A stretch of 64,000 nucleotides of DNA from Aureococcus anophagefferens (taxonomy: Eukaryota; Sar; Pelagophyceae; Pelagomonadales; Pelagomonadaceae): positions 454,981 through 518,980 of the forward strand of contig NW_008705562.1 in NCBI RefSeq assembly GCF_000186865.1, in the 5' to 3' direction. The translations under genes and the position numbers were made by a program. Position 1 is the stretch's first letter; every line of letters starts with the position of its first letter. A model generated the notes under the pieces. That model was given only the letters and a program-made list of their open reading frames with translations. It was not told where the DNA came from and did not search any database. Positions 1-64,000 of the stretch are shown here, one piece after another.

Positions 1-55
1 ATACTCGGCCGAGCGCGACGAAACAGCGACGACTCCGAGCGGTCGCGGTTGAGCC

Positions 56-2377
56 ATGTGCGCGTTCTTCCAGGACGTCGGCACGGCGTTCAAGGACCTC
101 GCCGAGAACGGCATGAACCTGGACAAGCTCCAGGACGAGGTCGGCGTCGACGCCCGCGAGCCGCTGCCGAAGCCGCCGCCGCTGCGGTCGACGCCGACCA
201 AAGCGCTCGCCGCGGAGGCCGCCGAGCCGGCCCCGGCGGCGCCGGCGCCGCTCGCCGAGGCGACGGAGGTCGCGCGGCAGCGCGCCGAGCAGCTGCTCGC
301 GCAGAGCGGCGACTTCTTCGCGTCGGCCGGCGAGAAGATGAAGCAGGCGGGCGAGAAGATTAAGGAGGACACGCGCAAGAACCTCGGCCTCGCCGCCGAC
401 CTCAGCGGGGGCTTCCCCCGCGCGCCCGAGGCCGCCGCGGCGCCCGCCGCGCCGCCGGCGGCCGCGCCGGCCGCGCCGGAGCCCCCGGCGCCCGCCGCCG
501 CGACGCCCGCGTCGCCGAAGCCCGCGGAGAAGGCCGCGTCGCCCTGGGCGTCGGCGCTCGCGGCGCCGCCCGCGGCGCCCAAGCCGCCGACGCCCGCGGC
601 CGCCGCGCCCACGCCCGCGGCGCCCAAGCCCGCGGCGCCCAAGCCCGCGGCGCCCAAGCCCGCGGCGCCCCGGCCCGAGCGGAAGGCGCGGGCCCCGAAG
701 CCCGAGGCGCCCCCCAAGCCCGCGGCGCCCAAGCCCGCGGCGCCCAAGCCGGCCGAGTCGCGGCTCGCCGCGGCGTTCAAGAGCACGACGTCGGCGCTCG
801 CGGGCGCGCCGCGCGGCTCCTCCGCGCGCGAGCGCGCCTGGGAGGCCGAGGCCGCGGGACGGGTCGCCGACGCGGCGCGTCTCGAGGCCGAGGTCGTGGA
901 GCTCCGGAGCGGCGCCGCGCGCGACGCGGAGGCGCTCGTGAAGCTCCGGCGCGAGGCCGCGGGCACGCGGCGCGCGGCGGACGTCGCCCAGGCGGAGCGC
1001 GACGCCTGCGCGGCGGAGCTCGAGGCCGTCGCGCTCCGGGAGGTCGACGCGTTGCAAGCCGAGGTCGCGTCGCTCCGGCGCGAGCGCGCGCGCGCGGACG
1101 GCCTCGAGAAGAAGCTGCGGGACCGCCAGGTCGCCGAGGCATCCTCGAAGAGCGACGCCGGCGCCCTCGAGGCCGCGAGGCACGAGCTCCGGTCCGCGAA
1201 GCTCCAGCTCGAGGCCGCGCGGCGCGCGGCCGCCGCGGCCGCGCGCGCGCAGCGCGCGGAGGCGGACGTCGCCGCCCGCCTCGCGGACGAGGCCGCGCGC
1301 GAGCTCCGGGCGTCGCGGTCGCGGGCGTTGGACGCCGAGGCCGCGCGCGACGCGGCGCTCGACAAGCGCGCGTCGGCCGCGTCGGCCGAGGAGGGTCGCC
1401 GCGCGGCGTCGCGGGAGGCGGACGCGCTCGCGCGCGACGCGGGCGAGCTGCGGGGCCTCCTGCGGTCGGCGCTGCGCGAGAAGCGGCGCCTCGAGGTCGC
1501 CGTCGACGAGCTCAAGGGCGCCGAGGTCAAGCTCCGGGGCGACCTCCGCGACACGCGCGGCGAGCTCGACGCGGCGCGCGCCGCGGCGCGCGACGCGCGC
1601 GCGGCGCTCGTCGGCGGCGCGGCGCCGCGCGCGGCGCCGGCGGCCCCGGGGGCGTCGTCGGACGCGCGCAACGCCGAGTACCTGCGGTCCGTCGTGCGCA
1701 CGGCCCTTCCGAAGCACGGCGCCGCGGACGGCGCGACGACGACGCGGCTATTGCCGGTGCTCCGGTCGCTGCTGGGCCTGCCCCACGACCACGTCGCGCA
1801 CAACCTCGACGCCCTGGGCGCGACGGGCTCCGGCGGCGAGTTCGCCCTCGCGCTGCTCAACGCGGCGGCGGCCAAGGCCGGCGGCGGCGCCGCGGCCGAC
1901 CCGGGCGACGCCGCGGAGCGCGCGGAGCTCCGCGCGGAGCGCGACGCCGCGCGCGGCGCCGCGGCGGACCTCCGCGCCGAGCGGGACGCGTCGGACCGCG
2001 CGGCGGCGGCGCGCGACGGCGAGCGGCGGGCCTACGTCGCGAACCTCGAGGCCCGCGTCCGCGCGGCGCTCGAGGGCGCCGCGGCGCGCGCCGCGGCGCA
2101 GGACGACCTCGAGCGCGTCGCCGCCGAGGCGCACCGCGCGGCGCTCCACGCGCTCGACACGGCGCGCAACACGGAGACGGACGCGCGCGCCGCGCGCGCC
2201 AAGGCCGACGCGGGCCTCGACGGCGAGCAGCTCGAGTACCTCCGCACGACGATCGTCTGCTTCCTCAAGGCCCGCGAGCCCCTCCTCAAGAAGCAGCTCC
2301 TCCCCGTGCTCGCTCGCGTCCTCAAGCTCGACCCCGCCGACGAGCGCGCGGCCGCGCTCCTCGACGTCGTCGTCTAG
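56..2377 (+). CDS. Golgin-like coiled-coil protein with two GRIP-type domains
   Basis: This 773-residue protein is probably a Golgi tether. An in-frame stop lies two codons before the ATG, so the start is firm. The N-terminus is followed by an Ala/Pro/Lys-rich linker (about residues 140-250), then a long Ala/Arg/Glu coiled coil (about 265-530). A first GRIP-like segment sits near 540-590 (starts NAEYLRSVV). A second coil follows, and the C-terminus (about 725-765) contains EYLRTTIVCFLK and KQLLPVLARVL, which fits the GRIP fold that binds Arl GTPases at the trans-Golgi. GRIP domains usually occur once at the C-terminus, so the internal copy is unusual. No intron is needed. It converges on the ankyrin gene with a 36-bp gap. 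The family call is good; the exact golgin is not identifiable. Confidence 0.72.
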   Translation: MCAFFQDVGTAFKDLAENGMNLDKLQDEVGVDAREPLPKPPPLRSTPTKALAAEAAEPAPAAPAPLAEATEVARQRAEQLLAQSGDFFASAGEKMKQAGEKIKEDTRKNLGLAADLSGGFPRAPEAAAAPAAPPAAAPAAPEPPAPAAATPASPKPAEKAASPWASALAAPPAAPKPPTPAAAAPTPAAPKPAAPKPAAPKPAAPRPERKARAPKPEAPPKPAAPKPAAPKPAESRLAAAFKSTTSALAGAPRGSSARERAWEAEAAGRVADAARLEAEVVELRSGAARDAEALVKLRREAAGTRRAADVAQAERDACAAELEAVALREVDALQAEVASLRRERARADGLEKKLRDRQVAEASSKSDAGALEAARHELRSAKLQLEAARRAAAAAARAQRAEADVAARLADEAARELRASRSRALDAEAARDAALDKRASAASAEEGRRAASREADALARDAGELRGLLRSALREKRRLEVAVDELKGAEVKLRGDLRDTRGELDAARAAARDARAALVGGAAPRAAPAAPGASSDARNAEYLRSVVRTALPKHGAADGATTTRLLPVLRSLLGLPHDHVAHNLDALGATGSGGEFALALLNAAAAKAGGGAAADPGDAAERAELRAERDAARGAAADLRAERDASDRAAAARDGERRAYVANLEARVRAALEGAAARAAAQDDLERVAAEAHRAALHALDTARNTETDARAARAKADAGLDGEQLEYLRTTIVCFLKAREPLLKKQLLPVLARVLKLDPADERAAALLDVVV
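601..765. repeat. 15-bp in-frame tandem repeats (Lys-Pro-Ala-Ala-Pro units)
   Basis: Copies of a GCGGCGCCCAAGCCC-type 15-mer run in two blocks (about 616-680 and 718-765) inside the golgin gene. They encode repeated AAPKP pentapeptides in the linker. The unit preserves the frame, so copy number could vary without breaking the gene. Confidence 0.75.
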
Positions 2378-2413
2378 GCGCCACGATAAAGATTTCGGCG
2401 AATCACAAGTTAG

Positions 2414-3136
2414 TCAGAAGCCGCCGGGGGGGCACCAGAACTCGACGACGAGGCCCGCGCAGTCGTCCGGGAAGCCGGGCTTGCCGGTGCATTTGGTCAC
2501 GAGGCCGACGAGCACGCGTTTGTGAGCGCGCGCGTGCTCCCGCCAGCCGCCGCGGGCTTTGACCTGGTCGACGAGGCGGCGAGCGGATTCGCTCTGTTCC
2601 CATCCGGCGGGCCATTTATTCGGAATCACGGCGCCAGCGCGGAGTAATAGCTTCGCTAGTTTGCGGTGGTCTAATCGGACGGCGGCCCAGATTAGCGTTC
2701 CACCGTATTTGTCTGCATCGTTGACGCGTGCACCAGCTTGGATCAGGAGCGAGGCACAGGCTATCTTCCTTTGTTCTGGCACGCTGCCTTGCCCCACCTT
2801 GAGCAAAGGCGTCGTAGAATCTCTTGTGCTCTTCGCGTTGACATCGGCGCCCGCGGCGACAAGGAGCGCGATGCAACGGGGGCAACAAGCAACATATGTT
2901 GCCATGTGCAGCGGAGTCCACCCGTCGCAACCATTGCGGTTTTCGAATTTTATGTTCACATCAGCGCCGTGTTCGAGCAGGAGCGCCACGGCATCAGCAT
3001 TGCCACTGTCGGCAGCGATGTGCAAGGGTGTCATTCGAGGACTACCATTCCCTGCGTTCACATCCTGTCCCTCTGCGAGGAGCGCGCGCAGCCGCGCGCA
3101 ATCGCCTTCCCGAGCCGCGGCCCAGAACGAGCTCAT
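2414..3136 (-). CDS. Ankyrin-repeat protein
   Basis: This 240-residue protein consists mostly of ankyrin repeats. Clear units are TPLHIAADSGNADAVALLLE (about residues 36-55), WTPLHMATYVACCP and GGTLIWAAVRLDHRKLAKLL, each with the hallmark TPLH or equivalent turn and the GADVN loop. The C-terminal 60 residues (from about 180) are basic and unassigned. Ankyrin proteins mediate protein binding; no partner is visible. Codon use in the 3' half is less GC-biased than in neighbouring genes. It is convergent with the golgin and divergent from the next gene, with about 180 bp between start codons. Confidence 0.8.
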   Translation of the reverse strand: MSSFWAAAREGDCARLRALLAEGQDVNAGNGSPRMTPLHIAADSGNADAVALLLEHGADVNIKFENRNGCDGWTPLHMATYVACCPRCIALLVAAGADVNAKSTRDSTTPLLKVGQGSVPEQRKIACASLLIQAGARVNDADKYGGTLIWAAVRLDHRKLAKLLLRAGAVIPNKWPAGWEQSESARRLVDQVKARGGWREHARAHKRVLVGLVTKCTGKPGFPDDCAGLVVEFWCPPGGF

Positions 3137-3316
3137 CGTACTACGGCGTCGCGCTGGCCGTCGCGCTCGCGGGCGCGCGCGCGGGTCTCAAAGCTCGGTC
3201 AAAGATGGCTCGAGGCTAAACTTTCCTCGACATTGCCGAGGTGTTGTAGAAGTCCTTGGGCAGCCCGATCTCAAAAAAAGCGAGCGAGCACAGAGCCTAA
3301 AAAAATTCGCAACACG

Positions 3317-4468
3317 ATGATGATGCGCACGACGCTGCCCGCCATGCTCCTGCGCGTGTCCCTGCTCGTCGCCGCGGCGCGCGCCGAGCTGTACAAGGGC
3401 AAGCCGAAGCCCGAGTACACGGCGCTCCAGAACTCGGGCCGCGACCACCTCGCCGGCGGCAACGTGACCGCGGCCCTCGCGGACCTGCGCGCCGCCGTCG
3501 ACGTCCACCCCAACTCGGAGCCCTTCGCCTGGGAGATCGGCGTCGCCCTCTACTACGCCGACGACTTCGCCGGCGCCGCGGCCCACTTCGCGCTGATGCA
3601 CGCGAAATCACCCAACGCCGAGGCGGTAATCTGGCACGGCGCGTGCCGCGACCGCCTCAGGCCCGCGCCGCGGCCCGCGGCGCTCGACCTCGGCGACGCG
3701 AAGCGGGACCCGTTCCTGGAGCAGGTCGTGGCGCTCTTCGGTGCCGGTGGCGACGACGACAAGGCGAAGGCGCTGGCCGCCGTCGAGGCGGAGACGATCC
3801 CGCCGTCCGCGGACGTCCCCAAGAACGCGAAGAACCGCGTCTTCGAGCGGAAGCTGTACTACGCCCACCTCTACCTGGCGCTCTACTTCGACGGCGCGGA
3901 CGCACAGCGGTCCAAGTGGCACGCGCGGCTCGCGACGCGGTCCGCGTACGCGACGAACTCGCGGCGCGAGGACTACGAGTTCTACACCAAGGACCCCGCG
4001 GGCCGCGTCGCGGACACGCACGCCAAGCTCCGCGGCGCCGATCTGAAGCCCCAGTGCCCCTGCGCCGACGCCGCCGACTTCCGGGACCTCGCGGGCGAGC
4101 CGTGCGCGGCCAACGCCGGCGCCGACTGCGTCGCCGCGCGCAACGCCGCGGACCCGGAGTGGGCCGACGCCTACGCGCTCGTCATCGACGCCTGCCCGCG
4201 GACCTGCGGCCTCTGCGCCCACGACGAGGGGGCACCGTGCCCGGAGCCCAACGCCGAGTTCGAGTGGGAGCTCGCGGCGACGAGCGACTACCTCAAACGG
4301 GCCGCCGCGGCCGAGGAGGCCTACAAGAAGAAGATGGCCGACCTCGCCGAGCAGGGCGACGAGGCCAACCTCGACGCGCGGGCCAAGCTCTCCCCGGCGG
4401 CCGCCGAGGGCGTCGAGAAGCTCCGCGCGAAGCGCGCGGCCAAGAAGGAGGCGAAAGCGGAGCTTTGA
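3317..4468 (+). CDS. Secreted TPR protein with C-terminal ShKT-like cysteine domain
   Basis: I chose the first of three consecutive ATG codons; the open frame upstream has no coding character. The 383-residue product starts with a signal peptide (LRVSLLVAAARAE). TPR-like helices follow (about 25-150). A cysteine-rich module with a CPC motif and the ending CPRTCGLC (about 235-300) resembles a ShKT domain, and the tail is Lys/Glu-rich. It is probably secreted or ER-luminal. The same order of parts recurs in the gene at 43742-45402, so this is a local paralogous family. The function is unknown. It has no introner, unlike its paralogue. Confidence 0.68.
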   Translation: MMMRTTLPAMLLRVSLLVAAARAELYKGKPKPEYTALQNSGRDHLAGGNVTAALADLRAAVDVHPNSEPFAWEIGVALYYADDFAGAAAHFALMHAKSPNAEAVIWHGACRDRLRPAPRPAALDLGDAKRDPFLEQVVALFGAGGDDDKAKALAAVEAETIPPSADVPKNAKNRVFERKLYYAHLYLALYFDGADAQRSKWHARLATRSAYATNSRREDYEFYTKDPAGRVADTHAKLRGADLKPQCPCADAADFRDLAGEPCAANAGADCVAARNAADPEWADAYALVIDACPRTCGLCAHDEGAPCPEPNAEFEWELAATSDYLKRAAAAEEAYKKKMADLAEQGDEANLDARAKLSPAAAEGVEKLRAKRAAKKEAKAEL

Positions 4469-4521
4469 GGGCGCAAGGCGCGACGCTCCCTGGTCGCTGG
4501 CCTTACGCTAACCTTCGCCAC

Positions 4522-5622
4522 TTACGACGCGTCGTCCTCGCAGTCGGAGAAGGTCCGCGCGACGCCGTCGGCGTCCGTCGCGAGGACGAGCGCGCGGATC
4601 CAGTGCTGCGTGTCCGCGAGGTCCGCGCCCGCGCAGGTGACGCGCCGGCCGCCGGCGACGAGGGCGAAGGCGCCGCCGTCGCGGGCGAGGTCCACGGCCG
4701 CGCCCGCGAGGTCGACGGCGTCGACCTCCGACCCGTCTAGGTCGAAGACGCGGAGCGCGCCGCCGCCGAGGAGCGCGTGGCGCCGCTCGCCGTCCACGGA
4801 CAGCGGCCCGCTCTTGTGCGTCGCGTAGAAGTCGTCCGCGTCGCCGTCGTCCGCCGGCGCCGGCGGCGGCGCGCGGCCCGCGCGGCCCGCGAGGCCCGCG
4901 GCGGCGAGGAGCGACCAGCGCGGCGGCCGCGGCTCGCCGTCGAGGGACGCGTCGCGCGAGTCCGCGTGCATGTGCCAGAGCCCGAAGTGGGAGCAGTCCA
5001 GGCCCTCCGCGTCGACGTAGTCGAAGCGCGGGTAGAGGTCGTAGGCGATGTAGAGCACCGCGCCCGCGAGGAGCACGGTGAAGACCAACGTGAGGATGAG
5101 CCCCGTGAACTTGGGGTACTTGAGCCAGCCCAGCGTCGCGCCGCTGAGCACGATGAACGCGCAGCCCGCCCAGAAGAAGTTGAGCGCGACCTCGCGCTCC
5201 GCGTACATGCCCCGGATCGCGCGCTTCTGCTCGTGCTCGCGGCCGCGGATGGCGAGCTCGGGCCCGAAGATCATGCTGTACATGGAGATCATGACGCAGG
5301 CGAAGTTGCAGGCGATGCCCAGCGTCGTCAGCGTGAAGTAGACCGTGATGACCTCGAAGTTGTTGAAGAGGTAGCCCCGCCCCGGCGCGTTCCGGAGCCG
5401 GTCGCAGCCGATGAGGTCGCTGCAGTACTCGCCGTAGGAGTCGCCGCGCCCTAAAAAGTTCGTCGACATGGTGAGCGCGCCGAAGCCCAGCGACGCGAGG
5501 AACGTCGCCGTGCCGGCCAAAACGCCGAACTGGTCCGTGAAGAGGGCGACCTCCTTGTTCCGGATGTGGATGACCGTCTGCGCCAGGCGCGTCTGCAGCT
5601 CCAGGGCGTCGACGGCGATCAT
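4522..5622 (-). CDS. Four-TM membrane protein with C-terminal PH-like region (Orai-like topology)
   Basis: The start is taken at MIAVDALELQ, which gives 366 residues; the longer open frame upstream reads through non-coding sequence. Four hydrophobic segments are visible: FGVLAGTATFLASLGFGAL, then a helix around FTLTTLGIACNFACVMIS, then FFWAGCAFIVLSGATLGW, then LILTLVFTVLLAGAVLYIAY. Arrangement and length resemble Orai-type calcium channels, but I cannot see a decisive pore glutamate motif. After about residue 260 an acidic linker leads to a small beta-rich segment ending DTQHWIRAL, typical of a PH-domain C-terminal helix. The channel identity is a guess; membrane topology is solid. Confidence 0.55.
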   Translation of the reverse strand: MIAVDALELQTRLAQTVIHIRNKEVALFTDQFGVLAGTATFLASLGFGALTMSTNFLGRGDSYGEYCSDLIGCDRLRNAPGRGYLFNNFEVITVYFTLTTLGIACNFACVMISMYSMIFGPELAIRGREHEQKRAIRGMYAEREVALNFFWAGCAFIVLSGATLGWLKYPKFTGLILTLVFTVLLAGAVLYIAYDLYPRFDYVDAEGLDCSHFGLWHMHADSRDASLDGEPRPPRWSLLAAAGLAGRAGRAPPPAPADDGDADDFYATHKSGPLSVDGERRHALLGGGALRVFDLDGSEVDAVDLAGAAVDLARDGGAFALVAGGRRVTCAGADLADTQHWIRALVLATDADGVARTFSDCEDDAS

Positions 5623-5774
5623 CGCGCTCCGGCGCGCTCGCGGCTCCGGACGGCGGCCAGAAGGGCTGCCTCTATGCTGCTCTCGCGCGCAGGCCGGACG
5701 CGCCGCGGCGTTGCACAGGAACATGAACCCCGCGCAGGAACCTTGAACTTCCCCAAAAGTCGAAACGCGCAAGA

Positions 5775-8402
5775 TTAGCCCCCCGTCCCGTAGAAGTGCT
5801 CGGCGATGAAGGCGTCGAGGCGGAGGTTGTCGGAGGACACGCCCGGGAGCTTGGCGACGGCGCCGACGAGGAAGCGGAGGTCGTCGACCGCGCGCGTGCG
5901 GCCGTCGTCCGTCTTCGGCCGGACGTTGGAGAAGACGGCCGGGAGCTTCTTGTTCAGGAGCTCGAAGATGTTGGAGCAGACCTCCTGGAGCTGGTCCGGC
6001 GGGAGCTGCTTCGCGAGGACGCCGTGGAGCGCGCCGAGGTTCCGCGCGACGTCGCCGACGAAGGGCGCGGCCGGCGGCGGCCCCGCGGCCGCGTCGTAGT
6101 CCGCCTTCTCGAGCGACGGCGCGGCGGCGTCGATCATCTCGTGCATGATGGACACGAACTTGGACAGGATCTTCTTGTGGTGGTCCAGGTAGTCCGCGGC
6201 GATCTTGTCGAGCTCGGACAAAAGCCCGCGGTGCTTCTCGGGCAATAAACGGTGCAGCGCCGCGGTCGCGTGGGGCAGCAGCGCAACCACTAAACCCAAA
6301 CACTGGCTCGCGAGCCCCAGGTGCTTCGCCGTGATCGTCCGCAGCCGCGCCGACGAGTGGATCGCGCCCGCGAAGAGCACCAATTGCTTCGTCCGCGACT
6401 CGAAGAACCGGAGCAGGTCCACTACTCTTTCCAGCACGTCCGTCGCGAGCACGGGGAAGGACGCGGCGACGCGCAATTCGTCGAAGGCCATCTGCAAGAG
6501 CACGAGCGTCGACCAGACGACCTTGTAGCGCCGGCCCTCGACGACCGCCGTGTTGAGGTCCCGTTTCTTGCCGCCGGCGACGGCCGGCGGCGGCTCCGGC
6601 GCCGCCGCGACGTCGTCGTCGTCGCCGCCGTCGAGGAAGAGCTTGCCCGCGGCCAGCCGGTCGAAGGCCCGCTGGCGGTCCGGCGCGACGTCGACCTGGG
6701 ACCACTTCTCGCTGTCGAGCGCCAACGCTAAATCCGTCTTGTGCCGCGTGTGCGTGTGCTCGAGGAACGCGCGCGCCTGGCCCAGGAGCGCGGACCGCAG
6801 GGCGAAGGCCGTCGACCCGGAGCAGCGCTCGACGCAGACGGCGAAGTCCAGCGCCGCGTCCCAGACGTGCTTGAGCTCCGGCAGGGGCACCTTCGCGTGC
6901 GCGTCGCGCCGGAGGTGCAGCAGCTTGCCCACGCGCTTGAGGGCCGCGTCGCAGACGGCCCGCGCCGCCGCGTGGTTCGCCTTGAACAGGTCCGCGTGGT
7001 CGCCGGCCTCCGGCGGGTCGCGGAGGCTGCCGGCGTCGTTGACGAGGCGCCGCTCCGGGTCCAATCCTCTACCGTCCGCCGCGCCCGCGTCGACCATGGC
7101 CCGCAGGCCGTTGTGGAGCGCCACGGCGGCGAGCACGTCGCCCAGGAGGTGCTCTAAACAGATCTCGAGGCAGCTCCGGAAGGCCGCCGCGTCGAGCGCG
7201 GCGCGGTCGCCGCCGTTTTCGCCCGCGGGCGGCGACGCGGACCGCGCGCACTCGGCGACGGCCGTCCGCGCGGTCTCCTTGAAGTCGTCGTCGCAGCGCT
7301 GGGCGTACTTGGCCAGCACGGTGCCCATCTTCCCGTTGGCCACGAGGCCGCGCACGAGGGGCTGGAGCGCGCCGACGCGCGCCGCGCGGCGCCCCGCGGC
7401 CTTGGCCAGTAAGAGATCGGGCCCCGCGAGGCCCGGGGGCACCGGTGGCGCATCCCGCGCCTCCCAGGACGACGCCACGGCGTAGGCGGACCACTCGTTG
7501 CCCATGTAGGACACGGCGAGCTCCTGGAACTGGGCGAGGTGGTGCGCCGTGTGGCGGAGGCATTCGACGCCCTTGAGCTCGCCGTCGAGCGTCTTCCGCG
7601 CGGCGGCGATGACCCGGCAGGTCTCGGGAAAGTCCTCGGCGAGCATGAGCTCCCGCGCCTTCTCCGAGGCCTTGACGACGTCGCGCATGAGCCGCACCTT
7701 CGACTGTAGCGCGACGAGATTCGACTGCTTGCACGCGAGCCGCGGCACGCGCATCGTGCCCTGCACGGCCTCGCACTGCATGTCGCGGATGCGTGTCCTA
7801 AGATCCTTCACCTCGCCGCAGGTCTCGCGCACGCGCGCCCAGAGCTCCTGGAAGTTGCCCAGCGCGCGGAAGAACTCGTCGGACGACCGGCCGAGCTGCC
7901 CCACGAGCTGGCCCTCGACGACGTCGAGGTAGCCGCCGAGCTCCTCGCCGGGCGCCGCGCGCGCGTCGGGCGCGCCGCCGGCGTGGCCGAAGGCCGGGCT
8001 CGCGTCGCGCAGCGCGAAGTTTTGCTCGAAGAAGCCCGCGGGCACGGCGGCGAGCTCCGCGGCGCGCGCGTCGGCCTCCGCGGCGTCCGCCGCGCCGTCG
8101 CACTCGCCGCCGTCGGCGTGGTTCGCGGCGAAGCGCGCCATGAGGCGGCCCATCTCCGGGCTCGTCATGGACCGGAAGTCGTCGAGCGCGATCGCGCGGC
8201 CCGCGGACACGTCGACGCGGTTGCTCGCGCCGCCCGCCGGCGACTCCTCGAAGAGCGACGCGAAGGACGGGAAGAGGCTCTCGCGCGGGTTGTGGAGCAC
8301 GGCCTTGAGGGACACGCTCGGCTCCACGGACGCCTCGCGCGCGCCACCGTCCCGCGCGAAGGACCGCTTCATGGCGCGAGATGCGCGAGGCGCGGCGAAC
8401 AC
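5775..8402 (-). CDS. VPS54: Vps54, GARP tethering complex subunit
   Basis: This 875-residue, single-exon protein matches Vps54. The N-terminal region has the GYLDVVEGQLVGQLGRSSDE stretch and following coiled coil (about residues 160-300). The C-terminal Vps54-like domain includes YKVVWSTLVLLQMAF, a VVDLLRFFESRTKQLVLFAG stretch and RTITAKHLGLASQC (about 620-740). Vps54 works with Vps51, Vps52 and Vps53 in tethering endosome-derived vesicles at the trans-Golgi network. Length is close to the family norm. The first Met is used; a second at residue 11 is also possible. The small Ala/Gly/Asp-rich stretches are insertions relative to animal forms. It lies tandem to the four-TM gene. Confidence 0.88.
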   Translation of the reverse strand: MFAAPRASRAMKRSFARDGGAREASVEPSVSLKAVLHNPRESLFPSFASLFEESPAGGASNRVDVSAGRAIALDDFRSMTSPEMGRLMARFAANHADGGECDGAADAAEADARAAELAAVPAGFFEQNFALRDASPAFGHAGGAPDARAAPGEELGGYLDVVEGQLVGQLGRSSDEFFRALGNFQELWARVRETCGEVKDLRTRIRDMQCEAVQGTMRVPRLACKQSNLVALQSKVRLMRDVVKASEKARELMLAEDFPETCRVIAAARKTLDGELKGVECLRHTAHHLAQFQELAVSYMGNEWSAYAVASSWEARDAPPVPPGLAGPDLLLAKAAGRRAARVGALQPLVRGLVANGKMGTVLAKYAQRCDDDFKETARTAVAECARSASPPAGENGGDRAALDAAAFRSCLEICLEHLLGDVLAAVALHNGLRAMVDAGAADGRGLDPERRLVNDAGSLRDPPEAGDHADLFKANHAAARAVCDAALKRVGKLLHLRRDAHAKVPLPELKHVWDAALDFAVCVERCSGSTAFALRSALLGQARAFLEHTHTRHKTDLALALDSEKWSQVDVAPDRQRAFDRLAAGKLFLDGGDDDDVAAAPEPPPAVAGGKKRDLNTAVVEGRRYKVVWSTLVLLQMAFDELRVAASFPVLATDVLERVVDLLRFFESRTKQLVLFAGAIHSSARLRTITAKHLGLASQCLGLVVALLPHATAALHRLLPEKHRGLLSELDKIAADYLDHHKKILSKFVSIMHEMIDAAAPSLEKADYDAAAGPPPAAPFVGDVARNLGALHGVLAKQLPPDQLQEVCSNIFELLNKKLPAVFSNVRPKTDDGRTRAVDDLRFLVGAVAKLPGVSSDNLRLDAFIAEHFYGTGG

Positions 8403-8665
8403 CTAGCGCGCCGCCGTCGAGGCGGCCCAGGCGCGGACCGGCTGGTGGCGAGAGGACCGGAGTCGTTCGAGCGCTCGGCGCTCTAGCGCGCGGCCGCTGC
8501 GCCGAGCAGCAGCATGACTGGTCGCATCGTCGCGGCCGGCGCGCGCAGACGCAGACGCCGGGGGTGTCGTGGGTGTAATGGGTGTCTCGAGCCTGTCTCG
8601 CGCGCCGGCAGGCTGCCGCTGCCGAAGGCCTTGCCGATCACACACTGATCACACACGCACCCTCG

Positions 8666-9730
8666 TTACTGGAGGTCGAGCTCCCGGTGGCCGTAGCCGA
8701 AGCGGGCCTTGTGGTCGTCGTAGATGGCCTGGAGCGCCGCGACGTAGCGGCCGTGCCAGTGCGCGACGTCGTCCGCCGTCGGTTGCTCGATCTTCGGCAG
8801 CTTCACCGGGTGCGCGATGACCGTGTGGAGCGCGACGTCGTCGCGGGGCAGGAGCGGGCAGTACCAGCGCGGCCCCCAGAAGACGGGGATCACGAAGCCC
8901 GCGTGCTTGAGCGTGAAGAGGCACAGCCTCCGGTAGAGCGGGTGTTGGAGGGACGCGTAGATGTCCGACTCGCCGAACGTGAACGCGGGCTGGAGGTTGT
9001 AGCCGTGCTGCAGCGCGTACTTGATGAAGCCCGCGCGCTTGCGGATGAAGACGCGGTCCCGGTTCTGCGAGTAGAGCGCGACCTCCTCCATGCCGCCCGG
9101 TAGGATCCCGAAATCCAGATTCTTCCGGAAGAGCGAGAACATGCCCTGTTTCGTCGCGGGCGTGCAGCACCCGAAGCCCAGGAGCGCCTGGCGCAGGAGC
9201 GGGATGCGGAAGAGCACGGGCGCCATGACGCCGTCGCAGGACCGCTTCCGCGCGTCGTCGAGGTTCTCCGCGAGCTCGGCGCCGCAGTACCGCGCGTCGT
9301 CCTCCGCGCGGAAGCGCACGGCGCCGTTGAGGCTGAAGCCGAAGCCGATGGACGTGCCGTGCGGGTGCATGCACCACATGCTCCGGTGCGCTCTCATCTG
9401 CGCGAGCGCGCCCCGGTCGACGTGCATGTAGACGCCGCGCCGGAACCAGCCCGCGGCCTTGAGGTAGAACGCGCTCCACTTCGGGCTGTGGGACCCGAAA
9501 AAGCCGCTGGCCGCGACGGCCGCCAGCAGGGCCGTGCCCGCGACGCGGTAGGTCTCCGTGCAGGCGAGGCCGACGCCGACGACGGGCAGGCACGGGCCGA
9601 CCATCATGCAGAGCAGGATGGCCAGGATGGACGCGGCGCCGCGGACCTGGCCCACGTCCGGCTCGAGCCGGTGCGTGATGAGGTCCGTCGCCTTGCGCGG
9701 CAGGCCGTCGCTCGTGTGCGTCTTCTCCAT
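8666..9730 (-). CDS. Diacylglycerol acyltransferase type 2 (DGAT2 family)
   Basis: This 354-residue enzyme should acylate diacylglycerol (or a related acceptor) at the ER to make triacylglycerol. The catalytic HPHG motif lies at residues 122-125. The downstream motif GILPGGMEEV and the SLFRKNLDFG stretch are typical of the MOGAT/DGAT2 family. Two hydrophobic helices precede them (about 32-75), giving the usual ER hairpin. The start is the first Met of the conserved frame; upstream sequence loses coding bias. Microalgae typically carry several DGAT2 paralogues, so a subtype number is not assigned. Confidence 0.9.
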   Translation of the reverse strand: MEKTHTSDGLPRKATDLITHRLEPDVGQVRGAASILAILLCMMVGPCLPVVGVGLACTETYRVAGTALLAAVAASGFFGSHSPKWSAFYLKAAGWFRRGVYMHVDRGALAQMRAHRSMWCMHPHGTSIGFGFSLNGAVRFRAEDDARYCGAELAENLDDARKRSCDGVMAPVLFRIPLLRQALLGFGCCTPATKQGMFSLFRKNLDFGILPGGMEEVALYSQNRDRVFIRKRAGFIKYALQHGYNLQPAFTFGESDIYASLQHPLYRRLCLFTLKHAGFVIPVFWGPRWYCPLLPRDDVALHTVIAHPVKLPKIEQPTADDVAHWHGRYVAALQAIYDDHKARFGYGHRELDLQ

Positions 9731-9819
9731 CCTTGGACGGCGGCCCCAGCTCGGCTGTGTTCCCAGTGTGGTACCTAACAAATCGGCGATCGTTGAGTTC
9801 AAGTTACCGCGACGTGTCC

Positions 9820-11525
9820 CTAGCGCCGGCGGCGCAGGCGCGGCTTGCGGCCGCCGACGAGCTCGCTCTTGAAGACCGTGCCGCAGTTCGTGCGGCGCAG
9901 GTCGACGCGGCGCTCGTGGTGGAGCGTGTCGAAGCCGTACGCGTCCGCGAGGACGTCGAGCGCGCGGCACTCGAGCTGCTGGAGGTACTTGACGGGCACG
10001 TAGCCCGGGCTGCGGATGACGTTGACGAGGACGGGCCGCGGCAGGTGCGGCAGCAGGCGCCGCCCGACCATCTCGTCGAGCGTGAGCTCGAGCTCGGGCC
10101 CGAGGTCCGCGGGCACCTGGGCGGGAAACGGGTGCGAACTTCCCAACCTCGAAGGCTCCGATCTCGGTCAGTTTCCACTCGTTTCGGCTGATTTTTGGAC
10201 GAGCGATCATCCCTTGGAGCGCTCTCGAAGCGTGGATCCTGTCTCTGGAACGATCGCGCGCGGAACACTCACGTTGAAGCGACGTCGAATCACCCTTTCG
10301 CGGCCCCGGCGGGCGCGTGGAACGGCTGCTCGAGGAACATCTCGATGGACTGGACCGTGCGCCGGGGCGAAGCGTGGGCGCCGGCGAGCGTCGCGGCGAA
10401 GTCCTCCAGGCGCCGGCGCCGCGCGGGCGCCAGGCCCCGCGCCCTCGACGCCGCGGCGACGTCCTCCGCGAACGCGGACGACGGCCGCGCGCCGCGCGCG
10501 GCCTCCGTCGCGGCGCGCGCGGCGGCGTCGAAGGCCGTGTCCGCCGAATTTTGCGGGCGCGTCGCGGGCCGCGTGCGGCCGCTCCGCAGGAAGTCCAGGC
10601 CCATGTCGGGGAAATTCCACGTGAGGTGGTACAAGATCGACAGCGCCTCGTCGTCGACACCGTAGTCGCGCCGCGTCGCCACGGCCCCGATGGACTCCGT
10701 GGCGAAATAGTCCAAGTCCACGTCCAACACAAAAGGCTTCGACGCGTCGACCATGGCGACGACGCGCTCCGGCATGTCCGCGAGCTCCGAGAAGACGACG
10801 GACACGCGAAAGTGGCGCACCCTCGACAGCGTCGCGACGCCGCCGACCCGCGGCTCCCCGTCGCGCCAGAAGATGTGGCCGAAGCGGTCCCGCCCGAGGC
10901 GCCGCGCGTCGCCCGCCGTCGCGTCGACGCGGATCCGGTTCGCTCCGTCGACGCCGATCGCGAAGTCGAACGTCGCCGAGTCCTCGTAGACGCAGCAGCG
11001 GAACTGGTTGCTCCAGGGCGGCTCGACGAAGATGAGGTGCTCCGCGAGGCCCTCGAAGGCCGCCAGCACGAGGAAGTCGTTGATCTCCGCGTAGCGGTCC
11101 AGTTGCTCGCCGTCGAAGCCCACCGGCGGCGGCCGCGGCACGCCCATGTCCGCGTGCGAGTCGAGGTGCAGGATCGTCGCGCCGCCGTCGACGGGGAGCG
11201 TGCCCGCCCACTTCTCGCGCACGTAGTACGGCAGGACGTGGTGGTGCTCCTCGACGACGCCCACGCGCATGTCCTGCGGCGGTGTCTCCTCCGCCTTTCG
11301 CGGCGGCGGCGCCGCCTTCTTTTCCGTCGGCGGCGCGGGCGCCGCCTCCGGCGTCTTCGGCGGCGGCGGCGGCGGCGGCGTCGCCGGCCAGAGGACGAAG
11401 GCGGCGCCGGCGAGGGCGACGGCGCCGAGCGCGATGAGCGCCGGCGACGGGGAGGACTTTGCCTTGGCGCCGCCCTTCTTCGCGTGCGGCGGCCGCCGCT
11501 TCTTGTCTTCCTTGCGCACGCGCAT
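9820..11525 (-). CDS. UPF0489 (C5orf22-like) protein, split by an introner
   Basis: Two exons: 10317-11525 and 9820-10116, joined over a 200-bp GC-AG intron made by an introner (10117-10308). Spliced length is 501 residues. A TM helix near the N-terminus (SPALIALGAVALAGAAFVLW) and a Pro/Ala/Lys linker precede the UPF0489 domain, with EEHHHVLPYYV, HLDSHADMGV and LDVDLDYFA, which resemble arginase-like metal ligands. The second exon restores the C-terminal part of the domain (LLPHLPRPVLVNVIRSPGY). The reaction is unknown for the family. Without splicing the first exon stops a few codons into the element, so the intron is required. Confidence 0.82.
10117..10308 (-). mobile_element. Introner element, family 1 (intron of UPF0489 gene)
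   Basis: 192 bp. Terminal inverted repeats CTGGGCGGGAAACGGGTG and CGGGGCCGCGAAAGGGTG (each read inward). In gene sense the target duplication reads GCGCCCGC upstream and GTGCCCGC downstream (7 of 8 identical). The intron is 10117-10316, starting GC and ending CCCAG. The protein reads FH|VPADLG across the junction. Confidence 0.9.
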
Positions 11526-11672
11526 CGGTGAGGACTGCGACTGCTCTCGAGGCTGCGATGCTCTATGCAGCCGCTACGCGACAAGTCGCTCTAGGCTGCT
11601 GGCACCATGCCTCGGCCGGCACGAATTCTTCAACACGAACTCAGGCCAACATTGCCGTAGTATTGCAGTTCC

Positions 11673-12249
11673 TTACTCGCAGTACTCCCCAAAGATGCAG
11701 GCGCCGCTGCAGCACGCCGTGGCGTTGGGGCATGGTGTCCCGGGTTGCAGACAGGACGACCTCGCGTTGGCCTCGGGCTCCTTCGCGCAGACGGAGGGCG
11801 GGTGGCGCTTGGCCCAGGGCGACGCGCAAAAGGCCGCGTAGTCCGTGTCGTCGGCATTTGCGATCTCGGCGTAGCTCGTGCTCACCTACGCGGTCGCAAC
11901 GTCCTTCCGGGCGGCGCGAGGGACGCCGCGCGCGAACGCTCTCGAGACTCCGCAGGCCGTCGAGGTTTTTGAGCGCGCCGTTCCCGCTCACGTACAGCGA
12001 GCCGCCGATGTGGGTGAGGGACGCGAATCCGAGGTTCTCGAGCGCGGAATTCCCAGTGATGTAGAGGCGCCCCTCGACGCTCTGGAGATGGCTCAGTAAG
12101 ACGTTCGTGAGATTGGTGTTCTGAATTAGCAGGTCTCCCTCGATGACCGCACACTGCGCCGCTGCCGCCTGCTCGTAATGCTGGCCGCCGGTGCAGACCT
12201 TGCCGGCCCTTGCGACGCCGAGCAAGAGCAGGGCCCGTCTGAGCAACAT
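11673..12249 (-). CDS. Small secreted protein with receptor-L/LRR-like repeats and Cys-rich tail
   Basis: Exons 11938-12249 and 11673-11885 give a 174-residue protein. The signal peptide (LLRRALLLLGVARAG) is followed by beta-helix-like repeats, with GDLLIQNTNLTNV, GRLYITGNSALENL and GSLYVSGNGALKNL (about 38-95). The C-terminus has eight or so cysteines, ending CCSGACIFGEYCE. The repeats resemble receptor L-domain/FNIP-type repeats seen on secreted eukaryotic proteins. The 52-bp intron (11886-11937) begins GTTCG and ends CGTAG; both exons are in phase 0 with this choice. Ligand and role are unknown. Confidence 0.6.
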
Positions 12250-12356
12250 GGCAGCCCAAATTGGCAGCCCAAGCGCGTCGTTGAGGTAATCATTGAGGCC
12301 GACTCTGAACCCTTAGCGCGGTGGTAGAACGATGGTCCTGGCATAGCCATCGTGGC

Positions 12357-13659
12357 ATGGGCGCGGCGACGTCCGTAGCCGCGCAGCGCGCCGATGCGAC
12401 GGTCGTGGAGCTGGCGCCCGCCGCCGCGGTGTCCGCCGAGGCGCCGGCGCCGGGCGCCGCCGACGGCCCCACGGGCGCGCCCGCCGTCGACCGGCTCGCG
12501 CTCCTGGCCCAGCAGCTCGACGGGTCCGAGGAGTTCCTCGAGGCCGTGGCGTCCGAGGCCGCGCCCGTGCGCGCGGTGCTCCAGGAGCTCGGCAGCGGCC
12601 GCTTCGACGGCGGCGACGGCGACGAGTCGCCGACGGAGCGGCGGCGGCGCCGCGTGTCCGTGCTCCTCGAGTCCGAGGACCTCGACGGTTTAGAGAGAGA
12701 GCTGCGGTCCATGAAGATCAGCGACGCGCTCTACGCGAGCGTCATGGGCGGCGTGCGGACCGTCCTGTCCTTCGGGTTCCCCCGGAGCCGGCCCGCGGAC
12801 GCGCCCCTGGAGCTGCAGCTCGTCAAGGGGAAGCTCGCGCGGCTCGAGGAGGACTACGCGAAGCTGCGGGAGGAGAACGCGCGGCTCCGGCTCGCGGCGG
12901 GCCAGACGAGCCGCGACCTGCGGGACCGCGCGTCGACGACGCGCGCGACGTTTTTGAAGGCCTGCGCCGCTTTACCCTACGGCTCGTCGGACCCGGCCGC
13001 GGTCAGAGACTGGCTCGACGCGCACGTGACGTCGCGCGCGGAGAACGACGTCGAGCGCCAACGCTTCGCGGCCGTCGCCGCGCAGCTCTTCGAATCCGGC
13101 GCGGACGGCCCGTCGCTGCTCGAGCGGTGCGCGGCGCGCGTGGGCAAGCCCCCCTGGTTCGAGGTGCGCGGCGACCACAACCGACAAAAACTCGACGTGA
13201 AGCTCGTCGCTTTAAAACGCTTCAACATCGTGCTCAACGACGCGTCGGGCTTCGGGTTCTACTGCCTGCTCTACCGGAGCTGCGGTCGGTTAGGACCTTT
13301 GCAGGACTTCGAGTGGGAGGCGCTTTTAGGCGACGGGTCCTTCGGCCAGGTGCACCGCTGCCGCAACAAGCACAGCGGCGACCCGCGCGCCGTCAAGGTC
13401 GTCCACGTCGCGTCCGGCGACCTGGAGCGCGCCGCGCTCGAGATGGAGTTCCAGCAGGTCGCGTCGGCGCTCGCGGCGACCAAGGTCGTGCGCCTCGAGA
13501 CCTGGGGCCAGGTCGAGGAGGAGTACCTCTTCGCGGTCATGGAGTACGCGGCGGGCGGCGAGCTCCGCGGTCGCATCGGCGCAGAAGGCGTCGACGTGGC
13601 CCTCTTCTGGCGCTGGGCGTCGCAGCTCGCCGACGCCGTCGCGGAGCTCCACGCGCGGA

Positions 13660-13694
<35 letters not shown>

Positions 13695-15518
13695 CTGCTC
13701 ACGGCGGCCGGCGACGTCCGCCTCGCGGATCTGGGGCTGGCGCGAGCTTTGCGGGACGAGGCGCCGGAGACGATGACCGTCGCGGGCACGCTCAACTACA
13801 TGGCGCCCGAGTTATTGGCGGGCAAGCGCGCGTCGGCCAAGGCGGACACGTGGTCCCTCGCGGTCATCTTCTTCGAGATGCGGACCGGGTCGCTGCCGGT
13901 CCACGACGACGAGCGCGCCGGCGACGCCGTCGCCGAGTGGGAGGCGCGCGTCGGCCGGGACCTCGAGGACGACGCGCGCGCGTTCCTGCGCTTCGTCCTC
14001 GTGCGCGACGTCTCGAAGCGGCCCCAGAGCGCCGACGTCGCCGCGTACCTGCGGAGCCGGGGCTTCATCGAGGAGCCCGCGCCCGAAAAGGCCGCGACGA
14101 CGGCCGCGGAGACGCCGCGGCGGGCGAGCCGCGACGACGACGCGACGACGGCCGAGGAGACGCGAACGCGAGCGAGCCGGGCGAGCCGGGCGAGCCGCGA
14201 CGACGACGCGCCGCCGCGCGCCGTCGTCGTCGACCTCGGGTCCGCGACGGTCAAGGTCGGCCTCAGCGGCGGCGCGGCGGCGTCCTTCCGGGCCGTCGTC
14301 GGCCGGCCGAAGCACGAGGTCAAGGCGCTGGCGGAGCTCGCGCTGTCCGCGCTCAAGAGCCCGCGGTCCCACGGCGGCCCGCCGCCGGCGACGTACGTCT
14401 GCCCGCGCTGCGGCGTCGGGGGCCACTACGCGGTGGACTGCCCCACGAAGGTCTACGTCGGCGACGACGCCGTCGGCAAGCGCGGCGTGCTCGCCCTGCG
14501 GACGCCCCTGGCCCGGGGCCTCGTCGTCGACTGGGAGGGTTTGGAGCTGATCTTCGCGCACACGTTCTACTCCGAGGTCGGCGTCGAGCCCGGCGCGCAG
14601 CCCCTGCTGCTCGCGGAGTCGCCGCTGAACCCGAAGGCGAGCCGCGAGCGCGTCGCCGCGTTGGTCTTCGACGTCTTCGAGGTGCCGAGCCTCTACGTGA
14701 ACGCCCAGGCCGTGCTCAGCCTCTACGCGTCCGGGCGGACGACGGGCTGCGTCTTGGACGTCGGCCACGACCAGGCGCACGCGGTGCCCGTCTTCCGCGG
14801 CTACGCCGTGCCCCACGCCATCGAGGCGGTCGACGCGGCGGGCCGGGACGTGACGGCGCACCTCGAAAGGCTCCTCGCGGCCGCGGGCGCGCGCCTGGAC
14901 GGCGACGTCGTCTGCGATGTGAAAGAAAAACTGGCCTACGTCGCCCTCGACTACGACGCGGAGCTCGAGCTGGCCGAGGCGGACGTGGCGAGCGCCTACG
15001 AGCTCCCCGACGGCGACGTCGTCACCGTCGGCAGGGCGCGCTTCACGTGCGCGGAGATGCTCTTCGACCCGGCGCGCTTCGGCCTACGAGAAACGGGCCT
15101 ACGACGGCGCGCTTCGGGCGGCGGCGTCCACGACGTCATCCACGCGGCGATCTGCCGGTGCGAGGACCGCGCGGTCGTCAAGGAGCTCTGCGCGAACGTC
15201 GTCGTCGCCGGGGGCACGACGCTGCTGCCCGGCTTCCCCGAGCGCCTCGCGACGGAGCTCCTGCGGCTGCGGAAGACGTCGACGCACCGCGTCAAGGTGA
15301 AGATCGTCGCGCCGCCGGACCGGCACCGGAGCGTCTGGACGGGCGGCTCGCTGCTCGCGTCCCTCGAGCACTTCCCGGACATGTGCACGACGCGCGACGA
15401 GTACGCCGAGCTCGGGCCCGCCGCCGTCCACCGGCACTGCGAGCGGCGCCACTCGACCCGCGCGGCGTCGGCCCGCGAGCTCGCGGAGCCGCCGGCCGCG
15501 GCGCCGCCGAACCTCTAG
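12357..15518 (+). CDS. Protein kinase-actin fusion with CCHC zinc knuckle
   Basis: One 1053-codon open frame joins two domains. The start MGAATSVAAQ has a Gly2 suitable for N-myristoylation. A coiled segment (about 150-180) precedes a Ser/Thr kinase: glycine loop GDGSFGQV (about 325), catalytic Lys in RAVKVVH (about 348), HRDLKPEN (about 438), DLG in place of DFG (about 457) and MAPELL (about 482). After a Ser/Arg/Asp linker an actin fold begins at VVVDLGSATVKVGLSGG (about 622) and continues through VLDVGHDQAHAVPV, VVVAGGTTLLPGFPERL and WTGGSLLASLEHF to the C-terminus. A CX2CX4HX4C zinc knuckle (CPRCGVGGHYAVDC, about 682) sits where actin subdomain 2 would be. No frame break separates the parts. 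The kinase looks active. Whether the actin part polymerises is unknown. Confidence 0.82.
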
Positions 15519-15548
15519 TTAATGAATGTACTGTTTCGTGTGCTTAAG

Positions 15549-16127
15549 CTACGCGAGGAGCGCCTGCGAGTAGTTGCTGAGCGCGGTCTTGCGCCACTCC
15601 TCGTAGGGCGTGTCGTCGACCGGCGGCGTAGCGGGACCGCGCCCGTAGTGGCCGCCGTCGTGGCCGCGGCTCCCGGCGACGCCGACGTCGAAGCACCGCT
15701 CGTAGGGCTGGTCGTGCTCCTCCCACCTCCCCACGCGCCGAGCCGCGTCGGTGTGTCTCCCGTGATGGTCGTAGTGCCCGAGGTGGTCGCGATGGCCGTG
15801 GCCGCCGTTGTGGTCGCGATGGCCGTGGCCGCCGTGGTGGCCGTGGCCGTCGCACGTGCAGCCGTGGCCGCCGCCGCAGCCGTGGCCGCCGTGGCCGTGG
15901 CCGCCGCAGCCGCCGCCGCAGCCGCCGTGGTCGTTCTGCTCGTAGCAGCCGTGGTCGCAGAACGTGGGATAGCGCGTCGGATCCGGGCACTCCACGACGT
16001 ACTCGTAGACGACGCGCCTAGTGGGCGTCTTCGAGTTCTTGAAGCAGGAAGACGAGATCGACGGGCAGCACTTGTCGTAGTAGTGGCCGCCCGGGCCGCA
16101 GGCGTAGCGCCAGGGCTCGCAGTCCAT
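15549..16127 (-). CDS. Gly/His-rich protein with conserved cysteines
   Basis: The 192-residue product starts at MDCEPWRYACG; the open frame extends further upstream, past the neighbouring gene's start, so the true N-terminus is uncertain and a signal peptide may lie there. About ten cysteines occur in the first 65 residues (for example KCCPSISSSCF and FCDHGCYEQN). A central Gly/His tract (about 65-130) repeats GHGH and HRDH, which could bind metals. The C-terminus is DDTPYEEWRKTALSNYSQAL. It converges with the kinase-actin gene (30 bp). No family recognised. Confidence 0.5.
   Translation of the reverse strand: MDCEPWRYACGPGGHYYDKCCPSISSSCFKNSKTPTRRVVYEYVVECPDPTRYPTFCDHGCYEQNDHGGCGGGCGGHGHGGHGCGGGHGCTCDGHGHHGGHGHRDHNGGHGHRDHLGHYDHHGRHTDAARRVGRWEEHDQPYERCFDVGVAGSRGHDGGHYGRGPATPPVDDTPYEEWRKTALSNYSQALLA
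15770..15935. repeat. Low-complexity Gly/His codon repeats
   Basis: Imperfect 24-bp units containing GGTCGCGATGGCCGTGGCCG recur and grade into shorter CCGTGGCCG units. They encode the Gly/His tract of the overlapping minus-strand gene. Confidence 0.65.
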
Positions 16128-16263
16128 GCCGCAGGCAGCGCGCAGTCCGTTGCGACGGGGCAAGCCCGGCCCAAATGATACGCGGCGCTGAATATCAAAT
16201 CGAGCTCCGCCCGGGGGCTGGCCAAACGAGCGTCGGGCTGCCGTCGGTCGCGCCCCGCCCGCC

Positions 16264-17652
16264 ATGCGGTCGCCCTGCGCGGCGAGCGACTTCGTCGAGC
16301 AGGGGGTCATCTTCGACATCGGCGCCTTCTGCGCGGCCCTCGCGGCCAAGGGCCCGGAGGACCTGGAGGCCGTCGCCGAGTGCACGCTCGTGGGGCTGGA
16401 CACGGACGCGGAGCCGACGCACGAGCTGGGCCTCGTCCTCCCGGCGCTCGAGCGCCTGCGCCTGCGCCAGTCGACCGTGCGGTCCTTCCGGGACTTTGGC
16501 TGCGACCTCGGGCGGCTCCGGGTCATCCACGCGGCGCGGTGCGGCGTCGCGGATTTGGACGGCCTGGGGTCCATCTTCACGCTCGAGGAGCTCTACATCT
16601 CCTTCAACGACGTCGAGGACTGCACGGCCCTGGCGCTCCACGACGAGCTCCAGGTTTTGGACCTGGAGTCGAACCGCGTCGCGGCCGCGGCCGAGGTCGC
16701 GACGCTCGGCACGTGCGAGAAGCTGTCGTGCCTCACGCTCCTCGGGAACCCCGTCGTGGGCGCCCTCGAGGCGAGCGGCGGCTACGCGGGCGGCGTGCTG
16801 GCGCGCGTGCCCCACCTCGAGGTGCTCGACGACGCGCCCGTCGGGGTCGCGCGGCGCGACGCCGCCGCGCCCGTGGACGTCGTCGACCTCGCGGGCCCGG
16901 CCGACGAGGCGGCGCTCGACGACTTCATCCGCCAGGAGAGCGCCGTGGTCAGCGAGGCCATCAAGGTCTTCCGGCCGCGCACGGCCGACGCGGCCGCGGA
17001 GTCGCGCGCCGGTGCGCCCGCGCCGCCGCCGGGCGGCCGGCCGACGAGCGCGCACTCCTGCTGGGAGGAGATGTGCGACCTGCGGGGCGCCGCGGCGGGC
17101 GGCGCCGCGGCGTCGGCCGACGGCGCGGCCGGGTCCGACCTCACGCGCGGCGGCAACGGCCCGCTCTCGGGCAACATATTACGGGGCCTCCGGAAGTCGC
17201 GCGCGCCGCGGCCCGTCGACGAGGACGCGGGGCTCGAGGGCGTGCGCCGCCGGGCGGAACACGGGACCCGGGCGCGGCGGCGGGCGCCCGCGCCGGAGAC
17301 GGCCGCGAGCCCCGTGACGGACCTCGTCCGCGAGCTGCTGCAGACGACCGCCGCGGGCGCGCCGGAGACGGCGTCGCCGGCGGCGACGCCGCCGCGCGCC
17401 GAGGCGCGCGCCATGGCCCACTCGCTGTCGTCGCCCGCGCTCGGGTCGCCGTCGCGCGGTGCCGCCGTCGCGCCCGCGCCGTCGCACGTGCCCATCACGT
17501 CCGTCCAGAAGCAGGCGCTGGCGCGCAAGGCGCCCCAGCGCAAGAAGAAGCTTCAAGGGGTCAGCATCAGCCACATGGACCTCGCGCGCCGCGCGGCCGG
17601 CAGGGCCGACCTCAACCGGAAGGTCCGCGGCGCGCTCCCGCCGACGCCGTAA
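16264..17652 (+). CDS. Leucine-rich repeat protein, LRRC56-like
   Basis: 462 residues. LRRs occupy about 55-200: LPALERLRLRQSTVRSF, LRVIHAARCGVADLDGLGS, LEELYISFNDVEDC and LQVLDLESNRVAAAAEV, followed by an LRR cap with LTLLGNPVVG. This order, including the ARCGVADLDG and LYISFNDV segments, resembles LRRC56, a ciliary protein linked to dynein-arm assembly and IFT. A DDFIRQESAVVSEAIKVF helix follows. The second half is Ala/Pro-rich and unassigned. If the host is a coccoid alga, a ciliary gene would be notable. The start lies 1 bp from a possible antisense start of the gene above. Confidence 0.62.
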   Translation: MRSPCAASDFVEQGVIFDIGAFCAALAAKGPEDLEAVAECTLVGLDTDAEPTHELGLVLPALERLRLRQSTVRSFRDFGCDLGRLRVIHAARCGVADLDGLGSIFTLEELYISFNDVEDCTALALHDELQVLDLESNRVAAAAEVATLGTCEKLSCLTLLGNPVVGALEASGGYAGGVLARVPHLEVLDDAPVGVARRDAAAPVDVVDLAGPADEAALDDFIRQESAVVSEAIKVFRPRTADAAAESRAGAPAPPPGGRPTSAHSCWEEMCDLRGAAAGGAAASADGAAGSDLTRGGNGPLSGNILRGLRKSRAPRPVDEDAGLEGVRRRAEHGTRARRRAPAPETAASPVTDLVRELLQTTAAGAPETASPAATPPRAEARAMAHSLSSPALGSPSRGAAVAPAPSHVPITSVQKQALARKAPQRKKKLQGVSISHMDLARRAAGRADLNRKVRGALPPTP

Positions 17653-17657
17653 ACTGG

Positions 17658-19136
17658 TCAGTGCCTTAGGGGCGCCTGGGGCGCCTTGCACGTCGACGTC
17701 CACCGCGTCCACGGGCTCGCCGTCCAGTTCGCGAGGTCGCTCTCCGGCAGGTCGAGGGGCGCCGGCGCGCGCGGCCGGAAGTCCGCGCCGCGGACGTCGA
17801 CGCCCGACACGACGGCGCCCTGGGGCGGCTCGACCCAGCGGAAGGGCGCGCCCGGCGCGGGTTTCGTGCCCGGTTTCGGCGACACGTAGGGCCCCATGCG
17901 CGTCCGGTCGAGGTCGAAGCAGGACCCGTCGGGCACGTGCGCGTTCGTGCCGTTCGTCGCGCGCTGCGGCTGCGCCGCGTAGCGCTCCAGCGTCTCCGCG
18001 AAGGCGGTCGCGTCGAGGAGCGGCGCGCTGTTCTCCGGGTAGGTCCAGGCGCCCTTGGCCATGGTCGGCCGCCGCCACCTGACGGGCAGCGCGCAGCTCA
18101 GGTGGTCGTAGGGCATCGTCCACGTGAGCATGAGCTTGACGCCGCGGCTGAAGAGCGCCGCGAAGTAGACGAAGGACGACAACGAGTCGACGACGACGTC
18201 GAAGTCGTCGGCGAGCGCGTTGAAGTCGTCGAGCTGGCCGTGCGTGACGTGCTGGAGCCGCCGCGCGGGGGTGTTTTTGGGCGGCGGCGGCGCCGCGGGG
18301 TTCACGCGGACCGAGACGCCCTGGGGCAGCGGCATCTTCTTGAGCTCGCCCGCGAGCTCGGCGCCGAACTGCTTCGGGTTCTCCGTGACGACGCAGGCGG
18401 AGACGCCGCCGTTGAACCTGGCCTTGGCGGGGGAGCCGTCGGGCAAACCCCGGAGCGCCGCGTCGATCTCCACGAGCAGGTTGTGGTAGACGTGCCACGA
18501 CACGAAGCGCCACTTCGGGCAGTCGCCGCGGCGCACGTGGAGGCCCACGGTCAGCGTGCCCGCCGGGGCGCTCCGGCCGCAGAAGGCCCGGCCCGGCGGC
18601 GCCTCCGCGGGCCGCGGCCGCACCGCGAAGCGCCGCGCGCGGAGGACGTCGGCGACGTGCGGGTGCGAGTGCGCGCAGATGTTGCAGCCGAACTTGCCCT
18701 GGGGCTTCTTCTGGTTGCTCTGGAGCACGACGGTCTTGGGCTCCCGCGCGAGCTTGCTCCGCCACGTCGCGACCGTGCGCTCGTCGAGGAAGGGCAGCCC
18801 GGGCGTCTTCGCGTTGAACCCGTGGCAGGTCCCCTTGGCCTGCGTGAAGTCGGCGTTCAGGTTCTCCTTCTTGTGGTCGTTTCCGCAGAGCTCCGTGGCC
18901 GGCACGACGAAGCCCGCGCCGCAGTGGACGCCGCACTGCCGCTCCATGGTGCCTTTGGCCATGCCGAGCACCTCCGCGACGCTGTGGGGGTCCCGGTTCG
19001 CGTGGGACGCGTCCATGAGGAGCGACGCGTCGAGGGACGACGCGAGCAGCAGGCCGGCGACGACGGTGCAGAACGTGTTGCCCATGCCGCCGGACGCGTA
19101 GTCGTGGTCGACGAAGTGGCGCACGGCGGGCGCCAT
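17658..19136 (-). CDS. Putative glycosyltransferase (fucosyltransferase-like)
   Basis: 492 residues from MAPAVRHFVD. The N-terminus (HDYASGGMGNTFCTVVAGLLLA) has the glycine-rich start typical of GDP-fucose-using transferases. The core TLTVGLHVRRGDCPKW (about 200) matches the HxRRxD-type motif of fucosyltransferases. Several Cys residues and the DVVVDSLSSFVYFAALF segment support a luminal enzyme. Donor and acceptor are not determinable. It is head-to-head with the next gene, with 55 bp between start codons, so the two probably share a promoter. Its 3' end is 5 bp from the LRR gene's. Confidence 0.5.
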   Translation of the reverse strand: MAPAVRHFVDHDYASGGMGNTFCTVVAGLLLASSLDASLLMDASHANRDPHSVAEVLGMAKGTMERQCGVHCGAGFVVPATELCGNDHKKENLNADFTQAKGTCHGFNAKTPGLPFLDERTVATWRSKLAREPKTVVLQSNQKKPQGKFGCNICAHSHPHVADVLRARRFAVRPRPAEAPPGRAFCGRSAPAGTLTVGLHVRRGDCPKWRFVSWHVYHNLLVEIDAALRGLPDGSPAKARFNGGVSACVVTENPKQFGAELAGELKKMPLPQGVSVRVNPAAPPPPKNTPARRLQHVTHGQLDDFNALADDFDVVVDSLSSFVYFAALFSRGVKLMLTWTMPYDHLSCALPVRWRRPTMAKGAWTYPENSAPLLDATAFAETLERYAAQPQRATNGTNAHVPDGSCFDLDRTRMGPYVSPKPGTKPAPGAPFRWVEPPQGAVVSGVDVRGADFRPRAPAPLDLPESDLANWTASPWTRWTSTCKAPQAPLRH

Positions 19137-19191
19137 CGTCGCATCCGGGGCTGCCTGATTTTTGAACCGTCGTTGCACTACCCGTCGCGCG

Positions 19192-20586
19192 ATGCGGCTG
19201 CCCCCGCTGCTCGTCGTCGCGCTGGCGGGCGCCGTCGAGAAGCTCGACTCGAACCAGGTCGAGCAGCGCAAGCTGCGCGTCTACGACTTTAGCTGCCCCG
19301 AGAGCGAGAAGCACGTCTGCGCCTGCCAGCTGCGCTGCGAGAACCCCAAGGGCAAGCAGTGCCAGAAGGGCATCGCCGTCTGCGCCAAGCACGCGGCCCA
19401 GGGCTGCGCCTACGTCGTGACGAACCCCTCCGGCGAGTGGGCGACCCTGAAGCGGCTCCCGACGGCCAAAGAGGAGGCCGAGTTCCGCTACCCCGGCAAG
19501 GACTTGGACGCGGCGGGCCTCGCGGCCGAGCGGCCCGCGCTGGAGCGGGAGGGCCGAGCGCAGCGGGCGAACTACTCGGCCGCCGGCGGCTTCGCGGGCG
19601 CCCTGCGGCGCGGCGGCGTCGACGCCCTGACCCTCGGCGGCGACCCGCTCTGCGGGTCCGCGGGCGCCGCGGCCGTCGCCGCGCTCGGCGCGGAGCGCCC
19701 GACGGTTGCCCTCGTCGCGCTGAGCTACCGCACGCCGGCGACGCTGCGGCGGTCCGTCGTCTCCTGGTGGGCGTCGGGCCTGCTGGGCCTCGTCGACGAG
19801 CGGATCCTGTTGTTGAACGACCCGGCGCCCGCGGAGGTCGCGGTCGGCGTCCGCTTCGGCTTCGACGTCAGGCTGCCGTCGGAGCTGGGCGCGCGGTCCG
19901 GGCCCGGCGCGGGCCAGCGGCCGCCGCTGCCGGGCCCGCGGCTCCGGGCCGTGAAGCCCGAGGTGCTGACCATCGGCGCGGCGTTCGCCGCGGCGCTCGT
20001 CGCGGCGTCGTCGACGCACGTGCTCTTCCTGGAGAAGGACTTCGGCGTCGCGCCATCCCACAACCCGGACTCGCTCGCCCGCGAGCTCGCGGCGTCCGTC
20101 GTCGCGCTCCGGCGCGGCGCGGCGATCGTGCGGCTCCGGTCCATCACGGACCAGGGCTGCGGCACGTTCCGCCGGTGCCAGAGGGACGCGAACATGCCCG
20201 ACTGGAAGGCCCAGACGACCTTCGGCCGGCGGCGCAACTGGTGGTCCTTCTACTGCCCCGAGTTCTCGAAGCCCGGATCCGTCGCGGACTGCGAAACCGG
20301 CGGCGACGTGACACTCCGGTGCTTCACGTCCTGGGACTCGAACTGGTCGCTGAACGCCGTGCTCGTGGACCGCGAGTCGGCGCTGGAGAAGAAGTGGAAG
20401 TACGCGCGCAAGGGCGCCGCGGGCAAGTTCGGCCCGGGCCTCGCGCTCGCGCAGTACGCGGCGGCGACGTGGCAGAAGCAGGACGGCTTCGAGGTCGGCA
20501 TGCTCAAGGACGACTGGGGCAAGCTCGACATGCCCATCTGCCTCTCCTTGCGCGGCATCTTCGAGCACGTCGAGGTCGACGGGTAG
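19192..20586 (+). CDS. Secreted glycosyltransferase-like protein
   Basis: 464 residues from MRLPPLLVVALAGAVEKLD, a signal peptide. The first 70 residues carry six cysteines (PESEKHVCACQLRCEN and on). From about 165 an A-type nucleotide-sugar fold is suggested by TVALVALSYRTPATLRRSVV, VDERILLLNDPA and THVLFLEKDFGV, where the Asp may stand in for a DxD metal ligand. A Cys/Trp-rich C-terminal region follows (RRRNWWSFYCPEF). The assignment is structural intuition only. Its neighbour is also a secretory transferase candidate, which supports a surface-glycan role. Confidence 0.45.
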   Translation: MRLPPLLVVALAGAVEKLDSNQVEQRKLRVYDFSCPESEKHVCACQLRCENPKGKQCQKGIAVCAKHAAQGCAYVVTNPSGEWATLKRLPTAKEEAEFRYPGKDLDAAGLAAERPALEREGRAQRANYSAAGGFAGALRRGGVDALTLGGDPLCGSAGAAAVAALGAERPTVALVALSYRTPATLRRSVVSWWASGLLGLVDERILLLNDPAPAEVAVGVRFGFDVRLPSELGARSGPGAGQRPPLPGPRLRAVKPEVLTIGAAFAAALVAASSTHVLFLEKDFGVAPSHNPDSLARELAASVVALRRGAAIVRLRSITDQGCGTFRRCQRDANMPDWKAQTTFGRRRNWWSFYCPEFSKPGSVADCETGGDVTLRCFTSWDSNWSLNAVLVDRESALEKKWKYARKGAAGKFGPGLALAQYAAATWQKQDGFEVGMLKDDWGKLDMPICLSLRGIFEHVEVDG

Positions 20587-20733
20587 GACTAGGTTTCGTC
20601 AACTTTGGTGCAACATTACTTCAAGCGGGTGTTCTTGAGGCTCGAGTTCTTGCGTGTCTCCGTCCGATGCGCATGCTCTAGACGAAGCTGTCACGCGCGT
20701 GACGTCAAAACGATAACCGCACCACGCTACGCA

Positions 20734-21426
20734 ATGAAGCTCGCGCTGCTCTCGATCACCGGCGCCGCCGCCCTGAGCGGCGTGACGACGACGACGGACT
20801 GGACCGCCGCGCGGACCGCGCTGCGGCAGCGCGACGTCGGCGCCGTCGTCGTCGAGGGCGCCGCGGCGCCCGCGGACGCCTGGCGCGGCGCCATGGAGGG
20901 CGACGCGTGCGCCGCCGTCGACGTGTCGTGCGAGGCCTGCGACTGCGCCGTCGCCGCCGTCCAAAGCGCCTTCGCGCCGCTCTGGGGCGCGGCGGACGCG
21001 GACGGCGCGGCCGCGGCACAGATCGTCGACCTCGCGCGGTGCTACGACCGGTGCCTGGCGGACAAGTCGGACGGCGGCCGCGTGCGCGTGCGCGCGACGG
21101 TCACGCGCGGCCGCGCGACGGCGCCGTGCCCGAAGCTGCACACAGACTTTGTCGCGCTCCGTGGCCTCGTCGCGCTCGAGGGCCCGGGCACCGTCGTCGC
21201 GCCCGAGGTCAACCTCGCGGTGAGCAACCTCATGCCGGCGTGGATGGTCGCGCGCATGGACCGCGCCGAGGGCGCGGCGACGGTGTCGCCGGCGCGCGGC
21301 GCGTTCCTCCTCGTCAAGGGCGAGAGCTGGGGCTTCGGCCACGCGGCCGCCGCGCACCGGAGCCCGGCGGCGACGGACGCGCGGCGCGTCCTCCTCGCCT
21401 TCGACCGGCTCTGCGACGTGGAGTAG
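20734..21426 (+). CDS. DUF1826 family protein
   Basis: 230 residues. The start MKLALLSITGAAALSG gives a hydrophobic leader; the frame is open upstream but without coding bias. The core motifs CPKLHTDFVALRGLVALEGP (about 128-147), AFLLVKGESWG and AAAHRSPA match DUF1826, where an H-x-D pair and a later HRSP histidine look like metal ligands in a cupin-like pocket. The reaction is unknown. Bacterial members often sit near metal-homeostasis genes. The convergent spacer to the next gene is 140 bp. Confidence 0.7.
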   Translation: MKLALLSITGAAALSGVTTTTDWTAARTALRQRDVGAVVVEGAAAPADAWRGAMEGDACAAVDVSCEACDCAVAAVQSAFAPLWGAADADGAAAAQIVDLARCYDRCLADKSDGGRVRVRATVTRGRATAPCPKLHTDFVALRGLVALEGPGTVVAPEVNLAVSNLMPAWMVARMDRAEGAATVSPARGAFLLVKGESWGFGHAAAAHRSPAATDARRVLLAFDRLCDVE

Positions 21427-21566
21427 GGCGACAAAAGGGACTTAGGGGGATGGGGGCCGCGGAAGGCGCGCGCGCCCGTCGCGGTGGTCCGCGCGCGGGG
21501 GCGGGCGCGCCTCGGGCCGGGTCGCCGGCGGTTTGTGGCGGCCGGGACGCGGGCGCGCCAACGCGC

Positions 21567-23870
21567 CTAGCGGAGGAACCAGGCCGCGAGGAGCGCGACC
21601 GCGACGGCCGCGGCGGCGGGCGCCGCGGGGAACGCCTTCGCGGCCTCGTCGCCGCGGTAGGTCACGTCCGGCGCGGGCGAGGCCGGCGCGGCTTCGGCCG
21701 CCGGCGGCGGCGTCGCCGGCGGCGCCTTCTTCGCCTTGGGCTTGGGCGCCTCGTAGGCCGCGCCCGCGGCGCGGCGGTCGGCCGCGGCGAGCTGCTTCGC
21801 GTCCACGGCCTCCTTGGCGGCCGCGGCCTTGGCCGCGCGGCGCTCGGCGGCGGCGTCGACCTTGCCCGACGCGGCCTTGGCGGCCTCGACCTTCTTGGCG
21901 AGGAGCTCGGCCTTGCGCGCGGCCGCGAGCTTCTCCTGGCGCGCGGCGAAGTCCGCGTCCGCGCGCTTCGCGTCGCCCGCGGCCTTGAGCTCCTCGGCGG
22001 CGGCGTGGACCTTGGCCGTGCCCAGGGCCCGCGCCTTGTCCGCGCGCGCCTCGAGCTCGCAGTCGCGGCGCGCCTCCGCGCTCAGCAGCTTGGCCTCGAA
22101 CGCGCCTAGGGAGGGGAAGGCGGTCGGAGGGTTTCGACGGGCGACCGCGGGTCGATGGTGCGACGAGCGGTCGGAGCCAGGGTCGAGCGTTCGACGAGCC
22201 CTATCCCGCGCCGGCGCCGCGCCCTCGGCGTCGCCGCCCTTCCACTCGTCCTCGAGCGCGCGGCGCCGCGCGGCCGTCGCGACGGCCGCGGAGCCGAGCG
22301 ACGCGGCCTTGACGACCTTGTCGAGCGTCTCCATCTCGCGGCGCTGCGACGCCGTGTCGTGCTTCGACGCGTACTTGAGGCGCCGCTCGAGGCCTGGGAA
22401 CAGGCGCGCGCGTGAGCCCCCGAGGACGCGCGCGAGGGCGCGGCGCGACGCGCGGTGCTCGACGTCGTCGACGTCGCGGCAGACGCGCGCGCGCGCGACG
22501 CGCGACGTCGACGTCGCGGCCGCGCGGAGCACCGTGAGCGAGTCCTGCTGGGCCTTGAGCTGGGCCGCGCGGTCGAGTTTGTCCGCGAGCGCCGCGGCCT
22601 TGAGCGCCGCCGCGTGCTCCACGCGCGCGCGCGCCTCGGCCTCGCGGCGCCGGTCCTCGAGGGCCTTGAGCCGGCCCGCGACCTCGCGGTCGAGGAGCCG
22701 CTTCGACGCCTCGGCCTCCTTGCCCGCGAGCGCGATGGCGCGCGCGGCGACCTCCGCCTCGGTCTCGAGCGACCGGCGGACGCGCGCGGCCTCGAGCGCG
22801 TCGCCGCGGCTCCCCGCCTCGACCTTGGCCTGCTGGAGCTCGAGCTTGCGCGCCGTCGCGCTGTTGAGCCGCGCGTCGAGCGCGGCCTTCGTGGGCGACG
22901 TCGCGGGGCTGCCCTTGGGCACCGCGGCGGCGGCGGCCTTCTTGACCTTCTCCTGGACGAGCCTACGGTGATGCTTCGGTCGACGGCGCTCGAAGCGTCG
23001 CCGCGGGACGCCGGGACGAGCTCGAGGCGGCGGGCCTCGGCGGCCTCGAGCTTCGCGTCGAGCTCGGCCTTGCTGAGCTTCGTCGGGGAGACGACGCCGC
23101 GCGGCGCGGCGCTCGCGGCGGCCTTGGTCTTGACCTCCGCGAGGGCCTCGAGGCGCCGGGCCTCGGCGGCCTCGAGCTTCGCGTCGATGGACTGCTTCGT
23201 GCGCGGGCTGGGGACGTCGCCTACGGTTCGCGGGGGATTCGCGGGGGCCGCTTCGCGCGCGGCCTCCGGAGTCACCCCCGACGTGGGCTCCACGGAGGCT
23301 CCGGTGCCCCGTCGGTGGGCTCCCGCGCGCCGTCGCGCTCGGACGCGGGCCCGCGCCGCGGGACGCCGCCGACGCCGCGGCCTTGCTCTTGACCTCGGCG
23401 AGCGCCGCGAGGCGCCGCGCCTCCGCGGCCTGGAGCTTGACGTCGAGGTCCTGCTTCGTGCGCGGGCTCGCGACCTCGCCTGCGCCGGGGCCGCGCTCGC
23501 GCCGCGCCGCCGCCGCCGCCGACGCCGCGCGCGCGCCGCGGAGCGCGGCGCTCGCCGCCGCCTTGCTCTTGACCTCCGCGAGGGCCTCGAGGCGCCGGGC
23601 CTCGGCGGCCGCGAGCTTCGCGTCGACGTCGCGCTTCGTCCGCGGGCTCGCGACCTCGCCCTTGGCGCGCGCGAGCTCCTTGGCGCGGAACTGCTTCTGC
23701 TCGAGCTCGATGTCGCGGCGCACGGCCGCGGCCTCGAGGCGCTCGTTGAGCGCGGCCATGGACACGGGCTTCGCCGGCGACGCGAGCTTCATCGCGAGGC
23801 CCGGCGGGGCCGCGTTGAGCTTCCGGTCGTCGTTGACCGGCACGAGGACGCTCTTTTTCGGTGTGGCCAT
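21567..23870 (-). CDS. Repeat-built coiled-coil protein with C-terminal membrane anchor
   Basis: Four exons: 23351-23870, 23022-23220, 22223-22962, 21567-22105 (665 codons; all phases agree). The protein starts MATPKKSVLVPVN. It then repeats a module of the type SPRTKxxxDxKLxAAEARRL plus EALAEVKSKAAASAA at least four times (about 55-240). A long Ala/Glu/Arg coiled coil follows, and it ends in a hydrophobic tail (FPAAPAAAAVAVALLAAWFL) typical of a tail anchor. Introns: 22963-23021 (GC-AG, perfect 8-bp flanking duplication GCTCGTCC), 22106-22222 (GC-AG) and 23221-23350 (donor uncertain, 23344 also possible). The modules look weakly stathmin-like. Function unknown. Confidence 0.6.
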   Translation of the reverse strand: MATPKKSVLVPVNDDRKLNAAPPGLAMKLASPAKPVSMAALNERLEAAAVRRDIELEQKQFRAKELARAKGEVASPRTKRDVDAKLAAAEARRLEALAEVKSKAAASAALRGARAASAAAAARRERGPGAGEVASPRTKQDLDVKLQAAEARRLAALAEVKSKAAASAASRGAGPRPSATARGSPPTGHRSLRGAHVGGDSGGRARSGPRESPANRRRRPQPAHEAVHRREARGRRGPAPRGPRGGQDQGRRERRAARRRLPDEAQQGRARREARGRRGPPPRARPGVPRRRFERRRPKHHRRLVQEKVKKAAAAAVPKGSPATSPTKAALDARLNSATARKLELQQAKVEAGSRGDALEAARVRRSLETEAEVAARAIALAGKEAEASKRLLDREVAGRLKALEDRRREAEARARVEHAAALKAAALADKLDRAAQLKAQQDSLTVLRAAATSTSRVARARVCRDVDDVEHRASRRALARVLGGSRARLFPGLERRLKYASKHDTASQRREMETLDKVVKAASLGSAAVATAARRRALEDEWKGGDAEGAAPARDRARRTLDPGSDRSSHHRPAVARRNPPTAFPSLGAFEAKLLSAEARRDCELEARADKARALGTAKVHAAAEELKAAGDAKRADADFAARQEKLAAARKAELLAKKVEAAKAASGKVDAAAERRAAKAAAAKEAVDAKQLAAADRRAAGAAYEAPKPKAKKAPPATPPPAAEAAPASPAPDVTYRGDEAAKAFPAAPAAAAVAVALLAAWFLR
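22963..23021 (-). other. Short GC-AG intron with perfect 8-bp target duplication
   Basis: Gene-sense GCTCGTCC stands at both the intron start (23014-23021) and the exon start after it (22955-22962). The intron body begins CGGCGTCCCG and ends ACCGTAG. Frames on both sides are phase 2 and agree, giving ELVQEKVKK. This has the same logic as the long introners, but with a core of only 51 bp. Confidence 0.7.
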
Positions 23871-23958
23871 GCTATCTATCAACGTCTTTTTGGATGTCGG
23901 GGCAGCTTCGCGCCTCGTCGTTTGTTTTCAAGTTACATGTAACGTGCTGTTCGTTCCG

Positions 23959-24022
23959 CGCCACTTTGGACGTCACGTCCAGGACGTGCGCGGCACTCGC
24001 GTTGTGACGCCACTTTGGACGT
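23959..24022. repeat. 15-bp direct repeat upstream of tRNA
   Basis: CGCCACTTTGGACGT occurs identically at 23959-23973 and 24008-24022 in the otherwise unassigned spacer 23871-24216. I see no gene in that spacer. The repeat could be regulatory or chance. Confidence 0.5.
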
Positions 24023-24205
24023 GCGCGTCCCGTCGACCGGGCGCGACGACGAAGCTCACCGTCGCTGGTGCCTTGTGCGGTCTCGCGCGATGTCGCGTGC
24101 TCGGGTGTCGTTCGCGCGCGGTCGACCCAGTGCACGTTGCTATGAGCTGCGCGCGCACGCGCACCCGAGAAAAGGCCAAAACGAAAGGAAGACGACTGTG
24201 TAGCG

Positions 24206-24216
24206 AAAAAAAAAAA
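24206..24216 (-). terminator. RNA polymerase III T-run terminator
   Basis: Eleven T residues in the tRNA sense follow the discriminator base directly, the standard Pol III stop. Confidence 0.85.
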
Positions 24217-24287
24217 TACACTATCTGGGAATCGAACCCAGGGCATTCGCTTGGAAGGCGAATATGTTGCCACTACACCAATAGTGT
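24217..24287 (-). tRNA. tRNA-Gly (anticodon UCC)
   Basis: A 71-nt cloverleaf with a 7-bp acceptor stem (ACACTAT with ATAGTGT), discriminator A, D-arm with GTGTAGTGG, anticodon stem TTCGC/GCGAA around loop CTTCCAA, a 4-nt variable loop, and T stem CTGGG/CCCAG around TTCGAAT (loop read 5'-TTCGATT-type on genomic strand 24230-24236). The anticodon is TCC. There is no intron and no encoded CCA. The A1-U72 first pair is unusual for tRNA-Gly, but the rest is canonical. Confidence 0.93.
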
Positions 24288-24508
24288 CGCGAACCCGCGA
24301 CCTCATCTTGCTCGGACAACGACACGGAAATCGATCAGGGAGGCACCGCGCCGGGCGGGAGACTTGTTTGCCTCCGCCAGCTTGGCTCTTCCTGGAGGCC
24401 TGAAATCCGCGCTGCTTCGGAGCAGAGACGCGCGCAACGACGCCCGATTTCGCCCGCGCGCTGCGCAGAGCACCGTAACCACTCAACCGGCAAGCGCCGC
24501 TCGCCAAA

Positions 24509-24676
24509 ATGCTCAAGCAATTCCTGTCGCCGACGCTTTCAAACGCTGCCGGCTGGCTCGCGGCGGGAGCGGTCGTGTTCGCGTGGCAGTACTACGAGAG
24601 CAACAAGAGCAAGGCCGTCGACGACCCGACGGCCTTCAACCAGGCCATCATCGACAGCAGCAAGAAGAAGAAGTAG
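24509..24676 (+). CDS. 55-residue single-TM protein
   Basis: A compact open frame starts MLKQFLSPTLSNAAG. It has one TM helix (GWLAAGAVVFAWQYY), a polar segment with DDPTAFNQAIIDSS and a KKKK C-terminus. Third-position GC bias is strong, supporting coding. Size and layout fit small mitochondrial inner-membrane or ER proteins; no family is recognised. It lies 220 bp from the tRNA. Confidence 0.6.
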   Translation: MLKQFLSPTLSNAAGWLAAGAVVFAWQYYESNKSKAVDDPTAFNQAIIDSSKKKK

Positions 24677-25031
24677 GCGCGCCGCGGCGCGCGGCGTTCG
24701 ACGCGAGACGACAGGACGCCGGCGGAGCGGCTGCTCCTCTCGAGTTGCGGTGCCGTGCATCGAAGATACCAAGCGCAACACTGAGTACGTGCGAGCGCGA
24801 GATATCTTCGAGTGGAAGCGTTCGATTCTATGAACGCGACGAGACGACGGCGCCGGACGAGGCGAGGCGACGAACCGCGAGGTATCCAGTGATCGCCGGC
24901 TCTCTCACACACAGGCGAGCCTGCGCACCGTTTTTGTGGCATCATCGCTGCCAGACGCGGAGACAACGCGGCCCGTCCGCTGACGACCTCGACCCCGGGG
25001 CCGCGAACTAGAGACTTTTACTAACCCAACA
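24677..25031. other. Intergenic, nothing recognised
   Basis: 355 bp between the small TM gene and the MgtC gene's 3' end. Lower GC bias, no consistent open frame, no repeat of the introner type. Confidence 0.6.
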
Positions 25032-25715
25032 CTAGCTCGCCATCTCCGCCATGTCCGAGTCCTCGTCCGCGTCCTCGGACGGCAGGCTCGCCAAGCGCGG
25101 GAGCCGGCCCGGCCGGCCGCGGAGCACCAGCCGCCGGGGCACGCGGAGCACGAGCGTCGCGATCGCCGTCGACAGCGCGACGAGGAAGCAGAGGCCCGTG
25201 CCCGCGGCCACGCCCAGGGCCGCCGCGTACCAGATCGTCGCGGCCGTCGTCAGGCCGCCGACGGACCGGCCGTCGCGCTGGACCGTGATCACGCCCGCGC
25301 CCAGAAACCCGACGCCCGTCGCGGCCGCCGCGGCGACGCGGCCCAGGTCGCCCTGGGGCACGACGAGGCCCGCGACCGTGAAGAGCGCGCTGCCCATGGA
25401 CACGAGGGTCATCGTGCGCACGCCCACGGGCGACGACGCCTTGCGCGTCGCCCGCCGCTCGAACCCGAGCGCCGCGCCCGCGACGCCCGCGACGGCGAGG
25501 CGCACGAGGAGCTGCAGCTGGTCCGCGATGGACGGGCTGTACATGGCGCAGAGCGCGACGGCGCGAAGCCGCGGCGGCGGCCGTCGCGGCGGCGGCGCCC
25601 ACCGTAACCGTCGGGTCGGCGAGCGGCGCGTCGCCGGGGCCGCGGCGCGCGGCAGCGGCGCGACGAACGACAGCGTCGCGTGCACGAGGCACGCCGCGAC
25701 GATGCGCCGCAGCAT
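25032..25715 (-). CDS. MgtC/SapB-family membrane protein, probably plastid-targeted
   Basis: 227 residues. The MgtC core is clear: LAVAGVAGAALGFERRATRK, VGVRTMTLVSMGSALFTVAG, GVGFLGAGVI and GLTTAATIWYAAALGVAAG (about 75-180), giving four or five TM helices. Bacterial MgtC proteins affect Mg2+ or P-type ATPase homeostasis. The N-terminus has a signal-peptide core (IVAACLVHATLS) followed by FVAPLPRA, which resembles the ASAFAP-type cleavage site of heterokont plastid proteins, then a Pro/Arg-rich stretch. Plastid targeting is inferred. The C-terminus is acidic. Confidence 0.82.
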   Translation of the reverse strand: MLRRIVAACLVHATLSFVAPLPRAAAPATRRSPTRRLRWAPPPRRPPPRLRAVALCAMYSPSIADQLQLLVRLAVAGVAGAALGFERRATRKASSPVGVRTMTLVSMGSALFTVAGLVVPQGDLGRVAAAAATGVGFLGAGVITVQRDGRSVGGLTTAATIWYAAALGVAAGTGLCFLVALSTAIATLVLRVPRRLVLRGRPGRLPRLASLPSEDADEDSDMAEMAS

Positions 25716-26098
25716 GGAATTCCAGCCGCCGCGCTTGCGCTGCTACGGCGAGCTGCGCGGCCTCGCGGCGGCGAGATGAAACCAGGTTGTTGTGAATTTT
25801 GATTGGCTGGACGCCGTCCCGACAGCCTCCTGACGCGTCGCGCGTAGACGAAGTCGTAGACGTCGTCGAGCGAGACCTCGGAACAGAGAAATCTTTACCA
25901 CAGGGTCAGTCGAAGAACGTTCGCGAGCGGGGCGATGCGAAAACGGCGTTGCTTCTTCGCGAGAGTGGGCGGGTCGAACGGGGGGGAGAGGGGCGCACAG
26001 AGCCGCCCCGGCTGGACCGGGGCACAGGTGGCATCACACAGGTGGCGCGAGAGGATGTGGAGGAGGGGGGCGGTCGCGTCCTCGGCGGCGCGGCGCGG
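25716..26098. other. Intergenic, nothing recognised
   Basis: About 380 bp holding the shared upstream region of MgtC and the 3' side of the PHD gene. No convincing open frame. A G-rich run (GGGGGGAGAGG) occurs near 25980. Confidence 0.5.
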
Positions 26099-27986
26099 TC
26101 ACGTCCTCGGCGGCGCGGCGGCGCCGTCGTCGTCCTCGCTGGACGTCGTCGACACGGCGCGCGCGGCGCCGAAGATCTCGAGGAGCGCGTTCGCCGCGAC
26201 GGCGGACTCGCCTGCGGACGGCGGCGCGGTGGGGCGGCGCGCGCGAAGGACATGGAGGAGAAGGTCCGCGGTGCCGAAACAGACGCCGCGCCACCCACGG
26301 TCCTCGGTCGCCGTCGCGCGCCGGCGGCGGCGCTTGACCTCGTCGCCGGACGCGAGGCTGGACAGGATGGACGTGATCTTGCCCGCGTCGAGCGCCTGGC
26401 GGCTCGGCCGGGGCCGCGCGTGCTCCGCGACGGACCGCGCGACCGCCGGCGAGATGCGCACGCGGACCGCGTCCGAGAGCGCGTCGTCGGACCAGACCTA
26501 GAGAACCCGGCGTGAAAAAAAGGCGAATTTCGCGGTACGTACCGAGGCCGACGAGGACGCGCGGGACCGCTTCGGCGGCGGCGGCGAGCCGTCGTCGTCG
26601 GACGCGTCGCGGAGCTTCCGCGCCTTGCGCCTATTTTCGAACCGTCGCTCCGCGAACTCACAACCTCCTCGACGCCGCGGGACGCGCCGCGTCCGCGCGG
26701 GGTACTCGCGGCCCCGCGCGCCGAAGGACCGCGGCGCGGCGCCGTCGTCGGAGCCCGACGACGCGGCCGCGGCGCCGTGGTCGCGGTCCACGGCGTCGAC
26801 GGCGGCGGCGAGCGCCTCGCGGGCGACGGCCTCGGCGGCGTTCGCGCCGTGGACCGCGGCCTCGCAGGCGCCGCAGAGCCAGGCGTCGGCCGGGCCCCGG
26901 CGGCCGCCGCCGACGCGGCGCGGCGCGTCGAGCGCGCCGGAGCAGCGCGCGTGGCACCTGCGAAGGGCGGAGCGGTCCGCCGCGGGCTCGGCCGCATAAA
27001 AGACGCCGCGAAACCCGCCAGGTCCCGCAGGCCCCGCCGCAGCGGCGCACGTCGCCGTCGGGCGGCGCGCCGCACCAGCAGGCGAGGCCCGGCGCGGATC
27101 GGCGCGGCCGCGGCCGCTTCCGGCTCGCGAAGACGCCCGCGGCGACGTCGAAGGTCTCGCCGCGGCCGTTCGTCAGGGACACGCGGGGCCCGCGGCCGCC
27201 GTCGCCGAGGAGCGCGCGGCAGCGCTCGACGAGGTTGCCCGGGTCCGCCGGCGGCGAGGACCGCGGCGACGGCGACGGCGACCGGCCCGATTCCGCCGCG
27301 CGCTCCGCGACGTGCGCGTCGATCAGCTCGGCGACGCGGCGGCGGTCCGGCGCGCTCAGGCTGTCCAGATGCTCGACGTCGGCGAGGTCCGTGATCGTCT
27401 TCGACTTGCGCGACGCGCGCGTGAAGTTGACGAACATGCAGTCGATGTGGTACCACTTCGTCTTCAAGTTGTGGCCGTGGCGCAGCGACGGCGGCACCTT
27501 GCCCAGGCGCGGCGTGCCGGGCACGAGCTTGGCGCGGCACGTCGCCTCGGCACACTTGGCGCGGCCGTCCGTCGCGACGCCGGCCTGCCGGAACCGTTCT
27601 TTCGAACGTTCGTTCTCGGGGACGCGGGGGACGCGCGACGAACTTGTTCGCGCCGATGTGGCCCGCGAGGCGCCCACCTGCGCGGCGGGGGGTCGGCGGG
27701 CGGCGCGCGCGCGGGCGGGCGGGACCCGCGCTCGGGCGGCCGGGACCCGCGCGGCAACCCGGGCTGCCGTTCGAACGGATCGGGCGGGGTGCAACCCGGG
27801 GTGCCGTTCGGACCCGGGGGACGCGCCGATGTGGCCCCGGTAGTGCGGGGTCCCGCGCAGCGGCTGCTCCTTCTCCATGTGGTCCAGCTCCTTGCAGAGC
27901 CTCTGGCGCAGCTCCTCGTTGGCAGCCTCCTCGTCGCAAGGGTCCACGGGAGGGCACCGCGTCTCCAACGGCGGGAGCTCGGCCAT
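26099..27986 (-). CDS. PARP-type zinc finger plus PHD finger protein
   Basis: Modelled exons 27827-27986, 27640-27677, 27019-27584, 26543-26957 and 26099-26497 give 525 residues with all phases agreeing. The PARP-type finger spans RAKCAEATCRAKL, the HGHNLKTKWYHIDCMF core and SAPDRRRVAELID. A PHD finger then reads CWCGAPPDG, RRCGGACGTW|CHARCSG and WLCGACE, with its TW-C-H core only formed by splicing the 61-bp GC-AG intron 26958-27018. A basic region (KARKLRDASDDDG) follows. The 45-bp intron 26498-26542 is a normal GT-AG. The first intron (27678-27826) is the least certain. A nuclear chromatin or DNA-break reader is likely. An upstream start at 28061 is also possible. Confidence 0.62.
27649..27837. 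repeat. 16-bp direct repeat flanking a GC-rich insertion-like segment
   Basis: CGCGCCGATGTGGCCC is present at 27649-27664 and 27822-27837, 173 bp apart. Between them lie imperfect internal repeats (two copies of AACCCGGGNTGCCGTTCG near 27762 and 27800; repeated CGGGACCCGCGC). The segment coincides with the modelled first intron of the PHD gene, so it may be an insertion that became an intron. Confidence 0.6.
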
Positions 27987-28617
27987 GGCGGGAGCGCGGG
28001 GGGTCGCGCCCGGCGGCAGCCCGTCACGGAACCAGCGGTCGCGGCCCGGCGGCGAGGTCACGCGCCAGGGTCCATTTATGATGTAGGTCCATGCTCGCGC
28101 CCTCGTTCGAGTCGGGCAGCCCCCTTACTTTCCGATTGCAAAGTTTCCCGGGGAGTGCCATCCTATCAATCGTTAATATATTGTGGTGACCCGGCCAAGT
28201 TGACCTATACAAAGTCATAAAAACTCGATTCAGAGTGAAGGCGATGAACCCTTGCAGCACCATTGAATTATTTTTAAATCCGGAGTATGTGGTACTTTTT
28301 GTTCGGAACATTTGATTGACATTGAACTCACAAGATTGAAGCCTCGGTTTAAAAAACTCGATCGATGTTTGGACGACTCGATGGCTCCCCTCGAGTTCTC
28401 GAAGCGCGGCAGAAGCGCTCGCGTCCACCTCGTCGCATACGCCCGCATTGAAGTCGGGTCGGAGACTCGGATTCGCATGCGGCGCACTGCAGGCATCCAC
28501 GAGGTGCCCGCGCGCGGCGCGCGCCTCGCGCCGTCCAAGTACCGCCGCGCCGAGGGCGCCGTCGTCGCGACGACCATCGTCTGCTTCTACGTCCACACCG
28601 CGCTCTTCTCCGCGTAA
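27985..28617 (+). CDS. Possible 69-residue tail-anchored small membrane protein (two exons)
   Basis: Exon 27985-28069 (starts MAGARGVAPGGSPS) and exon 28493-28617 join in phase over a 423-bp intron (GT at 28070, AG at 28491-28492). The second exon has strong coding bias: VPARGARLAPSKYRRAEG, then a terminal TM helix (AVVATTIVCFYVHTALFSA). The first exon is less sure because its ATG lies in a palindromic CCATGG that also gives the start of the antisense PHD gene. The intron is AT-rich at its 5' side and carries an introner-like 3' end. It may be a mitochondrial or ER subunit; family unknown. Confidence 0.4.
28339..28492 (+). mobile_element. Degenerate family-2 introner-like segment
   Basis: From about GATCGATGTTTGGACGACTC onward it follows family 2 (TTTGGACGA, CTCGAGTTCTCGAAGC, GTCGCATACG, CATTGAAGTCGGGT) and ends ACTGCAG before coding sequence starting GC. 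The left terminus and target duplication cannot be found, so this is a decayed or rearranged copy. Confidence 0.5.
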
Positions 28618-28645
28618 AACTCCTCTAGCAAAAAACGCGCGCGCG

Positions 28646-29551
28646 TCAGCCGCGGTCGTCGTCGTGGCGTTCGCGGGGCTCGTTCAGCCAGGCCCGCGGG
28701 TTCTTGATGTAGACGCCGCCGGCGCGCGAGAACCACTCGGGCTGCGGCGGCTCGTAGTCGCCGTCGAGCGCGCGCTCCGGGCTCGGCTCGCGCGCGATCT
28801 CCGTCTCGTACGCGTCGTGGTCCCAGTGCGGCAGGCGGCCGGCGAAGTCCGGCGCCCGCTCGCGGAACTCGCTCCGCACGCGGGCCCCGATGGGGTCGAG
28901 CGGGTTCCGCGGGTCGTGCGGCGCGCGCGCGGCGGGGCTTCGGCTCCGCGATCGGCTATCGTAGCTCCGGCTCCGCGACCGGCTCGAGCTCGAGCTCCGG
29001 CTCCGGCGGCGGGCGTCGCCGCGGCGGCGCCGCGGCGGCGACGGGCGCCGCGGCGCCTCGCGCGCGCGCGCGGCCTCGGACGCGCGCCAGAGCTGCGCGG
29101 CGACCTCCGCCTCGGAGAAGCCGCGCCTCACGTCGAAGCCGCCCGCGGGCGCCGGCGCCGGCTCCGCGTCGACGGTGGCGCGGTAGCCGTCCCGCTCCAG
29201 GAGCGCGACGATGGCCGCGTCGTCGTAGCCCCGCGCGACGAGCAGCTGCACCTTGTCCTCCATGGCCTCGCGCGCGGACGGGGCCTCGCGCGCGGCGGGC
29301 GCCGCGGCCGGCGGCGCCGCGGCGTCGTTCGGCGTGACGTCGAAGAAGGCGGCGGCGGTGATGGCGCCCTCGCGGCGGCCCGCCTTCTTCTTCTTCTTCT
29401 CCTTTTTGTCCTTCTTCCGTTGCTTCTTCTGCGCCTTCTTCGAGGCCCTGGCGTCCTCGTCGTCGGACGACGCGCCGCCGTCGGCTTGGGGCTTCAGCGC
29501 CGCGGCGTCGTCGTCGCCGTCGGACGCATTGCCGTCGGACGCGTCGGTCAT
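28646..29551 (-). CDS. RS-rich nuclear protein, possibly splicing-related
   Basis: 301 residues from MTDASDGNASDGDDD. An acidic N-terminus is followed by a Lys-rich block (KKDKKEKKKKKAG, about 45-60). A helical segment VQLLVARGYDDAAIVALLER (about 100-120) and a long Arg/Ser stretch (about 165-200) follow. The C-terminus is conserved-looking: DPIGARVRSEFRERAPDF and PEWFSRAGGVYIKNPRAW. RS domains are typical of splicing factors. No exact family is claimed. Single exon. Confidence 0.55.
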   Translation of the reverse strand: MTDASDGNASDGDDDAAALKPQADGGASSDDEDARASKKAQKKQRKKDKKEKKKKKAGRREGAITAAAFFDVTPNDAAAPPAAAPAAREAPSAREAMEDKVQLLVARGYDDAAIVALLERDGYRATVDAEPAPAPAGGFDVRRGFSEAEVAAQLWRASEAARAREAPRRPSPPRRRRGDARRRSRSSSSSRSRSRSYDSRSRSRSPAARAPHDPRNPLDPIGARVRSEFRERAPDFAGRLPHWDHDAYETEIAREPSPERALDGDYEPPQPEWFSRAGGVYIKNPRAWLNEPRERHDDDRG

Positions 29552-29812
29552 GTGCGCGAGGCGTATCGAGCCGGACGAGGCCGGCTGCGGCGCCGCTCTA
29601 GTGGTGCTCAGGCTGGGCCATGCCACTGCCGCCGGTTCGAATTCGCGGGGGCGCCGGGCTCAGTCGCCACAGGCGCTTCGCCGCACGCCTCTCGACGCCT
29701 CCAACGCCTCCTCCAACGCGACGCCTCGAGGAGGCGGACGCACGTTGCGACGCCTCCCCACAGACCAAGAAGAAAACGCCGATAGACAAGGAACCACCGT
29801 AACCAGCGCCAG

Positions 29813-30292
29813 CTAGGACGCGGCCGCGGCCGCGGCGGCCTCGATGAAGTCGGCGACGTCGTCGTGGTGCTCCTGGCGCGCGGCGCGCGCCGCGGAGACG
29901 GCGCCCTTGAGCGCCGAGGGCACGACGCCCGCGCGCTCGGGCTGGCCCTTGGGGTTGACCTTGCAGCCCGGCGCGCGCGCGAGCGCTTTCACGGCGTCGA
30001 GCTTGCCTCGGTACGCGGCCAGCCACAGGGGCGTCAGGTTCGTGCCCGTCGTCCGCGCGTCGGCGTCGGCGCCCGCCGCGATGAGCACCTCGACGACCTT
30101 GGCGTGGCCCTGCTGGGCGGCGTAGTGGAGCGGCGTCATGCCCGTCGGGTCGCGCAGGTGGACGGTCTTGCCGCTTTTCACATAGGCCGCGACGCCGTCG
30201 ACGTCGTTCTTGGCGACGGCCTCCCAGAGGTTGACGACCGCCGCGGCCGGCGGCGACACCGTGATGTCCGGGCGCGTCGCGGTGGCCAACAT
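29813..30292 (-). CDS. Small ankyrin-repeat protein
   Basis: 159 residues from MLATATRPDITVSP; an upstream Met at 30394 is possible. Three ankyrin units: NLWEAVAKNDVDGVAAYVKS, GMTPLHYAAQQGHAKVVEVL and LTPLWLAAYRGKLDAVKAL, with loop GADADAR. The C-terminus is Ala/His/Asp-rich. It is divergent from the PH-domain gene, with 142 bp between starts, so the two may share a promoter. Confidence 0.78.
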   Translation of the reverse strand: MLATATRPDITVSPPAAAVVNLWEAVAKNDVDGVAAYVKSGKTVHLRDPTGMTPLHYAAQQGHAKVVEVLIAAGADADARTTGTNLTPLWLAAYRGKLDAVKALARAPGCKVNPKGQPERAGVVPSALKGAVSAARAARQEHHDDVADFIEAAAAAAAS

Positions 30293-30434
30293 AATTCGCG
30301 GCACACCGGGCTGCCGGCAACGCTCAGAGTGCACCGTGCTCATCACCGTGCAGGGCACCAACAGCAGATCTCTTTGGCTTCGGCGCCGACACACACAACA
30401 AACAGCTCGGCCTGGGCTGTGGCTCCCGGGAGGG

Positions 30435-31085
30435 ATGGCCTCCGAGGAGCAGCCCCCGCCCTACTACTTCTCCTTCGCGAACCTGAGCTGCGGCTTCCTC
30501 GACGGCCTCTGCCAGACGGAGGAGGATGAGGAGTACATCGTCGGCGAGCCCAAGATGGACGCGCTGCCCTCGCCGACGGAGGCGCCCGGGCCCCGGGAGC
30601 CCGCCGCGGAGCCCGCGGCCGAGCGGCCGCCCATGGCGCGCCAGCCGAGCCGCCGCGTGTCCATCAAAAAGGAGGCCGTGGACACCTTCAAGAGCCACCT
30701 CAAGAAAGGGCTCATGGTCACGAAGCACTGCCGCGACGGCAAGAGCCGCCCGCGGCTCCTCTTCTGCGACGACGCCTGCGCGAACATCGGCTGGAAGCAG
30801 CCCAACGGCAACAGCGCGAAGACGACGGACATGATGCCCCTCGCGGACGTCGAGGAGGTCCGGTCCGCCGTCGAGATCGACAAGGTCGGGAGCCAGGAGG
30901 ACAAGAAGGGCCGGACCCTCGCGGGCACGGCGACGCTGCGCAAGTGCATCGAGGGCACGTCGGCGCGCCGCGCCTTCAGCCTCATCTTCAAGGACCGCAC
31001 CGTCGACATCGAGGTCGCCACGGAGGACGACGCGCGGAACACGATCCGCTACTTCAAGGTCCTCGTCGCCGAGGCCAAGGCCTAG
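30435..31085 (+). CDS. PH-domain-like protein
   Basis: 216 residues from MASEEQPPPYYFSFANLS. The N-terminal 70 residues are acidic and Pro-rich. The C-terminal domain (about 85-215) reads SHLKKGLMVTKHCRDGKSR, PRLLFCDDACANIGWKQPN, PLADVEEVRSAV and RAFSLIFKDRTVDIEVATED, ending with the amphipathic helix DARNTIRYFKVLVAEAK, the pattern of PH domains such as those of phospholipase C. It probably binds a phosphoinositide or a protein partner. Single exon. Confidence 0.68.
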   Translation: MASEEQPPPYYFSFANLSCGFLDGLCQTEEDEEYIVGEPKMDALPSPTEAPGPREPAAEPAAERPPMARQPSRRVSIKKEAVDTFKSHLKKGLMVTKHCRDGKSRPRLLFCDDACANIGWKQPNGNSAKTTDMMPLADVEEVRSAVEIDKVGSQEDKKGRTLAGTATLRKCIEGTSARRAFSLIFKDRTVDIEVATEDDARNTIRYFKVLVAEAKA

Positions 31086-31112
31086 CCCCCCCCCCCGCAT
31101 TTTTTGCGATTG

Positions 31113-32882
31113 TTAGAACGGGTAGCTGATCACCTCCCCGACCGTCGACGGCCCCGCCGACGCGGTGGCGTCGTCGCGGCGGCTTCGGAACGCGCGCGCC
31201 CACGCGGCGTCGAGCCGCGCGTCGCTCTCGGGGCCCGGCGCCGCGCGCCAGCGGCCCGCGGGCGTCCGCGCCGCGAGGCCCCGCGCCTCGAGGTCCGGCA
31301 GGCAGCCCAGCGCCGCGCTCGCCGTCGCGTTCGCCGTCGCGGGGTCGGGGTGCTCCGCCGCCGCCAGTCGAAACAACCGATCCCGGAGCGCGTCCTCGGC
31401 CACGTCGTCGTACTCGCCCCAGCTCAGGCCCCGCAGCGCCCCCAGGCAGAGCCCCGCGAGCGTCGCGGCCTCCGCCGCCGCGTCCTTCACGAGGGCGTCG
31501 CAGACGACCGCGCCCTTGGCCCGGACGCGGTCGCGCAACGCTCTCGTCGTCTCCAATTCGTACATGTTCCGCCGCGCCTTCGTCGTGAAGATCAGCCGCG
31601 ACACCCAGACGACCCCAGAAACGGACGCGAGCACGTCGCCCCAGACCGTGCCCAGCCGCTGCGCCGCCAGGAGAAATAAGAACGTCGCGCCCGTCAACAG
31701 GTCGAAGCGCGCCGCGTCCAAAGGTCGCACCCGCAGCCGCCGCGTCGGGATGAGCGTCTTCAGCGTCCGCAGGGGCACGCCCGCGTAGAGCGCTAACCCC
31801 AACCGCCGCGGCGGCCGGCCGTTGCGCGTAGCTTTCTGCGCCTTGCCGTGCGTCGCGTACAAGACGACGACGTCGCCGTAGGAGATGGCGACCCGCGGCG
31901 GCGGCCGCGCGAGCGCCCGGAGCGCGTCCAACGGCCCCGTCGCGTTGGCCAGGGAAGAATCCACGCACGCCCCGACGCCGCGCTGCGCGACGCCGACGCA
32001 GCCCGCGGGCCGGGCCGCGCAGTAGGCCTCGTCGGCCGCGGGCGCCACGGGCCAACAGCCGCCCGCCGCGAAGTCCGACACGTCGCAGCCCTCCGCGTCC
32101 GGGTCCACGGACCGCGTCGACGCGCCCCAGCGGCTCAGCAGCCGCCGGCCGACGCGCGTCGACACCCGGGCGCCCCGGCGCAGGGGCCCCACCACCAAGC
32201 GCCGCCGCCACCGGGACCGATGCGACGTCGCGTTCCGCGGGTCGAAGCGCGCCTCGATGCGCCGCTCCGAGCGGCCGAGCATGCGCGACAGGCGCCGCCA
32301 GGACTTCTCCACGGTCTCGGACTGGAGGTACTCGAGCGTGTCGACGAGGCTCAGCGGCTCCTCAGTCGACTCGAGGCCCCGGCGCCAGACCCGGACCTCC
32401 CGGAGCGCCGCGTCGTCGACGTCGACGCGCAACCCGGCGTCCTCCGCCAGCGCGTCGCAGAGCGCGCCCTCGCGCGCGTCGACCTCGACGTAGCCCGCGC
32501 CGGCGAGCGTCGCCGCGAGCAGGCCGCCGAACGCCGCGACCTCGGCCTCGCCGCCGCCGCCGGCGGACCCGAGCGCGGGCCGCTTCCGCCAGAAGCCGAG
32601 GCGGCGCTCCGGCGGCGGCTCCGCGCCGTTCCGCCAGGCCGCCTCGGCGGCCGCGAAGCTCCCGCGCAGCGCCTCGTCGCTCTCCGCGGCGAGGAGCTTC
32701 GCGAGTCGAGGGTACGCCGCGCAGACGGCTTCTACTTTCCTCCCGCTCAGGCGGCCGCGTTCGGCGGCGAAGAGGAGGTTTTGGTCGCCGGCGAGGAGCG
32801 GCGCGGGGAGCTTTTGCGCGTTGGGGACGTAGGCGCGCAGCGCCGGCGCGAGGACCGCGAGCGACAGGAGCAAACAGGCCAT
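31113..32882 (-). CDS. DUF3754 / TMEM143-like membrane protein
   Basis: 589 residues from MACLLLSLAVLAPALRAYVP, a signal peptide followed by an aromatic-containing site that could be a plastid presequence. The DUF3754-like part (about 330-480) has an FDLLTGATFLFLLAAQRLG helix, VSGVVWVSRLIFTTKARRN and MYELETTRALRDRVRAKGA, followed by the DALVKDAAAEAATLAGLCLG helix. A Cys-rich region (about 265-310) precedes it. DUF3754 proteins are mitochondrial or plastid membrane proteins of unknown role. The gene ends in SYPF 27 bp from the PH gene. A run of Cs lies between the two stops. Confidence 0.65.
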   Translation of the reverse strand: MACLLLSLAVLAPALRAYVPNAQKLPAPLLAGDQNLLFAAERGRLSGRKVEAVCAAYPRLAKLLAAESDEALRGSFAAAEAAWRNGAEPPPERRLGFWRKRPALGSAGGGGEAEVAAFGGLLAATLAGAGYVEVDAREGALCDALAEDAGLRVDVDDAALREVRVWRRGLESTEEPLSLVDTLEYLQSETVEKSWRRLSRMLGRSERRIEARFDPRNATSHRSRWRRRLVVGPLRRGARVSTRVGRRLLSRWGASTRSVDPDAEGCDVSDFAAGGCWPVAPAADEAYCAARPAGCVGVAQRGVGACVDSSLANATGPLDALRALARPPPRVAISYGDVVVLYATHGKAQKATRNGRPPRRLGLALYAGVPLRTLKTLIPTRRLRVRPLDAARFDLLTGATFLFLLAAQRLGTVWGDVLASVSGVVWVSRLIFTTKARRNMYELETTRALRDRVRAKGAVVCDALVKDAAAEAATLAGLCLGALRGLSWGEYDDVAEDALRDRLFRLAAAEHPDPATANATASAALGCLPDLEARGLAARTPAGRWRAAPGPESDARLDAAWARAFRSRRDDATASAGPSTVGEVISYPF

Positions 32883-33149
32883 GGTGCGCGGGTTGCGGCT
32901 CGTTTTGGCGCGCCGCTTTGCTCGTGAGCGTTGGTGGCTGCCTCGTGGGGCTAGTGGCGCTGCGTTCAATACGTCTGGGTTGGTTTGCTAGAATTTCGGG
33001 ACCAAACAGTCGGTCATATCCATCGGCCACGACGCCCAGCCGATTGGCGCCAATCCGCCCGGCTCGCTGTTCGAAGCAGTGGCGAGCCGGGCCCAGGCGC
33101 GCGCCGAGCGCGCGCGCGCGGCCGCCTGCGGAGCTCGTGGACCGACGGA

Positions 33150-33398
33150 TCAACGGCGCGGGAAATTGAGCGAATTTGGGCACCCGCCGCCGACCCGGGC
33201 GCACGCATGGGAGAATGTTCGTCGAGAACATGTCCGAGTCCTCCAGGGAAGCGACCGCCGCGGCGGCCGGCGCCGCCGGCGTAGCTCCTCCTCCTCGAGC
33301 CGGATGAACGCGTTGACGTAATCGCGGATGTAGCCGAACTCGTCGCGCACATCGGGCAGCGAGTGGTGCTCGGCGCCGTCGGCGTTCTCGTCGGACAC
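33150..33398 (-). CDS. Hypothetical small acidic/basic protein, model uncertain
   Basis: An 82-codon frame starts MSDENADGAEHHSLPDVRDE and continues FGYIRDYVNAFIRLEEEEL with strong coding bias. After the Arg-rich run (about residue 42) the composition changes and may be intron or UTR. No family recognised. It diverges from the next open frame by 70 bp. Confidence 0.42.
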   Translation of the reverse strand: MSDENADGAEHHSLPDVRDEFGYIRDYVNAFIRLEEEELRRRRRPPRRSLPWRTRTCSRRTFSHACARVGGGCPNSLNFPRR

Positions 33399-33470
33399 CT
33401 GGGCGAGGGAGGCTGAACTGCGGCAGCCTGCTCAGGCTCAAGCTCCGAAGTCCGAGTCCACGGTGCGCCA

Positions 33471-33806
33471 GTGCCCGAGGCCCACTGGTCGCCCTACGAA
33501 GCCGCCGCTCGCTCGGCGGAGGCCGTCCTCTTCAACAAGGGCGAGGCCGAGGCCGCGGCGCTCCGCGACGTGCAGCAATCCCAGCTCTCGAAGCTCCGCG
33601 CGGGCGTCGAGGCCACGCTGCGCAAGGAGCTCGGCCTCCGCGACGACCAGGAGATGCCGGTGCCGGGCGAGCTCGACACGAGCCCAACGACGAGGCCCAG
33701 CTACATATCACAACCTAACCCCTTGGAAACTACTCCTACGGCAAATCATCAAGCCGCCGGAGCCGGCGCCACTTGCCCGTGGCCTTGTCGGCGAAGTAGA
33801 CGTTGA
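33471..33806 (+). CDS. Hypothetical protein, 3' end uncertain
   Basis: The frame starts MPEAHWSPYEAAARSAEAVL and is helical to about residue 65 (KLRAGVEATLRKELGLRDDQ). After PGELDTSP the frame runs antisense into the 3' end of the proteasome gene, so the real end or a splice is probably near 33690-33710. No family recognised. Confidence 0.42.
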   Translation: MPEAHWSPYEAAARSAEAVLFNKGEAEAAALRDVQQSQLSKLRAGVEATLRKELGLRDDQEMPVPGELDTSPTTRPSYISQPNPLETTPTANHQAAGAGATCPWPCRRSRR

Positions 33807-34548
33807 CGATGCCGCCCGAGTAGGCGTCGCGCGCCGCGGCCGTGCGCACGGCCTTCTCCGCGAGGTCCGCGGCCTCGTCGACGTTGAGGTCGGCCCGGTA
33901 GCCCGCGTCCAGGACGCTGTACGCGTAGGGGCTCCCGGAGCCGACGGCGAAGAGGTGGCCGGCGAGGCACGCGCCCGAGTTGTCGGCGTAGGTGAGCGTC
34001 GCGTCGTCGAACATCATCGTGCCCACGCTCAGGTCCAGGTTTTTGTCCTGGCGCGACAGCAACCCCGCGAGGTACTCCGCGTTGCGCCGCGCACTCGGCG
34101 GAAAGCCCGTCTCCAGCTCCGCGAGCTTCGACGTCGCCGAGAGGAGGCGCAGCCAGTAGGTGCAGTCGCCGGCCGAGCCCGCCATGGTGCCGAGCGTCGT
34201 CCGCGACACGGGGATCGCCTTCTCCGTGGAGTAGCTTCCGACGAAGTTCCCGAGCGACGCGCGCGAGTCGACGCAGCACATGGTCCCGCCGTCGAAGCGG
34301 AACGCGACGGTCGTCGTGCCGTGGTACATGTTCGTCTTCATGAGCTCGGCGCGCTCGGCGCGCAGCGTCGCGCGGGCCTCGTCGTCGAGGGAAGGGTCCA
34401 GGGGCTCGATGGCGTGGCGCCGCACGAGCGCTTCCTCGCCGGCCGCCGGCGCGACGCGCAGCGGCGCCGCGAGCGCGTCGACCATGTCGTTCGCGCCGGC
34501 GCAAGGCAGCAAGGCCGCGAGGGCGAGCAGCGCGAGACCCATATGCAC
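33736..34548 (-). CDS. Proteasome beta5-type subunit with N-terminal signal peptide
   Basis: 270 residues. The body is a canonical beta5 (chymotrypsin-like) subunit. The propeptide ends at HG, followed by catalytic Thr77. Asp93 (VDSR, position 17 of the mature chain), Lys109 (TEKAIPV, position 33), TMAGSAGDCTYWLRLLSA, AVGSGSPYAYSVLDAGY and RDAYSGGIVNVY are all present. The odd part is the start, MGLALLALAALLPCAGAND, a textbook secretory signal peptide instead of a cytosolic propeptide. No stop or splice signal separates it. This suggests an ER, secreted or periplastid destination, or a wrong start with the true one at an internal Met (about residue 21 or 69). Confidence 0.85.
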   Translation of the reverse strand: MHMGLALLALAALLPCAGANDMVDALAAPLRVAPAAGEEALVRRHAIEPLDPSLDDEARATLRAERAELMKTNMYHGTTTVAFRFDGGTMCCVDSRASLGNFVGSYSTEKAIPVSRTTLGTMAGSAGDCTYWLRLLSATSKLAELETGFPPSARRNAEYLAGLLSRQDKNLDLSVGTMMFDDATLTYADNSGACLAGHLFAVGSGSPYAYSVLDAGYRADLNVDEAADLAEKAVRTAAARDAYSGGIVNVYFADKATGKWRRLRRLDDLP

Positions 34549-34609
34549 GGGAAGTGCTCAAGTTGAACATCAAGCAATGGAGGCGTCGCGACGTTGAAGC
34601 GGCAAAAAG

Positions 34610-36080
34610 TTACACGAAGGCGGCCTGGGACTCCTTCGCCTCGTCGGGCGCGGCGGGCGCGGTCTGGGCGCGCTGGTTTCGCGGCGGCGTGTTGGCGCCG
34701 TGGCGCTCGGACTGGAGCCGCGCGTAGAGGTCGACGTCGTCGCTCCGGAGCGCGTTGCCCGCGCGGCCGCGGAGGATCTCGCGGCCCTTGGCCTTGTAGG
34801 CCGAGAGGCAGCCCGCCTTCTTGAGGAGCGCGTAGGCGCCGAAGGCGCAGCCCGCGACGAGCGCCATGAGGAGCACGACGTCGATCCACGTGCGGTCGAG
34901 CGAGGCGTCGTCCCGCTTCTTCGACGGCTTGGGCGTCACGGGCTCGTAGGGCTCGTAGGACACGAAGGGTGTCTCCAGCAGCACCCGCGACTGCTCGCCG
35001 TCCTTGGACCGGAAGAGCGCGCCCGTGGGCATGGCCGCGAGGCACGCGGACAGCGGGGACGACGCCTCGTTGACCAGCTGCCGCAGCGGCCACCGCGCGG
35101 AGCCCGCGCCGGCGTCGGCCTTGCGGATCACGCAGTCCCGCACGGACGTCGCGAAGGTCGCCGGGTTCGCGTTGAAGGCCAGCGTCGGCGACTGGCGCGC
35201 GTGCAGCTTCAGGCCTGTGTGGAAATCAACCAGTGGAACGCCCTGTCCAGCAAAAACTTCAAACCTCTCTATCTCGATCAAATCGAAGTCGATTTGGCTG
35301 ATTTTTGGACGAATCGATTGCTCTCGTCGAGTTCTCGAAGCACAGCCGAAGAGCTTGCGTCGAAACTGTCGCATACGAATACATTGAAGTAGGGTTGAAG
35401 ATTTGATTTCCACACAGCTTGAGGCGCCGCCGCTCGGGCCGCATGAGCGGCGTGAGCGTCGCGCCCGCGTCGCCCAGGCGCTCGAGGCACCACTGCACGA
35501 AGAGGTCGTCGTTCACGGGCATGGCCCCGTAGACCTCGAAGGCCGAGTAGTGGCCCCCCGACGCGCCGTAGGACGGCATCGCCTCGGCGAGCCGCGCGAA
35601 CGCGCGCCCGCCGACCGTGCCGATGTAGTCCGCGTCCTGCCAGAGGTCGAAGTCGAAGTTGTGGCCCGCCCTCGTGACGAGCACCTCCCCCGTCGCGTCG
35701 GGCCAGGACGCGGCGCCCGTGCCGTTCGCGCCGCCGAAGACCGGCAGGCCCAGGAGCGCGGAGACGTTCCGCGGCAGAAAGTGCACCGACGTGACGTCCG
35801 CGCCCGTGCGCGCGCGGTCCCAGTCGACGCTGTTGAGCCGGAAGGCCAGCGCGTAGTGCTCCATGCTCACGGTCACGGGCTCGAGCATGGACGGGATCAC
35901 CACCTCCGTGCGCAGCGTGAACACTTCCATTAGGTCCTCCACGGCGAGCGTCGGCAGCTGCGCCGCGGACTTGAGGGGCTCCAGATGGTCCGCCGCGAAG
36001 CGCTGGAGGTGCCGCTCGGCGGAAGCGAGCGCGGCGCCCAAGGCGACGAGGGCCCGGAGGCCGCGGCGCGCGGGGGCCAT
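34610..36080 (-). CDS. Type I membrane protein of unknown function, split by family-2 introner
   Basis: Exons 35426-36080 and 34610-35214 give 419 residues. The N-terminal signal peptide (LRALVALGAALASAERHL) is followed by a large luminal domain with DLMEVFTLRTEVVIP, SMEHYALAFRLNSVDWDRA and DFDLWQDADYIGTVGGRAF. One TM helix (DVVLLMALVAGCAFGAYALL) lies near residue 345, with a cytosolic tail of about 60 residues. Joining the exons gives RPERRRLKLHARQSP. A similar outline occurs in other algal surface proteins, but I recognise no domain. It is divergent from the next gene. Confidence 0.6.
35215..35417 (-). mobile_element. Introner element, family 2 (intron of membrane-protein gene)
   Basis: 203 bp with termini CTGTGTGGAAATCAACC and CTGTGTGGAAATCAAATC (read inward). 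Target duplication in gene sense GCCTCAAG upstream and GCCTGAAG downstream (7 of 8). The intron 35215-35425 is GC-AG. Internal sequence shares TTTTTGGACGAATCGATTG with the copy at 44.2 kb and shows only short similarity (GGCTGATTTTTGGACGA) to family 1. Confidence 0.88.
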
Positions 36081-36148
36081 CGTGGTGACCTGTGGCAATT
36101 TCTCCCTCGTTGACTTCGGCAACTTTAGCTTCAGATTTTCGAACAACG

Positions 36149-37638
36149 ATGGGCAGCTTCCACGACGCGAGCGACGGCCCGATCCCGCAGCACATGCTCG
36201 ACTCCATGCCGCCGGAGATCCGCGCCTGGCACGACAAGATGATGCACCAGCAGGCCCGCGGCCGGCCGGCGCTCTTCGCCGACGAGCCCAGCCCGCCCTG
36301 CGAGCATCTCGACTACGGCCGCATCGTCTCCGCGCCGCTCAGCTGGATGTCCTTCCGCGGCAAGACGCCGGTCTACGTGCGCATCGGCGGCCTCACGAGC
36401 GAGCGGGGCCGGCACATGAACGGCAAGTGCGGCTGGGCCGTCAAGGCCACGGGGAAGCTCGCGGACCTGTCGCCGGACTCGCGGCGCGAGGCGGCGTCCG
36501 CCGAGGGGAAGGATCGTCGCCCGGAAACGCGCGCGACGTTCGTAGGCTCAAGGTCGTCTACGTCGACGACGCCGACGAGCCGGGCACGCTCGCGGAGGCG
36601 GAGCGGAGCGCGTCGTCGAAGGCCGCGAATCTCAAGGTCGCGAACCTGCGGCTCGCGCGCGCCGTCGTCTCCGCGGAGCCGCCGGCGCGCACGCTGCTCT
36701 CGGCGCTCGCGGGCGACGCGTCGGCCGCGCCGCCGGAGCGGGGCTTCTTCGTCTTCTATCCCGGCCTCCGGCTCGGCGCGGCGCGGGCGCTGACCTTCGA
36801 GGAGGCGCTCCGCGTCGACGTCGCGAAGATGGGCAACTGGGGGTCGCAGATCGCGACGGCGGCGACGGAGGCCGCGATGAAGCGCAACCTGCAGGCCATG
36901 AAGGCGGAGCAGGGCCTGCCCCCGACGGCCTGGGACCCCCTGCACGGGCCGGGCTGGCCGGGCGTCTACACGGACCGCGCGTCGCGGGGCGTCGCGGACG
37001 CGGACCCGGCGGACGTCGTCGCGTGCCGGTCCGCGCTCGAGGCCTGGGCGCTCTGGTCCGAGGTCGAGTCCTTCGCGCGCGCGAACGCGCGGCGCGGGAC
37101 GAACGGCGCGATGACCCTCCTCTTCGAGGGCGGCGGCGCGGCGCGCGTGAACCCCTTCTACGCGCACATCCCCTACTGTGTGCCCATGCGCGCGCGCCTC
37201 GCCCCGGGGACGACGGACGAGGCCTGGGAGGCCGCGGTGCGCTGGCTCGTCGCGCACTCGGCCGTCGGCGTCGACCAGGCGACGAACGACATCGGCCTCG
37301 GCGTGCTCGGCGCCTACGTGATCCCCGGCGACGACGTCGCGACGGGCGTCGCCATGTTCGCGACGCAGGGGTCCTACGCGCCCGAGGACTTCCTCAACAA
37401 CTTCGCCGGCGACCGGGCGAACTTCGCGCTGACCGTAAACGGCCGCCGCGCGTCGCTCGAGGAGGGCCGCGCGGCCTTCAAGGCCGGCGACGACGCCGCC
37501 GCGCCCCTCGACAAGCCGAAGCGCCGCGAGTGGAGCGCGCTCTGCGCGTCGCCCTGCGGCCGCTTCGCCTGCGCGAGCTGGTGGCTCGACGGCTCCAACC
37601 ACGACTTCGACGACGGCGCCGACCTCGAGCTCGCCTAA
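36149..37638 (+). CDS. Hypothetical protein, two exons
   Basis: Exons 36149-36483 and 36546-37638 give 475 residues. The 62-bp intron is GC-AG, phase 2, with GCGCGAGG at its start and GCTCAAGG after it (6 of 8). The first exon has PEIRAWHDKMMHQQARGRPA and WMSFRGKTPVYVRIGGLTSE. The second carries LKVVYVDDADEPGTL, RGFFVFYPGLRLGAARAL, VNPFYAHIPYCVPMRARLA and a GVDQATNDIGLGVLGAYVIP stretch. No signal peptide or TM helix is seen, so it is probably soluble. No family recognised. Confidence 0.55.
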
Positions 37639-37692
37639 GCCCATAAAGAGGCGCGGTTACACAGGCGAACGAACAGGGGGCGCCGAGGAACC

Positions 37693-38181
37693 CTAGATCG
37701 GCGAGTAGGTCGTCGGCTCGGCCGCGTCGAGGCCGCCGTCCCTCGAGTTCGCGAACGCCGCGTACAACGCCGCGGCCCAGAAGGCCATGCCCATCCCAAA
37801 GTAGACGCGCAGCATGACGTCCGACACGAGGATCATGCCGAGCGTGTAGTTGCAGAAGACCGCGCCGTAGCCGACGCCCGACGCGACCTTGTAGGTCTGC
37901 GTCGCGAGCGGCACGGGCAAGACGCCGACGCCGTAGGCGCTCGCGACGACCGCGAGCGCGAAGGACACCATGCCCAGGTCGAACTCGCGGAAGATCGTCA
38001 GGAGCGTCGCCCAGAGCCAGAAGACGAGGCCGACGACGCCCGTCACGACGCCGAGCTTCACCATCTCCCGCGGCCGCATGCTGTCGACGAAGTCCGACGC
38101 GAGGAACTTCTCGGCCGCCCAGAAGCCGCCGCCCGCGGCGAGCACGAGGATGACGGCCGCCGGCAGGCCCGCGTAGCCCAT
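37693..38181 (-). CDS. Four-TM membrane protein, unknown
   Basis: 162 residues with four hydrophobic helices: GLPAAVILVLAAGGGFWAA, LGVVTGVVGLVFWLWATLL, MVSFALAVVASAYGVGVLPV and the GMILVSDVMLRVYFGMGMAF region. The tail is short and acidic, ending TTYSPI. The layout resembles DUF1761-like or TMEM-type small proteins, but I cannot name it. It converges on the upstream hypothetical gene. Confidence 0.55.
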   Translation of the reverse strand: MGYAGLPAAVILVLAAGGGFWAAEKFLASDFVDSMRPREMVKLGVVTGVVGLVFWLWATLLTIFREFDLGMVSFALAVVASAYGVGVLPVPLATQTYKVASGVGYGAVFCNYTLGMILVSDVMLRVYFGMGMAFWAAALYAAFANSRDGGLDAAEPTTYSPI

Positions 38182-38850
38182 CGTGGCGCGTTACTACGGC
38201 GCGGTCGCTAGGCGGGACGCGCTTCGGCTGCCGACGAGCGCAGGCGAGCGGCGGCGGCTGTCAATATTGCCACACCCTGGCGCGATCGCTGAAGAGGGGG
38301 GGTGTTGCTCCGCCACTGGCGTCGGCGGCACCCCTGCGTGCGGAGCGGGGTGGTACATCTTACGCAACGTAAATGGCCTACCCCAGCCGTCACACCGACG
38401 TCGCACCCAAAACCAAGGGGCGTATCCAACGCCATCGATGGTGACGCGCTTCGCTGGCACGGACTTGTACGCCGCGGCAGCCCCGCGGAGACGAGGCCCG
38501 CGCGGTGGAATTTGGTCGACGCCAGAACCACCTCCGATGGGGGCACCGACGGTCAGGCTTACGCCTAGGGGTCATGGAAGGCCACTCCGACCACCAGAGC
38601 GGGCTGCCGTGCGTCGGAAGCTTGGGCTCAGAGGTCTCCGCTCCCGGCCCGCGCGTACGTGTTTGGTACTCAAGCCAGCGAAACGGCTAGCCATTCGTCC
38701 CAATCCGAGCGCTTGCTTTTGTCACGTATAGCCACCGGGCGTCCCTGGCCGCTAGCCAAAAACCGCACGTTCGGGCGTCCGACGCGTCGGCCATCGGACG
38801 CCGTCGCCGGAGCAAGACCCCCCATGCTGAAGCCAGCGACGCCGGCAACG
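38182..38850. other. Intergenic, nothing recognised
   Basis: About 670 bp with mixed third-position composition, frequent stops in all frames and no introner or tRNA-like fold. It is the upstream region of two diverging genes, so it should contain both promoters. Confidence 0.6.
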
Positions 38851-39591
38851 ATGACGTTCTCGTCGACGATGTGCTCATTGATGTGCTCGTTGGCGCTCCT
38901 CGCGGCCGTCGCCGGCGCCTTCACGGCGACGCCGCGGCGGCTCCCCGTCGCCCCGCGACGAACGGTCCAAAGAACGGCGCCGCCGCGCATGCTGTTCCTC
39001 ATGGAGGCGCCCTTCAAGGCCGACGCCCTGCAGTGGGCCAAGGAGACGTCGCGGACGCAGCGCGCGCCCAAGTGCGCCGTCGTCGCGTTGTACGACGACC
39101 AGCGCTCCTGCGTCTACGTCGGCGCCTTCGACGACCTGGCGCTCGCCGTCGCGTCGCTCTGCATCAAACACGGCCGCGACGTCGTCAACGGCCTGCGCCA
39201 GGAGGAGTTCCCCGCGGAGGTCTTCGCCGACGACGAGGGCCGGCGCATGATGGAGAGCCTGGTCGGCGCCTGGGTCGGCGAGGCGACGGAGGACAACAAC
39301 GGCGTGAAACCCTACGGCAACGCGGACGCCGGCTGGGCCGAGTTCGACAGGACGGCGAACCCGTTCCTCGCGGGCTACCTCGGCGCCGAGGGCGAGGGCA
39401 TCGCGGCGCTGCTCACGGAGGAGGAGCTCGCCGAGGAGAAGCTGCAGAATCGCAAGGAGAACATGAAGAAGCAGCTCGACGAGGCCGTGCTCTCGGGCGA
39501 CGAGACGCTCGCGCGGAAGCTCATCCGCCGCATCGGCAAGATGGACGACGGCCTCGACGTGCCCGACGACGACGACGACGACCTCGCGTAA
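38851..39591 (+). CDS. Plastid-targeted GIY-YIG-like domain protein
   Basis: 246 residues. The start MTFSSTMCSLMCSLALLAAV is a signal peptide ending AVAGAFTATP, a good match to the heterokont plastid cleavage motif with Phe at +1, then a basic transit region. The core KCAVVALYDDQRSCVYVGAF, DLALAVASLCIKH and MESLVGAWVGEAT matches the GIY-YIG-like domain found at the N-terminus of plant plastid glutaredoxin S16. No glutaredoxin part follows. The C-terminus is a Glu/Lys helix and an Asp-rich tail. An earlier Met at 38824 is possible. The stop is 9 bp from that of the RAP gene. Confidence 0.66.
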   Translation: MTFSSTMCSLMCSLALLAAVAGAFTATPRRLPVAPRRTVQRTAPPRMLFLMEAPFKADALQWAKETSRTQRAPKCAVVALYDDQRSCVYVGAFDDLALAVASLCIKHGRDVVNGLRQEEFPAEVFADDEGRRMMESLVGAWVGEATEDNNGVKPYGNADAGWAEFDRTANPFLAGYLGAEGEGIAALLTEEELAEEKLQNRKENMKKQLDEAVLSGDETLARKLIRRIGKMDDGLDVPDDDDDDLA

Positions 39592-39600
39592 CTCCGGGGC

Positions 39601-42466
39601 TTAGGTCGGCGCGAGGAGGTCCGCGTCGACGAGCGACGGGGGGTCCGCGGCGCCCGCGCGCGCGTCGACGACGAGCGGCGGGGGGTCGGCGGCGCCCGCG
39701 CGCGCGCCGCGCGCGAGGTCGAGGCGGTCCGCGAGGTACGCGCGGCGCTGGTCGCGCGTGTCGAGGCGCTCCCACTCGAAGTGGGGGATGTTGACGACGC
39801 GCCAGCCGAGGGCCTCGAGGAGCCGCCGCTTGCACCGCGTCTTCCCGTTGGGCCGCGGCGCCGCGGCGCCGGCGAGGTAGTGCGTCGGGCCGTCGTACTC
39901 GACGGCGAGCTTCGCGGCGGGCACGGCCATGTCGAGGCTCAGCCCCTGGGGCGTGACGTGCTCGAAGTCGTGGGCCAACAACTCGGCGAGGCTCTCGGAG
40001 ACGTCGCGCTGCGCCTGGCTCGGCGCGGCCGCGTCGGCGACGAACGCGGCCCGGAGCGCGTCGGCGTCGTCGAGGACGACGCGGGGCAGGGCGTGGTCCG
40101 GCGCCTCGGCCTCGGCGAAGATGGAGACGTGGTGCCACATCTTCCGCTGGTCGTCGTCGAGCGCGTCGACGGAGTCGGCGATCGCCGCGAAGAGCTCGGG
40201 CGCCGCGACGCCCGCCGTCGAGAAGGACCAGGCGACCTGGCTCAGGGCGCCCACGTCGAAGGACCCCAGGCGCCGGACGGACGCGTCGGCGACGGCGCGG
40301 AAGAGCGCCGCGTCGCCGCGACCCGCCATGGCGAACGCGTACGCCAGATTCGCGAGGTTCTGCGGCCGGAAGCTGTAGATCTTGCGCGGCGCCTCGCGCG
40401 CGAGCGCGTCGAAGAGCCGCGGCGCGTCCCGGCCCGCCGTCGCGAAGGCCCAGGCCGTGTTGCCCAGGTTCTGCGGGTTGAACGAGTCGAGGCGCCGCGG
40501 CGCCGCGCGCGCGATCTCCGCGTAGAGCGCGGGCGCGTCGCGGCCCGCCGTCGCGTAGGCCCAGGCGAGGTTCGCGAGGCCCTGGGCGTTGAAGTCGTCG
40601 ATGCGGCCCGCCGCCTCGCGGGCGATCGCGTCGAAGAGCGCCGGCGCGGCGCGGCCCGCGGTCGCGTAGGCCCACGCGGCGTTCGCGAGCGCCTGCGCGC
40701 TGAAGGCGCCGAGGCGCGGCGCCGCCGCCGCCGCGACGGCGTCGAAGAGCGCCGGGGCGGCGTAGCCCGCCGTGGCGAAGGCCCAGACGAGGTTCGCCAG
40801 ATTCTGCGGCGCCGCGGTCGCGAGCTGTCGCGGCGCCGCGGCCGCGACGCCCGCGAAGAGGGTTTCGTCGTTTCGCCCGGCCTTGGCGAAGGCCCAGGCC
40901 GTGTTCGCCAGGGCCTGCGCGTTGAAGTCGCCGAGCTTGGGCGCCGCGGCGGCCGCGAGTGCGCCGAAGGCGTCCGCGTCCCTCCGGCCCGCGGACGCGT
41001 AGGCCCAGGCGACGTTTGCGAGCCCCTGGGGATTGAGCTCGTCGGCGCGCAAGGCGACCTCGGCCGCGAGGGGCGCGAAGAGCGCGTCGTCGCTCCGGCC
41101 GGCGCGCGCGAAGGCCCACGCGGCCATCGCTAAGCCCTGCGGTCGGAACTCGCTCAGCCGCGGGCCCGCCTCGCGCGCGAGCGCCCCGTAGAGCCGCGGC
41201 GCGTCGTAGCCGCCCGCGGCGAAGCTCCAGGCGAGGGTCGCGAGGTGCTGCGCGTCGCAGGCCGGGAGCTTTCGGAGCGCCGCGGCTTCCAAAGCGGCGA
41301 AGAGCCGCGCGTCGCGCACGCCCGCCTTCGCGAAGGCCCAGGCGACGTTCGAGAGCTGCTGGGGCTCGAGGAAGCGCATCTGGCGCGTCGCCTCGTCGGC
41401 GAGGGCGTGAAAGAGGATCGGCGCGCGCGTCCGCGACGTCGCGAAGGCCCAGCAGACGCTCGCGAGCCCCCGCTCGTCGAGGTCGCCGACGCGCCGCGTC
41501 AGCGCCACGCCCAGCGCGCCGAAGAGCGCCGGCGCGCGCCGCTTCGCCCGCGCGTGGGCGTAGGCCAGCGTCGCCAGCGCCTTGCCGTCGAGCGCGCCCA
41601 TGGCGTCCGCCGCCGCGGCCCCGACGGCGGCCCACGTCGCGTCGGTCCCCGCGCGCGCCTTCGCCAGAGACCAGGCGAACTTCGCCAGACCGTCGCCGTC
41701 GAGGGCCGCGACGTCGACGTGCGCTTCGACCCAGCCCAGGGCGCCGCCGCCGGGCCCTTTGGCGTAGGCCCACGCGACGCGCTGCAGGTCGTCCGCGGCG
41801 AACGCGGCGCCGTCGCGCCGCGCGAGCTCGCCGGCGAGCGCGTTTCCCAGGGCCGGCGACAGGCGCCGGGCCTCGGCGAAGGCCCAGGCGAGGTCGCAGA
41901 GCTCCGCGTCCGCGAACTCGCCGAGCCGCGCCGCGGCCGCGGCCTCGATCGTGTCGAAGAGGTCCGCCGCGTCGACGCCTGGGCAGCAAAGAGAGATTCA
42001 ACGTCGCTTCAATGTGAGTGTTCCGCGCGCGCGCGTCACGAGAAAAGCATCCACGCGTCGAGGCCGTTCCGAGAGATGATCGCTCGTCCAAAAATCAGCC
42101 GAAACGAGTGGAAACCGGCCGAGCTAGGAGGCTTTGAAGTTAGGAATCTCGCGCTCTTGTCCTGCCCTGGTCGACGCCGCTCTCCGCGTACGCGAAGGCC
42201 GTGTCCACGAGCGCCCGCGCGTCGAACTCGGCGACCTGCCTCAGCCCCGCGGACTTGAGCGGCTCCAGGAGCCGGCCCGGCCCGTCGAAGTTCGCCGCGA
42301 CGGCCCACACGGCCTTCGACAGCTCGCCCGAGGGCGCCGCGGCCGAGCTCGGCCGCGCGAAGCGCACGCCGAGCGTCCGGCGGGATGCCGCGGGACCGCG
42401 CAGGCCGCCGGCGCCCGCGAGCAGCAGCACGAGGCACGTCGGCTTGCTCATGGCGGGCTTGCTCAT
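39601..42466 (-). CDS. RAP-domain protein with tandem LANxAWAxA-type repeats, split by introner
   Basis: Exons 42178-42466 and 39601-41978 give 888 residues. The N-terminus has a short targeting-like leader (PTCLVLLLAGAGGL). About 17 helical repeats of about 36-38 residues follow, each with a core such as PQGLANVAWAYASAGR or AQALANTAWAFAKAGR; these correspond to the FAST-kinase/heptatricopeptide-like class. The C-terminal RAP domain includes LAVEYDGPTHYLAG and LLEALGWRVVNIPHFEWERL. Such proteins bind organellar RNA and affect processing or translation in plastids and mitochondria. The introner is near the 5' end and gives ESG|VDAADLFD. Confidence 0.85.
41979..42169 (-). mobile_element. Introner element, family 1 (intron of RAP gene)
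   Basis: 191 bp. Perfect 8-bp target duplication (genomic GTCGACGC at 41971-41978 and 42170-42177). Termini CTGGGCAGCAAAGAGAG and CAGGGCAGGACAAGAGCG. The intron 41979-42177 is GC-AG, 199 bp. Orientation relative to the gene is opposite to the copies at 10.1, 44.6 and 56.9 kb. Confidence 0.94.
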
Positions 42467-42617
42467 GTCGTCATCGTCGCGAAGGACTCAAGCTTCATGG
42501 AGCCCTTTTTGTTGCACTTAAAGCTGCCGCCGCTACGAGAGGTCGGGCTGCCTGCCTCGCGCCTGCGCAGCGGTTCGTCGTCGCCGCCGGCCGCCCCCCG
42601 CGCTTCGTCGCGGTGCC

Positions 42618-43639
42618 ATGGGGAACTCGCGGTCGAAGCGCGAGGACAGCAAGTACGACGACGAGGATTTAAGTTACGAGGAGGACGAGAATGCCCTCCA
42701 GTACTTGGAGCTGCACCTCACGCGGCTCATCGCCTACGCCGAGAGCGCGGACGCGTCGCTCCAGCGCGAGGTCGCGGAGCGGCTCGCCAACGAGGCCGTC
42801 AAGCCCGAGCGCCAGGTGCAGATCGTCGACCTGGGGGGCCTGCGGCTGCTCATCCCGCTGACGCGGAGCGCCGACGGCGAGGTCCAGCGGCTGGCCGCGC
42901 ACGCGCTGGCCAACCTGTCGGTCAACGCCATGAACCAGGTCAAGATGGCCGACGAGGGCGGCATCGACGTGCTCATCGACCTGCTGGCCATCGAGTCGGT
43001 CCACGTCCAGCGCCAGGCGTCGAAGGCGCTCGCGAACATCGGCGTCAACGTGCACAACAAGGAGAAGATCGCCCGCGCGGGCGGCATCAAGCCCCTCGTG
43101 GCGCTCGCGGGCAGCTCCTACGTCGCCGTGGCCATCGAGGCCATCGCCGCGCTGGCGAACCTCGCCGTCAACGACGCGAACGAGGTGCAGATCGCGCGCG
43201 ACCAGGGCAGGAAAAGAGAGCGAAATTCCCAACTTCAAAGGCTCCGATCTCGGCCGTTTTCCACTCGTTTCGGCTGATTTTTGGACGAGCGATCATCTTT
43301 CGGAACGGTCTCGAAGCATGGATGCTTTTTCCGGAACGCGCGCGCGCGGAACACTCATGTTGAAGAGAAATTGAATCACTCTTGTGCTGCCAGGCGCGCG
43401 ACGGCGGGCTCCGGCCCATCCTCGAGGGCGCGGAATCGCCGTCGACGGACCTCCAGGCCCAGGCGGCGCGGGCCCTGCGCAACCTGAGCGTGAACCCGGC
43501 GAACCAAGTCAAGCTCGTCGACCTCGGCGGCGTGCCCATCCTCCAGGCGCTGACGCGGTCCTCCAACTCCCGGACGAGCCAGCAGGCCGCGCGCGCGCTC
43601 GCGAACATGGGCGTCTCCGTCGACCCCGAGCACTGCTAG
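42618..43639 (+). CDS. Armadillo-repeat protein, Vac8-like, split by introner
   Basis: Exons 42618-43193 and 43394-43639 give 273 residues. The start MGNSRSKRED fits N-myristoylation with a basic patch. Armadillo repeats fill the rest: ERQVQIVDLGGLRLLIPLT, VQRLAAHALANLSVNAMNQV, VQRQASKALANIGVNVHNK, AVAIEAIAALANLAVNDAN and QAQAARALRNLSVNPANQV. The last repeat is truncated at DPEHC. The introner lies inside a repeat and splicing restores EVQI|ARDGGLRPILEG. It is likely a membrane-associated adaptor. It is head-to-head with the RAP gene (151 bp). Confidence 0.85.
43202..43393 (+). mobile_element. Introner element, family 1 (intron of armadillo gene)
   Basis: 192 bp, flanked by GCGCGCGA on both sides (a ninth base, C, also matches). 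Left end CCAGGGCAGGAAAAGAGAG; right end TTGTGCTGCCAG, which lacks two bases of the usual terminus. The intron 43194-43393 is 200 bp, GC-AG, phase 0. Confidence 0.93.
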
Positions 43640-43741
43640 GGGCGGCGCGCGCGCGCCCCGGCGTAACGCCCCCCGGCGCTCAGAGACATAATCGGCGAAG
43701 TAATTTTACGTGACAAAACTGACGTCATCATCATCACGTCA

Positions 43742-45402
43742 TCAGAGGTCGTCGCCGCCCTTCTTCTTCTTCGCCTTCTTCGCCTTCTTCTCGGCCTTGC
43801 GTTTTTTTCGGAGCTCCTTGTCCTGCTTCGACGCCTCGAGGAACTCGCAGGGCGGCTCCGCCGCGCAGAGCCCGCAGGCCTTGGGGCAGTGGTCGATGAC
43901 GTCGTTCTCGTCGGCCTTCGTGTAGTCGCTGGGCCACTTGGCGTAGGTGTCGCAGTTGTAGCCCTTGTGCTGCTTGCACGTGGCGCCCTTGAAGTCGGCG
44001 TAGAAGTGGTCGTCGACGCAGGGGCAGTCCGTCTTCTTGTTGACCTCGCGGAGCACCGCGTGGGCCATGATCGTGAGGTCGAGGAACGCGGCGCCCTTGT
44101 CCGGCAATAGACGGAAGGCGGCCTTGCCGTAGCGCTTCGACAGCGTCGCCTTGCCCCGCGCGTCGGCGTAGAGCGCGAGGTAGAAGTTGGCGAGCATCTG
44201 CTCGTCCTCGTCGTCGCTGTCGATGCACCGGTTCAGGTCGCCGAGCGCCTGGGCCGGAATCAAATCTTCAACCCGACTTCAACGTGAGCGTATGTGACAA
44301 TTTCGACGCGTAGCTTTCTGCTGTGCTTCGAGAACTCGACGAGAGCAATCGATTCGTCCAAAAATCAACCGAATCGACTTCGATTTGACCGAGCTAGAGA
44401 GGTTTGAAGTTTGGCTGGAATAACCCAGCCAGTGGTTGATTTCGGCACAGCCGAGCGCCTGCTCGTTGTTCGTCATGAAGAGCTTGAAGGCCGCGCGGAG
44501 GCAGCGCTTGCCCTCGGCCCAGTCCGGGAAGATGTCGAGGTGCACGATGGCCAGCGACTTGAGGAGCTCGAACTCCTCCTCGGCGACGAGCTCGCCGTTG
44601 TTGTTCTTCATGTGGCTCGCGCCTGGGCGGCAAAAGGGTGCGACATTCCCAACTTCAAAGGCTCCTCTCTCGGCCATTTTCCACTCGTTTCGGCTGATGT
44701 TTGGACGGGCGATCATCTCTCGGGACGGTCTCGCAGCGTGGATGCTTTTTACGAAACGCGCGCGCGCGGAACACTCACGTTGAAGCGACGTTGAATCACC
44801 CTTTTCCCGCCCCGGCTCACGCCGAGCCAGATGACGCGCTCCGCCTCCTCCTCGATGGCCGTCACGTTCTCGAAGTCCATGTCGCTCACCAGAGACTTGA
44901 GCAGGCCCGCGCCGTCGCCGGTCATGCCCTTGTAGTACATGACGACGGCGAGCTGCGTCGCGTACTGGCGCCGGATCTCGCGGCCCTGCGCGTCCGTCGC
45001 GTTCGTCGCCAGCGCGACGGCGCGGCCGTACATCTCGAGGGACGCGTTGACGGCGCCCCACATGAACGCGTTGTTCGCGCGCCGCACGAGCTCCGCGGGC
45101 TCCTTCCAGAGCTCCTCTTCTTTCGCGTCGTGCGCGTCCTTGGCCTCCTTGAGCAGCTCCTTGGCCTGGAGCACCTGCGTCGGGTCGCCCGTGGGGCTGT
45201 CCTCGCCCCAGTCGATGTCGTCGAAGTCCTCCTCGTCCTCCTCCTCGACGCTCTCGACGGCCGTGGGCGCCTCGACGACGGGGGGGTCCTCGGCGTCACC
45301 CGGGGCGGCCTCGGGCTCGTCCACGGCCTCCGGCGGCGCCGCCTCCTCGGCGGCGGCGCAGGCCAGCCAGAGCGCTGCGAGCAGACCGAGCGGCGACCGC
45401 AT
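43742..45402 (-). CDS. Secreted TPR protein with ShKT-like domain, carrying two introners
   Basis: Exons 44823-45402, 44459-44622 and 43742-44248 give 416 residues. The start is set at MRSPLGLLAALWLACAAAEE, a signal peptide. An acidic region (about 45-75) precedes TPR-like helices (AKELLKEAKDAHDAKEEELW; LVRRANNAFMWGAVNASLEM). The C-terminal cysteine module starts CPCVDDHF and ends CPKACGLC, and the Lys-rich tail ends KKKKGGDDL. It is a paralogue of 3317-4468, with the same part order. Two introners of different families interrupt it only 172 bp apart; both junctions restore the frame (WLG|ASHMKNNN and NNEQ|ALGDLNR). Confidence 0.78.
44249..44450 (-). mobile_element. Introner element, family 2 (second intron of TPR/ShKT gene)
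   Basis: 202 bp. Target duplication in gene sense GCGCTCGG, perfect (44241-44248 and 44451-44458 on the genomic strand); three more bases also agree by chance or design. Termini CTGGGCCGGAATCAAATC and CTGTGCCGAAATCAACC. The intron 44249-44458 is GC-AG, 210 bp. Confidence 0.92.
44623..44814 (-). mobile_element. Introner element, family 1 (first intron of TPR/ShKT gene)
   Basis: 192 bp. Target duplication in gene sense GCGTGAGC upstream and GCGCGAGC downstream (7 of 8). Termini CTGGGCGGCAAAAGGGTG and CGGGGCGGGAAAAGGGTG. The intron 44623-44822 is GC-AG, 200 bp; a GT two bases further in is an alternative donor but would break the frame. Confidence 0.92.
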
Positions 45403-45585
45403 GGCACCAGTTCCAGCGCCTTTTCCGGATGCGGGCGCCGCGTGGAGCGCGGTAGCCACTCAGCCGCTCGAGCTTCGGACCTCGGGGCTGCCAATGTTTG
45501 CCGGTGCGGGGATCGTGCCGGATCGGCCGGCTGAAACTCGATCTTGAAACTCGGAGGAAGGCAGAGCGAGATGGCCATCGACCCG

Positions 45586-45700
45586 CTGCCAACGCCGACC
45601 GCACATCCCACACGTCCCGCGCTGCGCCAAAGCCGCGGGTGACCACGCTGCCAGCGCCGACCACACATCCCGCGCTGCGCCAGAGCCGCGGGTGACCACG
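45586..45700. repeat. Tandem duplication just upstream of sulfatase start
   Basis: Unit 1 (45586-45647, 62 bp) and unit 2 (45648-45700, 53 bp) both start CTGCC(A)NCGCCGACC and end GCCGCGGGTGACCACG. Unit 2 lacks about 9 bp. The second unit ends 2 bp before the sulfatase ATG, so it lies in the promoter or 5' leader. Confidence 0.8.
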
Positions 45701-45702
45701 CG

Positions 45703-47571
45703 ATGTCCCGCCTACGAAGAAACACGACGCTCCGCGCGCTCCTCGTCTGCCTCGCCGCGGCGCGCGCGGAAAACCCGCGCCCGGATATCCTCTTCATCCT
45801 CGCCGACGACCTGCGGCCGTCCTTCGGCGCCGCCTACGGCGACGGCAAGTCGGGCATCGCGACGCCGCACCTCGACCGCCTCGCGGCGTCCTCCGTCGTC
45901 TTCGACCGCGCGTACTGCCAGGCGCCGTCGTGCAACCCGTCGCGGTCGAGCTTCATGAGCGGCCTCGCGCCGGACACGTCGAAGATCTACTGGTTCGAGG
46001 CGGAGCCGGACGAGGCGAAGATGCCGTCGATCTTCCAGGCGCTGCGGACCTCCGGCTACGTGTCGCTCGGCGTGGGCAAGCTCTGGCACCGGAACCCGAA
46101 CGCCGAGGAGGCCGCGCTCGCGTTCTCGCCCGAGAACGGCGACTTCTTCCCGCGAACCTACCTCCAGGACTGGGGCTCCCGCGAGGGCGTGGCGCGCGGC
46201 TGCGCGCCCGGCGTCTGGGGCTGCGTCAACGGGCGCGTCCTCGCGGAGGCATGGGACGACCCGGACCACTTCTTCGACAACAAGGTCGGGCGCGTCGCCG
46301 CGGAGAAGCTCGAGGCGGCGGCCCGCGCGCGGCGCGCGGGCGCGCGCGCGCCCTTCGTCCTCGGCGTCGGCTTCCACCACCCGCACCTCAAGTGGCACGT
46401 GCCCCGGGACCACTGGGAGAGGCACGCGAACGCGTCGGTGGGCGTGCCGAAGCACCGACTCGCGCCCGCGGGCTGGCCCGTCTTCGCCAAGCCCGACGCG
46501 AACATCGGCAACGAGGCGATCTCCGTCGACGGGACGCCGATCCCCTCGGGGAGCCTCTGGCCCCTGCCCTTGGCGCAGTGGACGCGCCGGCCGCCGACGT
46601 GGGACGCGCTCCTCTACCTGCGGCGGGGCTACGGCGCGTGCGTCGCGCTCGTCGACGACAACGTCGGCCGCGTGCTGGACACGGCGCGCCGCGAGGGGCT
46701 CTTGGACAACGCCGTCGTCGTCTTCTCCTCGGACCACGGCTACGCCCTGGGCGAGCACGGCAGCTGGGGCAAGGGCGGCCTCTTCGACATGCACACGAGG
46801 GTGCCGCTGCTCATCTCCGCGCCGGGCGTCGCTCCGCGGCGCGAGGGCCGCGTCGTGGGCCTGCTCGACGTCTACCCGACGCTCCTCGACCTGGCGCGGG
46901 CGGGCGGCGGGGCCCACCTCGACGGCACGACGCTCGCGCCCCTCCTCGCGGGCGGCGCGCCCCGGGACCGCGGCCGGCGGCTCGCGGCCCGCGGCCGGCG
47001 GCCGGGCGCCGGCGGGCCGCGCGTCGTGCTCACGCAGATGATGCGCTGCTTCCGCGCCGCGGGCCAGCACAACGGCGCCTGGGGCGACTACGACTGCAAG
47101 GCCGACGACGGCGGCGCGTTCCGGAAGGACGCCTACGACGACTTCGACGGCGCCGCGGGCCCGCGGGCGCCGCTCATGGGCTACGCGGCGCGGTCGAACC
47201 GGTGGCGCTACGTCGCGTGGTGCCGCTACGACCTGGACTGCGGCGACGTCCGATGGCGCGAGCGGCCCTGGGCCGAGGAGCTGTATCGGGACGCGGACGA
47301 CATCGACGACTGGGATCACGTGAACCTGCTCGCGCCGGGCGCGCCCTCGTCGCGGTCGCCCCAGCTCCTCAACATCGCCGACGCGCACCTCGCGACGCTC
47401 CGCCTCGTCGTCAGGCGGCGGCGCGAGCGGCGGAAGCGCGCGGGCCTGCCGCGCGTCGCGCGGGGCAACTGGCCCGGGCCCCAGGGCGACGTGGGCTGCG
47501 ACGTCGACTGGCCGGAGATCCCGAGCGAGCTGCCGCCCCGGGCGCCGCCCGCGCCCTACCTCGTCTGGTAA
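45703..47571 (+). CDS. Secreted sulfatase, iduronate-2-sulfatase-like
   Basis: 622 residues with a signal peptide (LRALLVCLAAARAENP). The alkaline-phosphatase-fold start DILFILADDLRP supplies metal-binding Asp-Asp. Cys77 in CNPSRSSFMSG is the residue converted to formylglycine (C-x-P-S-R). GVGKLWHR, VGFHHPHLKWHVP and VVFSSDHGYALGEHGSWGKG complete the active site. Region order fits the iduronate-2-sulfatase/choline-sulfatase branch. It should cleave sulfate esters, perhaps from polysaccharides outside the cell. The start Met is 2 bp after the tandem duplication; it is head-to-head with the TPR/ShKT gene. Confidence 0.9.
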   Translation: MSRLRRNTTLRALLVCLAAARAENPRPDILFILADDLRPSFGAAYGDGKSGIATPHLDRLAASSVVFDRAYCQAPSCNPSRSSFMSGLAPDTSKIYWFEAEPDEAKMPSIFQALRTSGYVSLGVGKLWHRNPNAEEAALAFSPENGDFFPRTYLQDWGSREGVARGCAPGVWGCVNGRVLAEAWDDPDHFFDNKVGRVAAEKLEAAARARRAGARAPFVLGVGFHHPHLKWHVPRDHWERHANASVGVPKHRLAPAGWPVFAKPDANIGNEAISVDGTPIPSGSLWPLPLAQWTRRPPTWDALLYLRRGYGACVALVDDNVGRVLDTARREGLLDNAVVVFSSDHGYALGEHGSWGKGGLFDMHTRVPLLISAPGVAPRREGRVVGLLDVYPTLLDLARAGGGAHLDGTTLAPLLAGGAPRDRGRRLAARGRRPGAGGPRVVLTQMMRCFRAAGQHNGAWGDYDCKADDGGAFRKDAYDDFDGAAGPRAPLMGYAARSNRWRYVAWCRYDLDCGDVRWRERPWAEELYRDADDIDDWDHVNLLAPGAPSSRSPQLLNIADAHLATLRLVVRRRRERRKRAGLPRVARGNWPGPQGDVGCDVDWPEIPSELPPRAPPAPYLVW

Positions 47572-47670
47572 GCATACTTGTAAGCATGACGTCCAAACGA
47601 GCCGGCCAGGGCCCCGCGTTCGGCGGTAAGTAACGTAGTTAAATCGACTGTCGACCCCACCTCATAGGAG

Positions 47671-50534
47671 TTACTTCCGCTGCTGCTGCTGCTGCATGTA
47701 GGCCATCTGCTGCGCGTACATCTGCTGCTGGTACATCATCTGCTGCTGCTGCATCATGGCCTGCTGCTGCATGTACTGCTGCTGCATCATGGCCTGCTGC
47801 TGCGGCGACGGCGCCGCCGGCGCCGCGTCGGCGAGCATGGCGGACTGCTGCGGCGCCTGCGTCGCCATCTTGGACATGGGCGTCGCGGGGGCGCGCTTCC
47901 GGCCGTCGCGGCTCTTGGGCTGCTCGCCGTTCGCCGCCAGGTTGAGGCTCACGAGCCCCATGGCCTCGGAGAAGTCGAACGCGTCCTTGGGCGGCGCGAC
48001 GGTGGACGCGGGCGCCGCGGGGGGCGCGGCGAACGCGCCGACCGGCGGCGCGGGCGGCGGCGCGGCCGCGGGCGGCGGCGCGGCCGCGGCGGCCGCGGCG
48101 GCGGCGGGCGCCGCGAAGGCCGCGCCCGCGGGCGCGAAGGAGGCGTCGGGCGCCGGCGCCTGCGCGGCGCCGGCGAAGAACTGCGTGAAGCGGCGGCCCT
48201 GCGCCATCGCCGGCGGGCTCGGCGAGCTGAACGGGTCCGCGGCCGCCGGCGCGAGGGCCTGGGGCGTCGGCGGCGCGCCGAAGGCGGCCTCGGGCGCGAC
48301 GGGCGGCGCGAGCGCCGGCGCCGCGGGCTCGGCGAAGGCCGCGGCGGCGGCCCGGGGCGAGAAGGACGCCGCCGCCGCGAACGACGCGCCGCGCGGCGCG
48401 GGCGCGGCGAACGGGTCCGCGCCGCCCGCCGCCTCCGGCGCCGAGCGGGTCGCCGTGGGCGTCCGGGGCGGCGCCGCGAAGGCCACCTCGGGCGGCGGCG
48501 GCGCGGGCGGCGGCGCCGCCGCCGCGGGCGGCGCGGCCGCCGCCGCGTTTTTGTACGCGAACGGGTCCGGGAACGCGCTCCCGAGCGACGACGACGACGA
48601 CGCGACGGCGGGCGGCGGCGGCGCGAGGGGCGCCGGCGCGAGCACCTCGGGCGCGGCCGGCGGCGGCGCGGGGGGCGGCGTCGCGGGCGCCGCGGCCGGC
48701 GGCGGCAGCATCGACGACCGCTGCCCCGCGGCGAGCTGCGCNNNNNNNNNNNNNNNNNNNNNNNNNNNNNNNNNNNNNNNNNNNNNNNNNNCGCCGGCGG
48801 GTCCGGGAAGACCGCGGGCGGCGCCGCGAGCGCCGTCGGGTCCGGGAAGGCGGCGGGCGGCGCCGCGAGCGCCGGCGGGTCGGGGAGCGTGGGCGCCGCC
48901 GGCGCGAGGGCCGCGGGCTCCGGGAACGCCGGCGCCGCGGGCTCCGGGAACGCCGGCGCCGCGGGCGCGGGCATCGACGGCGCCGCGGGCGCGGGGAACG
49001 CCGGCGCCGCGGGCGCGGGGAACGCCGGCGCCGCGGGCTCGGGAAACCCCGCCGACGCGCCCCAGCCGGCGCTGGCGTCCGGCGGCGTCGCGTCGTCCGT
49101 CGGGGCGAACACCTTCGTCGCCGCGGTCTTTGCGAAGCCGCCGCCAGCGGCCGCCGCGAAGGGGTCGTCGCCCGCGGCGTCGTCGATCATGCCCGGCATG
49201 GCCATGCCGTGCTTGGCGACGCCCGTGGACACGACGCTCTTGCGCAGGCCCTGGTGGAAGCCCTGCTTCCAGAGCTTGACCTGGTTGTACTCGGGCCCGT
49301 CGGCGCCCGACGTCACCGTCGGCTCGGCCACCGAGCCGAAGAGGGCCTCGCCGACGGGGGCCGCGGGCGGCGGCGCCGCGACCTCGGGCGTCTCCTCCTC
49401 GGGCGGCGGCGCGGCGTAGGACCCGGGCATGGGCTGGATGATCGCCGGCTCGTAGAGCGCCGGCGCGGGCTCGTGAAGCGCCGGCGCGGGCTCGTGAAGC
49501 GCCGGCGGCGCCGCGGGCGCGGGCGGCGCGAGGACCGCGGGCGCGGCGGGCGCGGAGGGCGCGCCGAAGGTCGCGAAGGCCTCCGGGATCGCGAGCGCCG
49601 GCGCGGGCCGCTCGGGGACGGGCGGCGGCGCCGCAAAGTCCGACGGCGCGGGCAGGCGGGAGGTCGCCGGCGGCGGCGGCGGCGCGCCGAACGCGTCGCC
49701 GACGGTCGGCGGCGGCGGCGCGGCGGCGAAGGCCGGCTGCGGCGGCGCGGCGGAGAACGCGGGCGCGGTCATTTCCCGGGGCACGGGCGGCTCCATCGGC
49801 GGCGGCCGCTCTGGTACGGGCGGCGCCGTCGGCTGCGGCGGCGCGGCGGAGAACGCCGCGGGCGGCGCGGCGGAGAACGCCGTGGGCGGCGCGGAGCGAT
49901 CCGGCACCAGCGGTGGCATGTCCAAGTGCTCCGGTACGAGCGGCGGCATGGCCGACAAGGGTGGCGGTGTCATCTCGCGGGGCGGCGGCGCGGGCGGCTC
50001 CGTGCGCTCCGGCACCGGCGGCGCCGTGGGCTGCGGCGGCACGGCAGAGAAGGCCGGCATGGTCATTTCTCGCGGCGGCGGCGCGGGCGGCTCCATGCGC
50101 TCCGGCACCGGCGGCGCCATGGGCTGCGGCGGCGCGGCCGGGAACGCGGGCGGCGGCGCGCGCTCGGGCACGGGCGGCGCGACCTCCGGCGCGGCGGGCG
50201 GCGCGGCGAACGCGGCTCCGAGCGCCGGCTCGGGCAGGCTCGGCGGCGGCGCGCGCGCGGAGAAGACGGGCGCGACCATGGCGTGGGGGCCCGCGGCCGG
50301 CGGCGCCGCGGCGTCGGGCCGCGTCGGCGGCGGCGGCGCGCGCGGCGGGGGCGCCGGCGGCGCGTCGCGCGCCGGGAGCGTGGGCCCCGGCGCCCGCTCG
50401 GGCACGGGCGGCGGCGCGCGCTCGGGCACGGGCGGCGGCGCGCGCTCGGGCAGCGGCGGCTGCGGCGCGGCGGCCTGCGGCGGCGGCGGCCGCGCGGAGA
50501 AGACCGGGGCGGCCATCCGCGGCGTCGGATCCAT
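47671..50534 (-). CDS. DPF-motif, Pro/Ala-rich protein with Met/Gln-rich C-terminus (contains assembly gap)
   Basis: The start is taken at MDPTPRMAAPVFSARP. The N-terminal half is a low-complexity array of PPVPERAPPP and PAFSAAPPQP units. A conserved-looking block follows: GPEYNQVKLWKQGFHQGLRK and PGMIDDAAGDDPFAAAAGG. The 50-N gap then breaks the frame, so its true size is not 50 or bases are missing. After it come more DPF triplets (PDPFAYKN, GADPFAAPAP, ADPFSSPSP), the KDAFDFSEAMGLVSLNL segment, and a tail rich in Met and Gln. Repeated DPF motifs usually bind the AP-2 appendage, so an endocytic scaffold is plausible but unproven. Confidence 0.55.
48742..48791. other. Assembly gap (50 N)
   Basis: Fifty unknown bases within the DPF-motif gene. 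The reading frame differs on the two sides. Confidence 1.
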
Positions 50535-50868
50535 GTCCGCGGTGGTGCTGATGGCGGGCTGCTTGCTCGAGTGGACGGAGGCGGCCGAAGCTTCGTGTGC
50601 ACAGTGCAGTCTCCACCTCCGCCGCGAATTCGCCGCGACGGCTAGGGGCCCGGGGGCGGCCTTCGCCGCCGCCTGGCTCGGTTCGCCGGTTAACCCCGCG
50701 CCCCCCAGTCTCCAGCAGGGGTCCTCCCCCGGCGGCGCCGGCGCTGGCGACCGGCGGCGCCCGCTCCGTCGGCCGCCGTCGCCACGGGCGGGACCTCGCG
50801 TTCCGGCGCCCGCCGGGCGGCCGCTGGTCCACGAAAGAGAGTTGTAAGCGCGGGGGGGGGGGCTATCT

Positions 50869-52738
50869 TCAGGGGGCGCCCCACCCCCAGGAGGCGCGCG
50901 AGCCACGCGTCCTCCAGGTAGAGGGCGCAAAGCGTCGAGGGCCTCGGGCGGCGCCGGCCGCCGCGCGAGGCGCACGTAGCCGACGCGCGTCTCGAAGACC
51001 GTCCGGAGCGCGCGCGCGAGTTTGTCCGCGCGCGCCTCGAGGCCCGAAACGTCGCCGGCGCCGCGGTCCGCGAGGCGCCGCCCCAGCGCCGCGAGATGGC
51101 GGCGCATGCGCAGCTCGACGGCGTCGAAGGGCGTCGGCACGCGTCCGAGCGCGAGGTCCGCCGCGTCGAGCCAGCCGTGCCTCGCCGCGAGCGCGCGGAG
51201 CCGCGGCAGGGGCGCGACGCCCGCGGCGGCGTAGGCGAGCTCGCGCAGGGGCGCCGCGGCGACGGGCGCGAGGCGCGGGCGCGCGGCCGCCGCGTCGACG
51301 CGGCACGCGGCCGCCGCGCCGCCCGTGCCGTGGCCCGCGCCCGCCGCGGCGTCGCCGCCGACGCGGAGCACGGCCTCGCCGAATGCCACGGCGGCCGCGT
51401 CCGTCACCGGCGGGGTCTTGGCCCATGCCAGCGGCGCCCGCACCCAGCCCAAGGGCTCGAGGCGCAAAGCCGCGACGTCGTCCGCGCGCGCGAGCCGCGG
51501 CGCGCCCGGCGCTCGGTGCGCGTGCTCCGACTCGAAGGCCGCGTCGCTCAGCGCGGCCTCGTCGCCCGCGGCGCCCCGCGCCGCCCGCGCGTCGCCGTCC
51601 GCGCCGCGAAGAGACGCGCTCGGGGGCACGCCCTTTCCGTCGACGCGGACGCCGCCGACGACGAGCGCGTGGCCGCCCGCGACGACCAGGGCGCAGCCCG
51701 CGCGCTCCGCGTGGGCCGCCGCGCCGGACGACGAGCAGCCCGGCGACGCCACGGCGACCCACGCGCCCGTGGAAAAGTCGTGGAACTCCGCCGTGAGCGC
51801 GCGGTTGCACCGCTCGTAGCCGACGGTGCCGCCGCACGCGAGCACGCCCCGCCCCGGCAGCGCCGCGAGCCCGAAGGCGACGCGCTTCCGCGCCATGGGC
51901 GGGCCCGCGCGCCAGGCCAAGGTTGTCAAATCCAGCGCCCGCACCGCGTCCGTCGCGCCGCCGACGTCCGCCGCGCCGCCGAGCACCCAGCAGCTTTTGC
52001 CGTCGCCCGCGAGGCACGCGCGCGCGCCCGCGAGCGGCTCCGGCAGGTCCGGGAGCCGGTCCCACCGGTTCGTCTCCGGGTCGAAGACCTCGACGACCGC
52101 CGTCTTGCGGCCGCACTGGGCCAGCAGGCCCCGGTACCGCGCGTCCGCCCCGCCGGGATCCGCGACGGCGCCGCGGCCGGGAGCGTCGACGCCCCCCGCG
52201 ACGAGCACGCGGCCGTCGGGCAGGGCGCAGGTCGCCGCCGCGAAGCGCGGCGTCCGCATGGACGGCAGCACGTACGTCGTCAGCGACGGCGCGTGCACCT
52301 GCGCGCGCGAGGAAGTTTTTAGGGCGGCGCCGCGGCGCGGGTGGGTCCGGGACGCCGCGCGCGCGCGGCGAAGACGAAGTCGCTGAGGCCGCAGCGGAGC
52401 CGCCCGCCCTCGCCCCCGACGCCCAGGCCGCCCACGAAGATGAAGGACCTAAGTTCGCGCGTCCGTGTTCTCGGCGCCGGAACCGCGACCGGAGACGCGG
52501 GCGCGCGCGGCTCGTCGCCCGCGTGCGCCGCCGCGAGGCGCGCGGTCGCGACGGCCTGCCGGTGGCCCGACGACGCCGCGGCCAGGGCGAAGGCGTCCGC
52601 CAATTGGCAGAGGCCGACGACGCGCGCGCCCTCGACGCGAAGCACACGTGCGAACGCGCCGCAGCTCGTCCTCCGTTGCCGGAGGTGCACGCGCGGAATC
52701 GTGGCGTCCGCGCGTGGTTCCACCATTGCTGAGGCCAT
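50869..52738 (-). CDS. Kelch-like beta-propeller protein, 3' end uncertain
   Basis: Exon 1 is 52367-52738 (an upstream Met at 52816 is possible). A 68-bp GC-AG intron (52299-52366) leads to exon 2 from 52298. Splicing gives CGLSDFVFA|VHAPSLTTYV. Kelch-type blades include MRTPRFAAATCALPDGRVLV, VEVFDPETNRWDRLPDLPE, GKSCWVLGGAADVGG and AFGLAALPGRGVLACGGTVG. A C-terminal helical region follows (LRMRRHLAALGRRLADRG; LARALRTVFETRVGYVRLA). The main frame then runs open into the next gene, so the stop given (50869, another frame) assumes an unseen splice or indel. Confidence 0.58.
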
Positions 52739-52816
52739 GGCAACGCCTGGCGGTGCTGGAGGTTGCGCGCGTGTTGGTGTCTGCAGCAGGTTTAGGGAGA
52801 TGACATCATCCGACAA

Positions 52817-53434
52817 AGCCCGAACGCGCGCGACGCGAACTGCAACGCATCCGTAACTCGCTTCACGTCAACGCGTACGCGATGGGTTTCCCTCAACGAC
52901 GCGATTGATGGTCCATTTTTGGAGCCGCTGGGCAGCCCTCATGCGCCCGAAGCGTGCACGCACGCCTGCATGCGCGCATACGTCTGCGCTGTCGGGATGG
53001 CGCCCGATCGAAGGGCGGATCGGCCGCTGTCTGCCGACACGAAGCCGAGGCGCGGTCGACGCGAATGACTCGCATGAAAACCAGGGTCCGCCTTACGACC
53101 TTTTGCGAGGTTCGTGCTGCCTTTCAATCGCAACTACATCGTCCGTAGCAGTGCAACCATGCGTATTACAAAGGCCCAATCCCCAACAAAAGATCCGCTT
53201 TGCCACAGACGCCTCCACAGGCCCACGATCCCGACGACCTGGCCGCCACTGCTTGGGAAATTGCCCAGGAGCCCCCAGGTGGCTCGCCGCTGAGGGCGCG
53301 CGCCTCCAGCGTCCGCTCGCGATCGGGGGCGCGGGGCCGACGCGGCGCGATCGCGTCCGCCCGTCCCTCGCCGGAAGTTCGCCAACCGCCGAAGCGTCGC
53401 CGAGAGAAAGCCCGGATCCGCGCCGCAGGAGACC
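52817..53434. other. Intergenic, nothing recognised
   Basis: About 620 bp of moderately lower GC between divergent kelch and Met/Gln-rich genes. No conserved frame, introner or RNA fold seen. It should hold both promoters. Confidence 0.6.
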
Positions 53435-55034
53435 ATGTACCCGAACGGCATGCAGCCGGGCATGCAGCCGCACATCCAGCAGGCGGCGCCGACGGACGCG
53501 GGCCAGCGGCGGTCGTCGATCAGCGCCATGGGCGGGATGGACATGATGGCGCCGCGGCCGGCCGCGCCGGGCATGCCGGGCATGATGCCGGGCATGATGC
53601 CGGGCATGATGCCGCAGCAGCAGTTCATGTCGCCGCAGATGATGTCGCCGCAGCAGATGCGCGCCGCCGGCGCCGGGACCGCGACGTCCGCCGCCCCCCG
53701 CGACGCGCGCGCCCGCAGGATGTCGCCCGGCATGCCGCCGATGGGCATGATGCCCCAGCAGATGATGTCGCCCCAGCAGATGATGTCGCCCCAGCCGGGC
53801 ATGATGACGCCCCAGCAGATGCGCGGCGCGGCGCGGGGAATGCGTCGCGTCCCCCTCGCGAGACTCGCGCGCCCGCAGGCCGCCGATGGGCATGATGGCG
53901 CCGGCGCCCGGCGCGATGGGCATGATGCCCATGATGCCCATGGGCGCCCCGCCCCCCGCGGCCGCGCCCGCCGGGCCGCCGCCGATCCCGTCGTACGCGC
54001 CGACGCCCGCGACGCCCGCGGCGCCGAGGACGGTCATGCCCGGGTCGCTCGCGCCGGCGCCCGCGCCGCCGGCCGCGCCGCCGCCGGCCCCGGGCCTGCT
54101 CCAGCCCCAGAGCCTCGACCTCTTCGGCATGCCCGTCGCCGCGCCGCCGCCCGCGCCCGTCGCGATGCCGCCGGCCTTCGCGGCGCCGGCGGCCGCGGCG
54201 CCGCCGTATTCGCCGCCGTTCGCGCCGCCGGCGCCCGCGGCGCCCGCGGCGGACCCCAACGACTGGGGCCTCGACGGCCTCGACCTCTCCGGCGGGCCCG
54301 CGGCGCCGCCCGCCGCCGCGCCGGCGCCGGGCGGCCGCAACGACTGGCCCGCGCCCGAGGGCGTCGACCCCAACGTCTGGAGCCAGCTCCCGGAGGACAT
54401 GCAGCGGGAGCTGCTGCTCCAGCGCGGCATGGAGGAGCCCGGGGGCGGCCGGTCCGCGCCCGCGCCGACCGCGCCGCCGCCGCCGGCGTCGCTGCGGCCC
54501 GCGGCCGCGAGCCATGGCGCGGACGCGTACCGCGTCGCCCGCGCGCCCGCGACGGGCTCCGAGGGCGTCGTCCAGGTCGAGGTCCTCGCGCGCATCTCCC
54601 AGCGGACCCTGGCGACCAAGGTCTGGAAGCCCGCCGTCGCCGTCGTCAAGGGCCACCGCGAGCTCCTCGTGTTCCGGTCGTCGTCGGACTGGGCGCAGTA
54701 CCGGAACGCGGCGGTCCACGGCGGCGGCGACGTCGACATCATCCAGGCCCTCAAGAACGTGTCGTCGCTGCTCAAGAAGCACGTCATGCTCACGGGCGCC
54801 CACAAGTGCAGCCCCATCAAGATGAAGGACTACAAGGCCGTCGGCGCGCTCCACCACTTCACGCTCGAGGAGGCGAACAACGCCGTCGTCGCCAAGTTCG
54901 CCGCGAAGCACGACGCGCCCCTCTTCGAGCTCCGCGCGGCCATCGCCACGGCCATCCGCAACGCCCGCGGCGGCGGCGGCGACTACGGCGCACCGCCGCC
55001 GAACGCGGACGCCGTCGGCCGCTACGCCGCCTAG
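53435..55034 (+). CDS. Met/Pro/Gln-rich protein with C-terminal globular domain
   Basis: Exons 53435-53820 and 53879-55034 give 513 residues; the 58-bp intron starts GC and ends CGCAG, phase 2. The N-terminal half repeats PGMMPGMM, MSPQQMM and PPMGMM. A Pro/Ala region contains QPQSLDLFGMPV and DPNDWGLDGLDL. The final 170 residues look folded: EGVVQVEVLARISQRTLATK, VVKGHRELLVFRSSSDWAQY, VSSLLKKHVMLTGAHKCSP and FTLEEANNAVVAKFAAKHDA, compatible with a PH/PTB-like domain. Composition resembles the DPF gene at 47.7 kb. Function unknown. Confidence 0.55.
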
Positions 55035-55100
55035 GGCGCGTCGGCGCCCGCAAATTCCACGATATAGGTAACCCGCCCTCCCGTTTGTGTAGCGCTCCTC

Positions 55101-56249
55101 TCAGAGCCACTCGTGGGCGTAGACGCCCGCGTCGCGGAGGTGCTGGACGAGGTCGAGCGCGTCGCCGCGCTTGTGGCCCGCGTCGTGCGGCGGTTTGAAC
55201 ATGGAGTTCGTGTCCGTGTGGACCTCGACGAACATGTCGTCGATGAGGGGCGCGGCACCCGCCGCGATGAGGTGGGGGATCACGTCGTACTCCGCGCCCT
55301 CGATGTCCATCTTGACGACGACGAAGTCGTCCTCGGACACGGTCCGCTTGAGGAAGTCCGCGACGTCGATGCCGCGCCGCGTCGGCCGGTCCGCGTCGAG
55401 TTCGAGCGCGTGGGCGGCGCCGAGCCGGCGCCGCGGCCCGTCGAGCACGAAGCCGCTCCGCGTCTTCTTCTTCGTGGCCATGTGGCCCCAGGGCAGCGTC
55501 TCGTTCCGCGTCCACACCGCGAAGTGGTGCAAGTTCACGTCGCCGCGGCCCGCGTAGGTGGAATCGTACGTGTACTCGGCCTCGAAGGCGTGGACCTCGA
55601 AGCTCCGCCCGCCGGGGTAGGTCGCCCGGAACCAGTTGCCGATGGACGACTCGTAGGTATTCGCGCCGAGGTCGACGTAGACCTTGCGCGTGCCCTCCTT
55701 CAACGCTTTCGGCCCTCCCAACAAGCCGAGCTTCGTCGTCATCAGGGACCGCAGCTGGTCGCCGGTCCGCAGGTCCGCCGCGCCGCCCGTGAGCGCCTGC
55801 TTGTCGCCGTGCGCGCCGTCGCGGACGTGGCGCCACTCGTCGAGCCGCAGTTTCTCGATCGGCGCGCACGCCTTCGACTCGCGGCCGAAGCCCCGGAGCT
55901 TGGGCGGGTGGAGCCCGGGCCCGCCCCCGCGGCCCCAGAGCTCGGCGCAGGTCTGCCAGACGCAGGCGAGGCACGCGGACGCGCCGCCGACCATCGCGTC
56001 GTCGAGGAAGAGCGGTTTCCCGCAGGCGTCGCCGACGTCGGCCGCGCACGGCGTCGCGGCGACGCGCGCGACGTAACCGACGAGCGGCGGCGCGGCGACG
56101 GCGGCGCCGTCGCCGCGGAAGATGGTGAAGACGAAGGCCAGGGCGACGACCGTGACGACGGCGCCGAGGTACTTGGGCGCGTGCTCCTCGTAGTACTTGA
56201 GCGCCGCCATGCCGTCGGTGTAGACGCGGACGGCGTTCCGGATGGACAC
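55101..56249 (-). CDS. FkbM-family methyltransferase-like type II membrane protein
   Basis: 382 residues. A TM anchor (YLGAVVTVVALAFVFTIF, about 27-45) follows a short cytosolic end. A Cys-bearing stem region leads to the FkbM fold: KVYVDLGANTYESSIGNWF (SAM-binding start), FEVHAFEAEYTYDSTY, VNLHHFAVWTRNETLPWG and DFVVVKMDIEGAEYDVIPHL, where the MDIEGAE segment is the family hallmark. It probably O-methylates a glycan or small molecule in the Golgi lumen. Substrate unknown. Stops of this and the previous gene are 66 bp apart. Confidence 0.8.
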   Translation of the reverse strand: MSIRNAVRVYTDGMAALKYYEEHAPKYLGAVVTVVALAFVFTIFRGDGAAVAAPPLVGYVARVAATPCAADVGDACGKPLFLDDAMVGGASACLACVWQTCAELWGRGGGPGLHPPKLRGFGRESKACAPIEKLRLDEWRHVRDGAHGDKQALTGGAADLRTGDQLRSLMTTKLGLLGGPKALKEGTRKVYVDLGANTYESSIGNWFRATYPGGRSFEVHAFEAEYTYDSTYAGRGDVNLHHFAVWTRNETLPWGHMATKKKTRSGFVLDGPRRRLGAAHALELDADRPTRRGIDVADFLKRTVSEDDFVVVKMDIEGAEYDVIPHLIAAGAAPLIDDMFVEVHTDTNSMFKPPHDAGHKRGDALDLVQHLRDAGVYAHEWL

Positions 56250-56400
56250 GTCGAGGGGGGTCTCGGGGAACGCAATGGTTGACTTGACGGGCTGATGCGT
56301 CGCGTCGAATTTGTGAGAGCGCTCGCCGATCGAAACGGCAGCGTCGCCTCGAGGCGCGCGCTCCTCTTCGGCGGGACATCTCCCGACGCCTCTCCCGGTT

Positions 56401-57812
56401 TTAAGGTCCGTTGAGCCACACGTCCGGCGGCCGGCGGTCCCGGACGCGCGCGACGGCGTCCGCGACGAGGCGCGCGGTGTTCGCGTAGGACACGTCCGTG
56501 TAGCCGCCGACGTGGGGGCTGAAGTAGGTCCGCGGGTGGCGCGAGAGCGCGTCGGCCGGGTCCCAGGGCTCCGCGGGCTTCGACGCGGCGCCCGCGCCGA
56601 CGTCCGACGCGTACGTCAGCGCCGGGTCCCGCTCGAGCGCCGCGAGGACCGCGTCGCGCGAGGCGACGGGGCCGCGCGCGACGTTCACGACGACCGCGCC
56701 GAGCTTCAGGCGCCCGCAGAACTCGTCGTCGACAAAGGCGCGCGTCGACGCCGTCAGCGGGCAGGCCAGGAAGACGACGTCGCAGCTCGGAAGCGCGCCG
56801 AGGACGGCCGCGCGGCCGCCGACGGCCTCGAGGTCGGTCTCGCCGTCGCGCCACGCGCGGTGCGCGTGCGCCACCACGACGTCGACGCCCCAGGCGCCGC
56901 GGAGCCGCGCCGCGAGCGCGGACCCGACGGACCCGTGCCCGACCTGGGCAGCAAAAGGGTGCGAAATTCCCAACTTCAGAGGCTCCTATCTCGGTCGTTT
57001 TCCGCTCGTTTCGGCTGATTTTTGGACGAGCGATCATCTCTTGGAGCGCTCTCGAAGCGTGGGTGCTGTTTCCGAAACGCGCGCGCGCGGAACACTCACG
57101 TTGAAGAGACGTTGAATCACCCTTTTGCTGCCCTGGAGCCGACGACCAGCGCCCGCTTGCCCTCGAGCTGCCGCGGCAGCGGCAGGCCGCCGAGCACGCC
57201 GGCCGCGAAGCGCGTCGCCAGCTCCTCGGGGCCGCGGCGGAGCATGGCGAGCGCCAAGAAGACGGCGTGCTCCGCGGTCGCCGCGGCGTTGCCCGACGCG
57301 CGCGCGGGGCAGTTCGACAGCGCGATGCCCAGCCGGCGGCAGGCGTCGCGGTCGACGCCCTCGAGGCCGACGCCGAACTGGACGACGAGCCGCACGTCCG
57401 TCCCGGCCTCGAGGATCGCCGCGTCGAGTCGCTCCATGAAGGGGATGACGACCTGCGCGTCCGCGACCGCGGCCGCCAGCGACTCCGTCGGCGCCTGCAC
57501 GAGGGCGACGCCGTCGTCGGCGAGCGCGGCGCGCGTCAGCGGCAGCGCCGCGAGGAAGTGGCGCTCGCCGCTGAAGACGACCTTGAACGGCGCGTCTGGG
57601 TCCAGCGGTCGCTCGAAGCGCCAGGAGAGCGCGCGGGTCGTCCGCAGCATCGCTGCGCGCGGCGCGGCGGTCGTCCGTGGCGTCGCTGCGCGTGATGCAT
57701 TGCGCTGCGATGCTGCACGCGGTGCGGCATGAGCGCGCTGCATCGCTGCGCGTGATGCGCCACAACGCAGGCCGATAGTCGCGATCATCGTTGCCACAGT
57801 TGGTTGCCCCAA
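56401..57812 (-). CDS. D-isomer-specific 2-hydroxyacid dehydrogenase, split by introner
   Basis: Exons 57144-57812 and 56401-56943 give 403 residues. The N-terminal 50 residues (Arg/Ala-rich, with repeated MQRAHAAPRA-like units) look like a mitochondrial or plastid leader. The NAD-binding motif GKRALV|VGHGSVGSALAARL is formed exactly across the splice junction. Catalytic Arg lies in VVVNVARGPV, the Glu in SKPAEPWDP and the His in YFSPHVGGYTD. QFGVGLEGVDRDACRRLGI is the usual substrate-domain signature. It is in the phosphoglycerate/glyoxylate reductase superfamily; substrate undetermined. It diverges from the TPR gene (200 bp). Confidence 0.87.
56944..57135 (-). mobile_element. Introner element, family 1 (intron of dehydrogenase gene)
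   Basis: 192 bp with termini CTGGGCAGCAAAAGGGTG and CAGGGCAGCAAAAGGGTG, the cleanest inverted repeats in the window. Flanks in gene sense: GTCGGCTC upstream and GTCGGGCA downstream (5 of 8, so mutated). The intron 56944-57143 is GT-AG, the only GT donor among the eight long copies. Confidence 0.93.
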
Positions 57813-58012
57813 TGTTGTCCCTCAACAAACTGCTTGAACATTGTATCCAACCACCTCGAAACCGGAGCGCTGGGCTGCTGCACGGCGGCCGCGACCTCCC
57901 GAGTCGCGCGACTTGCGCCCGCGGCCCCGAACGGGCGGCGTCGGGGACCTTCGGGCGAGCGCGCGCGTCGCGCCGGGGGGTGTGCGAGGCGCCGCGTCGC
58001 GAGGCCGCCACC

Positions 58013-58882
58013 ATGGAGGAGCAGGACCAGGACAACGCGGAGCTGCTCGCGCTCCAGCGCATCGACGAGACGTGCACGAACTTCCAGCAGAACGGCCAGT
58101 ACCTCGAGGCCCTGGAGTGCATGGAGCGCGGCCTCGTGCTGCGGCAGCACTTCTTCGGCGCGGGGTCCGACGAGGTGTGGCGCGCGTGCAAGACCGTGGG
58201 CGAGATGTGCAACCTGCTGGCCATGACCTACCTCCAGCAGGAGGACTTCGCCATGGTCCTCGAGCTGCTGAAGAAGGCGGAGATCCTCACGGAGCGCGAC
58301 CCCGCGGGCCGCGCGGTGACGTTCAACAACCTGGCGTGCTACTACCGGCGCCAGGGCAAGTTGCACGCCGCGCTCCAGTATCTGCAAAAGGCCCTCAAGA
58401 TCGAGGGGCGCCTCGAGCGCGTCGACAACCCGGCGGACACGTACCTGAACGCCTGCGCCGTGCTGTCGCAGCTCGGCCGCCACCAGTCGGCGCTCGAGCA
58501 CGCGCAGCAGGCGCTGATTTTGCTCCAGGAGGAGCTCAGCAGCGTCATCGGCCCCGCGGCGGGCGGCGACGCGGGCCCGCCCAAGGCGGACCGCATCGCC
58601 GTGCTCGCCATCGCCTACCACAACGTCGGCGTCGAGCAGGAGTTCCTGAAGAAGCACAACCAGTCGCTCCAGAGCTACCGCAAGGGCGTCGAGGTCGCGG
58701 AGCGCTACCTCGGCAGCGACCACGCCATCACGACGACGCTCCGCAACTCGTGCGTCGCGGCCCGGCGCACCATGCTCGCCAAGGACCCCCAGGCCCGCCT
58801 CGCGGGCATGGGCCGCAAGCCCAAGCCGAGGTCCGGCAAGGACCCCGCGGGCATGATCACGCCCCGCGAGAGCCACGACTGA
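58013..58882 (+). CDS. TPR protein, kinesin-light-chain-like repeats
   Basis: 289 residues. The ATG sits in GCCACCATGG, an exact Kozak-type context, which fixes the start despite an open frame upstream. TPR motifs fill residues about 20-250: NGQYLEALECMERGLVLRQH, NLLAMTYLQQEDFAMVLELL, NNLACYYRRQGKLHAALQYL, NACAVLSQLGRHQSALEHAQ and HNVGVEQEFLKKHNQSLQSY. The tail is basic (RKPKPRSGKDPAGM). This is a protein-interaction scaffold; similar TPR proteins occur in ciliary and transport complexes, but no partner can be named. Confidence 0.75.
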   Translation: MEEQDQDNAELLALQRIDETCTNFQQNGQYLEALECMERGLVLRQHFFGAGSDEVWRACKTVGEMCNLLAMTYLQQEDFAMVLELLKKAEILTERDPAGRAVTFNNLACYYRRQGKLHAALQYLQKALKIEGRLERVDNPADTYLNACAVLSQLGRHQSALEHAQQALILLQEELSSVIGPAAGGDAGPPKADRIAVLAIAYHNVGVEQEFLKKHNQSLQSYRKGVEVAERYLGSDHAITTTLRNSCVAARRTMLAKDPQARLAGMGRKPKPRSGKDPAGMITPRESHD

Positions 58883-59076
58883 GCGCTAAGGGAGCCTTCG
58901 CCGCGACGTCGCCGGGGGGGGGCGCCGCTCGGGGAGCGCCCGAGCGCCCGACAACTCGCGCGCAGAGTAGCGTGGTAAGGGCGTCCAGACGCTCCCGGGA
59001 GTCTGGGCGGAGGTCGCGGCGGCCGCGCGGCGGGCGGCGGGCGGCGGATGGGGGCGGGTTGCGCGGCGCGCGGCGC

Positions 59077-61149
59077 CTAGGCCGGCACCGCGGCGGGCTC
59101 GGGCGCGGCGGGCGGCGGCTTCGGCGACGCGTCGGGCGACACCTGGCCCTGGCCGGCGGCGCCCGGGTCGCCGAGGCGCTTGTTGACCTTGTCGACGATG
59201 GCGTCGAGCTGGTCCTTGGACTCCCACTCGATGAGGTACTTGTTCGCCGGCGGGCACTTGCAGAGGTAGTTGACGTGGCGGAGGCAGCAGACCGTCGTCT
59301 GGCTGCAGTTGCAGGCGACGGCGCTGAGGAAGCACGTGTGGCGGCAGACGGCGCAGATGCGCTTGTCGTCGTAGTCGCAGGCCGCGGCGTCGATGACGTC
59401 CGTGTTGTTCTTGGGCGGCGCGACGACGGACGAGATGTCGCGGACGCCGTCGGCGTAGAGCCGCGCGCGCGAGACGACGTCCTCGCGCACGAGGCGCTTG
59501 AGCTCGTCGCGGAGCATGACGCACGCGTCGGCGTCGAGCTCGTCGACGTAGCGCGCGAGCGTGAAGATGAGCCGGTCGTGGCCCAAGACCGCGAGGCGGC
59601 CGATGCGGCGGTAGCGCTCGTTGGCGAGCTTGGCGTGCTCGATCCAGTGGGGCATGGCGAAGTTGACGGCCTCGCCGCAGTTGAAGCCGTAGCTGAAGCC
59701 GCTGTGGAAGGCCTGCGGGAAGGTCACGACGAAGGTGCCCGGCTCCTGGACGAGCTTGTAGACGGGCACGCCGTGGGCCGCCTGGGCAGCAAAAGGGTGA
59801 TGGGGATTCAACGTCGCTTCAACGTGAGTGTTCCGCGCGCGCGCGTTCCGGAAAAAGCATCCACGCTTCGAGACCGTTCCGAGAGATGATCGCTCGTCCA
59901 AGAATCAGCCGAAACGAGTGGAAAACGGCCGAGATATGAGCCTTTGAAGTTGGGAATTTCGCTCTCTTTTGCTGCCCTGTGGGCCGCGAGCTTCGACGGC
60001 GAGAACTGCGTGTTCATGTGGTGGAGCAGGTCCGGCACCTCCTGGAGGCGCTGCTTGTAGAAGCGGCGGACGACGTTCTCGAAGGCGGAGGCCTTCTCGC
60101 CGGGCACGCCGTACCACTGCTTGGGCCCGCCGACGTGGTGGTAGTTGATCGACGAGAGGTAGTTGTCCTCGTTGTGCCAGGAGAACGTGGAGAAGAGCAT
60201 GCCCAGGTAGAGCCAGGGCGACGTCACGCCGGGCACGGACACGGTGAAGTGGCGGAGCACGGACCCGGGCCACGACGCGATGTTGTTGAGGTTCCAGCCC
60301 GTCGCCGCGTAGTAGGCGTCGCTCGCGTAGGGCACGCCCTCGAGCTTGGCGACGCTCAGGTCCGCCCGGTCGCCGTCGGGTTTCGGGAAGCCGGACCAGA
60401 ACTCGTGGACGTCGACGTCGTTGCCGTACTCGACCTCGACGGCCTCGGCGCCGCGGTCGACGGCGTCCCAGTAGTCCTCCTCGAGCGCCGCGTAGAGCGC
60501 GGCGCCGGACAGGGGCGGCGGCGGCGGCGCGCCCTCGGGCGACGCCTTGGGCGCGTGCTTCGCCGCGAGCCACTTGGCGAAGAAGTCGTCGGCCATGGCC
60601 TGGTACTCCTTGACCGTGTACTTCTTGCCGTCGCCGAAGGGCCGCGACTCCTGGAGCCGATCGACGCGCTGCCGCTTCGTCGAGAAGCGCTTCTCCGACT
60701 CCCAGTCCACCGCGCACGGCATCGACCAGCCGTCCCTACGGAGAAACACGCTCGACGCCGCCCCCCCCGCGCGGCCCCGGCGCCCCCCGCCGCCGCCGGC
60801 GACCCCCGGGCGCCCCGTCCCCGCGGCGGCCGCGGAAAACGCTCGATGCCGGGGCCCCCGCGCGGCCCCGGCGCCCCCCCCGCCGCCGGCGACCCCCGGG
60901 CACCCCGTCCCCGCGGCGGGCGCCCCCGCGCGCGCGGCGCCCGGCGGACGGCGCGGCCGCCGAAGGACGCCGCGACCGCGCGGCGGCACGATCTTGCAGA
61001 TGCCGTGCGGCTCGGCCTACGAAAGGGGGGCGTCGCCGGCGACGGGGCGGCCGTCGGCGCGCGCGCGCACCTCGGCGCGGATGGCCTCGATGTAGGCCAG
61101 CGGGTCGAGGAACTCGGCGAGCGTCGGCCGGTACGTCGGCGCCGCGGGA
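59077..61149 (-). CDS. KDM5/JARID1-like histone H3K4 demethylase (5' end in gap)
   Basis: Exons: 61077 up to the gap at 61149, then 60982-61016, 59988-60735, 59077-59781, phases all consistent. JmjN: YRPTLAEFLDPLAYIEAIR|AEPHGICKIVPP, formed across a 60-bp GC-AG intron. JmjC: FSTFSWHNEDNYLSSINYH supplies Fe ligands His and Glu, KQWYGVPGEKA follows, and FPQAFHSGFSYGFNCGEAVN supplies the second His. The C5HC2 zinc finger reads CAVCRHTCFLSAVACNC with CCLRHVNYLCKCP. ARID/PHD parts are not seen. It should remove methyl groups from H3K4. The introner sits inside the JmjC domain. The start codon is missing (gap or further upstream). Confidence 0.85.
59782..59979 (-). mobile_element. Introner element, family 1 (intron of KDM5-like gene)
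   Basis: 198 bp. Perfect genomic target duplication TGGGCCGC (59774-59781 and 59980-59987). Termini CTGGGCAGCAAAAGGGTG and CAGGGCAGCAAAAGAGAG. The intron 59782-59987 is GC-AG, 206 bp, phase 0, restoring KLAAH|GVPVYKLV-type JmjC sequence. A 6-bp insertion near the left end makes it slightly longer than its relatives. Confidence 0.95.
60764..60920. repeat. Imperfect tandem repeat, C-rich, inside a KDM5 intron
   Basis: Two about 65-bp copies (60764-60828 and 60855-60920) both start CCCCCGCGCGGCCCCGGCG and include GGCGACCCCCGGGC and CCCCGTCCCCGCGGCGG. They lie in the 246-bp intron 60736-60981. Confidence 0.75.
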
Positions 61150-61199
61150 NNNNNNNNNNNNNNNNNNNNNNNNNNNNNNNNNNNNNNNNNNNNNNNNNN
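61150..61199. other. Assembly gap (50 N)
   Basis: Fifty unknown bases at the 5' end of the KDM5-like gene. Just upstream in the same sense, REEELYQLAVANSRLRR (61201-61260) looks coding and is preceded by CGCCCAG, so another exon may be cut by the gap. Confidence 1.
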
Positions 61200-61260
61200 C
61201 TGCGTCTCAGGCGGCTGTTCGCGACGGCGAGCTGGTAGAGCTCCTCCTCGCGGTTCGTGG

Positions 61261-62700
61261 CCTGGGCGAGGGCGGGGGTGGGCGCGAAGATCGCGCGGGG
61301 GCGGGGCGCGCGCGTCCGCGGACCTGGGGGTGCTCGGAGAACCTGCGGCGAAAAGGCGCGGGCGTCGCGGCGGCCCGGCGCGCGCGGCGCGCGCGGCCCC
61401 CGGCGCCGCGCGTCCGCGTGCGCGCCGCCCGCGCGCAGCCGGTGGCGCGCCGCGCGCGAGCGGGCCCGGAGGCGGCCCGCGCGCGTCCGCCGGCCGGCCC
61501 GCGGGCCCCGGCGGCGGCGCCCGGGCGCGCGGCGCGGCCCGCCGCGCGCGCGGCGCGCCCCGGCGGCGCCGCGCGCGGCCGGATCCCGCCCCGGGGTGCC
61601 CGGGGCGGGCCGGGCGAGCCGGGCCCCGCGCCTCGGGCGACAACTCTGGAGGGGTGGAAATCGGGTCGGGCGCCGGCGCTCGCTTGTCGGGCCTGCGGGG
61701 TGGAAATCGGGTCGGACGCCAGCATCGGTTCCTCCATGGGGTCCGGGCGGGCCCGGCGACAGGGAGCGGGGCATGGGATCATTTTCGCTGCGGACGCGGC
61801 GGCCGACCTCGTCCGGCGTCGTTTGGATTCGGGCAGCGAGGCCATGGCGCACACCGCTGCGGGCGTCCGAGTCGCGGCTTGCGGGGTCGCGGGGTCGCGT
61901 CTATTCGACCCGTGGAGGTCCGGGCAGGCGATTTGAGCCGCTTGGGGGCGCGCCGACCGACCGCGGTTGGGTGCACGCGTCGGCGTTCGTCGCACCGAGG
62001 GCTGGGGGTCGACTCGCAGGTTCACGCTCGCGAGCTCCGTGCAGCCCGCGGCCAAGGTTTCGTTGAAGCGCGCGGGCCGGGGGGCTGGGCCCACGATTCA
62101 CAGTTTTCAGCAACCCGTCGCTGCGCTGCCAACCGAGCGTCGGCCGACGCGCGCTCGAAGCGCGACCGTGCCTCGTCGACGGACGCCGTCGCACCGCCGC
62201 GGCGCACTTTGTCAAATGCGCCCCATGTGGGATTTCGGTGTGATTCGGGTCGCCCGTCGAGTCGTGGATCCATCGCGAATTCGGGCGCGCCGCTGCTCGA
62301 CGAACGGAATACAGAGCGTCCCGCGCCGCCCCGCGCCGACGCTGGGGACGTCGTCGAAAAATTCCGGCGCGCGGACCCGGCCACGGGGAAAACGCGTTTT
62401 CCCCGATCTCGACCCGGCGGCGGCCGCGCGCGGGGGAAGTCGGTCGGATGTTACTGATCGCGCGAGCCAAAACATCGCATCACGAACTGGGGAGCACGCG
62501 GGAACGCGTTCGCGCGGAGATTCCCGCCGCGCGGCGCGCCCGGGCGTCCTGGCGGGCGAAGGACGTCCGCCCGAGGCTCCGGGAGGACGACGTCCCATCG
62601 ATGTCGGGGAACAACGACCCTCGACCCCGCCACCGCGCGCGTCCGCACCCGGCCCGACCGGGCCACACACACAACCGCGCGCCTAGAGCTAGCCAAACGT
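61261..62700. other. Long spacer without a convincing gene
   Basis: Open frames exist on both strands, but third positions are mixed rather than GC-biased, no domain is visible, and frames overlap heavily. Composition falls from over 80% GC near 61.4 kb to a more balanced mix after 61.75 kb. It probably holds the 5' region of the KDM5-like gene and the downstream region of VWA8. Confidence 0.55.
61651..61722. repeat. 46-bp-spaced direct repeat
   Basis: GGGGTGGAAATCGGGTCGG occurs at 61651-61669 and 61697-61715 and is followed by NCGCCNGC in both. It has no coding context. Possibly promoter elements. Confidence 0.65.
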
Positions 62701-64000
62701 TTACTGGTCCAGGTCGTCGTCGATGACGCGGGCGTGCTGGAGGATCCGCTTGAAGACGACGGGGAGGTCGTCGGCGTCGAAGCAGATGTGGCCGTGGCCC
62801 CGGGGCAGCGCGCCGGCGATGGCGGCCGCCTCGTCGCCGATGGAGCCGACCATGACCGCGTGCATGGCGACGCGGTCCTCGTCGTCCGTGAGCGCGTCGG
62901 CCCACCAGAGGGGGTCCATGCCGTAGCGCCGGAAGTTGGCGTCGGAGAGCGCGACGACGAGGTGCTTGCCGCGCTTCCGCGCCCAGTCCGCGTCGTCGTC
63001 GTCGTCCGCGGCGCCGTCCTCGTCGTCCGCGCGAGCCTTGACGTCCGCGCACGCGCGCCGCGTCGCCTCGACGGTCATGTCGCCGCTGTCGCAGAACTGG
63101 GCGTGGGCGACCATGCGCTGGAGCACCTTGAGGCGGCTCCCGCGGTCCGGCGGCGGGTCGCTCCACTCGACGAAGGACACGGCGTTCGCCTCGCCGCTGT
63201 GGCCGCGGATCGCGTACTCGTACTTGTCGTCGAGGCCCGCGAGCGCCTCCATGAGCAGCATGGCCGCCTCGAGCATGCGCGACAGGCGGCCGTCCATCAT
63301 CTGGAACCGGTACATGGACCCCGACACGTCCATCAAAAAGAGGAGGCGCCGCTTCCGCCGCGCGCCGTCCTCGCGGGGCCGGTCGTCGCCGCCGTCGCCG
63401 TCCGGCGGCCCCCGCTTCTTGAAGACGAGGCGGTCGCCCGCGACGCCGTCGACGAGGCGGTCGTCGTCGAGCTCGCCGTCGGACCGCCGCTTGAGCCACG
63501 TCCGCTCGCGCTCGCGGTCCTTGGCGCTGTCGAGCGCGCGCTGGAGCGCGTCGACGTGGGGCGCGATGCGGTCGAGCATGTCCTTGTAGAGGTCCCAGTC
63601 GCGCTCCGACATGTGCTCGATCTCCTCGAGCCGCTCCAGGTGGGCCTTGCGCGCGATCTTCTTCGCCGCGGCGCGCGCCTCGTCGCTCACCTCGGCCTTG
63701 GCCTCCTCGGAGACCTGGTGCACGGCGTTGCCGTCCCAGAGCCGGAAGGGCCCGCCGCGGCCGCCGAGCCCCGCCGTGTCCGAGCCGCCGGACCCGCCCG
63801 CCCACGTGTTGCCGCCGACGTGCGGCGCGCCCGTCTCGTCGACCTTGCCGACCTTGGGCGCCTTGAGGCCCGTCCGCGGCGTCGACGCGCCGCCGGCCTC
63901 GCCCGACTTCCGGAGATATTCGACGTCGATCTTCTCGAGCAGCCGCCCGCCGACGTCGCCGACGCCCGCGTCCCCGAAGAGCTGGGCGATGGCCGCCTTG
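62701..64000 (-). CDS. VWA8: VWA8, C-terminal part (runs off the window)
   Basis: The frame enters from the right edge and ends at 62701; about 433 residues are visible. It matches the C-terminus of VWA8, a large mitochondrial/peroxisomal dynein-like AAA ATPase with a C-terminal von Willebrand A domain. Key segments: ERTWLKRRSDGELDDDRLVD and GVAGDRLVFKKRG before the domain, then the MIDAS motif LLFLMDVSGSM, YAIRGHSGEANAV, AHAQFCDSGDMTVEATRRA and VVALSDANFRRYGMDPLWWA. The AAA modules should lie beyond the window. An acidic loop (ADDEDGAADDDDDADW) is an insertion. No intron seen in this part. Confidence 0.9.
   Translation of the reverse strand, partial: KAAIAQLFGDAGVGDVGGRLLEKIDVEYLRKSGEAGGASTPRTGLKAPKVGKVDETGAPHVGGNTWAGGSGGSDTAGLGGRGGPFRLWDGNAVHQVSEEAKAEVSDEARAAAKKIARKAHLERLEEIEHMSERDWDLYKDMLDRIAPHVDALQRALDSAKDRERERTWLKRRSDGELDDDRLVDGVAGDRLVFKKRGPPDGDGGDDRPREDGARRKRRLLFLMDVSGSMYRFQMMDGRLSRMLEAAMLLMEALAGLDDKYEYAIRGHSGEANAVSFVEWSDPPPDRGSRLKVLQRMVAHAQFCDSGDMTVEATRRACADVKARADDEDGAADDDDDADWARKRGKHLVVALSDANFRRYGMDPLWWADALTDDEDRVAMHAVMVGSIGDEAAAIAGALPRGHGHICFDADDLPVVFKRILQHARVIDDDLDQ

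What the first reader, a model, noticed from the sequence alone, without database searches (positions are those of the whole stretch)
10117..59979. Eight transposon-like introner elements have created introns in seven genes of this 64-kb window
Six elements of 191-198 bp and two of 202-203 bp share inverted termini and sit inside conserved coding regions with 8-bp target duplications (perfect in 4, 7 of 8 in 3, 5 of 8 in 1). Removing element plus one target copy restores the known protein motif each time, for example the dehydrogenase NAD-binding loop and the JmjC core. The pattern matches introner elements reported by Huff, Zilberman and Roy (2016) for Aureococcus and Micromonas; the exact assignments here are mine.
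Basis: partly seen in the sequence, partly recalled or inferred. Interest (0 to 1): 0.9.

Follow-up and report, generated by a model that had tools for sequence, protein, structure and literature searches.

The report
Jumping DNA that makes algal introns
Eight short mobile DNA pieces sit in seven genes of this brown-tide alga and look as if they are cut out of the RNA as introns, a way of making new introns that has already been described in this same species.

Summary
Eight elements of 191-203 bp lie at the stated places, with 8-bp target duplications (8/8 in four, 7/8 in three, 5/8 in one). They form two families: six of 191-198 bp and two of 202-203 bp, with a related core but different inverted ends. 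The genome is Aureococcus anophagefferens: both published phosphate-transporter primers of that species match exactly and span 141 bp, as published. It holds roughly 4,000 copies (extrapolated). In 67 full-length copies, excision of element plus one duplicate puts the coding frames of both flanks in phase in 61, against 6 if the element is retained. The acceptor AG comes from the element's end, the GT or GC donor from the duplicated target. Introner elements of this kind were described in this species in 2016, so the finding is correct but already known. Splicing itself was not observed here, and no autonomous partner was found by searches of low power. One possibly new detail: in 8 of 49 family-1 copies the core points against the gene, yet the outermost bases still face the gene's way, which suggests that cores can flip by recombination between the inverted ends.

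The parts
10117..10308 (-). Family-1 introner in a minus-strand UPF0489-domain gene; core on +, opposite to the gene. TSD copies 10109-10116 and 10309-10316 (7/8)
   Evidence: (UPF0489 match does not span the junction)
35215..35417 (-). Family-2 introner (203 bp, near-perfect terminal inverted repeat) in a minus-strand gene of unknown family; core opposite to the gene. TSD 35207-35214 and 35418-35425 (7/8)
   Evidence: (no Pfam family)
41979..42169 (-). Family-1 introner in a minus-strand gene with a weak, below cut-off FAST_1 match that does not span the junction; core with the gene. TSD GTCGACGC 41971-41978 and 42170-42177 (8/8); donor GC
43203..43394 (+). Family-1 introner in a plus-strand armadillo-repeat gene; core with the gene. 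TSD CGCGCGAC 43195-43202 and 43395-43402 (8/8)
   Evidence: (Arm_2 spans the junction)
44249..44450 (-). Family-2 introner (202 bp) in a minus-strand gene, the same gene as the next; core with the gene. TSD CCGAGCGC 44241-44248 and 44451-44458 (8/8); the only one of the eight whose retention would keep the frame, but it holds an in-frame stop
44623..44814 (-). Family-1 introner in the same minus-strand gene (no Pfam family); core opposite to the gene. TSD 44615-44622 and 44815-44822 (7/8)
56944..57135 (-). Family-1 introner in a minus-strand D-2-hydroxyacid dehydrogenase gene, within the NAD-binding domain, at the glycine-rich loop (loop motif recalled); core opposite to the gene. TSD 56936-56943 and 57136-57143 (5/8)
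59782..59979 (-). Family-1 introner in a minus-strand JmjC/C5HC2 histone-demethylase-like gene; core with the gene. TSD TGGGCCGC 59774-59781 and 59980-59987 (8/8)
28355..28473 (.). Decayed relic of a family-2 core (profile positions 72-195); no clean target duplication found

Best explanation
These are introner elements of Aureococcus anophagefferens: short non-autonomous DNA transposons (MITE-like) that inserted into exons and are removed by the spliceosome. Shown here: inverted ends, an 8-bp duplication of the target, about 4,000 copies by extrapolation, and restoration of the frame by removing the element plus one target copy. Inferred: the transposase makes a staggered 8-bp cut. The element's 3' end supplies the polypyrimidine tract (clear in family 1, weak in family 2) and the acceptor AG. 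The first bases of the upstream target copy (GT or GC) become the donor. Splicing therefore removes exactly the insertion, and the mRNA is unchanged. Family 2 carries AG at both ends in most copies and so can work either way round. Family-1 copies carry AG at one end only.
For: Boundaries and TSDs. In phase after excision 61 of 67 copies, of these 53 of 59 outside the window; in phase if retained 6 of 67. The coding strand of the flanks agrees with the splice direction read from the element in 57 of 58 in-phase copies with an assigned direction; for family 1, where direction came from the termini alone, in 44 of 44. In family 1 the TSD begins GT or GC in 48 of 48, against 19 of 48 when the same site is read on the other strand and 19% background (3 of 51 copies without an assigned direction, the one at 43203 among them, left out). 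Donors are GC 33 and GT 30 of 63. Acceptor AG in 63 of 63, but AG was part of how direction was assigned. Species by two exact primers spanning 141 bp, with size 49.05 Mb against 49.9 Mb for strain CCMP1851. 2154 exact hits of a core 15-mer, control 0. Proteins uninterrupted at the junction.
Against: No RNA evidence was examined. Six of 67 copies are not in phase after excision: L005 1505, L020 2031, L039 8738, L042 6735, L048 2880 and L048 9059. One family-2 copy reads coding on the strand opposite to its assigned splice direction (L039 4772). The codon model was trained on the eight window gene models, whose frames I picked by eye, so only the 53 of 59 outside the window are independent. No transposase was identified. 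The LSU reverse primer of the same species gave no match.
Confidence: 0.95

Rival explanations
1. Ordinary MITE insertions that disrupt genes or pseudogenes and are not spliced.
For: The elements have MITE hallmarks, and RNA was not examined.
Against: Frames are in phase after excision in 61 of 67 copies and a GT or GC donor stands in 48 of 48 assigned family-1 copies in the right direction. Unspliced insertions would not need either. Two of the host genes have many relatives (53 and 613 proteins found), and five of the seven have some Pfam match, one of them below cut-off.
Confidence: 0.03
2. Old introns whose interiors were homogenised, or introns copied through RNA (reverse splicing), not DNA transposition.
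For: Every copy with an assigned direction has a GT or GC donor and an AG acceptor (63 of 63), as an RNA-copying model would predict.
Against: Reverse splicing makes no target duplication and has no need of inverted ends (recalled), and the core lies in either direction relative to the gene (8 of 49 family-1 and 7 of 15 family-2 copies reversed). An 8/8 TSD in 51 of 67 points to cut-and-paste insertion.
Confidence: 0.02

Closest known systems
Introner elements of Aureococcus anophagefferens (Huff, Zilberman and Roy 2016, Nature, doi 10.1038/nature20110; not held; content recalled and seen through citing papers)
   Same: Same species. A characteristic length near 210 bp is attributed to them in PMC9481584 (passages), direct repeats plus inverted repeats of constant length in PMC7789003 (passages), and, for the introners of that paper, insertion in both orientations with co-opted splice sites in PMC10228655 (passages).
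   Different: Their sequences could not be compared here, so it is untested whether our two families are their families. PMC7789003 speaks of canonical splicing motifs, while GC donors are 33 of 63 here. Core flipping and polarised ends were not mentioned in the passages seen.
Introners of other eukaryotes, Gozashti et al. 2022 (PMC9860276; passages and part 2 of 7 read)
   Same: TSDs, TIRs, acceptor carried by the element and donor from the TSD (their Symbiodinium example), GC donors up to 50% in some families, and same- or opposite-orientation insertion allowed for in their methods.
   Different: Their Aureococcus sp. family 4 example carries both splice sites and adds 12 bp to the transcript; removal of the elements here leaves the frame unchanged.
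hAT-type MITEs (recalled)
   Same: 8-bp duplications; ends beginning C-A/T-G.
   Different: No hAT dimerisation domain was found in the genome, but that search had no working control. Ends match the recalled hAT pattern only in part. Not assigned.

Membership tests
Introner elements (A. anophagefferens type) | Many near-identical copies within genes across the genome | tested here: met
   40 matches among 40 scored of 1888 candidates; 2154 core-word hits; 15 copies in 200 kb sampled; flanks coding and in phase in 61 of 67
Introner elements (A. anophagefferens type) | Target-site duplication of fixed length (8 bp) | tested here: met
   8/8 in 51 of 67, 7/8 in 9, 4-6 of 8 in 7
Introner elements (A. 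anophagefferens type) | Terminal inverted repeats | tested here: met
Introner elements (A. anophagefferens type) | One splice site in the element, the other co-opted from the duplicated target | tested here: met
   sequence level only: donor GT or GC at the TSD start in 48 of 48 assigned family-1 copies, AG at the element end
Introner elements (A. anophagefferens type) | Exact removal restores the reading frame | tested here: met
   61 of 67; 53 of 59 outside the window
Introner elements (A. anophagefferens type) | Spliced out of mature mRNA | not testable with these tools
   no RNA reads; uninterrupted near-identical proteins of unknown provenance exist
Introner elements (A. anophagefferens type) | Insertion between nucleosomes | not tested
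   no nucleosome data
Introner elements (A. anophagefferens type) | Sequence identity with the published families | not testable with these tools
   the 2016 paper is not held
hAT transposons | hAT transposase with matching ends in the genome | tested here: inconclusive
   PF05699 no match but the control was silent; pattern searches for ends without the core had low power

The most novel reading that the evidence does not exclude
Family-1 cores flip in place: recombination between the two inverted ends inverts the interior while the outermost bases (5' CA, 3' AG in the gene's direction) stay put. The intron keeps its acceptor and goes on being spliced with its core reversed. All 8 reversed copies of 49 carry gene-facing termini (direction was read from the termini, but the coding frame confirms it independently in 7 of the 8, all but L005), whereas a simple reversed insertion of the common form would leave CT...TG and no acceptor. 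One copy (L038 7156) has both ends as a single crossover inside the repeat would leave them. Against it: 7 of the 8 share a subterminal T seen in few forward copies, which fits an inherited reversed lineage.
Probability: 0.3. Interest if true: 0.4.

Novelty: already known. Interest (0 to 1): 0.25.

Why it matters
It confirms, from raw sequence and in a contiguous assembly, that thousands of introns of this alga probably come from DNA transposons, some with near-identical cores and so recent, a case where the origin of introns can be studied at base resolution. What remains open here, and is directly testable in this genome, is which transposase moves them and whether cores invert between the inverted ends.

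Tried and rejected
Autonomous partner: patterns for intact ends without the core gave 1 hit with a control of 1 (the pattern held a needless fixed T), then 19 hits with a control of 3, of which 17 by eye still carry core sequence shifted by indels or read from the other end; for family 2, 1 hit with a control of 3. These patterns reject any end that agrees with the core at one of the excluded positions, so an unrelated interior would pass only about one time in six or one in four per end: the negative is weak. Two odd family-1 hits (C4:536286, C13:526422) and the one family-2 hit (C21:39301) were not read. Pfam searches for hAT, IS1595/Merlin (control rang in Haloferax volcanii) and KDZ gave nothing; for 17 and 57 no control rang, so absence is not shown.

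Target preference: RC at positions 7-8 occurs in 19 of 48 family-1 sites against 23% in the flanks (p 0.009), but in 19 of 63 over all copies (p 0.13; family 2 gives 0 of 15 because its direction was assigned from the donor). Post hoc; kept as a hint only.

The tree of 67 cores does not make reversed copies one clade (11 label changes by parsimony, at least 3 forced by well-supported branches, shuffled mean 13.7 with 17 of 500 shuffles as low; both families together; weakly resolved, 33 of 60 inner branches open). A first protein search used a stretch in the wrong frame and found nothing. The species LSU reverse primer gave no match.

Full report
WHAT WAS CHECKED. A boundary search that scores the target duplication and the inverted ends together returns exactly these eight, with the sizes and duplication scores that were claimed. 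A general repeat search shows the same set as inverted and direct repeats and an alignment shows the shared core. The six of 191-198 bp form family 1, and the two of 202-203 bp family 2; they share part of the core but not the ends. A ninth, decayed family-2 core lies at 28355-28473.

WHICH ORGANISM. The window is contig C2:454981-518980 of a 49.05-Mb genome in 86 contigs. Two qPCR primers that were designed for the phosphate transporter of Aureococcus anophagefferens (PMC3237563, passages) match this genome exactly and once each, at C4:467182-467203 and 467301-467322; that is 141 bp from end to end, the published amplicon. Strain CCMP1851 has 49.9 Mb and 70.5% GC (PMC11237714, first part of two read). 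An LSU primer pair for the species is given in PMC10855355 (passages); its reverse primer gave no match, and the rDNA may not be in the assembly. The forward primer was not searched alone.

HOW MANY. Twenty 10-kb stretches that I chose at round coordinates on contigs C1-C8 hold 15 full-length copies, 6 of family 1 and 9 of family 2, or roughly 3,700 in the genome. A core 15-mer occurs 2154 times with a control of 0. It is present in 12 of the 23 copies from this sample and the window, so the two estimates agree at about 4,000.

ARE THEY INTRONS. I took 67 full-length copies (of 75 distinct hits; copies in L001, which repeats the window, and short ones were left out). A codon model trained on the eight window gene models was used to find the best of six frames in each 180-bp flank. 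With element and one target copy removed, the two flanks lie on one strand and in phase in 61 of 67 copies (53 of 59 outside the window); with the element kept, in 6 of 67 (5 of 59). Five of the 67 lengths are multiples of three. Of the window's eight, one, at 44249, is; read through in its frame it holds a stop. Pfam matches above cut-off span the junction in the dehydrogenase, JmjC and armadillo genes. In the other five elements the support is frame continuity alone, so 'known motif each time' was too strong.

OUTSIDE SEQUENCES. The restored dehydrogenase is 97% identical (350 of 359) to an uninterrupted 360-residue protein, and the restored JmjC protein 99% identical to an uninterrupted 479-residue one. 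Both come from short contigs (1494 and 3603 bases) of unknown provenance, so they may be cDNA or an empty site. In the JmjC alignment, Pelagophyceae sp. CCMP2097, Chrysophaeum taylorii, Triparma and one further transcript-derived relative have no gap at the junction. Proteins cannot show whether those genes carry an intron there.

HOW IT WORKS. In the direction of the gene, family-1 copies typically run GY-N6 | C(A/G/C)GGGC ... GCCCAG | GY-N6. The acceptor AG and a pyrimidine-rich stretch lie in the element's end (78% pyrimidine in family 1, 50% in family 2); the GT or GC donor is the start of the upstream target copy. With direction read from the termini alone, the family-1 donor is GT or GC in 48 of 48 copies; the same sites read on the other strand give 19 of 48, and the background is 19%. 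Donors are GC in 33 and GT in 30 of 63. Family 2 has AG at both ends in 12 of 15 assigned copies (one more with AG at both ends, L050 1988, could not be given a direction) and lies with the gene in 8 and against it in 7 of 15 (its direction was mostly read from the donor). Whether the perfect donor rate reflects selection against unspliceable insertions or also a target preference is open; a weak excess of RC at the other end of family-1 sites (19 of 48 against 23%) is only a hint.

A DETAIL WORTH A LOOK. In 8 of 49 family-1 copies the core lies against the gene, yet the outer bases still read C-not-T ... AG in the gene's direction. Direction was read from these same termini, so by itself this is circular; but the coding frame of the flanks, which does not use the termini, agrees in 44 of 44 in-phase family-1 copies, 7 of the 8 reversed ones among them. 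Seven of the eight carry a subterminal T that 2 of 41 forward copies carry by the pattern used (a third, L018, was not classed and by eye has it too), which speaks for a heritable reversed lineage. But L038 7156 has forward-type inner ends with only the outer bases exchanged, and L005 1505 has the common young core, though its flanks are not in phase. Recombination between the inverted ends, which inverts the core and leaves the outermost bases, would give this. It could have happened in place or in the source element. The family-1 set is biased, because 30 loci were fetched by likeness to one forward copy; in the sample and window the ratio is 6 forward, 4 reversed, 2 unassigned.

WHAT IS KNOWN. 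Introners of this species were reported by Huff, Zilberman and Roy in 2016. The paper is not held and I recall its abstract: each transposon carries one splice site and the other is co-opted from the duplicated gene sequence. Papers seen in passages state a characteristic length near 210 bp (PMC9481584), direct and inverted repeats of constant length (PMC7789003) and both orientations with co-opted splice sites (PMC10228655). Gozashti et al. 2022 (PMC9860276) describe the wider phenomenon. Full-text searches for introner literature were made; they cover openly licensed papers only. The finding is therefore right and already known. No transposase was found, under the limits told in Tried and rejected.

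Noticed in passing
window 40210-41647: Array spaced 111 bp (37 codons), twelve overlapping 217-nt copies 63-78% alike to a reference copy; probably a protein repeat of the gene that also carries the element at 41979.
   Followed up: no
window 28355-28473: Decayed core of a family-2 element without clean ends.
   Followed up: partly
window 48000-50500: Very G+C-rich (about 82%) stretch of short degenerate repeats.
   Followed up: no
L048:2880-3071 and 9059-9250: Two copies with identical cores and the same unmatched flanking octamers (TSD 4/8), likely a local duplication of an already decayed site.
   Followed up: no
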